The position numbers were made by a program, and so were the translations under genes. Below the pieces are notes generated by a model. That model made no database searches. It saw only the letters and a program-made list of their open reading frames with translations, and had not been told where the DNA came from. Below are positions 1-64,000 of a DNA stretch of 64,000 nucleotides, piece by piece. How positions within the stretch are numbered: the stretch's first letter is position 1; each line of letters starts with the position of its first letter. The DNA is taken from positions 10,726,501 through 10,790,500 of the forward strand of contig OX485805.1 of NCBI GenBank assembly GCA_950295325.1. The letters are read 5' to 3'. This stretch comes from Polytrichum commune (Eukaryota; Streptophyta; Polytrichopsida; Polytrichales; Polytrichaceae).

Positions 1-489
1 CCATGTTTGGCAAGCTTGAGGTGTATGCGTCCGATAAGGTTAAGATTCTAAGAACCATGAAGGCTAAGTAATTTAGGGAAAGTTCCGTTCACAAGGCCGA
101 TTAGGGTTTTGAGCCGCTCTAAGCATCCAAGGACACTCTGTCACGAGTATAAGGAGCTGGAGTCCTTTCTACAGAGTATCTCATTCCTCCATGGGGATTT
201 CTCTCTGTGCCGGCACTGCCGAGTGCTCTCTCTATTGCTCTTCCGCTTTTTCTCTTCCGCTTCTGCTACATTCATCTTGATTTGCTATCTACATTTGGGT
301 GCGAAGAGGAGTTTCTGCTTGATGTGGGACAGTGGGTGCTGCTAGCCTGCGAGGAGGTCGGTTTCGGCGGAGCGCGCACGGATCGCTCACCTACTTGCTG
401 CGTGCTGCTACCAGTTTGAACTTCGAAGGTCACTCCGTAATCGTCTACAGATCGCTCTTTAGCTTCCGGACTCGCCACAGGGTATGTCA
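1..489 (+). other. Leader region upstream of the hAT-type ORF; possible 5' UTR exon
   Basis: No convincing coding sequence is seen. The stretch is pyrimidine-rich at 220-270 and ends with a plausible 5' splice site (CAGG followed by GTATGT at 482). It lies directly before a minisatellite and the transposase ORF starting at 1293, with a candidate acceptor (CTAG/ATTAG) just before that ORF. I infer a non-coding first exon and a repeat-filled intron, but no transcript supports this. Short ORFs here are chance frames. Confidence 0.3.
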
Positions 490-1260
490 CCGATTCGATT
501 TTGTGTCGAATCTGTTCAAAGTTCAAAGTTCAAAGTTCAAAGTTCACAAAAGTTGATATTTTGAGTCAAATTTGTTCAGAGTTCAGAGTTCAGAGTCATC
601 GAGTTCATGAAAGTTTTGATTTTGAGTCGAATCTGAGTTCAAAGTTCAGAGTTCACGAAAGTTGATAGGGTGTATCGAATCTGTTCAGAGTTCAGAGTTC
701 AGAGTTAAAATTTTGAGTCGAATTTGAGTTCAGAGTTGATATTTTGAGTCGACTCTGAGTTCAGAGTTCAAAGTTGATGTTTTGAATCGAATATGAGTTC
801 ACGAAAGTTGATATTTTGTCGAATCTGAGTTCAGAGTTCACGAAAGTTGATAGGGTGTCGAATCTTTTCAGAGTTCAGAGTTCACAAAAGTTGATATTTT
901 GAGTCGATTCTATTCAGAGTTCAGAGTTCAGATTCATCGAGTTCACGAAAGTTGATAGGGTGTGTCGAATCTGTTCAGAGTTCAGAGTTCAGAGTTAAAA
1001 TTTTGAGTCGAATCTGAGTTCAGAGTTCAGAGTTGATATTTTGAGTCGAATTTGAGTTCAAAGTTGATATTTTGAATCGACTCTGAGTTCTGAGTTCTGA
1101 GTTGATGTTTTGAGTCGAATCTGAGTTCAGAGTTCACGAAAGTTGATAGGGTGTCGAATCTGTTCAGAGTTCAGAGTTCACGAAAGTTGATATTTTGAGT
1201 CAAATCTGATGTAGAATTTCATTATCGCCAACCTGATCAGAGTGCAGAGTTCATGAAATT
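490..1260. repeat. AGAGTTC-based minisatellite
   Basis: The heptamer AGAGTTC (also AAAGTTC) recurs dozens of times. It is arranged in a higher-order unit of about 45-70 bp that also contains CACGAAAGTTGATA and TTTTGAGTCGAATCTGA. The array is degenerate, with changing copy number per unit, as expected for replication slippage plus decay. It would lie inside the first intron if the upstream leader is spliced. Confidence 0.85.
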
Positions 1261-1292
1261 TTCTTACATGAAATGTGGGCTAGGAATTAGGA

Positions 1293-3522
1293 ATGGCAAA
1301 ACGACAAAGATCCTTAAAGGAGCATTTTGTGACCACTCCTCGAAATATTGACATAGATGATTTAGCATCTGAAACATGTGCATTGGATGATTTACCCTCT
1401 TCTCAACTTCCAAATGCACAAGGTATATGGAAAGACCAATGGTATAGCCAATTTGATTGGCTAGATTTTTCTCCCAATTCGGGAAGAGTGTGTTGTAAAA
1501 TCTGCAAGGAGAAGGGTGGACGTTCGGTATATGCCAAGGAGGGATCCAAAAATCTAAAGGTAAGTGCATTTCATGATCATGCATGTTCTAGTGAACATAA
1601 AAAACTTTGTTGGGCTTTACAAAGTGGTGGTAAAGTGTTGGAGAAGGCGATCAAACAAGGGCAACGTGCATGTGATGAATCATTGTCATCATTGTTTTAT
1701 GCTGCCTATTTTATAGGTAAGTAATCTCTCCCTTATGCAAAATTTCTTTCTTTGTGTTCATTGCTTGCTAGTGTAAAGGCTCCTATCACTGCATCTTTGT
1801 ATCATGATGAAAAATCATGTGCTGATTTAATTACATGTATGTCTAATGTCATAAAAAAAAATCATATGTAGGGTTCAAAATTCTCCTTTCTATAGTATCA
1901 TGATTGATGAATCTACGGACATAAGTGTTACCGGTCATCTTGTTGTATTTGCTACAATTATAGAGGAAGGTGTGCCTTTGACTATCTTTTTAGGTTTGTT
2001 AGAGATTGAGGGTGGAAAAAAAGATACTAGTATTATTTTTGAATGTTTAGTCAATCATTTAAAGATTTGGGAACTTGATGTATGCAAGTGTGTAGCATTT
2101 GGTAATGATGGTGCAAGCACCATGATGGGATCTCATGGTGGAGTAGCAACAAGATTGAAAAACAACCTAAACCCATTCATTTTGTCTTGTCATTGTGTTG
2201 CTCATAGGACTAATCTAGCTTCACTTGATGCATCTAAAGCACCAGATTGCAAGGTAATATCCAATGAGGTTGACACGATTTTGAATGCAATTGCTTCTTT
2301 CTTTAATATGTCATGTAAACGTAAACATGCACTCACAACCTTGCAAACAATATTTTTTTATGCTAAAAAAATAATGAAACGGCATCATAAGATACGATGG
2401 CTTAGTAGGTGCCAGGCTGTGACTACCTTATGTGATTCATTAGAATCCATTTTGTCTTTTTTTCCTGATGACAAAAAAAACCTTGGTCAAATGAAGTTTG
2501 TTTTAGCCAAGTTAAAACAATTTAAATACATCTACATTTTGTATTTTCTAGCTGATATCTTATATTCCTTAGCATTGTTATCAAAGATTTTTCAAAACAA
2601 ATTTGTGGATGTCACAACTATTGGTAGTATTATCAGAACCGAAATAGCACAAATTAGAATGTTGTTTATTGTTGAGCAAACTGATTTGAATGCTTCTACA
2701 TTTAACGAAAACACTGGCTATCATGTTATTCCCGAATATGGCCCTCTTGGGGGTCATCTCCAAAAGCTTTCAAGTGAAATTCATGGAAAAATGTATCATG
2801 ATTTTGAAATGGACCGGTCTAGATTAGGAGATGACCTTGAGGAAGCACTTAAATTCCAACATGCCTTTGCGGAAGCTGTTTGTGCAGGCTTGGATGCTAG
2901 ATTTGTAGATAATGATCTTATTTCATGTTTTAAAATCTTAAATCCTACTAATATGCCTTCAAAGCAGATAGGCCTCCAAAATTGGGGGGTGGTTGAGTTG
3001 AAGAAATTACTAGCACACTATGGGCATGATCGCTCCCAAGAAGGTTCAAAATTTCCCCCCTTCATTGATGTGATGGCTTGCAAGCGTGAATTTCTAGCTT
3101 TCAAATTGCAAGCCACCACTGAATGGGAAGATAAGACTTGTAGAGATTTATGGGGCATGATCACATGGAATCATTCTTTGCAAACCCGATATCCTAATTT
3201 GCTTGTCCTTGTTGATTTGGCTAGAGTACAATGTGTATCGACATCCACTTGTGAAAGGGCGTTTAGTGTCCAAAATTTAATAAAAACACGAGTGAGAAAT
3301 AGACTTGGAAGTAAAAATTTAAAAGCTATGCTTAGAATTGCTTTAGAGGGACCAAATGAGAACATTGATAATATTATTGAAGAGGCAATTCCTTTGTGGA
3401 AAAGTGGAACTAAATACCGGTTTTTATATGCTAATCCTTCATTTTATGTGTCTTCGGGAAGTGATGCATCTTGTTCAGTAAGTTCAACTATGTTTTCTAA
3501 TTCTGAGGATACGAATATCTAA
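1293..3522 (+). pseudogene. hAT superfamily transposase with N-terminal zinc finger (ZNF862/KIAA1586-like), decayed
   Basis: The first segment (1293-1724) encodes a TTF/BED-like zinc finger (CCKIC, then H...C...H). The coding sense continues through an in-frame TAA at 1722-1724, where CAA for Gln is the probable ancestor, to an A-run near 1852-1860. There the frame shifts by one. The second segment (1900-3522, 540 aa) is uninterrupted. It starts with IDESTDIS (probable catalytic Asp), then FGNDGAST, a CHCVAHRTNL motif, a WEDKTCRDLWG motif, and a C-terminal hAT dimerisation region with STSTCERAFSVQNLIKTRVRN. Family knowledge: such proteins are hAT transposases or domesticated relatives with RNase H-like catalytic cores. 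The single stop and single slip suggest recent inactivation. A GTAAGT donor at 1717 could be read as an intron, but the sequence after it continues the protein family in frame. Terminal repeats were not located. Confidence 0.82.
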
Positions 3523-4984
3523 GAGATGAATGTATTGTTGTACTAACTAGCCTCTTAATAATGTATGAACCCTTTTTGGATTTATACATTTTTTCAAGGC
3601 TAAATCCTTGGCCCCAAGTTGGTGGGGGCTTGGCAAGGTTCAAATCCTTCCAAGGATACTTGGATTTTATATCAACACAAATATACCCATTTAAAAGCAT
3701 AATACCAATTTTTTTTAATATTACAAAAAACAAATCCGACATACAATACAAATCGTCGGAAATATACCGAATTGAAATTCACAAAATCGGAAAATTACCG
3801 AATGAGAAAGTTAAATATCGGAATTTAACCGACAAAAAAAATTGGATTTAGGTAGCTTCCGATCAAAAAAATAAAAATTCGAATCTTTTCATAAAAGATC
3901 GGAAATCTACCGATTTTTTCAAAAAACTCCCCGGACTCTGATTAGGAGATGTAGGAACTTGGTAGAGTAACATGAGTAACTAGGTACTAAAGTAACAATG
4001 TTCCTAGAAATGCCTACAAAGTTGAATAATTTATGAGTTGAATCAATGCTAAATGTTGACTTTGCAAACCTTGAAGGGTATGTGTATCTACCAAGTTTCA
4101 CTTGCCCACAAACGCTAGCCAAAGGGCCTTGACATTTGTCACCTTCTGCTGAGTATCTAGGCTGAGGCTTAGATGACACCACTGGTGAAAGTGGTACATC
4201 TACCAAAATCCCAAATATTAGGACACATGTGACTGTGAAAGTCACTTGTGTTTGATCAGGGATCTACAATGGACGACAGAGGATGCCCATGGTGATTCTA
4301 CTGTGGGTAAATTAAGGAAGACATGCCTAATTTAGTTACTTGTCTTAATCAAATACCTATATTTGAGTGGTATGTGTGGTTTGGTGCAGCTCCGAGAACG
4401 GATACTGAAAAAACATGTTCTTAACTGACATAAATTTGAGACTACATGTGCTTCAAATATGATAACCATTTTAGGTTCAATAGTGAACATAATTTCATGG
4501 ACCTATATACGACCATTTAATGAACATGAAAATCTTCACGTTGATCTAATGAGTAAGATATTCAAATGGAATAGAGAGGCGATGAACTTTAGGGTGTATC
4601 GGATAGCCTCTCATTACATCTCACAAAATAACCCATGAAACATTATTATGGCCGGTTTAGACTACAATGAAGAAGTGCACTGGTCAGTGAAGAATTTCTA
4701 CCCAAGCCGAGATTGTTTGAAGCAATGGTTGGTACAACGGACAATATGAAAAAACCTCATGTTGGAGTTCTCGGTAGGTCAAGTGTCTTGTCCGAGGGTT
4801 TGAAGTTGCCCAATATGTTTGACCTCCGGAGAACTCGCCTAGCCAAAAGTGTTGTCATATTGATAATCATGTCATTTCTCATATATGTTTGAAATTTTCC
4901 ACTAAAAAAGTCTTGACCCATCTCGTAGCCGATCATAATGCTCCACTCCCCTAAATTTTGTGACCGGTGCACTTGTTCGTTGTC
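3523..4984. other. No gene recognised
   Basis: No coding sequence is supported. The stretch 3730-3925 has repeated short CGG/CCGA-type motifs (ATCGGAAA, TACCGA) in an A-rich background. They look like degenerate subterminal repeats of a DNA transposon, possibly linked to the upstream transposase, but I found no matching inverted end. Confidence 0.3.
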
Positions 4985-5500
4985 GTCTAAACCAAACTTA
5001 GTCCGGGTGATGGTTTTGAGACTCACATGTGTCACACCAAAAGTAGCAACATAAGATATAAGTCCCATCTCAATGAACCCCCAACTTCTTTTAAGTCATG
5101 ATGTTTTATTAATGCAATTTTCTTGAGTGAGCATAGCATTGGCCGCCTCAAGGGTCCATCCCACGGCCTTAGCCACACATGCTCTTAAGGACTTCCCTCT
5201 TGAAACCTTAGTTATGGCCGTTGATTCTTCACTAGTGCTCGTCACCTCGCTGAAGTTGTGACTTGTTGACTCCATGTGATGAGTACACAAGTGTTAAAAA
5301 ACACTCATTACTCTCATCACTTAGCGTTACATCATCTTCCGTAATTCTTTGCCATTCACTCCCAAGTTCATTCATTCTTCGCCATGGCACCCTTAAGTGC
5401 TTGATTACAATCCCAACAACTTAACTACAAGTCCCCCCCCCTTGATATCACCTTATGATGCCTTGTAGTCAACCCCCTAGCTAAATGCTCATTACCTAAT
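4985..5500 (+). repeat. Dispersed repeat family R1, copy 1
   Basis: Shares ordered blocks with 19,190-19,690 in the same orientation: CTTAGTCCGGGTGATGG, then TGAGACTCACATGT, then a block around CCACGGCCTTAGCCACACATG and CTCTTAAGGAC, then CAAGTGTTAAAAAACACT. The two copies are well diverged and contain indels. No protein is visible in either. Probably an old non-autonomous transposon or LTR fragment; the class is unknown. Confidence 0.6.
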
Positions 5501-5529
5501 TAGCATTAGGTAATATTCTTATTAACAAA

Positions 5530-6929
5530 CTATGACCCAATCTAATGTCCCAGCTGTCCCATCTTATGATAGGGGGGTCGGGCGGGAAGGAGTGCTACTC
5601 TCAGTTTTTGAGTAGAGTCGCCGAGAGGCTGCCGGACGATCACCAAGAGGCTGCCGGAGGTCAGGCCGGGGATGGATAGGTTGAAGTAGCATGACTGTTG
5701 CTCCCTCATCCACCCCTCCCTCTCCACCCACCTCCTCGATGATCTGAAAGGCCAACCTCCCCCCGCATCCGCCCACAACACCACCATATAAGTTGTACCC
5801 ACTGCACTTCTTAGTTCACTCCTACTGAGAGCTTTGTTCTTGCAACCAACACTTCCCCTGAGAGCTTTGTCTTGCGACCATCACTTCTCCTGAGAGCTTT
5901 TCTTGCGATCAGCACTTCTTTTGAGAACTTTTCCCCTGCGACCAGCAACGACTCCGGAGCGCCAGTAGTCTAGGAGAGATCTTGTGCAGGGATTAGAGAG
6001 TGATAGCTAGTTCGTCGAAAGCACACATCTCGCAGCACAAGCAGATCGTGAAAAGAATGTTAACAGATTGAGAGATAGCCACCACTTGATCACATCAGAG
6101 ATAGCCTTGGCAACACAGATTTCGTGATAAACAATAGAAACAGATCTTTAGGGAAGACAGTAGATGAGATATTGACACAAGCAGATCACACCAGAGATAG
6201 GTCGAACAACTTAGGATGAGTCAGAATAGAGAATGATCTTAGCATATGAGGGATGGAGACATAGAAATGAGGTTATAGATCTGTAGTGTGGATCTCGCTG
6301 CCAACCGGCCATATCTCAAACTCAATCGGTCCATCTATTAGCACCTGCCAGGGAGTATCGAGAGACAATCACCAAAGGAACCACTGCTTGAACTGCAACC
6401 GGCTATTTCTCAAACTCAATCGATCCATATGTAAGCACCTGCCGGGAGTACCGAGGGAAATCGCCGAAGGAACCACGGTCTAGAACTGCAACTTGCCGCC
6501 GATCTGCTGCCGAAGTTACCACCGATCCGCCACCAAAGTTGCCGCCGATCCGCCGCCGAAGTTGCCGCGAACTGCCGCCGCCGCAAACTGCCGCCGGAGT
6601 CGCTGCCGCCGCCAGCACCTATACCAAGGTAATAATTCTAACTCCCACAAAACACAGTAGCTTTCCACTTAGCCACATAGTGCACACACAAACACACATA
6701 ATTTCACAAATAAAAATCTCATTCTAGATTATATTAGTTCTTCACTTAGATTGCACACATACAATAGCCCATTAGGCACATAGTGCACACACAAACACAC
6801 ATAATTTCACAAATAAAAATCTCATTCTAGATCATATTAGTTCTTCACTTAGATTGCACACACATAATAGCCCATTAGGCACATAGCATTTTTCAATTTC
6901 TAGTAGTAGAAGTAGGTTAGTTAGGAAAA
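5530..6929 (+). other. Leader of the non-LTR element with internal duplications
   Basis: No ORF is supported. Segment 5815-5945 repeats a short block (GAGAGCTTT followed by TTGCGACCA and CACTTCT) three or four times. Segment 6300-6480 repeats a block around TCAAACTCAATCG and AGCACCTGCC twice. Segment 6672-6878 is a tandem duplication of about 104 bp, nearly identical between copies. GCCGCC-rich sequence at 6480-6620 precedes it. Tandemly duplicated leaders are common in LINEs and may contain the internal promoter. Assignment to the element is inferred from position. Confidence 0.45.
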
Positions 6930-8796
6930 ATGAAGGTTGCTCATGCAACCTACATTACTCTTGTTTTTTGGCTCACAGCCACCTCATATTGGATAAACTC
7001 TCATGGTGCACACTCTCACACATTATATGCATGCTTTTTCCCTACAATCAACATCCAAACAGGCCCACAACTTAATTTGTGGAATGGAGTTGAAATAGGG
7101 GTAATAAACTTTACTCTCTCTCCACAACAACTTTGCCACTTACTTAAAAATTGTACTTGTAACCATATGTCTTCATCCGCCAATGTTGCCGCCACTACTA
7201 GGAAACTTTTTGGGCAAGAAAATGATAATATGGATATTGTGGCGAATGGTCAAAAACGGCAAGTCGGGGTAATGATTGTGTCAAGTCAAAAGAAGGCTAA
7301 GGGGAAAGAAATCGCCCCCCAATGCCCCCCCTTTTGACTTGGATACCATGCACTCAATGCACTAGCATATGACAATGGTGAAACATTAGAACCTACTCTC
7401 TCAGTTAGTCAACTTGTGAAATTTGGGATGGAACAGAATGAGGCATTAGAACACTTAGAGGCTGTCCCTTCATTTCCATACATTCCCCAAGAAGCTTGGC
7501 CTTCTAAGAGAATGGATGGAAAAGAGGGCAGGCATTTCAACCTTACTCAAGTTCCGTTTGATGTTGAGGTTGATGAAAATGGATTTGCTCTAGATTACCA
7601 AATTGCCATAGCATTTGAACTATGTGATCGAAATCTAACAAAAGATGAAATCTATGCAAAAACGGAGGCTAGACTGGAAAAAATGAACATTCAACTAGGT
7701 GAAATGCTAGGTGAACCGATTGCTATCCTTTGTTTTCACGGCTCTAAAAGGTGGAGTGGAACAATCAAGCTCCACCTCAAGAATCCATTAAAAGATGCTA
7801 ATGACCTTCTACAAGGGACAAGATCATTTATCCTCAAATTGGACAACATTACCTATTGTGAGGAAAGGCCTTTAAGTCATTTGATTCAATAGCAATAGCA
7901 AGTTTACTCTCGGTGAAAATTTCTAGTCCAACACTCAAGGACAAGAAATGGTTCCAACTACATGAGAAGATAGTAAAAGATAGCTTCAAACGAGGATATG
8001 AGTTTGAAGTTACCAACGTACAAAAGAATGATAATGTAGAATTCGCTTGGATTAAAACCCCATCCCCGGACCAAACTAAGAAAATTAAAACTTACAAGAT
8101 TTCATTCTTTAATGAAATCATGGAAGTTAACTTTGCTAGTACTGAGAAACTTTCCGAGGATGACAAAGCTAGGAAAACTGCGGTGGTTTTAATTGCAAAG
8201 AACCTCAACAAAACCAAACAACCACTGCCTTAGAGGAGGGAATAAAGAAACTCTTTGGGGAGGAAAATGTAGCGGGTATTTTCTTCCGATTAGAAAAAGG
8301 GAAACATGTGGGATCATGCAATGTGCAATGTCTAAACGCAGCGGTTTACAAGAAATATGTGAAGCAAAATCACCTAATTTTTGGCAAATACATAGAATTT
8401 TCACCCCACCCCAAAAGCCTAGATGGAATTGACGCCCCCTCCCCAATAGAACTTACTAGACTAGGGTTTTCTGATGTGAACACCGCACTTGCCAACACAA
8501 TCCAAGCAATGGAGAACGTACCCTCAAAATGATACACAAAAGCGGACTTAAGCAAAATGGTGGAAGAGGCGGTAAATAAAGGGGTAGTAGTAATTCGGAA
8601 AGAAATGAGCCTCCTTAAAGAGGAAATTGTAGAAGAAGCAAGAATGTATGCAGATAAAGTCCAAGCAGAATCAAACCGCAACTCAAGAATTCAAATTGCA
8701 CTCCTCCAAAAACAAATGCGCATCACCCTCGAATCTCTCCAAGCCGATCACCCCGACACACCCGAAATTGAAGGCAATATGGACACGTCAAACTAG
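6930..8796 (+). pseudogene. Retrotransposon ORF1 (putative RNA-binding protein), frameshifted
   Basis: The coding sense passes through three frames: 6930-7337 and 7416-7892 in one, 7913-8233 in a second, and about 8221-8796 in a third. A TGA near 8530 (CGA is the probable ancestor) lies in the last segment. A C-run at 7314-7332 is a likely slip site. The second segment contains GSKRWSGTIKLHLKNP followed by a compact alpha/beta-like stretch. The third has an RRM-like pattern (AGIFFRLEKGKHVGS...), and its last 70 residues are charged and probably coiled coil. Position directly before ORF2 and the acidic or basic mix fit an ORF1 nucleic-acid-binding protein. No zinc knuckle is visible. The first segment (6930-7200) may not be part of the protein. 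Confidence 0.55.
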
Positions 8797-9260
8797 TTTT
8801 GACATTCGTAGCGTCAAGAAAAAATAAAATAAAAGTATATTTTTATACAAAAGTCAACGAAAACAAATTCAAATATTGTATAGTATTATTAAATACTATA
8901 AGTAAAAAATGTGTTTTTACACACGTAACATCAAGAATACATAAAATATAAGTATATTTATATACAAAATATAAAAACAAATACCGGATAGTATTACTAA
9001 ATACTATACGTATAAAACTAAATTTTACATACAAAACATCAAGTAAAAATAAAATAAAAATATACTTATATATAAAATACAATAAAAAACAATACAAAGA
9101 CCACATAGTATTCCTCAATACTATACGGACAAAACTAGTTCTGACATACGTAATATCAAAAACATATAATATAGGAATATATTCATATACAAAATACAAC
9201 AAACACCTATACAAATACCGTATAGTACTATCAAAGGATATATGTAAAATACACATAACA
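8797..9260 (+). repeat. Inter-ORF spacer: about four tandem units, each with a GTATAGTATT...AATACTATAC palindrome
   Basis: Units of roughly 100-120 bp recur. Each contains an inverted repeat of the form GTATAGTATT-2/4 nt-AATACTATAC, then an A-rich stretch and AACATCAA or a variant, then TATACAAAAT. The spacer is almost free of G and C. A long minus-strand open frame across it is only a product of the repetition. The palindromes would form short hairpins in the RNA between ORF1 and ORF2. Confidence 0.75.
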
Positions 9261-9902
9261 CCCATTCTAAACCCAAACAAAACTAACATAGTACTTACCA
9301 ATACCTCTCTAAGAATATAAACAAATAAAATTAAAACAAAGATGCCAATTAAACACACAATAAACAATACACAAACAAATAAACAACCGGTAACACACAA
9401 TAAAAAGACATTCACACAAATAAAAAGGCTACTCACAACTAATACAAAAATAATAACATCCACCAATCACCTTATAAAACACCAAACAAAACACCAAGTG
9501 GCCTCGGCCTACCGGCCTCGCCACAAAACAAAACAAATAATACACTCACACAAATCTCACTACAATCATTATATACACATTAAATGTAAATTTCATTCTA
9601 AATATAAACCTCAATCGATACATCGCATTCAACATAAAACGGCCTCGGCCTCCCGGCCTCGCCACAAAAATAAAAACAAATACCAAATCGCAAACAGCTG
9701 GACATCTAAGACAATAACAGACCACACACCTAGAGACAACACAAATACACACTTCTCAACCAAACAAATATCAAATAAAATACCCGCCTTACCTAACATT
9801 TTTACCACAACCAGATTCATACTTATCAAATATCTAAAAACAAACAAGAAAAAGCCAAAAACAATACAACTTCATGGGTACTACTTCATTAACAAACTAA
9901 CA

Positions 9903-9944
9903 CTATTAAAATGTGGAGATATAGAACCCAACCCCGGACCAATG
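9903..9944 (+). other. 2A-like ribosome-skipping motif in ORF2
   Basis: The peptide LLKCGDIEPNPGP followed directly by Met matches the 2A consensus D(V/I)ExNPGP-P except that Met replaces the final Pro. It lies about 200 residues into ORF2, between a low-complexity leader and the folded domains. Known biology: 2A-like sequences occur near the N-terminus of some non-LTR retrotransposon proteins in trypanosomes and invertebrates, where the ribosome skips the Gly-Pro bond. In this motif the last Gly-Pro pair is inside NPGP, so skipping would leave Pro-Met at the new N-terminus. Confidence 0.85.
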
Positions 9945-12900
9945 CCTGATATTTTACACACACATCCCGCTTCACACAAAAGAAGAGCCAAAGAATATTT
10001 TATTCCTAATACGATAAAACTGCAACCCGAATATCAACACATAGCTACCACATTTGCACCCATACTAAAACATAATCATCCACTACATCACCAAGCAACC
10101 ACTATGTATACATACTTACATCAATACATCCAAACACAAAGCCATTCCCCATCATCTCACATACTATACGCCTTAATCATTACTATAAGCCCCTCAATAA
10201 ACACATGTAACAATATTCTAGCCCAACCACACATTCACCATTTTAACGATATATGGACCAACACGCTTATCATTAGGCTAGCCAACCTTAACAACCCCCC
10301 CGGACGGCATATTCTAACACAACACCCATACACTACATTTGTAGAAAATAACCAAGACATAATACTCCCCAAAAATACTATTCATACTGAGCTATATGAA
10401 TTCATCCACAGCCAAGAAACCCCACCTACTCCAGCCACACTCCAAAGAAAATTCCCCTATCTTCCAGAAAAATTAATAACCGAATCCCTCCGTTGCTTAG
10501 AAAACATAAACGAATACTCACACCCGCCTCCACTCCCAAACATCCCTACACTAACCCTAAGAAACATCATAAATACCAACCATGAAACAAACATGATAAC
10601 TTGGAATGCCTCATCGCTTAACACAGCCTTACCAAATCTACAAAGCCTAATAAATTACTCCTTCAGAAACATTGCAATTATCAATATCCAAGAAACTAAA
10701 CTGACAGCTACTAAATCAACAAAATACATACAAAACTTATTCCCTGAATACAAACTTATTTTTAACAACACGCACGCCCTCACAAGATGTATACAACAAA
10801 GAATGCCTTACACCCCCGGAAGAGGTGGCCTACTCACACTTATTCATAATAAATACGCATTTACCGGAAACGTCACCAAGATCCCCTCACCAGCAAACAT
10901 CTCCCCATATTTACAACTAATAAAAATAAACAATCACCCACTCCTACCATGGCTAATCATACACATGTATATGCCCACACACTTAGAAGATATCCACCTC
11001 ATTCCCTACCTCAAAACCGCAATCACTAATCAAATCACTGCACACCCAAACCACACGCACATTCTATGTGGTGATTTTAACCGAGATATTGCACTCACTG
11101 GTAGGCAAAACTATAACAACAATACTCCACCACAAGAAGAAGATATACAATGGAAAAACTTCACCACAACCCTCAATCTAGAATATATTCCTACTGACAC
11201 TATCCTCTCTAGACAAGAAGGCTATAATTATACATCAACCAGCCTTATAGACGGCTTCTATATCAACTCACCAGACAATAGCAGATTCACCTCCACAACA
11301 AACACAAACATGAATCTAAACTCAGACCATTACCCAGTCACTCTACACATATCCCTAAACACACTTATAGCTAGACCCCTACTCCCCACGACTATCACAC
11401 CAACTAGAATACTAAATCCGATCCCCCCGGAAAACTTAGAAAAATTTAATATAGAATTTTTCGAAACATACTCCACGCAACTAAACGAATTAACCAAATT
11501 ACTAGCGGACCATAACTACCTCAACCCTGATCAATGGCAAGAAGCTTGTACAACACTAGACAATATTGCAGAAAAAATATCTGAAACCATTGAAAAACCT
11601 GCAAAGCAGCCCCAATACCATCCCTCACGAACAATACTGCACAGCAAGGTGGCTTCCTGCCACGAAAGCTATCAAAAAATGGAAAAAACACCTTGAAACA
11701 TATCACCTTATTAGAAAAACTATATACATTGCAAAAAACAACCCACACTGGCAAACCCACCCTATCCTAAATGAAATTCAAAACCACCAAAACGTGCAAA
11801 TTCCACACCCACCCACAATTGTCATCCCTCCTAATGAATGGATAGACATCATAGCTGCCATCGCAAAAACTGCTAATAAGGAAGCCAGAAAAATTACCAC
11901 AAAATATACCAAAGACTGTATTCTAAAAGCTGTATCAAAATACCGACAAATGTATGAAAAAAACCCCAAAAAAATAATTAGGAAAGTCTTCAAACACTCT
12001 GAAACTTCCCCCCTTGATTCAATCACGGATAGACAAAACAATATCCTAACCAACCCTGAAGATATTGCAAAAGAAATACACATCCAACAATCCATCAGTA
12101 ACCGCCCAACAGTACCCACATATCACTATCATAACACTCACCCACCATACTGCACATGTGGTGTTAGGCAATACCCATGGCACGACCTAGAAGGATTTAC
12201 AATTGATCAACGTGGTGAACCTCAAATTCCCCTGCACACATACTTTGACAAAGAAACATACGATTTCTGCCTTAAAAATCTAGGTAACAACAAAGCCCCG
12301 GGCCCAGACAAAATCTCTAATTCAATATTAAAAAATATGCCCCCATGATTTCACAAACTACTCTATTTATTCTTCAAACACTGCTACAAACAAAAGTAAA
12401 TTCCCGCATCATGGAAAACTAGTTTAACAGTTTTATTATATAAGAAAGGTGACCCGTCAAAACTTACCAACCACAGACCTATCGCACTAGCTAACATCAT
12501 ATATAAATTATACACAAGCACACTAACCTCTATCCTTTCAGCTTATGGAGAAAGATACCTAATACTGCATGACAGTCAAGAAGGATTCAGAGCCGAAAGA
12601 GGAACATCTAGGCAACTCCAACTTCTCATTGCAGCATTAGAAGATGCTAGACTTACGAACCAAGATATATACATCCTCTACATTGGTTTCAAAAATGCTT
12701 TCGGTTCCATTGACCATGCAAGACTTTTAGCCATAATGAAGGACCTTGGTTATCCAACTGACGTCATAAACCTCATCGGAAACATATATTCACAAGCATC
12801 TACCATATTTACTGGAGAACACTTTGGTAAAACCCTACCTATCCCCATTCAAAGAGGTACAATACAAGGAGACACTCTTAACCCATATTTATTTATAATA

Positions 12901-15900
12901 TTCTTAGAACCCCTCCTTAGATGGCTACAACAAGGCGATGATGGATACACCTTCGGAACATCTAAAGTAAAAATTACATCCGCAGCATATACAGATGACT
13001 TAGCAGCTATTGCTAACAAACTAAAATCATTACAAGTACAACTCAACAAATTAGACAAATTCTGCGAATGGAGAGGAATGGACCTCAATATACCCAAATG
13101 TGCAGTGACCGGATGCCCTAATAAATAAAAAATGAACCCTATAACATTCAAAGCCTTGATCCAATCTACTAATATAAATTATAGAAACCAGCCAATTCCA
13201 GTTTTAAATCAACACGAACCATACACTTATCTAGGAATAAACCTCGTACCTTCACTTAAATGGAAAACACAAATAAACACCACTACAGCAAAAATCATCA
13301 AACAATGTCAAGCCCTCGTAGCCTGCCCAGCCACCATGAAGCAAAAAATCAACATGGCAGACACAGTCATACGTGTTGGAATAGCCTACAGCTTTTACAC
13401 AGTACCATACTCTATTCCGGCCATCAAAAAACTCGACAAAAAGATTATAGCACTCCACAAAACAATATACGGACTACCGAAATGTACATCTAATATTGCT
13501 ATACAACTTCCACATGATCTATTCGGAATTGAAGCATTCTCACTATAAAATGCCTACCTGCGCTGTATTGGAGAACAACTACAAAACGCCCTTAATGACA
13601 AAGGTAGACATGGCAAAATCTATTATGGATTGACACAATTCATACTCGCTAAATTTGGAGGCTCCAAAGAAATAGCCCGCATTAAATACCATCACTGTGT
13701 TAGATCACCTATCACTAGAACGTTATTCCTACTCAAACATGAAGCTGGAGTCCACCTAAAAAGCACAATAGATACATTTCTAATAAACCCGTCCCCACTT
13801 GAAACCGCATGGTTGAAAGAAGCACAAAATCTACAAGGCCTAAATCCCAATACTTCACTTAAGCTATTACAAAAACTTCTACTGCATAATATAATAAAAT
13901 TATAACAAATAACCATGCCCAATGGTACCACCTTAATGAATCCAAACGACTTTAAAATATACTACTCCAACCCTACAAAATTCATAAAGAGTGCATTAAA
14001 CATCGCAAACCAACTATTTTGCCACCCTTCCTGTCACCAAAAATGTCCACTCCCATGCCCACACCACTACCCTCCACGAACCCTAAAAAATGAGTACACA
14101 ATAATCAACCACAACATCCTCCCTCAACATCCAACCCCCCCTATACACCCCCCGAACCCCCCGAACCCCCCGGTCTCCCACCTACCCCCACCTCCCAATA
14201 ATATGCTTAAAAACCCCCATCAATTCCCCATACATACAATACTTGACCACAAACAACGACAACTCACAGATTCTAATGGTATAAAAAGAAAAGACACATC
14301 ATATTTTTGCCAATGGATTACCCCAAATAATAACACATACAACAAATGGCGTACCCAAAGAGATTTATTCCCTTATTGTGACGCATATACTAGTCATCAC
14401 AACACCGAACTACTTACCCAATATTATACGAAAAGACAACACAAACACTTCTCTAACATCATCAATGCATACTTCTCCATAGAACAACAACGAGACACTA
14501 GATACGTTATCCCTGCCACAATTACCCCATTAGCACATATCTCCATCAATGAATGCAACCCAGAGAGTGATATCGAAACAAATACCAACACTATCCAAAC
14601 ACAATTCGACGTCGCTCACATATATGAAGACAACGGTCGGCACCTCATTACCATCCCAAAAACTAGATTACTGTGGCTATGGAAACAATACCATCAAGCT
14701 AAAGATACCCCACATAGTCTAGAACCACCTACCCAATCATTTGAAACAGAAATCGTGTGGCTATATCAAAGGTATAAATACCGTATTCCAAAAAACGACC
14801 CACTTAAACGTGCCCAATATATAATACCAACTCCAATACTAGATTTCCTAATAACATCATTCAAGATCAACCATTCATACTTCTCATCCCCAGTTACTTG
14901 TCCCACACAATTCACCCAATTCCACTCACCATTCAACAGGGATAGAATCTTTGGATCCTTAGGAAAAACGTTTGACCAAAAATGGAAGGGAATTAGTTAC
15001 GCCCACCCCCATAATGCAACAGACTTACAACAAGCCATCCATTGGGCCCGCATTGCGGCCAAAAATGATCCAAATACAATCACCATACTTATTTCAAAAG
15101 ATGCGGATTGGTAACAAAATTTTAACCCATACACTGGCCCATTCTTGGACACACACATCATTGCCCACTTCGCAGCAAACAACATCATATACGAAGAACC
15201 TACAATTCCCCCCGAACTTAATATCATGAGAAAAGAATTATCAACATTAAGAATATTCTGTATCCACCACCAAAACAATCACATCGGTACCCACGAACAA
15301 ATGAATCAACTTACCAACATAGCAAATAACCTCCAAATATTACAAATTCTCACACAAATTGCACCACCCACCCCCGTAAATACCGCCGTTAACTCTAGCA
15401 AAAAATGGGCTAAATCTAACTACCCAAGCACACCCGTAAATAATAACACACCTATTCCACAACTCCCAAATTACCAAACTAACTTACCACTAAAATTCCA
15501 CCCTCAATTCAGCTATTACACAGACGGCTCCTTTATGAAACCCAAAGAAATTAACCCTGGAGTATGGAGAAGAGAAAGAGCCGGCTATGGAATCTATAGC
15601 CCCAAAGGCCTTAACATCTCCAAAAGACTACATGGACACCAAAACATACTACGAGCAGAAATGATAGCAATACATGAAACACTAACAACCATTAATACAC
15701 TATATCCAAATGAACCCGCATACATATTTACCGACAGTCTAAATGTATTATACTTACTCAACACACAAATTAAACACCCCACACTTCACAATAGCCACCC
15801 CGACCAAATTACCCTCGCCACCATGGTGCAACTACTTCAAAACCGGACACAACCAACCACACTATACAAAGTTAGAGCACACGTCAACATTGACGGCAAT

Positions 15901-16289
15901 GAACAAGCAGACAAATTGGCAAAAGAAGGGCTAGAATTAGAACACATAATTGCCACTCACCCATATGAGTATGCCCATGCCACCCCATACTACTACCAAA
16001 AGGACGTTTGGGCCTCTATGACGGACGTTCCTAATAAAGGCCCCGTTCGATTCTTAGAAAAACAAATTATTAAATACGACAGGGAAACCAACTTGGAAAA
16101 CATGGCCACACAAACCCCCAACACTTACAAATGGACTGGAAATGCAGATATAGATAAAGAACTTTCTAACGAATTTTGGGACAACCCCGAAATCATGGAT
16201 AAACAAAAATCATGCCTCATCAAATTCCGAACAGGAACCTATATGGGCAATGCTCGAAAACAACTGTTTTTCGGTAGACAAACATATCC

Positions 16290-16930
16290 CTCTATTACAT
16301 GCCCCATTTGCACCTCATACGAACCGGACACGTGGTTACATGTACTACTTACGTGTAAACAACAACATATACATTCACTCCACGTCAAAAGACACAACAA
16401 AGCAGTATGGGAAATTAGGAAACTATTAATCTCATCTGAAAAATCTCGATGTTATATTCTCATGAACGCTGGCACCTTCAATAATACACCCCAGGAAAAC
16501 ACCGTTCCCAACTGGCTACTCCCTTGCACATGCGGTACACAAAGATGCCATTGTAACTCCAGATTTAGACCTGACATCCTCTGTGTTAGAGGATTACCAT
16601 ACCAAAATGACCCCCCCACAAACCTGGACCCCAACCTCACCATACAATTCATCGAATTTACATACTGTAATGATAGATTCTCTCCTGAAACACTCGAAGC
16701 AAAAAATAACAAATACAAACCATTAATCGATAGTATTGCTGCTAGAGGATGGAAAATTGACCCCCTTATTATAATCACCGCTGGCGCTAAAGCCACTACA
16801 CATATTCCCTCAATGAAATCACTCGAAAATAAATTTAAAATACCTATGCCTACCATTAAAAATACCTTTAAAAACATCAATACTATCACTATAAAATATG
16901 CTATGGCTATCCTCCTACACAAAAGAAGAA
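16290..16930 (+). other. Restriction-like endonuclease signature at the ORF2 C-terminus
   Basis: After the RNase H domain the protein shows CPIC, then HVLLTC (CX2C...HX4C knuckle), then KRHNKAV, matching the CCHC-RHN block that precedes the catalytic core in R2-type elements. It is followed by RPDILC, an Asp in NLDPN, IEFTY and KNNKYK in the order R/PD...D...E...K expected of a PD-(D/E)XK fold. An APE domain in the same polyprotein makes this a dual-endonuclease element. This copy keeps the putative catalytic residues here. Confidence 0.72.
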
Positions 16931-17040
16931 TAGAAAACCACCAACCACTGCCCCAAACACTAGACCCCCCATAGATAAAGCCATAAAACCTTAACAACTA
17001 AGCCACTCCACACCACCCACTAACAATGCACTTGAGACCT

Positions 17041-17289
17041 GGCGACCCAAATCATAATAACAACCCCCCCCCCCTAATTACAAACCATTTTGGTTCTTGT
17101 TACTAGTGACTGGTGACTATAGTGTCTACTCTCGAAAGGGAGGAGTAGATCTTTACCTCCATACCTTTGTCCTGTGGGCATTGGATTGGAGGAGGATCGA
17201 ACAGACACTCCATTCACGTCGGTCTCCTCCGGAGACCGAAGTTTTTTTCTCTCTCTCTCCCAGCTGTCTAACTTCTAAACCCAATGATG
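17041..17289. other. Retrotransposon 3' flank
   Basis: A run of C (17,068-17,081) and unremarkable mixed sequence. No gene or clear poly-A tail. The boundary between the retrotransposon and flanking DNA probably lies near here. Confidence 0.3.
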
Positions 17290-17625
17290 TATTTCCAGTA
17301 GCCTAACCTGACTAAATACTGTATTTCCAACAACCTACCCTCTAGCTAAATACTGTATTTCCAGCAACCTACCCTCTGACTAAATACTATATTTCCAGCA
17401 ACCTACCCTCTGACTAAACACTGTATTTCCATCAACTAAATACTGTATTTCCAACAACCTATCCTTTGACTAAACACTGTATTTCCAGCAGCATAACCCT
17501 GACTAAATACTGTATTTCCAGCAACCTACCCTCTGACTAAACACTGTATTTCCAGCAACTAAATATTGTATTTCCAACAACCTAAATATTATAGTTCCAG
17601 CAACTAAATACTGTATTTCCCAAAG
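17290..17625. repeat. Minisatellite, about 34 bp unit
   Basis: About nine or ten copies of a unit built from CTGACTAAATACTGTATTTCC and AGCAACCTACCCT. Some units are shortened to a core of ACTAAATACTGTATTTCCA. AATACTGTATT is itself near-palindromic. The last copies are the most degenerate. Confidence 0.85.
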
Positions 17626-17779
17626 CTCTAAGAGCTCAACTTCTTAGAGGAGAGAGAGCTTTAAATTCAACATGAATGTGGATGCTACAATTCTAAATGT
17701 CATGTTTCCAAACACTATAAATCTAAATATCATGAATCTAAATTCTATAAGTCACATACAACAAGCTAAGCTCTAAATG

Positions 17780-18362
17780 TCTCAACCAAAGACTACTCCT
17801 ACAAATGTCAAATTAACTTCGAGGTGAATTAGTCTCGGTTCTTCACCTTGAGACCTTGCACGCACATGTGCTCCGTTCTTGCTTCCCACACCCACACTTA
17901 TAACACGTGGGGTGCCAATGAGCACGAAGGAAAGAGGATGAGAGAGGGAAGAGTGAGGGTTTATATAGTGAGTTGAGAGGGAGTAGGTGAGCACCCCCAA
18001 GGCTCAAGATAAGCCTTTTGATCGTCTTTTGATCCTTTGTTACTTTGTAGGCTCTTATCCTATCCTCTAAGCCTTCAACTCTTAAACCAACAACTTAGGT
18101 CCTAATTCAAACATTTAAATCAAGGAGCTACCCTTGGTTCACCATACACTACGCTCACCTAACTAAGGAATTTTCTTCACATCCCTAAACTTTTAATCAA
18201 CTATTCCACTTGAGCCTAAGGTCTAAACATAACTTCATTCAAACTTCATTCAAACTTCACTCTTTTTATATTTTTGTGAATAATCATAAAACATAAAAAC
18301 ATAACTTCTAATGGTTTCGAAGAATTAAGAACACATGTGAGTACCATTTTGGGCTCACATTA
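17780..18362 (+). repeat. Dispersed repeat family R2, copy 1
   Basis: Aligns in order with 20,165-20,640. Shared blocks include GAGAGAGGGAAG, GTCCTAAT or GATCCTAAT plus CATTTAA and GGAGCT, then CTTTTTATATTTTTGTGAA with AATCATAA, and a shared end around CACATGTG, ACCATTTTGGGCTCACA. Both copies are in direct orientation about 2.3 kb apart. They could be ends of a decayed LTR-type element or independent insertions. No internal retroviral-like protein was recognised between them. Confidence 0.6.
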
Positions 18363-19189
18363 TGTCACAAAATCTCTTGATTGCTTGCTTAGACTTTAGC
18401 TTGTTGAATCTACCTCAAGTCTTGTGCTTGTGGTTCGTTTTTCTTCACAGTTTGGCCAATGGTCTTTGTGGTATTGGATTTGTTTTGAATTTTTCGGCTA
18501 CATTTTGAAGCCTTGAACTTGAATTGAATTTAGTTCAGGGTTGCTTTGACTTTGGTTTCTTTTGCATTCATTAATCTTACCCTTCTTGTTGATTGCTTTA
18601 GGCCTTGCACTTGAGGTTTTTTTTTTTAATTATGATCTTTAAGCTAATTTCCTTTATTTTGCATGAAATAAAGACAGTCACAAACAAGATCACTAAGAGG
18701 TCTTATCTTGCTTTAGCGACACACTTAGTTCATATCAATTTGGAAAATCATAATCCAATATTTATGAATATGATAGCATTTATGAGAGATCCATTGGTAT
18801 CTATCGTCTCGTCAATATCATGAGTATAATATTTGAAATTGGAAGTAAATTTTTTATAAAATACATCATTTTTGTGATATTCAAATTATGGTTATTGTTA
18901 TGTACATCGCATCTTGTGAGCCATCCAAATTGCTCATGGTTTTAATTAAGGCTTACTTTCTAGTTAGGAAATAAAGTTAACTCTTAGGAGTTAGATTAAT
19001 ATCAATTGGTTAGCATTGTTAGATAATGAGGTAATTCAAGAAGACATGGGACGACGTTGTGTGAATGAAGGCGGGTGTGGATGAAGGCATATGAAAAATA
19101 CATGAATGTAGAGGTAGTTTGCAGATCCTCTAATTAGCCATTCATGAACCAAATGCAAACGTTGGTGTCATGTGTATTTTGATGAACTA
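18363..19189. other. No gene recognised
   Basis: AT-rich sequence. The 72-codon open frame at 18,605-18,823 has no recognisable features and starts in a T-run. I see no repeat structure here. Confidence 0.3.
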
Positions 19190-19690
19190 TGTGACACCAC
19201 CCTTAAGCGTCCTAGTCCAGGTGATGGCTTTGAGAATCACATGTATCTCTTACAACCTTGAACCATGTGCAAGGCCATTTTCATGTTCAAAGGAACACAT
19301 ATTGTTTCACTCAGTGTACTTTATTAATGTTAGCCTCTTGGCTTGTGGTAGAATTGGCTTTCTCAAGAGTCCAACCCGCGGCTTAGCCATACATGCCCTT
19401 AAGGACACTCCCCTCACTCTTTTAATCTTCACTTTCTTTTTCTTGCCATTGCAAGAATCCTCCACATTCTCCATTAACTATGCACTTGATTTATGGTGAC
19501 TTGAGAGTGTGCAAGTGTTAAGAAACACTTTACTCCATAGTCAATGTTACATGCAATCACATGTGACTTCCACACACACATCGCCTATCCTATTGAGCTT
19601 AACACTTGTCTAGGAACTATTTTAATCTACAAATGGTCTAACACCCTTATGGCTAGTTTAGTGGCACCCTCTACTTAATCTTAGCCTTAG
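19190..19690 (+). repeat. Dispersed repeat family R1, copy 2
   Basis: Second copy of the repeat seen at 4,985-5,500, same orientation. Shared blocks include CCTAGTCCAGGTGATGG, GAATCACATGT, CGCGGCTTAGCCATACATG, CCTTAAGGACA and CAAGTGTTAAGAAACACT. The similarity is patchy, so the copies are old. The open frame at 19,170-19,499 spans the repeat and is not convincing as a gene. Confidence 0.6.
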
Positions 19691-19779
19691 CTTGCTAAAC
19701 CAGCCAACCGGCTAATTAACCTATCGGTCCAAATCCGGCCTATTTACCGGCAGTCCCTTGGTTAACCTGGAAGCAGCAA

Positions 19780-19985
19780 CTAAGTTTGGTGCAGCTCAGC
19801 TGCCCAGCAGTAACTAAGTTTGGTTCAGTTCGGCTGCCTAGCAGCAACTAAGTTGGTTCAGTCTCAGCTGCCCAGCAGCAACTAAGCTTGGTTCATTTCG
19901 GCTGCCCAGCAGCAACTAAGTTGGTGCAATCTCAGCTGCCCAGCATCAACTAAGTTGGGTGCAGTCTCAGCTCCCCAGCAGCCTA
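19780..19985. repeat. Minisatellite, about 36 bp unit
   Basis: About six copies of a unit containing CAGCTGCCCAGCAGCAACTA followed by AGTTTGGTTCAG or AGTTGGTGCAG. The CAGCTG hexamer is palindromic. Alternating units differ (GTTCGGCTGCC versus TCTCAGCTGCC), suggesting a two-unit higher-order repeat of about 72 bp. Confidence 0.85.
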
Positions 19986-20164
19986 ATACCACAGAGTTCC
20001 AATATCTGAACAGGCAACCCAGCTACTAGTTGCACCTTAATACAAACCCTCTCATCCACTAATCAAATGTTTTCTAGGTTCTTTTTCTTCTTTTTCTTTT
20101 CTTTGCTCCTAAGTCATGAACTAATCTAACACACTAATTTCACTAACTACTACCTAATCACCAC

Positions 20165-20640
20165 GTGCAATCTTAAGCTCTAAGAGTTCACTCACTTGGG
20201 AGTCATTGAGAGAGAGAAAAAAAATGAGAGAGGGAAGCCTTAATTAAGTAGCAAAGAGAGAGAGAGGTCATGAGGTAAGGATAGGGTGAGAGGATTAGCA
20301 CCTCCAATCACAACCCCTTAATCCCTTCCTCCTGAGTAGGGACTCATCCCATCCACAAAGCTCTTACATTCCTAAATCAACAAGGTGGATCCTAATGTGG
20401 GCATTTAACCCGCGGAGCTCACCTTGCCTAACCTTACTCCATACTCACCTAGTCAAGGCATCCCTTATTGAACTTAAACCTTGAAACAATCACACAACAC
20501 CACCTAATGTCTAAACTTAAATCCACACCACACTTCATTCTTTTTATATTTTTGTGAACAATCATAACACATCCAAGTCTAACTAAAATTGGTTTCAAAG
20601 AGTTAATCACCACATGTGGGCACCATTTTGGGCTCACAAA
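20165..20640 (+). repeat. Dispersed repeat family R2, copy 2
   Basis: Diverged direct copy of 17,780-18,362, sharing the GA-rich stretch, the block around GATCCTAATGTGGGCATTTAA, the TTTTTATATTTTTGTGAACA stretch and the same ending GCACCATTTTGGGCTCACA. A shared abrupt end in both copies suggests a real element boundary. Confidence 0.6.
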
Positions 20641-22690
20641 CTAGTGAATTCTATAGGATCTAGGAAATTTGATCTCATTCATTGTGGACTCAAATTTGTG
20701 CCTAGACCTTTACAATATGAAATTTCTCTACCTTCCAATAGAGGTTGGATTCTAATCCTTTGTGAGTCATGAAATTTTTTCTCAAGTTATTAAAACAAAT
20801 ATTACAAAATATTTGCAAGTGTGCTTGCAACTGATTTGTAATTGGAGTCACACTTGGCAAACAAATTGCTAAATGTATAATATGTACAAAATATGGTCAC
20901 CATCAACCATGCAACATAAAATTCTTAATATCAAACTTCTTAGTAGCAATTACATACATGCCATATTTAAGTAAATCTTGACATATTTTTAAAATTTGGA
21001 CTTTTTGGTTGCTTCAATTCTTATGGGTAGATCCATAGTTACGCTTCTGATATACTCAAATTTTATGTGAGATATGTGGATCTATAGTGAGTACTTGCAT
21101 GTTATGCTACTAACATATATTGGAAAATATCAAATATCAAATTCTTGATGTTAGATATATAAAAATAAATGTTCAATAGTAAAAACACGCTCAAACAAAT
21201 TGTTATTAAACTTTTATAATCAACAATGCACATTTTATCAAAGGATCTTACCAAACAATCCTATCGTAGGATCCTATATGCATGTTATAATTCTAGGATT
21301 GGCCCTAGTTTAGTTTAACTTACATATCAGATACATCTACGTTCTTCAGATTGTCAAGGTGTTATGCAAAGGAGTGCATTTGTGGGTTGAGTTCAAATGC
21401 ATGTGTGGGTTTTGTTTGCAAGGTGTAATAAGAGAAATGTGACAAAAAGGACTAAGATAGGGATTTAGGATAGAGGAGAAAGAATGACATTAAGAAGGTT
21501 GATATTACAAAGTTTAGAGTGTAATGGCCGGGGTTTCATGGCACTCGGGTAAAGTCATCCGATAACCAAAATCAGATGAGTCCAACAAGAGGCTTGGGTG
21601 GAGCTTAGTTTAATAAGCACCTTCGACTTGGCCCGCAAGACCCCTTGTCCCCTCTTCGTCATTAATATGAAGCACTTTTTATTCAGTAAATAGCAAATAG
21701 GTGGCAAGGGACCATGATGTGGCTTTAACTACTCTACGCTTCTTTTCTAACCTCCCACAAGTTGTCACCAAGACAATGATGTGACATTAAATTGTGGACA
21801 ATTTTAGCTCCATCAAAATTTGGATTGTTGGATCGATTCATGTGATGTCTCATCTATTTAGCAACAGGATTCATGATTTAGTAAGGTCCTTGCGATTATT
21901 GAAAGCTCGAAAGAAAAATTTCATTGTGACTTTGTTTTTGAACTTAGCAGGTTGAATATATTTTGGGTATATTATTGGCCAATTTCATTGTGACACGTGT
22001 TTTTGTTGCAAAAAATTGGTAACTATGAATGTTGCCATGTACTACTCAAATATAGCTGTCCACTACATATCGGAATTGAAGTGCACTGCATCAATTGGTG
22101 AAAATGCACTTGGCTCTGACAATGTGAGCATATGCGGGTCGCAGCCTCACTTGAATGAAACTTTGGACGTGATCAGGCAAGATGATGCATGGAGAGAGTT
22201 CATAATGACAAAAGCTTGTTGACTTGCTCATGGACATCATCCTGAGTAAATTATTTTCCATCATGTATGGCTTTTTAGGGGTGAAAACTTTCAATTGTCA
22301 AACCCCTACGTGCTCAAAGAGCTTGTAGTCAGTAGCCATGTTGTGCTTTCCAAACACTCCACAGTAGAATCAGATCAAGCACAAATAGCGGCAGCTCAGT
22401 AGCGGAATTTCCCGATCAAGGTTTTTTTTGGCGATGGAGCTGGAATTGCCCATGAGAGGGCCACACGCCTCATGAGAACATGCTGAAGTGCATGGCAGAG
22501 TTGAATTATCCCATGCAAAAGATATTGTGTGTTGTGGTGTAATTAAGAAAAGAAGCATTGCAGCACATCGTTCAATCAATGTCTGCCTCCAGCCACCATG
22601 ATCATAAAGGTGGAGGATGCGTAAAGTGGAGATGCAGGCAAGGTGACATGATTTATTTTGTTAATGGAGATGAAAGTTATGTGAACGGAT
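20641..22690. other. No gene recognised
   Basis: About 2 kb of AT-rich sequence without supported coding regions. It forms the upstream region of the small secreted-protein gene at 22.8 kb. Short frames at 22,016-22,222 and on the minus strand have no family features. Confidence 0.35.
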
Positions 22691-22706
22691 CCACCCAGAA
22701 GCAACG

Positions 22707-22714
22707 TATATAAG
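22707..22714 (+). promoter_or_regulatory. TATA box of the small secreted-protein gene
   Basis: TATATAAG lies about 100 bp upstream of the ATG at 22,816. This spacing would give a 5' UTR of about 75-80 nt, ordinary for plants. No other TATA-like site is as close to this ORF. Confidence 0.55.
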
Positions 22715-22815
22715 ATGTAGTGCTCTTGGAGTTCATCATCCATTGCAATCAGTTCTCCACAGCTCTCAAACTTGCCACCGCAGTTGCTTACTACTTCCAA
22801 CACTCACTCGATCCA

Positions 22816-23208
22816 ATGGCTTCCAGTGTCAAGCCTACTCTCATGTTCATGCTCCTTGTAGCCATGGCCATGGCCATGGCCGCCCAAGTGAGCGGTCACA
22901 ATGTGTCTTGCAAGAACGAGTATTGCAAGCCTATCACAGTGAACGGCATCACGATAGGTGTGAACGCCACCGTGATTGTCGTTGTTGACGATGTTCTCAA
23001 AACACTCACGTGCAAAGTGCCCACCTTATTGGGTGGTACGTCCACATACGTCGTCAATTGTCCATCGGCGGTGACCGCGATTGTACTTGTTGAAGTGAAT
23101 TTGTGTCTCGTAGTGAAGGTGGTTGGTAGCACCTTGGGTGCGTTGTTGAACATAATCCTCGGCATCCTTGGATGTCTTAAAGTCAGCCTTCCACTGTGTT
23201 TATTATAA
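22816..23208 (+). CDS. Small secreted cysteine-containing protein, 130 aa
   Basis: Start chosen at ATG 22,816, because translation from it gives a textbook signal peptide: MASSVKPT followed by a hydrophobic run LMFMLLVAMAMAMAA and a likely cleavage after QVSG or AQVSG. The upstream in-frame ATG at 22,720 would bury this signal inside the protein. The mature part is about 105 aa and rich in Val, Leu and Ile. It has about seven Cys (SCKNEYC, LTC, VNC, NLC, LGC, PLC) and two possible N-glycosylation sites (NVSC, NATV). The tail is hydrophobic, ending LGCLKVSLPLCLL. No intron is needed. I do not recognise the family. It could be a hydrophobic cell-wall or surface protein comparable in character to plant lipid-transfer or hydrophobic-seed proteins, but the cysteine spacing does not match the eight-cysteine motif. 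Most likely the only ordinary host gene here. Confidence 0.7.
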   Translation: MASSVKPTLMFMLLVAMAMAMAAQVSGHNVSCKNEYCKPITVNGITIGVNATVIVVVDDVLKTLTCKVPTLLGGTSTYVVNCPSAVTAIVLVEVNLCLVVKVVGSTLGALLNIILGILGCLKVSLPLCLL

Positions 23209-23663
23209 ACGTCTTCCACAAACTAATCCTCAGGTTATCTTCATGTACAACTCTTCATTTTGACTCCTCTTAGTGTTCCACTAGAATTGTTGTCCTTCTT
23301 TCACTCGCGATCACAAGTCCAAAGCTTACATTTGGTTTGTCAACAAGTATGATCAAATTTGTCTCTAGAAGCACAATGATGTTTTGAAATGTGGTGTGCA
23401 ACATCTTTGTGCGGTCATGGAGGTGGTGGTTATCCCATCCTAGTGTAGGTTGCACAATACAACGTAGGTTAGGAATGACAATCACGGCAACTACATTATG
23501 ATTTCTTTACGGTGTGGTTTTTGTGTTTACAGGTGTCACCAACTCCAATGTTGGTCTTGAAAGGGGTGCTAAATATTTCTCCTCCACTTGACCGCTTGAG
23601 GATTGCAATCTCTAGAGAGAGAGAGCTGAAGTGCAATCATCCACATCATGTGGCCAACCTTCC

Positions 23664-23709
<46 letters not shown>

Positions 23710-25259
23710 TTCTATTTTGCAACCCTTTTTCATAAGAATTAGTATCCCAATTCCATATTATTGAAATCCTAGAAATTGATCTATTCTAGGGGAGCTTTTG
23801 ATGGATAGGGGTACTAAGAGATGCATATGTATTAGTGCATACCTTCTATACAACATGTAGAGGTATAAGCCACAAACTTATGTGTCAACACACTTCCAAA
23901 AATCATGTATGTTTTGAATATTATAATGTCATCCCAAATCTCATGTTGAAGTCTTGAACACTTGAAGTGCATTGAAGATTTTGCATATCAATTGTATAGT
24001 ACTCATGGGTGTGGATGACATGTTGTGTTCATCTATGTCAAGTTTTTGAGATTATTGTTGCTTTGAGCAGTAATACAATGGAACTTTTTGTTAACCTATC
24101 TTAGGATTTGAAGACATATTTAGCATGAAAAACTTTGGCTTTGCAATTCATTGAATGTGTTTGTCCCATATTTCGAATGTTTGACCAAATGCTAGTAGTT
24201 TCATGCCTTTTGACCTATAGACGTCATGATAGAATGTAGTTGCAATTGAGAAGCTCTTGAAGTAGTATCTGCAAAGGAGGTCTTCTCAAAGATGTCATGA
24301 CAATTAACACCATGATAATAAAGATGTGATATCCTACATTAGCTTATTTAATGGAGCAGAGAAACTTGAATTATTTGCCCCTTGTAAGTGAGAATGAAGA
24401 TTGAAGAAGATGTTGAGTAAGTTGATAGCAATGTATCTCTAAATCACTAGGTTGGAAGGTTTGTGGTTGGTGGAAAGATCTTTCATTATCATGATACAAT
24501 ATAGTTGAACACTAACATGAACCTAGTATCCTGGAAAAATAATAAGTTGAAGCCCACAAACTTGGCCGGTGAGAGCTTAGTCATGCAATCTTTTCACAAA
24601 TAATTCAGCTTCAATAGATCATAGCATTCATTTTGTCTAGAAATAAATCATAGCAATGAATGACTCCATGAACCTCTTTGCTTGGATTCCTGACTTCTAA
24701 AATGTTATGGAGAAATCTGCCTATCAGAAGTTAGAGTTAGACGTATTCCATGGTTCCAATCTATAGCTTAGTATGGAGGAACATGTTTTTCATCTCTCAG
24801 TTGGTTTCATTGAACATGTTACTATTGACCTGCACAAGATAGGATTCTACGCAATCCAAAAAGAACATAAATATGTGTAGATTGGATGTCTGAAATGGAG
24901 CTATGTAAACTTGAATTTATTGTGCACCAAAGAAATTTGGGTGAGCGTTCTAATTGTGCCAGCATAAGTGTATGTGCTACTAAAGGTCCTAGGGTGGCAA
25001 CAGTTGTATAATAAGTAGATTATTCAAAAAATAAGGTTTTGAAATAATAAGCATGAAAGTGTTATTATAAAGTATCAATTTTTTTAATTAGAATAAGATG
25101 TGTTACTGTCAAAAAAATACAAGCACCATAAATTGCATGGGAACATTCCATGAAGCTCATGAGCTTCATAAGATGTGGTGAGAGCACCTCTGCAAACCTC
25201 CACGTGAACCACCCCATGAACATCCACCCCCATTATTGTAAATTTTTCCAAGCTTAGAC
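23209..25259. other. 3' flank of the secreted-protein gene and unassigned AT-rich sequence
   Basis: No supported gene. A stretch near 24,510 translates as LVSWKNNK, faintly reminiscent of the Copia polyprotein C-terminal region, but the rest of that domain is absent. I see no tRNA or repeat array here other than the AT microsatellite. Confidence 0.3.
23667..23706. repeat. (AT)20 microsatellite
   Basis: Uninterrupted AT dinucleotide repeat of about 40 bp. Confidence 0.97.
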
Positions 25260-26054
25260 CGTCTCATATGCCTTATTGTAACAATCTCAACTCTCTCTCC
25301 TTCACACATGCTCCTCCACACCTACTATTTTGGATGTTTTCATTCTACAATACAATCTCAATCTCAATGCAATATGTATCTGCGACAATATCTTATCATC
25401 CTTCTAAAATGTATGCTAATAAAAAGAATGCCTATACAAAACCACATCAACATAACAATACAAAAAAATACATACACCTAACCCCCATCCCAAACCCCAT
25501 ACAGTCCTCTACAAAGATATCCTCAATACATACTACACACCTTCACACTAATAAGTATTATTCTCGCATCACACAAACATCCAACAACCACAAAGATCCT
25601 CAACACCAACACCACACAATGGGAAACACACAACATGATGGAAATAAAGGCAAACTCCATATACATACAAAGCACACCCAACACCCTCACATACAACCCC
25701 CCCAACATGCATACAACAACAACTTGACCACCCCCATAGTAAACATAAATTTTATCGGAACCCTCTATATTTCTTACACACACATTAAAAAACCAATCAC
25801 AAAATTGTTCACTACTACATATTATGGAACTCCTCTACCCTTATTCTACTCACCAGAGATAACTTCCTGAACCTAGGACCTACATACCATATCCTTAAAT
25901 CTATCCAACCAAAACATTCTTAACATTACCAGAAAAAATTCCACGACACTAAAACTTGAATATATTACCACATTGTTCGACATTTTCCTTTTATTAACCT
26001 CGACAATGAGCTCCCACATCTAGCCAAACATGCCCAATTCCTCTGACTATACCA
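25260..26054 (+). other. A/C-rich segment, possible degraded retrotransposon
   Basis: The plus strand is strongly A/C-rich here and again at 26,477-26,897 and 30,993-31,440. That matches the unusual strand bias of the non-LTR element at 9-17 kb. A 200-codon open frame (25,268-25,870) reflects this composition (His, Asn, Thr, Pro rich) and has no recognisable motif. The MITE and the 4.1 kb hAT element are both inserted into this composition block. Confidence 0.35.
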
Positions 26055-26062
26055 CACCCCAC

Positions 26063-26468
26063 CACGGGTAGATCACTCCATTGTCAAGTTGAACACCACG
26101 TGCGACCAAAAAAAATCTTCGTTTGGTAAGTTGCACCACCAAAATGGGTCAAAATTTTATCAAATGTTTTTCATGAGTAGATATACACAGTACCTATGAC
26201 ATAGTTAAAAGTGGTAACTAAATTTGATGATTTGTTTTTTTCATAAAACATACTGTTTCTAACTAGAATGACACAGAATTGAACTAAAAAAATTACTAAA
26301 AAAAACATGACTAAAAATTTCAAAAAAATATACAAAAGATACTATCAATGGTTATGTATATGTAGAAAAAATATCATAAATTTTAAAATTATATATGGCA
26401 TGTAATATAGGGGTAGCAAACTTTGTCCGCACGTGGTGTCAACTTGACAATGAAGTGACCTCCCCATG
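26063..26468. mobile_element. hAT-like MITE, copy 1 (406 bp)
   Basis: The left end starts CACGGGTAGATCACTCC and the right end is its imperfect inverse, ending GTGACCTCCCCATG. The inverted ends continue inward through ATTGTCAAGTTGA, CACCACGTGCG. The element is flanked by CACCCCAC and CCCCCCAC, an 8 bp target duplication with one mismatch. It has no coding capacity. A nearly identical copy is at 33,426-33,834 with a perfect 8 bp duplication, which fixes the boundaries. Ends beginning CA and an 8 bp duplication indicate a non-autonomous hAT element. Confidence 0.9.
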
Positions 26469-26476
26469 CCCCCCAC

Positions 26477-26897
26477 ACACAACATACATCCTAATAGTCT
26501 CCATAAATCCCATACCAACACAATGCAACACCACTCTTCACAATTTGATTCCATGCACATAGTCTCACTATACTAAGAAGACTACATAATGTTCCACCCC
26601 ATTTGACCCCCCCCCCCCCCGTACTATTTGCACCATCAACCAATTGTTCACCACAGCCCATGCACCAAGACAACTCGCACAAAAGCTACATGAACATCAT
26701 ACTCAACATTTCACATATCATTACCCCATCACAATCTTCACTCCAGCAACTATTCCCGGCCTACCCCATATACCTTGTAAAAGAAATCCCTCAAAATTCT
26801 ACAACCAATACATAGGTCCTCATATAAATCACGCCAGGCCCCTAGCTCATCAATAACATCAACAAACAACCAACATACAAACATATGCCTAGACTCC
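26477..26897 (+). other. A/C-rich flank between two hAT-type insertions
   Basis: Non-coding A/C-rich sequence with a C-run at 26,609-26,620. Continues the composition block that begins at 25,260. Confidence 0.3.
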
Positions 26898-27170
26898 ATC
26901 ACATGCAGGGTTGTCTATCCCGACGTCATGACGTGTCGTGTCGTGACGTCGTGACGGACCCCTCCGTCACGACACAATTGGGTCCACATAGGGTCAACCT
27001 AGGGGGCAACTAGTAGGGTGGGTAAAATACTTACCTTCTTGCCAAGGTGGCGTCCTACGTGGCAGAAAAGGCCGACGTGGACGTGGATATGCCTAGCGCT
27101 AGGTAAACCATTTTGCCATTCTGTTATCATTCTGTTAAAATCAAAGTAGTAAAATATGACTAAGGAGTGT

Positions 27171-27234
27171 GTGGGGCGGATGGGGACGGACGGGGGAGGG
27201 CGGAGGGGCGGATGGGGGGGGGGGGGGGGGGGGG
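27171..27234 (+). repeat. G-rich tract near the left end of the hAT element
   Basis: Repeated GGGGACGG/GGGCGGA-type motifs run into about 22 consecutive G. It has strong quadruplex-forming potential on the plus strand. It lies about 265 bp from the left end of the element. Confidence 0.8.
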
Positions 27235-27237
27235 ATT

Positions 27238-27614
27238 TTCACTTTTTTTTTGAAATTGAAGACATAGTCTCGGTTTTTTGGCTCTCAAAAAATCATATGA
27301 ATTCCAAAAAATGAGTTCTTGGTGTCCACGGATAGGCAATGAAGTCCTCTATACAAATATGAAATAACATTTGTACTGCAAGAGAATGTGCGACCGCAAT
27401 TCTACGCTGTTCGCTGGAATCAGCACCCTTTCACTTTTTTTTGGAAATTTTAAGACATAGTCTCGGTTTTTTGGCTCTCAAAAAATCATATGAATTCCAA
27501 AAAATGAGTTCTTGGTGTCCACGGATAGGTAATGAAGTCCTCTATACAAATATGAAATAACTTTTGTACTGCAAGAGAATGTGCGACCGCAATTCTACGC
27601 TGTTCGCTGGAATC
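27238..27614 (+). repeat. Tandem duplication, about 190 bp unit
   Basis: Two nearly identical direct copies, each starting TTCACTTTTTTTT and containing GACATAGTCTCGG, ATGAGTTCTTGG, GTCCACGGATAGG and ending at CTGTTCGCTGGAATC. Differences are one or two bases plus the length of a T-run, so the duplication is recent. Confidence 0.9.
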
Positions 27615-28959
27615 CGAGTTCCATGTAACTATTACATAAAAACAAATAATCATGTGATTATTTTACTACAATTGAACTGTAACCCTTAAATGATACCAAA
27701 ATAATGTTTTAAATATTTTATGAATATTTCTTTTGATTTTTTCCTCTATATATAAATATGTTACTTATGCCCCCTCCCCATTTGACATTAGCTAAGCCTA
27801 AAAATGGGTCCTTAAAACTGAGCGTTCACACCATCGACATTATCTAGTGCCGAGCCTAGTTGGCAAAGGATGTGGCATGGCTTAAAAGTGGAGGTTTTAA
27901 GCTAAAACTACCGACCCTCCCATCGGTACCTAGACATGAGGCAAGAATGTAGGACCTCTAAAAGTGTTGCCTCCCGCTCTTGTGATTGGTTGCTTTTAGT
28001 CTTAGCTATGAGGGCACGAGGAGCTCCATTAACAAAAACCGAGGGTAAGGATTAAGGCATTTGGGGATGGGACAAAAACTATCCAACATTCATTGGTTGG
28101 TAGATAAAACAATGACCATGTGTGAAAGCTACTTAACTAAAACCTACTTGGAAATCTCCGGAGCAAGTTCTTGTAGGTGCATTGGGATAGCCGGACGTGT
28201 CCGCTATAACCGAGGGAGTTTTACCCGGGTTTTAGGGAAGTCCTTGGGTGAGAGGGATGGGCACATGGCACCACCCTCTTTTCACCGGCCCACCCATTTA
28301 TTTCAAAATAAACGGATCGGGACCGGTACATGGAACTTGGCCCTTATGCCCGATTGATAGTTTTTTGTTACAAATCAAGATTGTATTTTATTATTATTTA
28401 AAATATTAGTTTTTCTAAAATATTGTGTAACCCAAAATTGAGGTGACATTTTAGAATTAAATGTATATGTCATTTTGACATTCATTTTTTTTTAAATGTC
28501 ACATGACACTTTGTATTTGGAGTTGAACGTCAAATGAAATTTGTCAAACTTACACACTGTACGGGAGCATAGGGGGGGAAGGCTGGGAGATGGGGGGAAG
28601 CAGTTTGTATGTTTGACAAAGATTTTGTAAGTTATTTACTTTTGACATGCAAAAACTCGCAAAAAAAAATGCATGTCAATTGACATGCACAATTGAGAAG
28701 TTGATACGTACTGTGACTTGTGAAGAAAAAACCACACGTCAATTGACATGCTAGTGATGTTTTGGTTGGTTAAATATTGGATTAATTATGAGGCATCTTA
28801 GCTTGACACTGGGATGATTTGAGGTAGACTTTGCAAAATGCAGAGATCCCCTTCAATTTGAGTGTAATGTACAATGTACAATTCACAATGCCTTAATTGA
28901 AGATAGATTGGAAGCAATATTGTTGTTGGGTTTGTGATTTGAAAGGGTTTAGGATTTAG

Positions 28960-29360
28960 GATTTAGGATTGTGAAACCATATAAACTACTATAGTTGAAG
29001 CACATATATGTGATTTGTTGAATAAAAGTGGCCTTCGTATGCGTATGGGTTGTGAAACCATATGAACCACTAAGGTTGAAGCACCAATATATGATTTGTT
29101 GAATGAAAGTGGCCTTCGATTGCGTGACATGGGTTATGAAACCATATGAACTACTATGGTTGAAGCACATATATGTGACTTGTTGAATGAAAGTGGCCTT
29201 CATATGCGTGTGGGTTGTGAAACCATATGAACCACTAAGGTTGAAGCACCAATATGTGATTTGTTGAATGAAAGTAACCTTCGGATGCGTGACATGGGTT
29301 GTGAAACCATATGAACCACTAAGGTTGAAGCACAAATTTGTGATTTGTTGAATGAATGGA
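28960..29360 (+). repeat. Tandem array, about 80 bp unit, five copies
   Basis: The unit contains GTTGTGAAACCATATGAACC, ACTAAGGTTGAAGCACC, ATATGTGATTTGTTGAATG and AAAGTGGCCTTCG. Units alternate between two variants (with and without GACATGG), giving a higher-order period near 170 bp. A minus-strand frame across it is only a repetition artefact. Confidence 0.85.
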
Positions 29361-29632
29361 TAACATATTAAATATAGAAGCTTCAAAGAGGTATCAAAGA
29401 GGTTTCCAATGCGGATGTCGAAAGACTTTTCCAAAAAGTGCAACTACCTTTTTGACCTCACCTACCTTTTTTTTTATTCTAATTGTGTTGTCTTTATGTC
29501 ACCAACGAGAATTGGATCCTCTACATCTTAGATTACATCAATTATTGTATATTTTATGAAGTTATTTGAGCTCAATATATAAGTAGAGCATTTAGACTCA
29601 TACATATGACGAGGTAGAGTATCATAGATAGA

Positions 29633-30085
29633 ATGGGAGAGGAGAGAAATATGTTTGAGGATCTAGGACGGGATGAGGAGATAGAGAATTTAGGGAATTC
29701 TCATATTCCATTCAATCCATCATCTGAGCGTGAGAGAAATAAGAGAAGTGCTAGAAATCGATCTCGTGATGAGTATGTCATGACCCCCTTCTCACAATCT
29801 ATACAAGCATGGAAATTGAGGGCGGAGGAGAACCAACGGCGATATGCGGACAAATTGGAGATCGATGCGGTAGAGAAGAACTTACCAAAATGCGTGGGTG
29901 GAGATCCAAATGATGTGGTTGATTTGAGTGCGCATATGGAACGGAAGCCCGATGATGTGGATATGGAGGACAATTCAATTGACATTGAAGAAGTCCAGAT
30001 AGCGGGAGAATCTTCAAGGACTTTGCCTTTTCGTAAGAAGATGGGAGGATGTCTCACAATGTTGAAAGGAATGGTAGCTTCATAA
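29633..30085 (+). CDS. Hypothetical 150 aa charged protein within the hAT element
   Basis: ATG at 29,633. The product is acidic at both ends with a basic middle (SERERNKRSARNRSRD). No family is recognised. Its last 15-20 codons overlap the antisense of the DUF659 fragment, so the natural 3' part is probably lost at a rearrangement junction near 30,030-30,060. Just upstream (29,385-29,425), another frame reads VSNADVERLFQKV. This resembles the hAT dimerisation signature and would place transposase C-terminal sequence on the plus strand, inverted relative to the BED fragment. Confidence 0.3.
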   Translation: MGEERNMFEDLGRDEEIENLGNSHIPFNPSSERERNKRSARNRSRDEYVMTPFSQSIQAWKLRAEENQRRYADKLEIDAVEKNLPKCVGGDPNDVVDLSAHMERKPDDVDMEDNSIDIEEVQIAGESSRTLPFRKKMGGCLTMLKGMVAS

Positions 30086-30561
30086 AAAGCCGTTGTCCAT
30101 GCTCTATCAAGAAGTTGTTTTGTTGACATATTGAACCCCTCCGTTATGTTGAGTTGACATAGTTCACGAGGAGGTGTGTTATGTGCCACAACAGCAGAAT
30201 GCTGTGTGGATTGGGACATAAGCAAAGGCTTTGTTTCACTATCTACGGAGTCCGTTATAATATGCTCCAGAGGTACATTATCTCGCACCGGAGGGTCCTC
30301 ATTTACAATGCCTACATGTAAGGACACAGCGCCTCCGCAATATTCAAACAAGACCCTAATATGCGGGGGTACCATCCTACATGTGGAAACATCACTAGGA
30401 CCCCCTCAAGGAGGTTTATAACCAAGGTGGGCCAACTATCTATTTCCTCGGTAAGATATGACGAACGGGCAAAACCTACATTTAATCTGCTTTTGTGATT
30501 TACCGGGAACCATCCCCTTAACCTCGTACCAATGATCCCATGCATCATTTCGGCGTGGCAT
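30030..30561 (-). pseudogene. hAT transposase fragment: BED zinc finger and start of DUF659
   Basis: Reading the minus strand from ATG 30,561 gives MPRRNDAWDHWYEV, then KCRFCPF (CX2C), LAHLGY (His), VSTCRMVP and finally AWTTAFYEATIPFNIVRHP, matching the order of a BED finger followed by DUF659 in hAT transposases. Two in-frame stops (a TAG after RGNR and a TGA after YKPP) interrupt it. A plausible acceptor (TTTGCAG) lies just upstream at about 30,580. Homology stops near 30,040. The missing C-terminal two-thirds make it non-functional. Confidence 0.78.
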
Positions 30562-30661
30562 GACTTCAACAAAACCTGCAAATACAAACAAGGTAGAGCA
30601 AGTAACTTTGATCGCATACTATGTCTTGTTGAAGAGTGCCACAATGAACCCTCAATTTATA

Positions 30662-30762
30662 GAGGACGGGGGCGGACCCGGGGGGGGGGGTGGGAACGGG
30701 GCGGGAACGGGGGTGGGAAAGAGGGGTAGGGCGGGAATGAGGCGGATCGGGGGCAAGTAATT
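30662..30762 (+). repeat. G-rich tract near the right end of the hAT element
   Basis: Many G-runs (GGGGGCGG, GGGAACGGGG, GGGTGGG) form a strong quadruplex candidate on the plus strand, about 225 bp from the right end. It is close to a mirror position of the tract at 27,171-27,234, but on the same strand. Confidence 0.75.
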
Positions 30763-30992
30763 TTTCCCCCACTTTACTTCTACTTTGCTGACATGTCATC
30801 ACACGTAGACATCTTACATCCTACGTGTCCGAAATGGGGTAATGTAATTACACATAGAATTCGGTAAATTCAAGTCCGTCAGGATAAAGACAGCATCCGG
30901 CATAATATCGTGACGGATACGTGTTGTGACGACACGACATTAGGCCCGAGATTAGCCTCCATCACGACACAATAGACAACCCTGATCACATG

Positions 30993-31494
30993 CCACACAT
31001 GGAATTGTGGGCACCTGAGCACAAGCCTTCAAGACATTCACCAACTCACTAGCATAAATGGTGTCCATTTCTACTTCTATTCATATATGAAACAAATGTC
31101 CTTAAAATAAATCCACAAGATACATATGCAATTTTCATCATATAAAATTATATACAAAACACATTAGATGGACTCACATGCATATGTCACCTTTACATAC
31201 AATACGCCCCAACAAGAAGAGGACTAATCACTATCATGATACACAAATTACTCGCCTTCTCCAGTAACATCACCAAAAATAACAACTTCTAACAAACTCA
31301 CCTCTTACCTACAAATCACTACAATAGCCAATAAACCTTTCACCCTCATAGTACTAATCCACTCATATATGTCAACACATAAAGAAGACACACATATAAT
31401 CTTTGATATCCAAAAAACAATTAAATAAACCCTAATTATAAGCTAAGCCAAATTGGGGCCATTACTCCCAATTGAGACTCTTGAATGTTTGACC
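30993..31494 (+). other. A/C-rich flank of the outer giant element
   Basis: Non-coding sequence continuing the composition block interrupted by the hAT element. Short pieces such as AATTGAGACTC near 31,471 resemble the terminal sequence of the giant element and may be debris from its damaged left end. Confidence 0.3.
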
Positions 31495-32009
31495 AATTGA
31501 GACTTTCTCTAGTCTCAAATTAATATATGGATCAAAGAACTTGAAGAGGCCCGAAACTATATTGTCAACAATCTCAAATATATTATATGGTCTAATATCC
31601 CAAATCTATGATGTGCGGACATAAGCACATATGGTAGAGCACTCGACACCAACTTCATCAACGAAAACATATTAGGTAGAGCACTCCAAACAAGTTTCAC
31701 CCAAAAAACATATAAAATGATTTCTATTATTAGCATACTCAATAGAATATAGATATTGCAACATACAAAGTGCATGTAATAAATGCATATTTCTTCAATC
31801 GACAATATAGTCCCAAACATAATAATAAGATGAACTTCATATTTTTTTTGAAATATAGTAAATGGATATTCATCCAACTCCAAACAATATAGTATTCGTA
31901 AGTTCTACCCAAACTCTGCCCCAATTTTGAAGAGCACACGTATGAGTAATTTATATTGCTATAATTACGTATTAAACTATAATCATGCTAACACAATCCT
32001 ACCAACTTC

Positions 32010-35000
32010 TCATTCAACGTGGGTTGGTTCTTCTGCAATCCGAGCAAGGTTGTCTTTTGCAAAAGTTATGTACTTTTGAGGGATGGACACTGATCCACTA
32101 TGATTTTTCCGTGGTTTCCATGCTATGAATATGGAATCTGTATCTACCCAAGATGGACCGTGCTCAGAATCCACCTTCCACCGAAAGTTAGGGTTTGTAT
32201 CCCAGCCTGTATAATGCCGAATCACATCTTCATTCCTTGTTGTCGGTCGGTAGTACTCCACTTGTATTTGTCGAAAATGAGGACTGCAAGTTGTAAAATT
32301 TGGTTTGGACAAAGCTCTTGCCACCCACACTGGCTTCGCATATGTCTCGTCTCTAGGACGCAAAATGAGCATATAACCTTCATGACAATCCACTGCAATG
32401 TGGAAAGATGGTGGGGGACGTTGACTAGCAGGCCCAACGTAATGGTCGTCCACATCAAACTCCTCTCGAATCTCTCCATTTTCCAGAAGACAAGCCTCCA
32501 TAGCTTGTACATGGACACGAGTTTGTGGCCAAAATCATTGCCTCAAAGTATGAGGGCTATCTTGGTGTAGGTCTGCCAAGGAGGCACGAACACGTGTCCA
32601 ATAATGAATCCAACTCCCATATCGATGCCAACATGATCCGCCAACATCCGCTATCTTCAAACTCTCTCAATATTGTATGAAGCCTGATATACCTTTCAAA
32701 ATATCCTCCAAATTCTTCATGGGTATTGGCTTGCAAGGCCTAGGCTCTCCATCCGGTAACATGGTGTTCCCATCCGCATCCACGCGCCACACAAGGAGAC
32801 CCTCCGGCGGGCTCCAGTCTTGTGTCGTACACAACAACTTGTATTGCATGGCCGGAATACCATCGTCATGCATGTAGAACCGGAATTGTTGTGCCTTCGT
32901 ATGCCCGATCAATCGGTGAGCTCCACTTCGAATATAAGGTTCTATAAATGCCTTTGAAGTCTGGCACCTCCTCGATCATATGGGGGATGACGGGAACGTT
33001 CTCCAAATCCATGTACGACTTCATCAATACTGGGATTGTAGGAAAATCCTCCTCCCGCAACTTCATGCTCCACCGCCCAAAAGATGCATCAATATCATCG
33101 TGCGTGTGGCCTACCAATAGGAAGGACACAAAAACCTCTTTGAAAATGCCTTTCGCAACCAACAACGACCAATATGCAAATATATATCTACTTTTATTGT
33201 CCTTGGCACAATTGTCCAATTGGACACGCAAAGTAGGGGGCAACTTCTTTGCAATCACAGGTTCACTGGGTGGCTCGGGCAACGAATGCAAGCATACATC
33301 TTTTCCATCCAACACCGCTTCATATAAAGGTGTTGAACCCGTGTTTTCAAATAACAATCTTGAAGAATAGGTTGGCGGTTTCTCTAAATCACGTAAAAGC
33401 CTTACAAATGACCCTATCGTGTGGTCATGGGTAGATCACTCCATTGTCAAGTTGAACACCACGTGCGACCAAAAAAAATCTTCTTTTGGTAAGTTACACC
33501 ACCAAAATGGGTCAAAATTTTATCAAAATTTTATCATGAGTAGATATACACAGTACCTATGACATAGTCAAAAGTGGTAATTAAATTTGATGATTTGTTT
33601 TTTTCATAAAACATACCATTTCTAACTAGAATGACACAGAATTGAACTAAAATAATTACTAAAAAAAATAAAAATGACTAAAGAATTCAAAAAAGTATAC
33701 AAAAGATACTATCGATGGTTATGTATATGTAAAAAAATATCATAAATTTTAAAATTATATATGGCATGTAATATAGGGGTAGCAAACTTTGTCCGCACAT
33801 GGTGTCAACTTGACAATGAAGTGACCTCCCCGTGCGTGTGGTTTGAATCTGCTGGATACAAATCAAGAGCATAATGAGCATACTTGACATCACCGTGTCC
33901 ATGTGCAATCATTCTTGCAATGCCAACCGAACGTGATTAGTATCTATGTATATCTAAATCATTTTGAATGAATCCATGTTGCCAAGTACATCACGGAATA
34001 GAAGACCAGAACATTTAGGGTATGTCATGACATTGTTTCGATGTTCACCTGTAACCGATACAAGCAACTTAAAAAACCCATCTGTGGCCTTGATACAATT
34101 TGCAAAACATGGGGAGGCTGTTTTGGCATGGTCCATTTTGTCATGGATGACCGTAAAAACCTCTAAGGGCCTAGAGATGGACAAAGCCCTATTTGTGTAG
34201 TAATCATTACGGTGTGCCTCTTGCATGTTTACGTGCTTGAAATAGTTCAATTGATGCGCCACATATGACTCGGTACCCATCGTGTGTGCATCCCGAAGTC
34301 GCTTCAACTTCTCGCAATTAAAGCACATGGCAAATTTGTCCCCTCGTCTTTTTGTAATGTATTCACTAAAGTTTGCTTTCTTGATTGTACTCAATTTTGA
34401 CAATGAAATTGGCTCCAACCCAATCTTCTCGCCAACTGCATTCACGTCCAACAGTATGTCTTTCCATTTTGTGCCTGTGGGAAGAACTTTCTCCACAACC
34501 TTTTCACCGGTTGTGAGTGTGCGTGTTTTGTGCGGCATTGCATCGGCAAGGGGGACAATGATGGTTGCTAGAGTGGCCGTTGCTTGCCTTGTTGCTTCCC
34601 TAGGCTTCTTTAAACCCACATTCCCATGGTGACGGGATCGGCGGCCTTCCTTGGCATAAGCGGCTTGTCTATAAAAGTCCGCTTTCGACACACCGTGAAT
34701 GGTGTACCATGCCTTACAACACACGTCTATGCTTTCAAGCGTGATGACATTACGACCCGTCCCGTTCACATGTATTGCCCTATGGACATCAAGTTTTTTT
34801 GTGGATCTTAGACGGAAATCTCAAGCCACATTTCCTCACGGATGGCCTTCAATTTGTCCCTTGGAAACAATTGGCAACAACGATGCACACAACAATCCTT
34901 TGTGGCAACTTCTCTAATGGACTCCTCACCGAGCAACCTTTGATGTTTACAATCAGTTGCAGACGGAGCAGGACGTGCCAATGTATCGTACTTTCTTTAA

Positions 35001-35491
35001 TCCTTACGTGGCCGCATGTTCAATTGCAGCTCTTTTTCGATTTGCATGTGTCGTTGCTCATGTTCACGCAAGCTAACTCCATCAATCATGACAATCCTCA
35101 ATGGCCACCTACGGAGGGAGAACCTATGAGTGGGATCCACCTCGGAATGAACGAGCGACTCCTATATGACAACCCCAACGTCCTCGGTGCCAAGCGGGTG
35201 TTCATCAATGCAATCTTGTGGATGGGTGTTACGACAAATACCCTCTGCCACACCAACTCCATTGTCATTAAGAAGTACCACCTCCAAATTCACCCACGAA
35301 GCTCTTGAAAGCCCTGCACACTCTACAATCGGACACTGTGGAACGGACGGCGAGGGTAAATCCAAATGATCTTCATCTGTAATGTCATCCATAGTAGCCT
35401 CCCCGACAATGTCAAACTCGTCCTCAGAAGCAGATGGCCAAGTGGCCATGTCTTCAGCTGACGAATATCTTATTCCACTGTACCCATACAT
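32010..35491 (-). pseudogene. Gene A, outer copy: putative DDE transposase, broken
   Basis: Homologous over its whole length to the intact gene at 51,246-54,314. The N-terminus starts at ATG 35,491 immediately after an acceptor (GTGTGTAG), with MYGYSG followed by an acidic region. The frame is lost near 35,160, recovered in 34,769-33,954, and interrupted between the two main exons' coding parts by a 409 bp MITE at 33,426. It shifts again near 32,900 and meets a TGA near 32,535 (GGG in the intact copy). The donor GTGAACATCG of the second intron is still recognisable near 34,050. Key motifs remain readable in pieces (DKMDHAKTASP, QLDNCAKDNK, GHTHDDID). Confidence 0.85.
33426..33834. mobile_element. 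hAT-like MITE, copy 2 (409 bp), inserted in gene A
   Basis: Ends are CATGGGTAGATCACT and the inverse of CACGGGGAGGTCACT. It is flanked by a perfect 8 bp duplication CGTGTGGT (33,418-33,425 and 33,835-33,842). The intact inner copy of gene A carries the single uninterrupted target (ACCACACG on its coding strand, 52,900-52,907), which is an exact empty site. It is about 90% or more identical to copy 1 at 26,063. Confidence 0.96.
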
Positions 35492-35689
35492 TGTGCCTAC
35501 ACACATGAACACGACACCTTGTAAAGAATGACAAAAGCTATAGGGTCTATTATAAAAACACAGAATACATATCATATAATGACACTTGTTAATTCTCAGT
35601 CGTAACACATGTTGATATGAATATTATGCCATTGGGTTCGAAAAGGTTGGGGCCTACAATAGTGTGTTTAAAATCACAATATGTACATC

Positions 35690-36500
35690 CCCACTGTGGG
35701 CAATGAGTTTGGGTCGAGCAACCCAATCCTGTTGTCAGGATGCGGCATAGACATAGGGTCATGGACCCACAAGACCTCCAAAATGGGTTCGGGTCGACCG
35801 ACCCAAACCTCGTGACAGGATGGGCCCCGGTCGTCTAACCCAGCCCACACTGTGTGGATGGGTTTGGGTCGAGCGACCCAAACCTCTTGTTAGGATGGGC
35901 CTTGCTTGTCAAACCTAGCCCACACTTTGTGGATGGATTTGGGTCGAGCGACCCAAACATCTTGTTAGGATGGGCCTTGCTTGTCTAACCCAACCCAAAC
36001 TGTCTGGATGGGTTTGGGTCGAGCGACCCAAACCTCTTGTTAGGATGGGTCTTGCTTGTCTAACCCAGCCCACACTGTGTGGATGGGTTTGGGTCGATCG
36101 ACCCAAATCTCTTGTTAGGATAGGCCTTGCTTGTCTAACCCAAGGCACACTGTGTGGATGGGTTTCGGTCAAGCGACCCAAACCTCTTATTAGGATGGGC
36201 CTTGTTTGTCTAACCCAGCCCACACTGTGTGGATGGGTTTCGGTCGAGCGACCCAAACCTCTTGTTAGGATGGGCCTTGCTTGTCTAACCCAACCCACAT
36301 TGTCTAGATGGGTTTAGGTCGACCGACCCAAACCTCGTGATATGATGGGCCCCATTTGTCTAACCCAGCACACACTGCGTGGATGGGTTTGGGTCGACCG
36401 ACCCAAACCTCTTGTTAGGATGGGCCTTGCTTGTCCAACCCAGCCCACACTGTGTGTATGGGTTTGGGTCGTTCGACCCAAATCTTCCGCAATTTACGCC
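35690..36500. repeat. Array of about eleven 74 bp units around the GGGTCG palindrome (gene A intron 1, outer copy)
   Basis: Each unit has TTTGGGTCGNNCGACCCAAA, then CTCTTGTTAGGATGGGCC, TTGCTTGTCTAACCCA and CACACTGTGTGGATGGG. Central dinucleotides vary (AG, AC, AT, TT). Edge copies are degenerate. It sits between the gene A core promoter (36,700) and its coding start (35,491), thus in intron 1 by analogy with the inner copy. Peptides read across it in any frame are artefacts. Confidence 0.92.
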
Positions 36501-36696
36501 TGATAATGCGGCATACTTCCATTTCGCCTAAATAGAAACTACTTGGATGAATTCAGGCCGTGCATGGCTATTCTATTTAGCTACTCATGAACGGAGGTGT
36601 ACACAAACCTTGTACTCCACCTCTAACTGAGAGAGCTTGCAATGATTTCAGAATGGGGAGATGAGGAAAAAGGACCGAATTCCGGGGGGTTTGGGA

Positions 36697-36703
36697 CTTT
36701 ATA
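36697..36703 (-). promoter_or_regulatory. TATA box of gene A, outer copy
   Basis: TATAAAG on the minus strand, embedded in sequence conserved with the inner copy: GGCGGGAAAGGCATCCAA, then AGGTGGAGG or similar, then GGGTAGTATAAAG. Conservation between two otherwise diverged intergenic regions supports promoter function. Confidence 0.65.
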
Positions 36704-36929
36704 CTACCCGCCTCCACCTTGGCCTTCCTCTTTGGATGCCTTTCCCGCCGGAATTTCATTTGACCCTTAATTCAAACCTTCTGACAGACTTTCCCGCTTC
36801 ATGCTCGTAATAGATAATCCATATTTAGCATGGCTCTTCGTCGCCCCAACCATCAAATGACCTTGCTAATTCCGCTATTAAATAACTACACAAAATATGA
36901 GGTGTGTGTTTCATTATATTTAGTGTTGC

Positions 36930-37650
36930 TACCACCCTACCATGCTCAACATTAATTTTCAATTTTTTGACAATTAGTGTTAGACATAAATGTGTTGCTA
37001 CCTTCTACTCTCACATATATTTCTTCTTCTCACATCCTTACTAACATCCACTAAATCCAAACATGAACATTCCACATATTACCATAGATGATATTTATTG
37101 TTCGAGTTTACATTTAATGTTACTTACTTTCATATGGTTATTGATATTTAGTGTATGCGTTATAGTTAGTGTATCAAACACTAAATATCATATTTTTTGT
37201 AATTGTGTTTTGTAACTAAAGTTTTTGGCGATTTGCCCTGCCAAAAAATGTAGTGAACTTTATTTGTTTAAAACAAATGTTTGACGAAAAATCTAATCAA
37301 ATGTAGTTGTACCTAGTCAATGAAAGTTGAACAGAACATGTCCACGACTTCATGTTATTGTGTTGTAGTGTCACTACACTAAATGAAATATTTAGAGTTT
37401 GATACACTAAATACGAACGCATCTACTCAATACTAATACCACTATGAAAGTAAGTCACATCAAATGTAAACTCAAACACTTAATATTATATATGGTAATA
37501 TGTTGAAGTTACACGTTTGAATATAGTGTTAGTAAGGGTATGAAAAAAACAATGATAAAGGAAGATCTCCAATATATCTTCCAATATCCTCTAACACTCT
37601 TTGTCAAAAAATTCAAAATTAGTGTTGATGGGGTTAGAGTGTTTTATTTT
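36930..37650. repeat. Long inverted repeat (foldback), arms about 270 bp
   Basis: The left arm (about 36,930-37,200) matches the reverse complement of the right arm (about 37,370-37,650) over nearly its full length. Shared blocks are CAATTTTTTGACAA, CCTTACTAACA, ACATATTACCATA, GAGTTTACATTT, ACTTACTTTCATA and TTTAGTGTATCAAAC. Arms are perhaps 70-75% identical by eye with about 170 bp between them. No coding sequence. Either a foldback-type MITE or an inverted duplication in the intergenic middle of the outer giant element. Confidence 0.8.
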
Positions 37651-38315
37651 ATGTGCCTATGACATGCACTATTGGGAGGAAAATGGTATTTGATAAGTGA
37701 TTTTGAAAACCCATCCTCCACAACTTCACATCAATGCATTGCATACAGAAAAAATTATGTAATTCTAGGATATTACTCTACTTGGACTCAAATATTATGG
37801 TTTATTTCAAACAATATATTGACAATAGATGTGGCAACATTATGAAACTTTATATAGTATAAGCCACCAAATACAATTACAGTTTAGTATGTAGTTATGA
37901 CGACTTTCACATGAGGACTTATACATTGAAAAGAAGAATTCATGTCATGACAAATTTGAATAATTTGGCCAACTTTCAATTTGCGACAATAAAAATGAGA
38001 AAAACTTGAAAAGAACATATGGCGTTTGTAATGTGTGCACACAACGTGCTCCATTGTCAAGCATGCATGTGTGGCAATGAATAACGTATGTGGAAGGCAT
38101 TAATGGGAATTCCATCATGAATGGGACTTTATAGTTTAGGGTTTCAAGGATGTTTGAAACTATCATGAAGTCCACTTGAAATCTAGTATAAAGATCATAT
38201 CTACTATAACCAAGTTATTATACTCTTCATGACAATATACATTTGTATTGAAAACTACAAGCACCAAGGCTTGTAGTTCATGTTACCTATGTGCCATTCA
38301 TTTGTGGCTTGCGGT

Positions 38316-38343
38316 GTTTAGGGTTTAGGGTTTAGGGTTTAGG
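38316..38343 (+). repeat. Interstitial telomere-like repeat (TTTAGGG)4
   Basis: Four perfect tandem copies of the Arabidopsis-type telomere heptamer, in the outer element about 270 bp from the inner insertion point. Confidence 0.9.
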
Positions 38344-38775
38344 TTGGAGGGATCATCAAACATCAAACTTAATGCTTAAATGGCTTCATATGATTTTGAA
38401 CTCCATGGGGTTCCAGTAGATAAATTTGTAATCTTTGTGCATCTCCCATGTACTTCAAATGTCAACTTCTATGTACTGATATAAATGATTAGGGCAATGC
38501 TACTTGGGTGGCTATCCATTGTAGGCTAGAGCCTTGTCTTCTACCAACTTGGGTTATGAAAATTACAATAGAGAGCCCTAAACCCTTGACCATGTTAATG
38601 GTTAGCATATTTAAACACTATATTCGTTAAATTGAGACTTTTTGGGCATTTTGAGATAATCACATAAATAAGAACAAGGATAAATGGAACACATATTGGA
38701 GAAAGTTGTAAGATGCGAACACTTTGAAGCGGGTGTTTAGAACAAGAACCCCATTAATAACTCATATTTGGGATT

Positions 38776-39012
38776 GTTTAGGGTGGGCAATCCAAACCTT
38801 AGGCCAAGTTGAAGGGGAAATCTTAAAACATTTATATTATCGCACAAAAACTTGTATGAATATGGTTTAGGTAGCGCAATCCAAACCATAGATCATATTG
38901 AAGGGGAAATATGTGAACCAATATAATATAACATACAAAATATTCCAAACTCATATTTGTGATGGTTTAGGTAGGGCAATCCAAACCTTAGACCATATTG
39001 AAGGGGAAATCA
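38776..39012 (+). repeat. Subterminal repeats, gene B side, inner copy
   Basis: Three copies, about 95 bp apart, of a block GGTTTAGGTAGGGCAATCC, AAACCTTAGACCATATTG, AAGGGGAAAT, each followed by AT-rich sequence. They lie 160-400 bp inside the left terminus. Subterminal repeats in this position are typical transposase-binding sites in CACTA-type elements. GGTTTAG..ATCCAAACC is itself partly palindromic. Confidence 0.85.
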
Positions 39013-39151
39013 TGTGACACTTATATTATTGCAAAAAAAACATACAAATTATGGCATGTAAAATGCATAGCATGCTAACACCACACATCCATTGGATAGT
39101 GCGACCCAAAATGTTCTTGCCTATGGCTCACAACCCTACGCCTACTATGGC

Positions 39152-39972
39152 CTATCTAGCCTCGGAGACTACCTCTTTTTCTTTTGCTTCATTTTCTTTT
39201 GCTTTTTTTTCTTTTGCCTCTTTTTCTTTTGCCTCTTTTTCTTTTGCTGCGGCTTCTTTTGCTCGCATTGCTTCAACATTCCTGAAAATCTCCGCCCCGC
39301 GACTATAGCCATTCTTGGGGTGACCGCCATCAATAACACATTTTGGATTCCGTCGGCCGCCCGAATTATACGACGAAGAATTCGAATACGATGAAGTGGA
39401 CTGTCTTGCATTTCTGGTCATGGAGTAGAAACGCTCCAACTCGACGGACGCACTAGCCCGCATAGGTCTACGGGTGGGAGCAACCTGCAACGCGTGAATG
39501 CAAGAACACACGTGTTAGTTTAGGGAGGAAGACCCAAACGTGTCACACGTTCATTTTTTAAGTGCCGGATGATTGTAATGCGCAGTTAACCATGTTTTGG
39601 GGGGGGGGGGGGGTTCACCTTGTCACCGGGGGCGTTCCCGTCGGAGTCGGCGAGGAGGGGCAATGCATCCCGCAAAGGAATAGGAAGGGTGCCACTCTTC
39701 GTAGGCCGAGCGTCCATCCGCAGCCGCCGTTGAGGTGTACTACTGCCGCCGGGCCGAGACGGGGACGTCCGGACGCATTTGCGATTTATGCCCTTGAGCG
39801 GCGACAGGGACGGAGATGGCCGGAAGATTTGCTTGGGTGGGGGGCTATCGACGACGCCGGCGTCAATAGGCTCCTTGGAGTAGTCGATGGTGGACGCGGC
39901 ATCGTAGACGGTCTCGTAGAAGAAGCTCCCCAAGTTTGATTCGCTGACGATGTCAATCGAGGGCTCCAAACG
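39152..39972 (-). CDS. Two conserved exons downstream of gene B, inner copy
   Basis: Exon 1 (39,972-39,619) starts after a CCCATCAG acceptor and ends at GACAAG/GTGAAC. Exon 2 (39,484-39,152) starts after CGCGTTGCAG and ends at a stop. Both junctions are phase 0, giving about 228 aa: RLEPSIDIVSE..., a Ser/Pro/Arg-rich middle, then NSGGRRNPKC and a Lys/Glu/Ala-rich coiled-coil-like tail. The same exons are conserved in the outer copy (62,642-63,435). No family is recognised. They follow the gene B stop by about 120 nt. They could be alternative 3' exons of gene B that bypass its last stop, or a separate gene lacking an obvious start. Confidence 0.55.
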
Positions 39973-40091
39973 CTGATGGGAAAATTAAAACAAACAAAAC
40001 CCAAGGGGAGGGGGGCAGGGGGGGAGCATGAGAAAATCGATATACAATTGAGGCATACTATATCACACACAATGGCACACCATGTAGTATC

Positions 40092-43000
40092 TCAAATGAG
40101 TTTATTATATTTCGCGTGAGCGTACAACTCTCTGTACATATAGTCCTTCGGATCCATGTATCTTTCGCCTATCGGATTACAACTAAGGAACCGGGGCACG
40201 GGTAGTCCGCTCCCCACGAGCGTTTGAATGTACTTAAGTAGGTCTAACAAAAAGCGGTCTCGGACCTTCTCGACCGTCCACGTGGGGCAAACTATGAAGT
40301 TCGAGGTCGGGTTCAAAATGTTCTTGGAAGCGCTGTCGTCCACCATCAACGTGTTGTCACGGGTGGGGCGAACGTTGTAGGGACAGCCGACCATGGTCGG
40401 ACGCTGATCCCATACGACTGGCTTCAAGACCTTAAGAAATTGGTTTACGGCGGGGTTGTTGGGCTTCTTCACAACCCTGCCCTCGGGGGTGTACAATGTT
40501 TTACAAGAATCCTGTCCTAGGACCAAGCACGGGGGTTGGAGTCCCTTGAAGATGAACTCCACGACGGCCTGGGTGTTCTCGGACTTCATGGAGCTCCACA
40601 CGATCACCCACCATTTGGATAGGGTGACCTGCAGGAAGCGCCGAAGCCACGGGCGGAGGTACACTAGCTTGCTTTTGATGTACGCGGGGGGACCATCGTA
40701 GTTCCCGTCCTCGGGCTTGCAGAAAGGCACCGTGGGGACCTTGGGACAGTGCACGCACTGGACGAGGACCCCGTTGAGGTCTAGCACCAGGAACCGTGTC
40801 TTGGGCGGCGGAGACGGGGAGGGCAAAATCGGGGGGACCACCGCGCTGTCCTCCACGCTCCTCGGGGAGGACCGGTGGGGAGCCACGACGCTATGCTCCG
40901 ATCCCTGCGGCGACGAGCGAGAGAAGGCGACGAGGACTATGTTATGCTATGTTTAATTCAAGCAGAACGGAAATTTTGTGCAAACACAAGAAGAATTGGA
41001 CCATTGGTGGCAACAAAAACATACAAGGGGAACAACATACATTGGGACACGGATGCTAACATATGGGCGCCAAAAATAGTAATTTTATTGTTACAAATCT
41101 CTATGTACAATTTGAGGGGGGGGGGCGCGGTGAACGAGGGCATTCACACTATCCTAATTGTACATCTACAAAATTGGTTGCGCACCGCCAAGGTTGAGCG
41201 TAGTCGAGTGAGGTGAGACGAAGGGGATCGCGGGGGGAGCACGTTGTTGGGTGCGTCGGGGGGGTGTAGTTCCTTATAGCTAGGGGGGACAAGACCACGC
41301 CAACAAGACAATGACCAAGGAGGTTTGGGTCGGTCGACCCAAACTGGGAAGGCTCAGTGTGTTACCTCGCCCTGGTCATGTCTCGACGATGTGGATGCCT
41401 CCACCGTCCCCGATGCCCCACCTCTCTCGCCACCGCCTTCTCCGCCTACGTCAGGGACCTTGTCCTGCAAAGGTTGAGCATCAGGCCCTTGTCCTAAACC
41501 AATCTCCGCATATGCATCATGCATGGGTTCATCGATTTGGTTAGGATTAGAGGTATCACCAGGCCCTTGGAGGCCTTCAACATCTAACATGGTTGTGTCT
41601 CTTTGAGACACAAGTTCGTCAAGGGAGGACTGAGCTGCTCCGGGGTTTGGGTCAGGCGACCCAAACTGTCCTGCATCGGGGGAGGCGCCTTGGGGCACTA
41701 CAGTCGAGGGTGGGTTTGGGTCGGTCGACCCAAACATCCTGGGATCGTCCGGCTGGTGAGGGGGCGCCATCACTATGGGGGGTCGTAGTGGTGGAGGGCC
41801 CAACGGGGAGGAGGCTCCAGATACGCGCCAGATGTTGGGATCGTCCACTTGTTGGACTGGCGCGTACGGAACATGGGGCGGCCGCATCATGTGCTGGAAG
41901 CTGAATGACCCTTGCGACACTGGGTGCTGAGGGATGCTCTGCGCTAGGAAACCGGGGGGCAAGTGCGGAAACGAGCTGGATGGAGCCACCACCAATCCTT
42001 GCGCCCACATCCCTTGTATGACTTGCGATATCAAGTCGGCGCTGGATGGAGGTTGGGCCATCGCCCTTAGTCTTTCTTGTTCCAAGAGGAGAGCCCTCAG
42101 CTCTGCGACCTCGTTCCGCACGGAGGGTTCTTCCGCGGTAGCCCTCTGCAGGCGGACGCGCTGCTCCTCGTCTCTACGCATCTTCTCGTTGGCTTCCTCC
42201 ACAGTGAGGACTTCGGGTTTCACCCTAACCATGCCTGCGAACGCTGTCGGGGAGGGGGGATCCGATCTGAGCCGTTTGGCGAGCTCAATGTCGTCGTCGT
42301 CCTCGCTGCTAATGGCAATGGTCTCCTCCAATGCGTAATCGCCATAGAGCTTCTTTCCCTTTAACTTCCTCCTCTCCCGGAACGTGGCAGTCGCGTCCCT
42401 GGAGTACATGTCCCTCGCATCGTCCACCGTAAGGACGGGCATCATCTTACTCTGCGGGGTTGCCACACGCATAGCCTTCTTCCTCTGAGGGGCTTCAGAT
42501 TCTTGCGTGAATCCCGTTGCCCCTTCCTCCACATCCCCCTCCTTTTCCTCCTCTCCGTGTTCTTCTTCTTCCTCCTCCTCTTCCACCTCTCCACCTCCTG
42601 TACGGGACGGATTGCCCGGATGCAACCCGACTAGAGGTTCGGGTAATTGGGTTGTTGCCCTCATCGCAATTTCTTCCGGGTTGATCCGCCTCGCCCTATC
42701 AAGAGGGTTCTCACCCCCCTCAACAACCTCGTCCACGTAGCTTCCCGGGATCCAATCGAGGATATCCATCTTCTTTGCCAGCGATTTCTGCGTCCTGTAA
42801 AATTGCAGATCGCTATCCTCTATGTACGAGTAGATGTTCAACCCCAACATCTACACAATCCAAGTTATATAGAAATTAGAATTTGCAAGACAAAAAACAA
42901 GACCAAAAACAATATCTAGTTTGGGTCGACCGACCCAAACCAAGAGAGAGACTAGTTTGGGTCGACCGACCCAAACTGCGCAAGAGCTAAAGAATGTAAC

Positions 43001-46000
43001 TTACCATGGCAGCATAGAGGGGTTTCGAGCCCCCGAACACGTTGAAGATACAGTCCCCTCTCCTAGTCAGCGTCCTCAGCATCCGCATGTAGAATTCCAT
43101 CCGCAGCTCATCTGCAGGATAGTTTGCGTATTTGGCCTCGTCGTATAGGCATTTGCTGGAACCTAACCCATCTGGAACTTGGAAGAGCTTGTCCATCCGG
43201 GATATAGGGTGGTTCGGCACCTTCAACAACTCCGCTTTGTACACGAAGTACAAACACAGGACGTTGACGACCTTGGTCTTCTTGTCCTTCAACGACGTGT
43301 AGGCCCCCTCCGCCGGTGCGGCGATGTAGTGAGACTTGGAGACTGCATACTCCGGCTGCAATTTCCGGACAAGGTCGTACACCTGCTCCGCCCTCCTATC
43401 CTCGACTATCCATAGCCAGACATCAACCTCCCTGAACTTAGGACTCGCATAATCGACGAACTTAGATAGGAAGGGGTCGTAAAACAGTGTGCTCATCGTA
43501 CCCTCAAATGAGCTTCCAGGAATGTTCCTGAAATCTATCATTCCGAATGGGAAACGCCCCCCTGCTTTCGTCCTTATCGCCATTCTGGCGTCTTGACCTG
43601 GCCAGCCCTGAATTTTCAAAGGCTCGAAGGTGACAAGGTTGAAGTAAGCGTCCCCTTCAAACTGGACAATCTTCTTCTCCTTGATGAAGTTCGAGAACGC
43701 ACGCGCTGTGTGATCCGGAAGCGCCCGGTTCTTCCCACCCTTCACCATCTTGGCCCGCAAGAAGTCATCCCCCGCTTCCCTTATTAGAGCCGCCATGGAG
43801 GCACTGGTGAACTTATATTCAGCTTTGAATGCTCTCCAGTTAGCCTCATGAACCTCGCCGTCCACGACAATATTCCTCTCCGGCACCAATTTATGCAGCT
43901 CCTGCACTATAGTTGTCTTCTTTTTCCTATTCTCAGTCCATTCCTTCATGGTGTAGCATGAAGGGACGAAGGATTTGGGCTTTAAGAAGACAATCTTCGG
44001 GTGCACCCAGCACCTTTTCGCCGTGGGCGTGAAATGCAGGATGTGCGCCGCCGCCTTCTCCATCTCCGTCTCGGAAAGGCCTTGAAGAGTTCTAAAGAAC
44101 TCTCTCACGAGAGGCTTCATTTGTTTGAAGCGCGTGGTTTGGTTGAAGAAAATTCATGTGTCCGGGTCGATGAGCTCACCCGTCTCATGCTTCTCAAATA
44201 CACTCTTCCACTTCATCCAAACGGAGTCGGATGCTGTTATTAAATAAATCTCCCCTCTAAGCTCGTTGTATTTCTTCTGTTTGTGACTAGCATTATCAAT
44301 GGAGGAGAATTTATTTATCATTTGGTATTTGAAGTCCTGCATGTGATCAAAACAATCATTTGAATGCATGTTAGATATGAACATGTGATTTCCAAAACAT
44401 ATCATGACCAGTGTCTGCACCAAGAGTTTGGGTCGATCGACCCAAACTAAAAAAACATGACTGCAACAAGAGTTTGGGTCGATCGACCCAAACTAAAAAA
44501 ACATGACTGCAACAAGAGTTTGGGTCGATCGACCCAAACTAAAAAAACATGACTGCAACAAGACTTTGGGTCGAGCGATCCAAACTAAAAAACATGACTG
44601 CAACAAGACTTTGGATCGAGCGACCCAAAGTACACAAATAAAGCTGCAAAAGGAGTTTGGGTCGATCGACCCAAACAATACTCACCTCCCACTTGGGATT
44701 CTTGTCCTTTGCATTCTCCCTCTCCTTGGGAGGCCTACCATAGAACTCCCACACCTCCCGCGAGGCCATGATATTCCTTATCCAGGAAGCTTGGTAGGCC
44801 CTTTTCTTATTCCCCATGTTAAAGTAACGGGAGATGTCGCTCAGTCGGGTCTCATCGTCAGACCACACCACCAGTGCCTTCCACACCTTCAACTTCTCCT
44901 TCTGATGGTTGGGATCGTCCCACTCAGTCATCAGTTGGATTTTCTTGGAAGCCTCAACGCTGTGTTGGCCGTCTATGAGCCAAAAATCGCCTTTCTGAAT
45001 TGTCGCCCACATTTCAGGGGTAGGCATTTTCTTCAGTCCCTGGGGCATCACTACAATGGTTTGCCTGTCGTCTTTGAATTGTTCGCTAACGATCTGCGCG
45101 ATTATCCAATCGACGTAGGCGTCTTCTTTTGCCCGGACACATTTTTCTGGTGGCGCGAGATGACATTGACTGATGTTCACGTCGAATTTGAAATCCCTGC
45201 CCATGAAAAAGCAATGGGAGCACTTGGTCGTGAAATTGTTCACGATTTTTTGGATCTCCCCTGCATCCACTTCCTGCCCTGGCTTCGGCATGCGCAATTC
45301 TGGAGAGACTGGCTCGTCAGTCATCACAGATGACTCTCTCGCCCTCTTGGAGGAAGTTGTTTGGCGGCTGCCAGAAGGCGTAGGCGTCTGGCTATCCGCC
45401 GGTGTCTCCGATGGAGTGGTTCGTCTTGAGCTAGCCGGGACTGGTTGCGGCATCCTCACTGATTGAGGCCTTGACGACCCTGCACCTTCCTCAGTGGGTA
45501 CCTTCCGCCTGACGGCTTGCTGAGACTTCGTTTTGCTCTGCAGGGCTTTGTTGAGCACGCTGATTGCATGCTTTAGTTTCGTAAACCGGCTCGAGACCTT
45601 TGTGTTCGATGTACTGGCATCGATGAAAATTGTCTCGGGTTTGATTACATCAGGTTCGACACATGACTCCCTTGCATATGTAGCGTCAAAGGGTTCGACG
45701 AACTGGTGCAGAAACATATGAGCATTCTGCACAGCGTTGTTCTCAAGGATGACGTCTGCGTAGTCTCCAAAAGACTGGACCGACGCCACCTCCCATCCCG
45801 TAAGAGTCGCCCAGGTATGTTTTTCCACGGTCCCTACTTTGACAACGAATATCAGTTTGTAAATGGAGGTTTTTACTACTTGAATTGACCAGGCGAGGAC
45901 AAGCCCGTCCTTAGGGACATATGAGTCATCCTGAGGTGTTTCGTGCTCCTGCCATAACACGTCTGGCGCAAGCATGAACCACCTTTCTCCTGGTCTTTTC

Positions 46001-46011
46001 TTTGGGGCCAT
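40092..46011 (-). CDS. Gene B, inner copy: large ParB-like / FCP1-like HAD protein, five exons, one nonsense codon
   Basis: Coding exons are 46,011-44,686, 44,336-43,005, 42,850-41,366 and 40,904-40,092, preceded by a non-coding exon. All junctions are GT-AG and phase 0, giving 1,652 codons. The ATG follows directly after a TTTGCAG acceptor in both copies. Exon 2 has a Ser/Thr/Pro-rich linker, then FWLIDGQHSVEASKKIQ, resembling the DGxHR-type motif of ParB/sulfiredoxin folds, then SDISRYFNMGNKKRAYQASW, plausibly helix-turn-helix. The last exon has FLVLDLNGVLV, VIVWSSMKSEN, KKPNNP and MVDDSASKN, the motif order of FCP1/NIF-like HAD phosphatases, but with Asn replacing the second Asp of DxD. 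A TGA at 44,156-44,154 replaces a Gly codon of the other copy. Introns 2, 3 and 4 each hold GGGTCG palindromes near the donor. The function in transposition is unknown. Confidence 0.72.
41633..41735 (-). repeat. GGGTCG palindromes inside gene B coding sequence, inner copy
   Basis: Two palindromes, one slightly degenerate with GGGTCAGGCGACCC near 41,645-41,670 and one with centre GT near 41,707-41,730. They lie in frame in exon 4 and translate as QFGSPDPN and MFGSTDPN. The outer copy has two at the matching place (60,820-60,910). Because the repeat is palindromic, it encodes FGSxDPN in either orientation in this frame. Confidence 0.85.
42912..42980. repeat. Two GGGTCG palindromes in gene B intron 3, inner copy
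   Basis: Both have centre AC and lie about 28 and 65 nt downstream of the 5' splice site at 43,004. Intron 4 (41,365-40,905) likewise has one copy at 41,324-41,347, about 20 nt from its donor. Confidence 0.9.
44424..44678. repeat. Six GGGTCG palindromes in gene B intron 2, inner copy
   Basis: Copies recur every 45-50 bp, separated by AAAAAAACATGACTGCAACA. Four have perfect arms with centre AT. Two have one arm mutation (AGCGATCC, GGATCGAGCG). The first copy lies within about 10 nt of the 5' splice site at 44,685. Confidence 0.93.
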
Positions 46012-46035
46012 CTGCAAAGAAAGAAGCAAGGATGT

Positions 46036-46432
46036 TAGTTTTGGTCGTTCGACCCAAACTTCTTCACAATAGATTAGATGTCACGTGATGGAAGGGAAAT
46101 GTAATGCATCAACGCATTTATTTTTGGATTGTGTCTTGTTATTTTAGAACTTCATTTATATGTTTATATGGTATTTCGTTATCTTGGGTGGATTTGCGTT
46201 TTATATTGTCATCAAGGATTTCTTGAAAAGTTTATACTGTAGAGGTTGCGTTTGGGTCGACCGACCCAAACAGCAGGATGTGCTTTGGGTCGATCGACCC
46301 AAACTATAGGCTGTGTTTAGGGTTTACGGACCCAAAGCACATCGTGCTGTTTGGGTCGATCGACCCAAAGCACATCCTGCTGTTTGGGTCGATCGACCCA
46401 AACTATAGGCTGTGTTTGGGTCGTCTCCCCAA
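46036..46432. repeat. GGGTCG palindrome cluster in the gene B leader, inner copy
   Basis: About seven copies lie upstream of the coding start: one near 46,040-46,060, then 46,250-46,272, 46,281-46,304, 46,346-46,371 and 46,381-46,404, plus degenerate copies near 46,318 and 46,413. They are linked by ACTATAGGCTGTG or AGCACATCCTGCTG spacers. They are within the first intron if the ATG-proximal acceptor is used. Confidence 0.88.
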
Positions 46433-46469
46433 ACTGTTCTATTTTAATATAGCTTTTTAAACTTGGCAT

Positions 46470-46505
46470 GTAGCATATACAATGCTTATGCATTGTGTAT
46501 GCTAC
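46470..46505. repeat. Conserved 36 bp inverted repeat upstream of gene B, inner copy
   Basis: GTAGCATATACAATGC and GCATTGTGTATGCTAC form a hairpin with a four-base centre. The same hairpin is present at 56,142-56,170 upstream of the outer gene B (GCATATACAATGC / GCATTGTATATG), although surrounding sequence is diverged. Confidence 0.8.
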
Positions 46506-46899
46506 AACACTGTCAATTAAGAAACACATATTGAAACCCCTTGAAAAACAATACCTTTGCTAAGGGTTTCTGTTGTAGTCGTTGCAGATGGTTGCTTTTG
46601 AACAAGTGCTCTTCTTCGACTAAGACAGAATCAGTGAATTCCTATTCGCAGACACGCTAAAACTCACAAACAACTACCAAAGATTTCAAACCTTTCTTGA
46701 ATCTCTCAATAAACCCACAATCTCTCACACAACTCCTGAGTCTCTTCAGAATCACTCAAACAACAATTGTAACTCTCAAACAACAACTGAGTCTGTTAAA
46801 ACAACAACTGAATCTCTCAAAACAATAACTAAATCTCTGAAAGCACTTTTGTATCACTTTTGTATCTCTTATAGAACTTCCTAATCTGACAACCACTCA

Positions 46900-47070
46900 C
46901 AAGCACTCACATGCACTCATAAGCACTCACATGCACTCACAAGCCCTCACATGCACTCACAAGCACTCACATGCACTTACAAGCACTCACATGTACTCAC
47001 AAGCACTCACATGCACTCACAAGCACTCACATGCACTCACAAGCACTCACATGCACTCACAAGCACTTCG
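46900..47070. repeat. 20 bp minisatellite in the gene B leader
   Basis: About eight copies of CACTCACATGCACTCACAAG, nearly perfect, lie upstream of gene B in the inner element only. Confidence 0.92.
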
Positions 47071-47934
47071 AACTCTCGCAAGCACTGCCTAAAGCTCACA
47101 CAGAATGTTGGAAAACCCTTCAACAATCTGGAAAACACTTCAACAATGCTATATATTGCAACACTAGTGCAATCTCCCGCTACAGCAAGAGAAGGGAGGG
47201 AAGGAGAAGAAAAAAGGGTGGAGAAGGAATGTAAAGAAAAGCGCCACCCTGAATCGCCACGGCGCTTCAGGAGAGGCGGCGCTTCCACAAGAGGCGCGGA
47301 GCGAAAGGTTGGCGGGAGAGAGAGAGAGAAAGGAGGAGAATGCTTGGCGGCTGGGGTTTTGTTACCCTCGGGAATTGGCCCCCAACCGCGCGAATAGGGT
47401 GCCAACGTGATTAGGGCAGCAACGGGAATAGGGTTACGGGGAACCCTAACTCCCATCCCTCTAAGGAGTAAACCCTTAGCGGGTAGTACAATTTTGAATA
47501 GACTTTGGAGTAGCCTAAGGTATACATCAAATGAGGTATTCTAAAAAACTAAACCATTTATACAACTAATACATCTTTACAACGCAACTTTATGCTAACA
47601 CTAATACTTAATTCCTACTTACATGACACCATTAACTAAATTTTCCAAACAAGTTGAAGTCATTGGTTTCTCGTTTGTTTGAGCACGTTATAAAAAAAAT
47701 ACAATTACGTGCCAAATACAATAGACTTTACCATTGATGCCAACAAGTCACACAATATGCAATGAATAAAAAAGACAATCCCCACCCCCCAACATGAAAT
47801 TCGGAAATTGAGGATATTTGAATGTGGAGCCTAAATGAATACCTTCCCCAAGTGCATATTGTGAGGGTTTGGAATTGCATGATCTTTATTTCAAAATGCT
47901 AACATGCTCAAGTTTTATAGGGTATCCCCTAGAT
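47071..47934 (-). other. Probable gene B promoter and 5' UTR region, inner copy
   Basis: Contains a GA/CT-rich stretch (47,180-47,350) and GCGGCGCTTCC-type sequence that match, in opposite orientation, the CT-rich and GCGGCGGCAC stretch at 55,330-55,480 upstream of the outer gene B. Conserved character and position suggest the transcription start region. No clean TATA box could be fixed. The ORFs here are low-complexity. Confidence 0.4.
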
Positions 47935-48790
47935 ATTCACTTTGATGAATCACATAGTCGCCAATAAACCATGGATCGTGATATATGTACTTGGAATGTG
48001 ATATAAAAGCAAATCGGAGAACCACAACATCATATGAAGCCCTTCAAGCAATCATGTTGTTATTGAAGGTTCGCTCCAAGTATATTAGATAATGGCGCAA
48101 GACAAACTTGATGTTGTTTGTATATGGAGGTAGCACTGAACAACTACAAGATTTGGGGTTTAGGGTTTAGGGTTTAGGGTTTAGGAGTCATGGTTATAAC
48201 ATATTAATCTATCCAATATTAACGTACAACATTGACTTACTGGTGAGAAGAGTCTTATAGGAAGGTTATAGTAAAGATGATGTTGAGTATGTTAAGTTGT
48301 TATTTGGGACGTTTAAACGTGATATACTAATTGGTCTTGTGTTTATTCAAATAGCATTTCATGTTGTGGATGTTATTAGGACTTAGGGGTCTAACTTTGG
48401 ATGTTTTGCTCCCTTTGATGAATCACATAGTCGCCAATAAACTATGGTTCGTGATGTATTTAATATATGGAATGTGATATAAACGTAAATCGGTTAAGCA
48501 CAACATCAAATGAAGCCATGCAAGCAATCGTGTTGTTGTTCATTGTTCCCTCCACGTATATTAGATAATGGAGAAAGATATAAGAAATGTTGTTTATATA
48601 TTAAGAAGAATCTAATAGGAAGGTTATAGTGACCACAATCTTGATCATGTGAATATGTTATTTGGAACGTCTAAACATGATATACTAATTGGTGTATGGT
48701 TTAGTCAATACGTATAATTTCATGTTGTGGATGTTATAAGGGTTTAGGGTTCAACTTTGGATGTTTTGTTCACACACATTAGTAAGCTTG
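47935..48790 (+). repeat. Direct duplication, about 480 bp unit, between genes B and A
   Basis: Copies start at TTTGATGAATCACATAGTCGCC (about 47,940 and 48,417). They share GATCGTGATGTAT-type sequence, AACACAACATCAAATGAAGCC, TATTAGATAATGG, AGGAAGGTTATAGT, ATACTAATTGGT and TTTCATGTTGTGGATGTTAT before ending at AACTTTGGATGTTTTG. They are diverged by perhaps 15-20%. Confidence 0.85.
48155..48185 (+). repeat. Interstitial telomere-like repeat (TTTAGGG)4
   Basis: Four tandem copies of TTTAGGG. Shorter runs of two occur at 48,932-48,946 and 49,360-49,378, all within the intergenic middle of the inner element and in the same orientation. Confidence 0.9.
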
Positions 48791-49249
48791 AAGTGAACTT
48801 GAGGATGGATTCAATTAGCATGGAAATATTGAACTAAAAAGCGACATTGGTAGTTAGTATCCCCTTATCGACGTCCACATACATTCGTCATTGCCACACT
48901 TGCATGCGAGAGAAGAGGACAATATTGTAGGATTTAGGGTTTAGGGATGACAACATATTATATATAAAAGCTCTTGTCACTTGCATTGTTGCAAATTCAG
49001 ATTTGGAACAATAAATGAACTTTGTCATGACATAATTTGATTTCAAAATGAATAATTCCCCTTGCGAGGATCTTCATAACCACTTTAACTATTGTATTTA
49101 GTGACTCTTACCATAAGGCGTTACACAATGTTTAGACTTCTTTTGTCTACATATTGGTTAATGCCATACCGTAATGTTTGAATTAAAGTAGATCAATATC
49201 ATCATTTAATATGTATATGATGCATTAGGGTGACATTGTAGAAGTTTTT

Positions 49250-49308
49250 GTTTGATCCATATATTAATTTGAGATTAGAGAAAGTCTGAATTTAACGAAT
49301 ATAGTGTT
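49250..49308 (+). repeat. Internal copy of the gene A-side element terminus
   Basis: About 57 bp nearly identical to 54,790-54,846: TTTGATCCATATATTAATTT, GAGATTAGAGAAAGTCTGAA and TTTAACGAATATAGTGTT. It sits inside the inner element between the genes, with no matching opposite end nearby. The sequence just inside it is unlike the gene A 3' flank. Confidence 0.88.
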
Positions 49309-49788
49309 ACATATGTTTATCATTGCCACACTTCCATGCGAGATAATAGAGCAATGTTCTAGGGTTTAGGGTTTAGGGGAGACAAATAAATAATTTTATT
49401 CATCATGACAATGGCCTCAAGCCTTGGAAACTCTCTCATAATTGCAGCCTCCAAATGGCCCCAACCCCACCGAAATAGGTTTGCACTTGAAAGCATTGAA
49501 TGGAGTTGTGGTTGGGTATACATATTGGTTAAAATATACCGTTGTGACACTTGAAAAAATTAATGTGGCCGCCACCCTTCCTCCCAATGTCGTATGTCAT
49601 ATACACACAAAACCAAAAAAAGATTAAATATCATAGACTAAATCATATGACGGCTGGGGTATGAGAGGGGCATTGAAAGATGCGCATTTTCTACAATAAA
49701 CAGAAAACGGGGAATTCTGTCAGGAGGTTTGAAATAACAAGGCGGGAAAGGCATCCAATGAGGAAGTCGGGCAAGTGGAGGTGGATAG

Positions 49789-49795
49789 TATAAAG
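49789..49795 (+). promoter_or_regulatory. TATA box of gene A, inner copy
   Basis: TATAAAG in the conserved block GGCGGGAAAGGCATCCAATG...GTGGATAGTATAAAG, shared with the outer copy at 36,697-36,703. The coding start is about 1.45 kb downstream, so a 5' UTR intron containing the palindrome array is inferred. Confidence 0.7.
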
Positions 49796-50057
49796 GGGCG
49801 CACCCCCCAAAAGTTGGTTTTTTTTTGCTCTTCTCCCACTCCTGAATTCGTAGAGAGAACTCTTAGTCGGAGCTGTACTTCGAGGTTCGTTCACGCTGCT
49901 GTTCATGAGGACCTATCCACAGCATGCAAGTCCGCAGTGAACTTTGCAATGAGCTGAAATTCCACACACCTCTCAATATCCGCTGCATTATACGCCGCAT
50001 TATACGCTGTATTATACGTCGGTCGACACTAGTGTTGGCGGGTTCCAGTCTGACCCT

Positions 50058-51050
50058 TGTGAGGTTTGGGTCGGTCGACCCAAACCCCTCTAGTAGTGTG
50101 GGCGGGTTCTAGTCTCACCCTTGTGAGGTTTGGGTCGGTCGACCCAAACCCCTTCACTAGTGTTGGGGGGAGTCTACTCTGACCCTTGTGAGGTTTGGGT
50201 CGGTCGACCCAAACCCCTTCACTAGTGTTGGGGGGGGGGTCTACTCTGACCCTTGTGAGGTTTGGGTCGGTCGACCCAAACCCCTTCACTAGTGTTGGGG
50301 GGGTCTACTCTGACCCTTGTGAGGTTTGGGTCGGTCGACCCAAACCCCTTCACTAGTGTTGGGGGGGGGTCTACTCTGACCCTTGTGAGGTTTGGGTCGG
50401 TCGACCCAAACCCCTTCACTAGTGTTGGGGGGGGGTCTACTCTGACCCTTGTGAGGTTTGGGTCGGTCGACCCAAACCCCTACCCCACTGTGGGCGTTTA
50501 TCGTAAAACCTTTTAGAAGGTTTGGGTCGGTCGACCCAAACTTTTTCGCACATCGTGAACGAATTGTTAATGGCCCTTACCCAAGGTACTCAGAAGGTTT
50601 GGACGGACAGAGTAGGAACCTTATCCCATCATATGTAATGTTTGGGTCGAGCGACCCAAACCTCATCCCAGTGTGGGTGGATTTACACTGTGAAAGTTTG
50701 GGTCGACCGACCCAAACCCTTTCCCGGTGTGGGTGGACTTACCCTGTGAAAGTTTGGGTCGACCGACCCAAACCCCTTCTGAGTGTGGGTGGGTTTACCC
50801 TGTGAAAGTTTGGGTCGGTCGACCCAAACCCCTTCCCCAGTTTCGGCGGTTGTAGTTGACCATGACAAGGATTGGGTCGATCGACCCAAAGTTTTCCCCA
50901 CAGTGTGATGGAATTCTAAATGGCCCTCAACCCATCATTGTACAAGGTTTGAGTCGGTCGACCGGAACCCGACCCTATCCCACGGGCAAGGTGGGGATGG
51001 CCCTCAATCCCTGGTGCCACAGGGTTTAGGTCGGCCGACCCAAACTCCCA
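50058..51050. repeat. Array of about fourteen GGGTCG palindromes (gene A intron 1, inner copy)
   Basis: The first seven are in a 62-67 bp tandem unit: GTTTGGGTCGGTCGACCCAAAC, CCCTTCACTAGTGTTGGGGG and TCTACTCTGACCCTTGTGAG. Later copies sit in different spacer sequence but keep the palindrome (centres GT, AG, AC, AT, GC). The unit sequence is unlike the 74 bp unit of the outer copy, although the palindrome is the same. Confidence 0.93.
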
Positions 51051-51245
51051 CCCAAAATATTTTGTGGAACATTTTGTGGACTGGCGCACAGTATTGGGAG
51101 CTCACATTGCATTTGTGTTGCAAATGTCTTGATCCTCAGTGTCCCCATTCATCGTGATGTTTTGCATTTTCCAATATTTGATTTTTTTGGACCCTTACGT
51201 TGTGTCCATGTTTGTTGAGGTTTCATGTGCATATGTGTAGGCGTA

Positions 51246-54200
51246 ATGGAGGGAGTTGGTGGAAGAGGGGATTCCTTCTCTGAAGACATGGGCAGCACCC
51301 AATCTCTGTCTGGGGATGAGCTAGACATTGTCGGGGAGGATAGTTTTGATGACAGTGCAGATGAAGGTCATTTGGGGAGTCCTTCGCCATCTGACCCTTT
51401 TTGCCCCATTGTGGAATGTGCGGGGCTTTCACGAGCTTCATGGGTGAATTTGGATGTGGTACTTGTTAATGACAGTGGAGTTGCTGTGGCGGAGGGTATT
51501 TGTCGTAACACACATCCACAAGATTGCATTGATGAACACCCCCTTGGCACCGAGGACGTTGGAGTTGTTATATTAGAATCACTCGTACATTCGGAAGTCA
51601 ATCCAACTCATAGGTTCTCGTTGCGAAGGTGGCCGTTGAGGAATGTGACAATTGAGGGGGTTAGCTTGCGCGACCATGAGCGACGACACGTCCAAATCCA
51701 ACAGGAGCTCCAAGCAAACATTCGGCCACGCAAAGGCCTTCGGAAGTACGAAACATTGACACGTCCTACTCCGTCTACAAATAAGTGTAAACGTCAAAGG
51801 TTGCTCTGTGAGGAGTCTATTAGAGAAGTTGCTACGAAGGATTGTTGTGTACATCGTTGTTGCCAATTGTTCCCAAGAGATAAATTGAAGGCCATCCGTG
51901 AAGAAATGTGGCTTGGAGATTTCCGTCTAAGATCCACCAAAAAACTTGATGTCCATAGGGCGATACATGTGAACGGAGCGGGTCGCAAGGTCATCACCCA
52001 TGAGAGCATAGACGTGTGTTGTACGGCATGGTACACCATTCATGGTGTGTCGAAAGCGGAATTTTATAGACAAGCCGCGTATGCCAATGAAGGCCGCCGT
52101 GCCCGTCACCATGGGAACATGGGCTTAAAGAAACCAAGAGAAGCAACGAGACAAGCAACAGCCACTTTGGCAACCATCATTGTCCCCCTTGCCGATGCAA
52201 TGCCGCACAAAACACGCACACTCGCAACCGGTGAAAAGGTTGTGGAGAAGGTTCTTCCTACAGGCACGAAATGGAAAGACATATTGTTGGACGTAAACGC
52301 AGTTGGCGAGAAGGCCGGGTTGGACCCAATTTCGTTGTCGAAACTGAGTGCTATCAAAAAATCTCACTTTAGCGAATACATCACAAAAAGACGAGGCGAC
52401 AAATTTGCCCGTTGTTCCAAATGCGAGAAGTTGAAACGCCTTCGAGATGCACACACGATGGGGACAGAGTCCTATGCCGCACATCAAATGAACTATTTCA
52501 AGCATGTGAACATGCAAGAGGCACACCGTAATGATTACTACACAAATAGAGCTTTGTCCATCTCCAGGCCTTTGGAAGTCCTTACAATCATCCATGACAA
52601 GATGGACCATGCCAAAACAGCCTCACCATGTTTTGCAAATCGAATCAAAGCCACGGACGGCCTTTTTAAGCTTCCTGTTTCGGTTACAGGTGATTTTGAT
52701 AACAATTGCATTGCATTACCTAAACACAAATTTGTGCGTTTAGGTTTGTACTTGGGGCCATACATGTACACCATGTGAATTTTTTGGTGTTATAGTTGAA
52801 TATTAAACCATTGGGTTGCCTTTGCAGGAATGATTGCACATGGGCATGGTGATGTCAAATATGCTCATTATGCTCTTGATTTGTATCCGGCGGATTCAAA
52901 CCACACGATAGGGTCATTTGCAAAGCTTTTACGTGATTTGGAGAAACCGCTGTCCTATTCATCAAGATTGCTATTTGAAAACTCGGGATCAACACCTCTA
53001 TATGAAGCGGTCTTGGATGGAAGAGATGTATGCGTGCACTCATTGCCGGAGCCACCAAGTGAAGATGTGATTGCCAAGAAGTTGCCCCCAACTCTGCGTG
53101 TCCAATTGGACAATTGTGCGAAGGACAATAAAAGTAGATATGTTTTTGCATATTGGTCGTTGTTGGTTGCGAAAGGCATTTTCAAGGAGGTTTTTGTGTC
53201 CTTTCTATTGGTAGGCCATATGCACGATGATATTGATGCGTCCTTTGGGCGGTGGAGCATGAAGTTGCGCGAGGAGGATTTTCCAACAATCCCATTGTTG
53301 ATGAAGTCGTACATGAATTTGGAGAACATTCCCGTCATCCCCCATATGATCGAGGAGGTTCCAGACTTCAAGGCATTTATAGAACCGTATATTCGAAGCG
53401 GAGCTCACCGATTGATCGGGCATACGAAGGCACAACAATTTCGGTTCTACGTGCGTGACGATGGTGTCCCCGCCATGCAATACAAGTTGTTGTGCACATC
53501 ACAAGACTGGAGCCCGCCGGAGGGTCTCCTTGTATGGCGTGTTGATGGGGAAGGAAGGACGATGTTGCCTGACGGAGAGCCTAAGCCTTGCAAACCAATA
53601 CCCATGAAGAATTTGGAGGACATTTGTAAAGGCATATCAGGCTTCATACAATATTGGGAGAGTTTGAGGGTAGCGGATGTTGGTGGATCGTGTTGGCTTC
53701 GTTACGGAAGTTGGATACAATATTGGACACGTGTTCGTGGCGCTTTGGCAAACCTTCATCAAGATACACCCCTTACTTTAAGGCATGGGTTTTGGCCACA
53801 AACACGTGTCAATGTACAAGCTTCGGAGGCTAGTCTTTTGGGAAATGGAGAGGTTCGAGAGGAGTTTGATGTGGACGACCATTACGTGGGGCCTGCTAGT
53901 AGTCGTCCGCCACCATCTTTCCGCATTGCAGTGGATTGTCATGAAGGTTATATGTTCATTTTGCGTCCTGGAGATGAGACATATGCAAAGCCAGTGTGGG
54001 TGGCAAGAGCTTTGTCCAAACCAAATTTTGTAACTTCCAGCCCTCATTTTCGACAAATACAAGTAGAGTACTACCGATCGACAGCACGGAATGAAGATGT
54101 TGTTCGACATTATACAGGCTGGGATACAAACCCTAACTTTCGGTGGAAGGTGGATTCTGAGCATGGTCCATCTTGGGTAGATACAGATTCCATATTCATA

Positions 54201-54314
54201 GCATGGAAACCACGGAAAAATCATAGTGGATCAGTGTCCATCCCTCAAAAGTACATAACTTTTGCAAAAGACAACCTTGCTCGGATCGCAGAAGAAGCAA
54301 CCCACGTTGAATGA
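51246..54314 (+). CDS. Gene A, inner copy: putative DDE-type transposase, 976 aa, intact
   Basis: Two coding exons, 51,246-52,689 and 52,828-54,314, are joined by a 138 nt GT-AG intron (ACAG/GTGATT ... TTTGCAG/GAATG). They give 977 codons without a stop. The ATG follows a GTGTAG acceptor. Order of features: acidic N-terminus; a Cys-rich segment KDCCVHRCCQLFPRDKL; VCCTAWYTIHGVSKAEFYRQ with HGNMGLKKPREATRQA (helix-turn-helix-like); CSKCEKLKRL; HDKMDHAKTASP; QLDNCAKDNKSRYVFAYW; GHMHDDIDASFGRW; and a C-terminal region rich in Trp. The last motifs match the group of transposon-encoded proteins I associate with the DUF7869 domain. The Asp residues in DKMD, LDN and DDID could form a DDE-like triad, but that is inference. 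GHTHDDID is GHMHDDID here. Transcription is away from gene B, towards the right terminus. Confidence 0.82.
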
Positions 54315-54850
54315 GAAGTTGGTAGGATTGTGTTAGCATGATTATAGTGTAAACTGTAATTCGACGAATATATATTACTCATATGTGTGCTCCTCAAACT
54401 TGGGGCAAAGTTTGGGTAGAACTTGCGAATGCTATATTGTTTGGGGTTGGATGAATATCCATTTACTATATTTCAATACAGTTGTGAAGTTCATTTTTTT
54501 TATTAAGTTTGGGACTAAATTTTCCATTGAAGAAAAATGCATTTATTGCATGCACTTTGTATGTTGCAATGTCTATATTTTATTGACCATGCTAATAATA
54601 GAAATTATTTTATATGTTTCTTGGGTGAAACTAGTTTGGAGTGCTCTATCCAAAGTGTTTTTGTAGATGAAGTTGGTGTTGAGTGCTCTACCACATGTGC
54701 TTATGTCCACACATAATAGATTTGGGATATTAGAACATATAATATATTTGAGATCGTTCTCAATATAGTTTCGGAACACGGAATGTTGTTTGATCCATAT
54801 ATTAATTTGAGACTAGAGAAAGTCTCAATTTAACGAATATAGTGTTTTTA

Positions 54851-56280
54851 TATTGTTGCACCGTGTAATTGCATTTGAGGATTGGAATATAATAATGACA
54901 TACTCCTCTTAGACTTTGTATCACTCTCATCTCACTCTATATGACTACATTATTGAAATTGTAAAACAAATAATGGATTCATTCTACGATGTTAGCAATT
55001 CCAACGCGGGACCATTGAATTGAACACCATTAAAATCAAAGTTCGCGATGGTGTTAATTTTGTGGAATACCTTAGGCTATGTAGCTTTTCGAATTTTTTC
55101 TAATGGCCGCTATAGATAGCGGCTTAGAATGCCGGGACCGAGCGGCCAAGAGAGGCGCTGGCCCTCCTATGTCGTGCTGCTAGGGGCGGCAGGTGTGCAC
55201 CCCACAAGCCTCGGGTAGCCACCATCACCAAGAGGGTGTTGACACATGGCAGGGTGGCTGCCTGCGAGGCTTGTGAACCGTTGATGGGCTCGGCCGCTCC
55301 AATGGCCCAGATTGGGTCCCAAGGCTAGCCCTATCTCTCTCTCTCTCTCTCCCTCCGCGATTTCTTTTTCTCTCCCTCCGCGCCAAGCTCCCTCCTTTCT
55401 CTCCCTCCTTTCTCTCCTTCTTGTCGTGAAGCGGCGGCACCTCCCCCGAAGCGACAGCTCCGCCTAGCGCCGCATTTTCTTATTCTCTTACTCCTTTCCA
55501 CCTCTGACATTCTTCTAACCTTCTTCTCGGATTCTCTCTTCTTTTTGTAAGGGTTTAGGAGCAATTTCAGTGTGTGTTTATTGTAGAGGAGTGTGTTTTT
55601 GTTTAGGGGGACTTGCATTGAATGATTTCAGAGTCTGTTTGTTGTTTATGAGTGTGTTTTTGTTTATTGAGTGATTTCAGAGTGTGGTTGACGTTTAGGA
55701 GAGTGTTTTTGTTTAAACAGACGCGCATTGAGTGATTTCAGAGTGTGGTTGTTGTTTAGTGTTTAGGGTTTTTGTTTAAAGATACGCGCATTAAGTGAAT
55801 TCAGATTGTGTTTGTTGTCTAGGAGTGAATTTTTGTTTGAAAGTATGCGCATGGAGTGTTTTCGGAGTACGCTTGTTGTTTAGGAGAGTGTTTTTGTTCT
55901 AGAGTGCGCGCTTTGAGTGATTTCAGAGTGTTTTTGATGTTTTGAAACTGGCTTTTGTTCTTAAAGTGCAAGACAGAGTGATTACAACTTATTGCCTCAG
56001 TGATACAGAAACTTTGGCCTGAGTGTTAGTGAGATTTGAGTGTTCAGGTGTGATTACAGACTGATTACAGCTTATTGCAGCTTGAATCAAGGTATTATCT
56101 TTACTCAACATAATATGCTTCAATTTCTTTAGGGTCTTGATGCATATACAATGCATAAGCATTGTATATGTTGTGTCCAAAAATTACATATGAATCTTGA
56201 AACACAATAGTTTTGGGCGACGCCCCAAATCTCTATATAAAACCCCAACCCCATAAAAACTTAACAATGTAAATGTTGCA
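54851..56280 (+). other. Outer element middle and gene B leader, outer copy
   Basis: Contains a CT-rich stretch (55,330-55,420) and a GCGGCGGCAC region comparable to the inner gene B leader. At 55,560-55,950 there is a degenerate tandem array of 60-65 bp units built around GAGTGATTTCAGAGTGTG and TTGTTTAGGAG and TGTTTTTGTTT. No coding sequence is supported. Together with 36,930-38,613 it is the uninterrupted middle of the outer element before the inner insertion. Confidence 0.5.
56142..56170. repeat. Conserved inverted repeat upstream of gene B, outer copy
   Basis: GCATATACAATGC and GCATTGTATATG flank ATAA. It is the counterpart of 46,470-46,505. Retention of both arms in two diverged copies suggests function in RNA or DNA. 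Confidence 0.75.
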
Positions 56281-56282
56281 GG

Positions 56283-56700
56283 TGGTTTGGGTCGCTCGAC
56301 CCAAACCCTGCTGATGGTTTGGGTCGCTCGACCCAAAACCTACAACGAACCAAGCCAATATCTCAAACTAAACAACCTTCTAAACATTAATAACCATTTT
56401 TTTGATGCCCATAATGTGGAATCTCCTGAGACTAGTTGGCATGTCCACATATGTCCAGCGCGGATTAACCAAAACATCAAAAATTGCTGAGAGAACGGAT
56501 AATTTGAACACTACTTGGTGCTAATCAATATACTCAGCGTCATAAGACTCGAAATCCACCAACAATTCTTGTATAATTGAGCTACTCCAGGCTTGGGTTT
56601 GGGTCGCTCGACCGAAACCTGTCATTCATGGTGACCAAAAGAATATCGTTCTCCCATTCCACCAAATAGAATGCTTTGGGTCAATCGACCAAAACTAACA
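56283..56700. repeat. GGGTCG palindromes in the gene B leader, outer copy
   Basis: Two perfect copies with centre CT (56,285-56,306 and 56,318-56,338). There is one with a mutated arm (GGGTCGCTCGACCG near 56,600) and one with GGGTCAATCGACC near 56,678, just before the gene B acceptor. Confidence 0.88.
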
Positions 56701-58054
56701 GTGTCGTTTCTAGAATTACAGATGGCCCCCAAGAAGAGACCTGGAGAAAGGTGGTTTATGCTCGCGCCAGACGAACTATGGCAGGAGTACGAAACTCCCC
56801 AGGACGACACATACGTGCCCAAGGATGGGCTCGTTCTTGCGTGGTCCGTCCAGGTTGTGAAGTCCTCCCACTTCAAGCTGCTATTCGTGGTGAAGGTGGG
56901 GACCCACGAGCAGCACACATGGGCAACACTGACGGGATGGGAGGTTGCGTCCGTCCAAGCTCTCGGGGACTACGTTGACGTTATTCTGGAGAACTCCGCC
57001 GTGCAGAACGTTCATATGTTCATGCACCAATTCTCCGAGGCTTTCGACCCCTTCTACGCCAAGGAGACGTGCATTGAACCGGAGACAATAAAACAGGAGG
57101 CCATCTTCATAGATGGCAGTGTAACAAACACTAAGATTGCTAGCAGGTTCACAAAATTGAAACATGCTATCACGGTTCACAACAAGGCGCTGCAAAACAA
57201 ACCCAAAACGCAGCAACCGTTGAGGCGGAAGGCCACGACAGAAGAAGGCGCGGGGTCCTCAAGACCCCAAACTGTGAGAAAGCCGCGGCCGGTGCCTGCA
57301 GACTCTCGAAGGACGAGTACTACCTCGACGCCGGCTGACAGCTCTACGCCAACGCCGTCCGCAAGCTGGCAGACGACACCGTCCAAGAGGGGAAGAGAGT
57401 CATCAATGATGACTGACGAGCCAGCTTCACCAGAGCTGCGGATGCCGAAGCCTGGCCAAGAGGTGGATGCAGGGGAAATACAAAAGATCAACGACAACTT
57501 CGAAACAAAATGCATCCACTGCTTCTTCATGGGCAGGGGCTTCAAGTTCGACGTTAACATCGCCCAGTGCCACCTTGCGCCACCAGAAAAGTGTGTCCGA
57601 GCCAAGGATGACGCCTACGTTGACTGGATGGTCGCTCAGATATTGGGCGGTCAGTTCAAAGATGACAGGCAGACGATTGTGGTCATGCCCCAAGGCCTAA
57701 AAAAAATGCCGACGCCTGATATGTGGCCGGCAATTTCAAAGGGAGATTTCTGGCTGATTGACGGCCAACACAGTGTGGAGGCCTCCAAAAAAATTTAGCT
57801 GATGACTGAATGGGACGACCCCCACAAGCAGAAGGAGAAGCTCAAGGTGTGGAAGGCATTGGTGGTCTGATGTGACAACGAGACCGTTCTTACTGACATC
57901 TCCCGCTTCTTCAATATGGGAAACAAGAAGAGGGCATATCAGGCATCATGGATTAGGAATATCATGGCCTCGAGGGAGGTGTGGGAGTTTTATGGAAGGC
58001 CTCCCAAGGAAAGGGAGAATGCGAAAGACAAGAACCCGAAATGGGAGGTGAGCA

Positions 58055-58195
58055 AGTTTGGGTCGTTCGACCCAAACTCTTGTATTCTTTCATTGTCTTT
58101 GTCAGGCTTATAGTTTGGGTCGATCGACCCAAACTCTTGTATTTTTTTTATTGTCTTCGCCAGGTTTTTAGTTTGGGTCGACCGACCCAAACTGC
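58055..58195. repeat. Three GGGTCG palindromes in gene B intron 2, outer copy
   Basis: Centres TT, AT and AC, spaced about 58 bp with a repeated spacer (CTTGTATT, TTGTCTT, GCCAGG). The first begins about 8 nt after the 5' splice site. Number and spacing differ from the six copies in the inner intron. Confidence 0.92.
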
Positions 58196-60817
58196 TGATG
58201 CATTTCTTGTTTCATGACGTGTTGTCTAACGTGTGTTGTTTACTTCATTTGCAGGATTTCAAATACCAGATGATTAATAAATTCTCCTCGATTGACAACG
58301 CAAGCCACAAGCAGAAGAAGTACAACGAGCTACGAGGAGAAATTTATTTAATCACTGCTTCTGACTCTGTGTGGGGAAAATGGAAGTGTGTTTTCGAGAA
58401 ACACGAGACGGGGGACCTCACGGACCCCGACACCGGCATGCTCTTCAACCAGATTGCGCGCTTCAAGAAAATGGAGCCTCTGGTGAGGGAGTTCTTCAGA
58501 GCTCTTCAAGGGCTTTCGGAGACAAAGATGAGAAAGGCGGCTTCCCACATCCTTCACGTACAGCCCACGTACGACGAAGAGATACTGGGTCCACCCGAAG
58601 ATCGTCTTCACCAAGCCTAAAAGCTTCGTCCCTTCATGCTACACAATGAAGGAATGGACGGAGAACAGGAAGAAGAAGACGACCATCGTCCAGGAGCTGC
58701 ACAAGCTTGTGCCGGAGAAGAAGCTCCTTGTGGATGGAGAGGTCGACGAGGCGCACTGGAGGGCCTTCAAATCCGAGTACAAGTTTACCAGTGCGTCGAT
58801 GGCGGCACTCATGAGGGAGGCGGGAGACGAATTCCTCAGGTCCAAGCTCGTGAAAGGGGGGAAGAACCGGGCGCTTCCCGAACACTCCGCGCGTGCCTTC
58901 TCCAACTTCATAAAGGAGAAGGAGATCGTTAGTTTCGAAGGGGACGCACATTTCAACTTGGTCACCCTCGACCCGCTCAAGATCCAAGGCTGGCCAGGGT
59001 CCGATTCCAGGAAGGCGATCAGGACAAAAGCCGGGGATCGCTTCCCCTTCGCATTGATAGACTTCAGAAACATCCCTGGAGCTTCATTCGAGGGGACAAT
59101 GAGCACCTCGTTTTACGAGCCATTCTTCTCCAAGTTCGTCGACTAGTCCCAAATTCAAGGAGGTGGATATCTGGTTGTGGATTGTCGAGGACAGGAGGGC
59201 GGAGCAAGTCTACGAGATTGTGCGGAAATTGCAGCCAGAGTACGCCGTCTCGAAATCCCACTACGTTGCTGCACCGGCGGAGGGGGCGTACAACACTTTG
59301 AAAGACAAGAAGACGAAGATCGTCAATGTGTTGTGCTTGTACTTCGTGTACAAAGCTGAGCTGCTGAAGGTGCCAAACCATCCTATAGCCCGGATGGAAA
59401 AGCTTTTCCAGGTCCCAGACGTGTTGGGTACCAGCAGGAGTTTGTACAATGAGGCGAAATACGCCAACTACCCCGCGGATGAGCTGCGGATGGATTTCTA
59501 CCTGCGGATGATGAGGACCCTCACGAAGAGGGGGGACTGCATCTTCAACGTCTTCGGGGGCTCGAAACCGGTCTTCGCTGCAATGGTAAGCAACTACCCT
59601 GAAGTTTTAATGTGTTTGGTTTGGGTCGAGCGACCCAAACTAGTTTTGTATTGGTTGTCATTTTTCTCTATTCTTCATTGGTGATACTAACGCTATTGAT
59701 ATGGATTGTGCAGATGTCTGGGTTGAACATCTACTCCTATGTGGAGGATGCCGATGTTCAATTCTACAGGACCCAAAAGTCTCTGGCTAAGAGGATGGAC
59801 ATCCTCGACTGGATACCGGGATCCTACATTGGCGAGATCCTCCAGGGGGGTGAGAATCCGCTTGATATGGCGAGGCGAATCAACCCGGAAGAATTTACCA
59901 TGCGGCCCTCCGTTGAATTGCCAGAACCACTCATCGGGTTGCATCCGGGCAATCCGTCAATGGGAGCAGGTGGCGAGGTTGCGGAGGAGGGGGAGGAGGA
60001 GGAGGAAGCAGAAAAAATGGAGGGGGAGGTGGAGGAAGGGGCAACATGATTCACTCAAGAATCCGAAGCCCCTCAGCGGAAGAAGGCCATGCGGGCTGCC
60101 ACGCCGCAGAGCAGGCTGGTGCATGTGCTCACGGTGGACGACGCGAAGGAGATGTACTCGAGGGACGCGATGGCCACCTTCAGGGATCGGCGAAGGCTGA
60201 AGGGGAAAAAATTGTACAGCGACTATGCGGTGGAGGAGACGATCGCCATAAGCTCCGAGGATGAGGACGACATGGAGCTCGCGAAGAGGCTAAGGTCGGA
60301 TCATGCCTCCCCCACAGCGTTCGCCGGGAATGTGAGGGTGAAACCGGAAGTCCTCATCGTGGAGGAGGCCAACGCGAAAATGCTCTGGGACGAGGAGCAG
60401 CGCGTCCGATTGGAGAAAGCTGCCGCGGATGAGCCCTCGGTCCGCAACGAAGTCGCGGAGTTGAGGGCTCTCCTTTTGGAGTAGGAGCGGCAAAGGGCGA
60501 TGGCCCAACCTCCCTCCCAAGCGGAACTGATCACGCAAGTGATTCAGGGCATGCTGGCGCAGGGATTGGTGATGGCTCCCCCGAGTGCATTCCCTCATTT
60601 GCCCGCCGGCTTCCCTCCCCAAGATATCGGCCCGCGCGTCAGCAGTCATTCAGCTTCGGGCATTTGCTACAGCCGCACGCCCGCCCTTACGCGCCCGTCC
60701 AGCAGGTGGACGACCCCAACCTTTGGCGCGTCCCCGGAGCGTCCATCTCGTTGGCACCCCCGCCGCTCCGGCCTCCCATCCTCTTGCCCCCACACCACCA
60801 GCGGGACGACCCCCACA

Positions 60818-60912
60818 TGTTTGGGTCGTCCGACCCAAACAGTGCCGACGTTGGAGCGTCCCAGAGCGACCCTCGCCAAGCAGTAGGGTTTGGGTCGGCC
60901 GACCCAAACCCC
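60818..60912 (+). repeat. GGGTCG palindromes inside gene B coding sequence, outer copy
   Basis: Two perfect copies, centres TC and GC, read as MFGSSDPN and GFGSADPN in the gene B frame. Same location as the coding copies in the inner gene, but with different centres. Confidence 0.88.
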
Positions 60913-62641
60913 GTCCCCGATCAGACCCCCGTTGACGAGCCCATGCTAGATGTTGAAGGCCCTCAAGGGCCTGATGATACCTCTATTCCTAACCCAGTCG
61001 ATGAACCAATGCATGATGCGCATGCGGAGGTTGGGTTGGGACAAAGGCCTGACAGTCAACCTTTGCAGGAGTAGGTTGCGGCTGACGTCGTCGTCGGAGG
61101 CGGCGGTGACAGAGGTGGGGCAACGCACGCGATGCCGGCATCAACGGCGTCAAGGCACGACCAAGGCGAGGTAATGCACTGACCCCACTCAGTTTGGGTC
61201 GGTCGACCCAAACTCCCCGGGTCTTTGTCTTCTTGCCTTGGTCGTGTCCCCTAGCTAGGACGAACTTACGCGCCCGTCACCCTCCCCCCCGGCACTCGCG
61301 CCCTTCGTCACCCCCGAGCGACCATCCGTTCGTCCACCTACCCCGGCTTGCGACGAAGTCTTCATCACGGCGGCGCGTCTCCTCAAATTTTGTTAGATGT
61401 AGATCTAGACTAGTTTGAACGCATCGTTCAACGCGGCTCCCCCCCATCAAGATGTACATAGAGCATTATATATAATATAATCACCATTTTTTACTCCTAT
61501 ATACTTGTATCTTGTGGTTGAATGTATATTGTATGCTTTTGCCTCTCTTGTGTCCCTTGTTGCACCCCCTCCAAGATGAATCAAATGGTTTTGTGTTTGC
61601 ACCGAGAACACTCGTTTCCTTAATGCTTCGTTTGGACATAGCATGACATAAGTCGCCCCCGTTTTCTCTCGCTCGTATCCGCAGGGCTCGGAGCATAGCG
61701 TAGCGGCTCCCCGACGCTCTTCTCCAAGGAGCGGAGAGGGCAGCACGGCGCCCCCCCCCCGGTTTTACCCGCCCCGCCCCCGCTGCCGAAGAAACGATTC
61801 CTGGTGTTAGACATGAACGGTGTCCTCGTGCACTGCGTTCATTGCCCTAGGGCCCCCACAGTGCCCTTTTGCAAGCCCGAGGACGCTAATTACGACGGGC
61901 CGCCCACGTTCATAAAGAGCAAGCTAGTTCACCTCCGCCCGTGGCTTCGGACCTTCCTGCAGATCGCCCAACAACGATGGTGGGTGGTCGTGTGGAGCTC
62001 CATGAAGGCCGAGAACACCAATGCCGTCGTGGAGTTCATCTTCAAGGGCATCGAGCCCCCCTGCATGGTCCTAGCACAGGAAGCATGTAGAATATTGTAC
62101 ACATCGGACGGCAAAGTCGTCAAAAAACCAAACAACGCCGCTTCCCCCCAATATCTCAAGGTCTTGAAGCCCATTTTTTGGGACCAGCGACCGTCCTTGA
62201 TAGGCGTCTCCTACGATGTCCGTCCCACCCGCGAGAACACGCTCATGGTGGACGACAGCGCCGCCAAGAACATGTTGAACCCGACGGCCAACTTCATAGT
62301 TTGCCTACGTGGACGGTCGAGAAGGTCCGGGACCGATTTTTGTTAGACCTTAGTAAATACCTCCAGGTGCTCTGGGGTAGCGGACTACCCGTAAACAATT
62401 TTGTTAGGAATAATCCCATAGGCGAGAGATACTTGGATCCACGAGACCATTTGTACAGAGAGTTGTTCTCACACGCGAAATTTAACAAGCTCATTTGAGG
62501 CACTACGTGTGTTTGTATGTGTGTGTGTGTGTGCCCGCCCACTTTGTGTAATACATGCTTCATATGTATCTTGATTTTCACGCTCTATCTCCCCCCTTTC
62601 CCTTTCCCTTGGGTTTTGTTTTGTTTCAATTTTGGCGCCAG

Positions 62642-63435
62642 CGTTTGGAGCCCTCGATTGACATCGTCAGCGAGTCAGACTTGGGGAGCTTCTTCTACGA
62701 GACCGTTTACGACGCCGCGTCGACCATTGACTACTCCAAGGAGCCTATTGACGCCGGCGGCGTCAATAGCCCCCCACCCAAGCAAATCTTCCGGCGCTCT
62801 GCGTCCCCGTCGCCGCTCAAGGACATAGATCGCAAATGCGTCCGGACGTCCCCCTCCCGGCCCGGCGGCAGCATTACACCTCAACGGCGGCTGCGGATGG
62901 ACGCTCAGCCTACGAAGAGTGGCACCCTTCCTATTCCTTTGCGGGATGCCTTGCCCCTCCTCGCCAACTCCAACAGGAACGCCCCCGGTGACAAGGTGAA
63001 CCCCCCCCCCCAACATGGTTAACCGCGCATTACAATCATTTTTCACTAAACAAAGGAACGTGTGACACGTTTGGGTCTTCCTCCCTAAACTAACACATGT
63101 GTTCTTGCATTCACGCGTTGCAGGTTGCTCCCACCCGTAAACCTATGCGGTCTAGTGCGTCCATCGAGTTGGAGCGTTTCTACTCCATGACCAGAAATGC
63201 AAGACAGTCCACTTCATCGTATTCGAATTCTTCGTCGTATAATTCGGGCGGCCGACGGAATCCAAAATGTGTTATTGATGGCGGTCACCCCAAGAATGGC
63301 TATAGTCGCGGGGCGGAGATTTTCAGGAATGTTGAAGCAATGCGAGCAAAAGAAGCCGCAACAAAAGAAAAAGATGCAAAAGAAAAAAAAAAACAAAAGA
63401 AAAAGAGGCAGTCTCCGAGGCTAGATAGGCCATAG
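62642..63435 (+). CDS. Two conserved exons downstream of gene B, outer copy
   Basis: Exon 1 (62,642-62,995) follows a GGCGCCAG acceptor and ends GACAAG/GTGAAC. Exon 2 (63,124-63,435) follows GCGTTGCAG. Both are open and in phase, about 221 aa: RLEPSIDIVSESDLGSF..., a Ser/Pro/Arg-rich region, GRRNPKC and a Lys-rich tail. It is close to the inner copy in protein sequence and unbroken even though gene B next to it is badly decayed. The tail is shorter than in the inner copy. Confidence 0.55.
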
Positions 63436-63564
63436 TAGGCGTAGGGTTTTGGGCCATAGGCAACATCATTTTGGGTCGCACTATCCAATGGATGTGTGGT
63501 GTTAGCATGCTATGCATTTTACATGCCATACTTTGTATGTTTTATTTGCAATAATATAATTGTC

Positions 63565-63830
63565 ACATGATTTCCCCTTCCATATGGTCCAAGGTTTGGA
63601 TTGCCCTACCTAAACCATCACAAATATGAGTTTGGAATATTTTGTATGCAATATTATATTGGTTAACATATTTACCCTTCAATAAGATCTATGGTTTGGA
63701 TTGCCCTACCTAAACCATATTCATACAAGCTCTAATATTTTGTGTGCAATAATATGAATGTTTTAAGGTTTCCCCTTTAGTTTGGTCTAAGGTTTGGATT
63801 GCCCACCCTAAACCATCACAAATATGAGTT
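63565..63830 (-). repeat. Subterminal repeats, gene B side, outer copy
   Basis: Three copies of ATTTCCCCTTC, GGTCCAAGGTTTGGATTGCC and CTACCTAAACC, inverse of those at 38,776-39,012, 145-400 bp inside the right terminus. The conserved spacing and number support a role as binding sites. Confidence 0.85.
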
Positions 63831-63947
63831 ATTTATGGGGTTCTTGGTCTAAACACCCGCTTCAAAGTGTTCGCATCTTACAACTTTCTCCAATATGTGT
63901 TCCATATATCCTTGTTCTTATTTATGTGAATGTCTCAAAATGCCCAA

Positions 63948-63975
63948 AAAGTCTCAATTTAACGAATATAGTGTT
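63948..63975 (-). repeat. Right terminal inverted repeat of the outer element
   Basis: Reads outward as AAAGTCTCAATTTAACG and AATATAGTGTT, identical to the inner element ends. Preceded by CAAAATGCCCAAA as at the inner left end, showing it is the gene B-side terminus. Bases after it are ATATG. Confidence 0.9.
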
Positions 63976-64000
63976 ATATGTGAAAAACAACCTTGCTTGC

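Follow-up and report, generated by a model that had tools for sequence, protein, structure and literature searches.

VANDALs are Mutator-like elements. En/Spm, a CACTA element with CACTA ends and repeated motifs, encodes the DNA-binding protein TNPA, which is held to function in transposition and in demethylation and binds its sites in transpososome building or in the regulation of its own gene. The CACTA-type transposase of CACTA (CMC) transposons is Transposase_21, and parS is a palindromic DNA site. Two accounts of the Arabidopsis VANDAL/VANC system (PMC5735166, PMC10398659) describe a transposon-specific motif present in many copies, tandemly arrayed within introns and in upstream regions; the motifs differ between VANDAL families and evolve with the element-encoded protein, and that of VANC21, YAGTATTAY, is arrayed in one orientation and is mainly non-coding. 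PMC12704722 and PMC5512222 cover the ParB-parS partition systems and the ParB-methyltransferase fusions of phages and archaea.

We analyzed a window of 64,000 nucleotides of Polytrichum commune DNA. The palindrome TTTGGGTCGNNCGACCCAAA is present in this 64-kb window in 39 exact copies, with 0 expected from 100 shuffles, and in 55 copies at up to three mismatches, with 0.06 expected, which rules out a chance origin. Removal of two outlying matches in the element end regions (39,091 and 63,470) leaves 53 sites at 35,708–61,212, in agreement with the original prediction of about fifty copies between 35,690 and 61,215. The palindrome had also been placed only inside the elements, in introns, leaders and coding sequence; within the window, positions 1–35,700 hold no site at up to three mismatches, and our gene models assign every one of the 53 to a leader, an intron or an exon. 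Conservation extends over a unit of 22 bp, GTTTGGGTCGNNCGACCCAAAC, its G being present in 48 and its C in 47 of the 53 sites. The arm is loosest four bases in from either end, where 8 of 106 half-sites are changed; every other arm position is changed in 0–3 of 106. The center varies freely, as had been claimed: on the plus strand the exact copies have GT (12), AT (9), AC (7), AG (5), TT (2), CT (2), TC (1) and GC (1), exactly the eight dinucleotides named beforehand. As in VANDAL/VANC, the motif is, within the window, element-specific and forms tandem arrays within introns and upstream stretches; it is a spaced palindrome, in contrast to the one-orientation YAGTATTAY.

The palindrome was not found in viral contigs, a prokaryote genome collection had it at one locus, and six versions of the 20-mer had no occurrence in the literature searched, a limited collection. 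The 9-base half-sites do occur there, in 350 papers, apparently on unrelated subjects.

The sites are distributed over two elements, E1 (31 of 53) and E2 (22 of 53), each of which has divergent genes A (DUF7869) and B and is related to elements in mosses.

38,614–54,846, no strand: element E1, 16.2 kb; B-end left, A-end right; gene B on minus, gene A on plus
about 31,480 (31,481)–63,975, no strand: element E2, split by E1; gene A on minus (broken), gene B on plus (broken)
38,614–38,641, plus: E1 B-type terminus, AACACTATATTCGTTAAATTGAGACTTT
54,819–54,846, minus: E1 A-type terminus
63,948–63,975, minus: E2 B-type terminus

From the order of the ends and genes, the arrangement looks like two 16-kb CACTA-ended transposons, with E1 nested in E2. 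Terminal inverted repeats beginning CACTA are present: CACTATATTCGTTAAATTGA occurs four times at no more than one mismatch (one on plus, three on minus), and the copies at the two ends of E1 face in opposite directions. The left end of E2 is decayed (17/26 terminal bases). The 3-bp target-site duplication of CACTA/CMC elements was looked for directly outside CACTA...TAGTG of E1, where no 3-bp match was found; beyond AACACTA...TAGTGTT, both flanks of E1 read TTTA, a possible target-site duplication. Rfam gave nothing at the gathering threshold in 31–64 kb.

Gene A and the sites upstream of it are placed as follows.

49,789–49,795, plus: TATA-like box TATAAAG upstream of gene A, in a stretch conserved between E1 and E2
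50,065–51,044, plus: 15 sites (12 exact) in the gene A leader of E1, between the TATA-like box and the ATG
51,246–54,314, plus: gene A of E1, 976-aa open frame, one intron (52,690–52,827) by our model
near 36,697–36,704, minus: counterpart of the TATA-like box in E2, upstream of gene A
35,708–36,482, minus: 11 sites (6 exact) in the gene A leader of E2, 75-bp array

The E1–E2 alignment of the stretch upstream of gene A reaches a score of 227; 20 shuffles gave at most 76. The product of gene A is presumed to be the transposase. Its Pfam scan gave DUF7869 alone (PF25273, E 1.6e-39 in E1), with no DNA-binding family and no Transposase_21; a profile from 17 of 115 relatives found no solved relative by sequence in the PDB, and DUF7869 is named nowhere in the limited collection of literature searched. 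The elements resemble En/Spm in their CACTA ends and repeated motifs but differ in that the 53 sites are internal, unlike the subterminal TNPA sites, and in that gene A has no Pfam family other than DUF7869.

Gene B holds its sites in the leader, in three introns and, in each element, at two positions in coding sequence.

46,039–46,402, minus: 5 sites in the gene B leader of E1, the nearest ending 27 nt before the ATG
44,686–46,011, minus: gene B exon 1 of E1, 442 aa; beta-rich domain 11–162, ParB-CTPase-like fold predicted at residues 270–404
44,427–44,675, minus: 6 sites in intron 1 of E1, the first starting 10 nt past the donor
43,005–44,336, minus: exon 2 of E1, one premature stop
42,920–42,975, minus: 2 sites in intron 2 of E1
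41,366–42,850, minus: exon 3 of E1, second half low-confidence in a relative's model
41,646–41,734, minus: 2 sites in exon 3 coding sequence of E1, peptide FGSxDPN, 69 nt apart
41,324–41,343, minus: 1 site in intron 3 of E1
40,092–40,946, minus: exon 4 or a separate gene, NIF/HAD phosphatase-like domain (PF03031, E 2.3e-13)
56,286–56,694, plus: 4 sites (2 exact) in the gene B leader of E2
56,722–58,047, 58,255–59,585 and 59,714–61,170, plus: gene B exons 1–3 of E2, several stops and frameshifts
58,057–58,191, plus: 3 sites in intron 1 of E2, the first starting 9 nt past the donor
59,620–59,639, plus: 1 site in intron 2 of E2
60,820–60,908, plus: 2 sites, spaced 69 nt, in coding exon 3 of E2
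61,193–61,212, plus: 1 site in intron 3 of E2

In E1 the ATG of gene B is preceded by the acceptor-like TTTGCAG. Structure prediction gives protein B a ParB-CTPase-like fold in exon 1 and, by a relative's model of exon 2, a helical part followed by a degenerate N6-methyltransferase-like fold of the beta-class N6-adenine/MT-A70 kind. The P-motif arginine (GxxR) of ParB/Noc/KorB is absent; GQHS or GQYS was found in 38 of 48 relatives, the other 10 lacking the motif by the pattern used. The catalytic motif DPPY/W is likewise absent, and 35 of 50 relatives have DFRxIP at what we take to be the corresponding position (some of the 15 without it by the pattern used are rows with exon 3 only); the methyltransferase-like domain is probably inactive. 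Pfam gave only weak, below-cut-off matches for exon 1 (GHBP), PHROG a weak ParB match for relatives of exon 1, and neither Pfam nor NCBIfam anything convincing for exons 2 and 3. In the PDB by sequence, ephrin-receptor matches for exon 1 (E 0.18–0.29) and a histone H3.3 match for exon 2 (E 0.79) were rejected as chance-like. In viral contigs four stretches fit a pattern for exon 1 relatives and none was confirmed, and tblastn of exon 1 against phage records gave seven records, every one with E 3 or worse.

The predicted combination of ParB-CTPase-like and N6-methyltransferase-like folds in one gene resembles the ParB-methyltransferase fusions, the differences being that the gene here belongs to an intron-bearing eukaryotic transposon and that the methyltransferase motifs are degenerate. 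With ParB-parS the locus has a palindromic site in common, but no ParA domain was found among the eight element stretches scanned, the P-motif arginine is missing and the site is unlike parS in sequence. CACTA-like ends, a candidate ParB/methyltransferase-like protein and the two coding-sequence sites per element further distinguish it from VANDAL/VANC.

Metagenome relatives of B were read through their splice donors, and the palindrome is encoded in 53 of 72 segments, a count that covers segments of at least 8 residues cut out by patterns and symmetric arms TTTaGGbCG only; 9 of the 19 segments without it are 8–11 residues long, and P0135, carrying VWVDRPK, was lost by the segment pattern. Some element lineages have other arms, several of them changed on both sides (read as translated peptides). 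For the most part, arm types group as the B protein tree does; the rows of this tree are the window, one outgroup and those relatives whose palindrome can be read, with one label each for the mixed rows P0132, P0143 and P0189. In one search, scoring was limited to the 8000 candidates sharing most words; the alignments held 29 of 48 plus the window (A1), 34 of 50 plus the window (A2), 44 of 50 (A3) and 17 of 115 (A4). The contigs of P0140 and P0196 are equal in length (5065), a hint that both belong to a single contig with one arm type in two introns; we set this hint aside, since P0116, which matches exon 1 of the window at 93%, and P0203, which matches exon 2 at 40%, are also alike in length.

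The palindrome is real and under constraint, as indicated by the both-side arm changes of other lineages together with the comparison within arrays, where variation affects 88 of 196 spacer columns but 9 of 100 arm columns, in line with the arm conservation described in the original prediction. That prediction's account of the spacers as unrelated applies when different arrays are compared; a single array repeats its spacer in tandem, with periods of about 75, 64, 56, 46, 58 and 33 bp. The sites keep 102 of 106 CpG, whereas retention between the E1 and E2 copies is 65% for gene A and 60% for gene B, but the comparison is not like for like; the sites were picked by similarity, and we therefore set CpG retention aside as proof. 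Many copies do lie in tandem arrays, and neighboring units often have the same center dinucleotide, as would be expected if palindrome-bearing units had been multiplied by slippage and gene conversion without any function. We nevertheless hold such neutral spread to be very improbable, given the lower variability of the arms, the occupation of the same introns in relatives whose spacers are unrelated, and the arm changes on both sides in several of them. Reading of the site by a host transcription or silencing factor is scarcely more than a slight chance, as it would not predict an arm type that differs by element lineage, largely along the B tree.

The original prediction allowed two forms, DNA bound by a dimer and a hairpin of RNA with a free loop; the constraint on the palindrome stands and the evidence leans to DNA. 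Stem-loops of 9 bp in the pre-mRNA, controlling splicing, export or stability of element transcripts, would fit the transcribed-looking placement of all the sites, the folding energy of the 22-mer (−13.2 kcal/mol), and the start of the intron 1 sites 9–10 nt past the donor in E1 and E2, a near-donor position also seen, within a few residues, in a number of relatives. Such hairpins are unlikely, however: no splice site lies near the exon 3 sites, the stem is conserved while the loop is free, the same arms are kept across the sites of one element, the mismatch lists of the 53 sites contain no compensated stem change, and the 19 broken pairs on the sense strand (7 G-U, 4 A-C, 8 other) show no clear strand bias and no clear G-U excess. 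From the conserved stem and free loop, the single arm sequence per element, and the lack of compensated changes and of a G-U excess, we infer with good confidence that the palindrome is read as DNA. Binding by the gene A protein, for transpososome building or regulation of its own gene, would suit the position of the largest array in the gene A leader; moreover, the B-end subterminal repeats GGTTTGGATTGCCCTACCTAAACC (three per element) match palindrome sites at 17–19 of 24 positions, so that one protein could read both. But the 53 sites lie at least 2.7 kb from the nearest terminus, about half of them in gene B, and gene A is devoid of a DNA-binding family in Pfam, which makes this a minor contender; an identity of the 53 as subterminal transposase sites was rejected because of their mid-element position.

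We prefer, with confidence and doubt in equal measure, a palindrome that is a dimeric DNA recognition site for self-marking and regulation of the element, most likely via protein B. A dimer of an element-encoded protein would bind both arms and leave the two central bases unread. Protein B, with its predicted ParB-like domain, helical part and inactive-looking N6-adenine-methyltransferase-like domain, would be the likeliest binder, and we somewhat favor it over protein A or a host protein. The many leader and intron sites in genes A and B would load the binder onto the element's own transcription units, and loading could sustain expression against host silencing or tune it, much as VANC acts on VANDAL elements; that the purpose is activation or anti-silencing is plausible but falls short of likely. 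Lineages would shift their arms, several visibly on both sides, together with protein B, so that each addresses its own copies. Rather doubtful, on the same evidence, is the more specific proposal that a phage-like ParB-methyltransferase fusion has been taken over by a eukaryotic transposon as a self-addressing system, in which the dead methyltransferase and ParB-like domain would read a spaced palindrome set into the introns, leaders and even coding sequence of the element, spread over it, keep its chromatin open and, while the protein diverges, switch address via both arms.

Dozens of copies of one palindrome in the genes of two elements, and different palindromes in some related elements, suggest a built-in address label, whose reader may be a bacterial-looking element-encoded protein. 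Self-marking by which a transposon escapes silencing without waking all others has been described in detail for VANDAL/VANC. Here the protein architecture is different, the palindrome is simple and spaced, and several arm types exist, each of which predicts a binding specificity; a system of this kind would allow a direct test of how protein and address coevolve. A ParB-methyltransferase-like protein would also have a new use in a eukaryote and, should the self-addressing fusion prove true, VANC-like sequence-specific anti-silencing would have arisen a second time, and a eukaryotic nucleus would contain a parS-like array.

The palindrome TTTGGGTCGNNCGACCCAAA occurs in 39 exact copies in the window and in none of 100 dinucleotide shuffles; at up to three mismatches, 55 copies were found, compared with 0.06 expected. 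Two weak copies from the element end region, at 39091 and 63470, look intermediate between palindrome sites and the subterminal repeats described below. The remaining 53 sites span 35,708–61,212 and were used as the set for analysis. The sequence and the eight central dinucleotides of the original prediction were recovered, the latter being those found in the 39 exact copies, but the predicted unit was too narrow: a G flanks 48 and a C flanks 47 of the 53 sites, resulting in a conserved unit of 22 bp. From the outside inwards, the half-site positions are changed 2, 0, 2, 8, 1, 2, 0, 1 and 3 times (each of 106), position 4 being the loose one.

The sites belong to one gene set that is present as two diverged copies in inverse orientation. 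Both copies, E1 and E2, look like CACTA-ended transposons that share the same layout: the terminus on the gene B side (B-end), the outward-transcribed pair of genes B and A, and the terminus on the gene A side (A-end). Gene A encodes a presumed transposase (DUF7869), and gene B a protein with predicted ParB-CTPase-like and N6-adenine-methyltransferase-like folds. The window has four copies, each with at most one mismatch, of a 28-bp terminus, AACACTATATTCGTTAAATTGAGACTTT. We infer from the sequence that E1 is nested in E2, an arrangement that explains the order of ends and genes:

38,614–54,846, E1, the putative inner element
about 31,480–63,975, E2, the putative outer element, its left end decayed

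E1 is flanked on either side by TTTA, which may be a target duplication; a 3-bp duplication immediately outside its CACTA was sought and not seen, and no empty site supporting the nesting was seen. Inside E1, at 49248–49308, a 61-bp stretch repeats the A-end (54786–54846) at 97% and in the same orientation; the nesting leaves this extra copy unexplained. Gene A of E1 is open (976 aa, DUF7869), and the named relatives of gene A belong to two mosses, Physcomitrium patens and Ceratodon purpureus. Gene B of E1 has one premature stop within the three exons read, and both genes of E2 are broken. A 0.41-kb insertion (33426–33835) in gene A of E2 has a 94% copy 7 kb away, at 26063–26469. The sites are perfect in 24 of 31 cases in E1 and in 15 of 22 in E2.

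Placed on the gene models, the 53 sites fall in predicted leaders, introns and coding sequence, as originally proposed.

Palindrome sites by predicted gene part.
Leader of gene A: 15 in E1, 11 in E2
Leader of gene B: 5 in E1, 4 in E2
Intron 1 of gene B: 6 in E1, 3 in E2
Intron 2 of gene B: 2 in E1, 1 in E2
Coding exon 3 of gene B: 2 in E1, 2 in E2
Intron 3 of gene B: 1 in E1, 1 in E2

At up to three mismatches, no site lies in the gene A coding sequence, in gene B exons 1–2, or in the interval that separates the A leader sites from the B leader sites. About 270 bp before the gene A array starts, TATAAAG lies within a segment whose E1–E2 alignment scores 227 (maximum in 20 shuffles, 76). In both elements, the first site of intron 1 starts 9–10 nt past the donor and 69 nt separate the two exon 3 sites; these encode FGSxDPN, for which the frame is open in E1 and shifted in E2. 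Each element also has a second palindromic stretch, ACAATGCATAAGCATTGTAT, upstream of gene B (about 46475–46500 and 56145–56170), and this stretch is better conserved than its surroundings. A NIF/HAD phosphatase-like domain adjoins gene B (40092–40946 and about 61699–62498) and may be its exon 4 or a separate gene; it is perhaps inactive, with DLNG or DMNG in place of the expected acid motif. Elsewhere, at 9342–16974 and 1900–3522, are ORFs that look retrotransposon-like, with RNase H and PCIF1_WW domains and a below-cut-off endonuclease/phosphatase, and a further ORF that bears a hAT dimerisation domain.

Arms diverging as fast as spacers had been named as one outcome that would speak against the palindrome; within the window arrays, the arms are on the whole slower. 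Across the 27 units of five arrays, variable columns number 9 of 100 in the arms and 88 of 196 in the spacers; the spacer figure is due in part to a G run of varying length and to two end units that are divergent. The contrast is weak in the 46-bp array (arms 4/20, spacers 8/24). Pairwise divergence of the centre ranges from 0 to 0.67 depending on the array.

Protein searches returned 48 relatives for gene B exon 1 and 50 for exons 2–3, mostly from metagenome contigs. Many of their ORFs read through splice donors, so that the intron start appears as translated peptide, in which the palindrome reads FGSxDPN, LGRxTQT or VWVxRPK by frame. A peptide fitting a TTTaGGbCG palindrome is present in 53 of 72 relative segments (1.4e-4 in shuffled segments).

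Relative segments with a fitting peptide.
Intron 1: 22 of 27
Intron 2: 18 of 28
Exon 3: 11 of 11
Leader: 1 of 4
End of intron 1: 1 of 2

Nine of the 19 segments without such a peptide span just 8–11 residues, and three belong to the distant relatives P0203, P0204 and P0206 (38–40% identity), where the palindrome is absent. The palindrome-bearing rows, some of them near-copies and thus non-independent, share 66–88% identity with the window in exons 1–2 and 44–82% in exon 3. Their spacers appear unrelated, and their exon 3 contains FGSxDPN one to three times, with a repeat spacing of 23 residues.

Among 84 peptide matches, 35 (frame 2) expose the left arm alone and 49 both arms; symmetric arms fit 44 of the latter and fail in 5. 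The arm type of the window, named by the bases at positions 4 and 7, is GT. Other types occur among the relatives. FGPVGPN and FGPTGPN of P0192 fix both arms as TTTGGGCCG..CGGCCCAAA. P0188 has SFGRPTET, or TTTCGGTCG..CGACCGAAA in a frame that hides position 7, together with an asymmetric LGRATET. SFGRTPET of P0194, which hides position 7, and VSGGRPK or VSGDRPK of P0196, P0136, P0138 and P0140, which leave the right arm silent, jointly give TTTCGGGCG..CGCCCGAAA. At pair 4/17, both sides are changed in four sites (P0140 leader, P0153, P0188, P0194) and one side in four (P0132, P0143, P0188, P0207); at pair 7/14, both are changed in two (P0192) and one in one (P0140 leader). For the trees, we assigned the arm labels ourselves, in three cases to mixed-arm rows. 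Five labels require only the minimum of four changes on the exon-2 tree (21 rows), a count that none of 200 shuffles reached. The exon-1 tree (24 rows), whose bootstrap is unsettled, requires five (1 of 200 shuffles as low). The CT label by itself clusters in neither tree.

The original prediction allowed for either a dimeric DNA-binding site or an RNA hairpin. A dimeric protein that reads the palindrome as DNA is indicated by the free centre with conserved arms, the variants with both arms changed, the repeated occurrence in several introns and, in the window, the use of a single arm sequence by each element. An RNA stem is disfavoured, although not conclusively, by the absence of compensated changes and the lack of a clear G-U bias (7 G-U, 4 A-C and 8 other among 19 broken pairs). 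The most likely binder would be protein B, given its predicted ParB-like architecture and the arm types carried by the B trees. The main alternative is the gene A protein, for which the subterminal repeats near the B-end speak, resembling palindrome sites at 17–19 of 24 positions. These repeats, GGTTTGGATTGCCCTACCTAAACC, number three per element (38777–38987 and 63593–63816) and may be a second class of site, read by the same protein or by one related to it.

Among the matches listed, the parts of this system were not found described together. The literature searched gave no match for giant transposons with moss and DNA methyltransferase or for six versions of the 20-mer, and no mention of DUF7869. 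A likeness exists to VANC, the anti-silencing proteins of VANDAL transposons: VANC motifs, too, form tandem repeats within introns and in upstream regions, and they evolve with the protein (PMC5735166; PMC10398659). By this analogy, which is our one ground for the suggestion, the palindrome system would most likely keep the element's own genes active. Taken as a whole, the system would be a variant of known sequence-specific transposon self-recognition.
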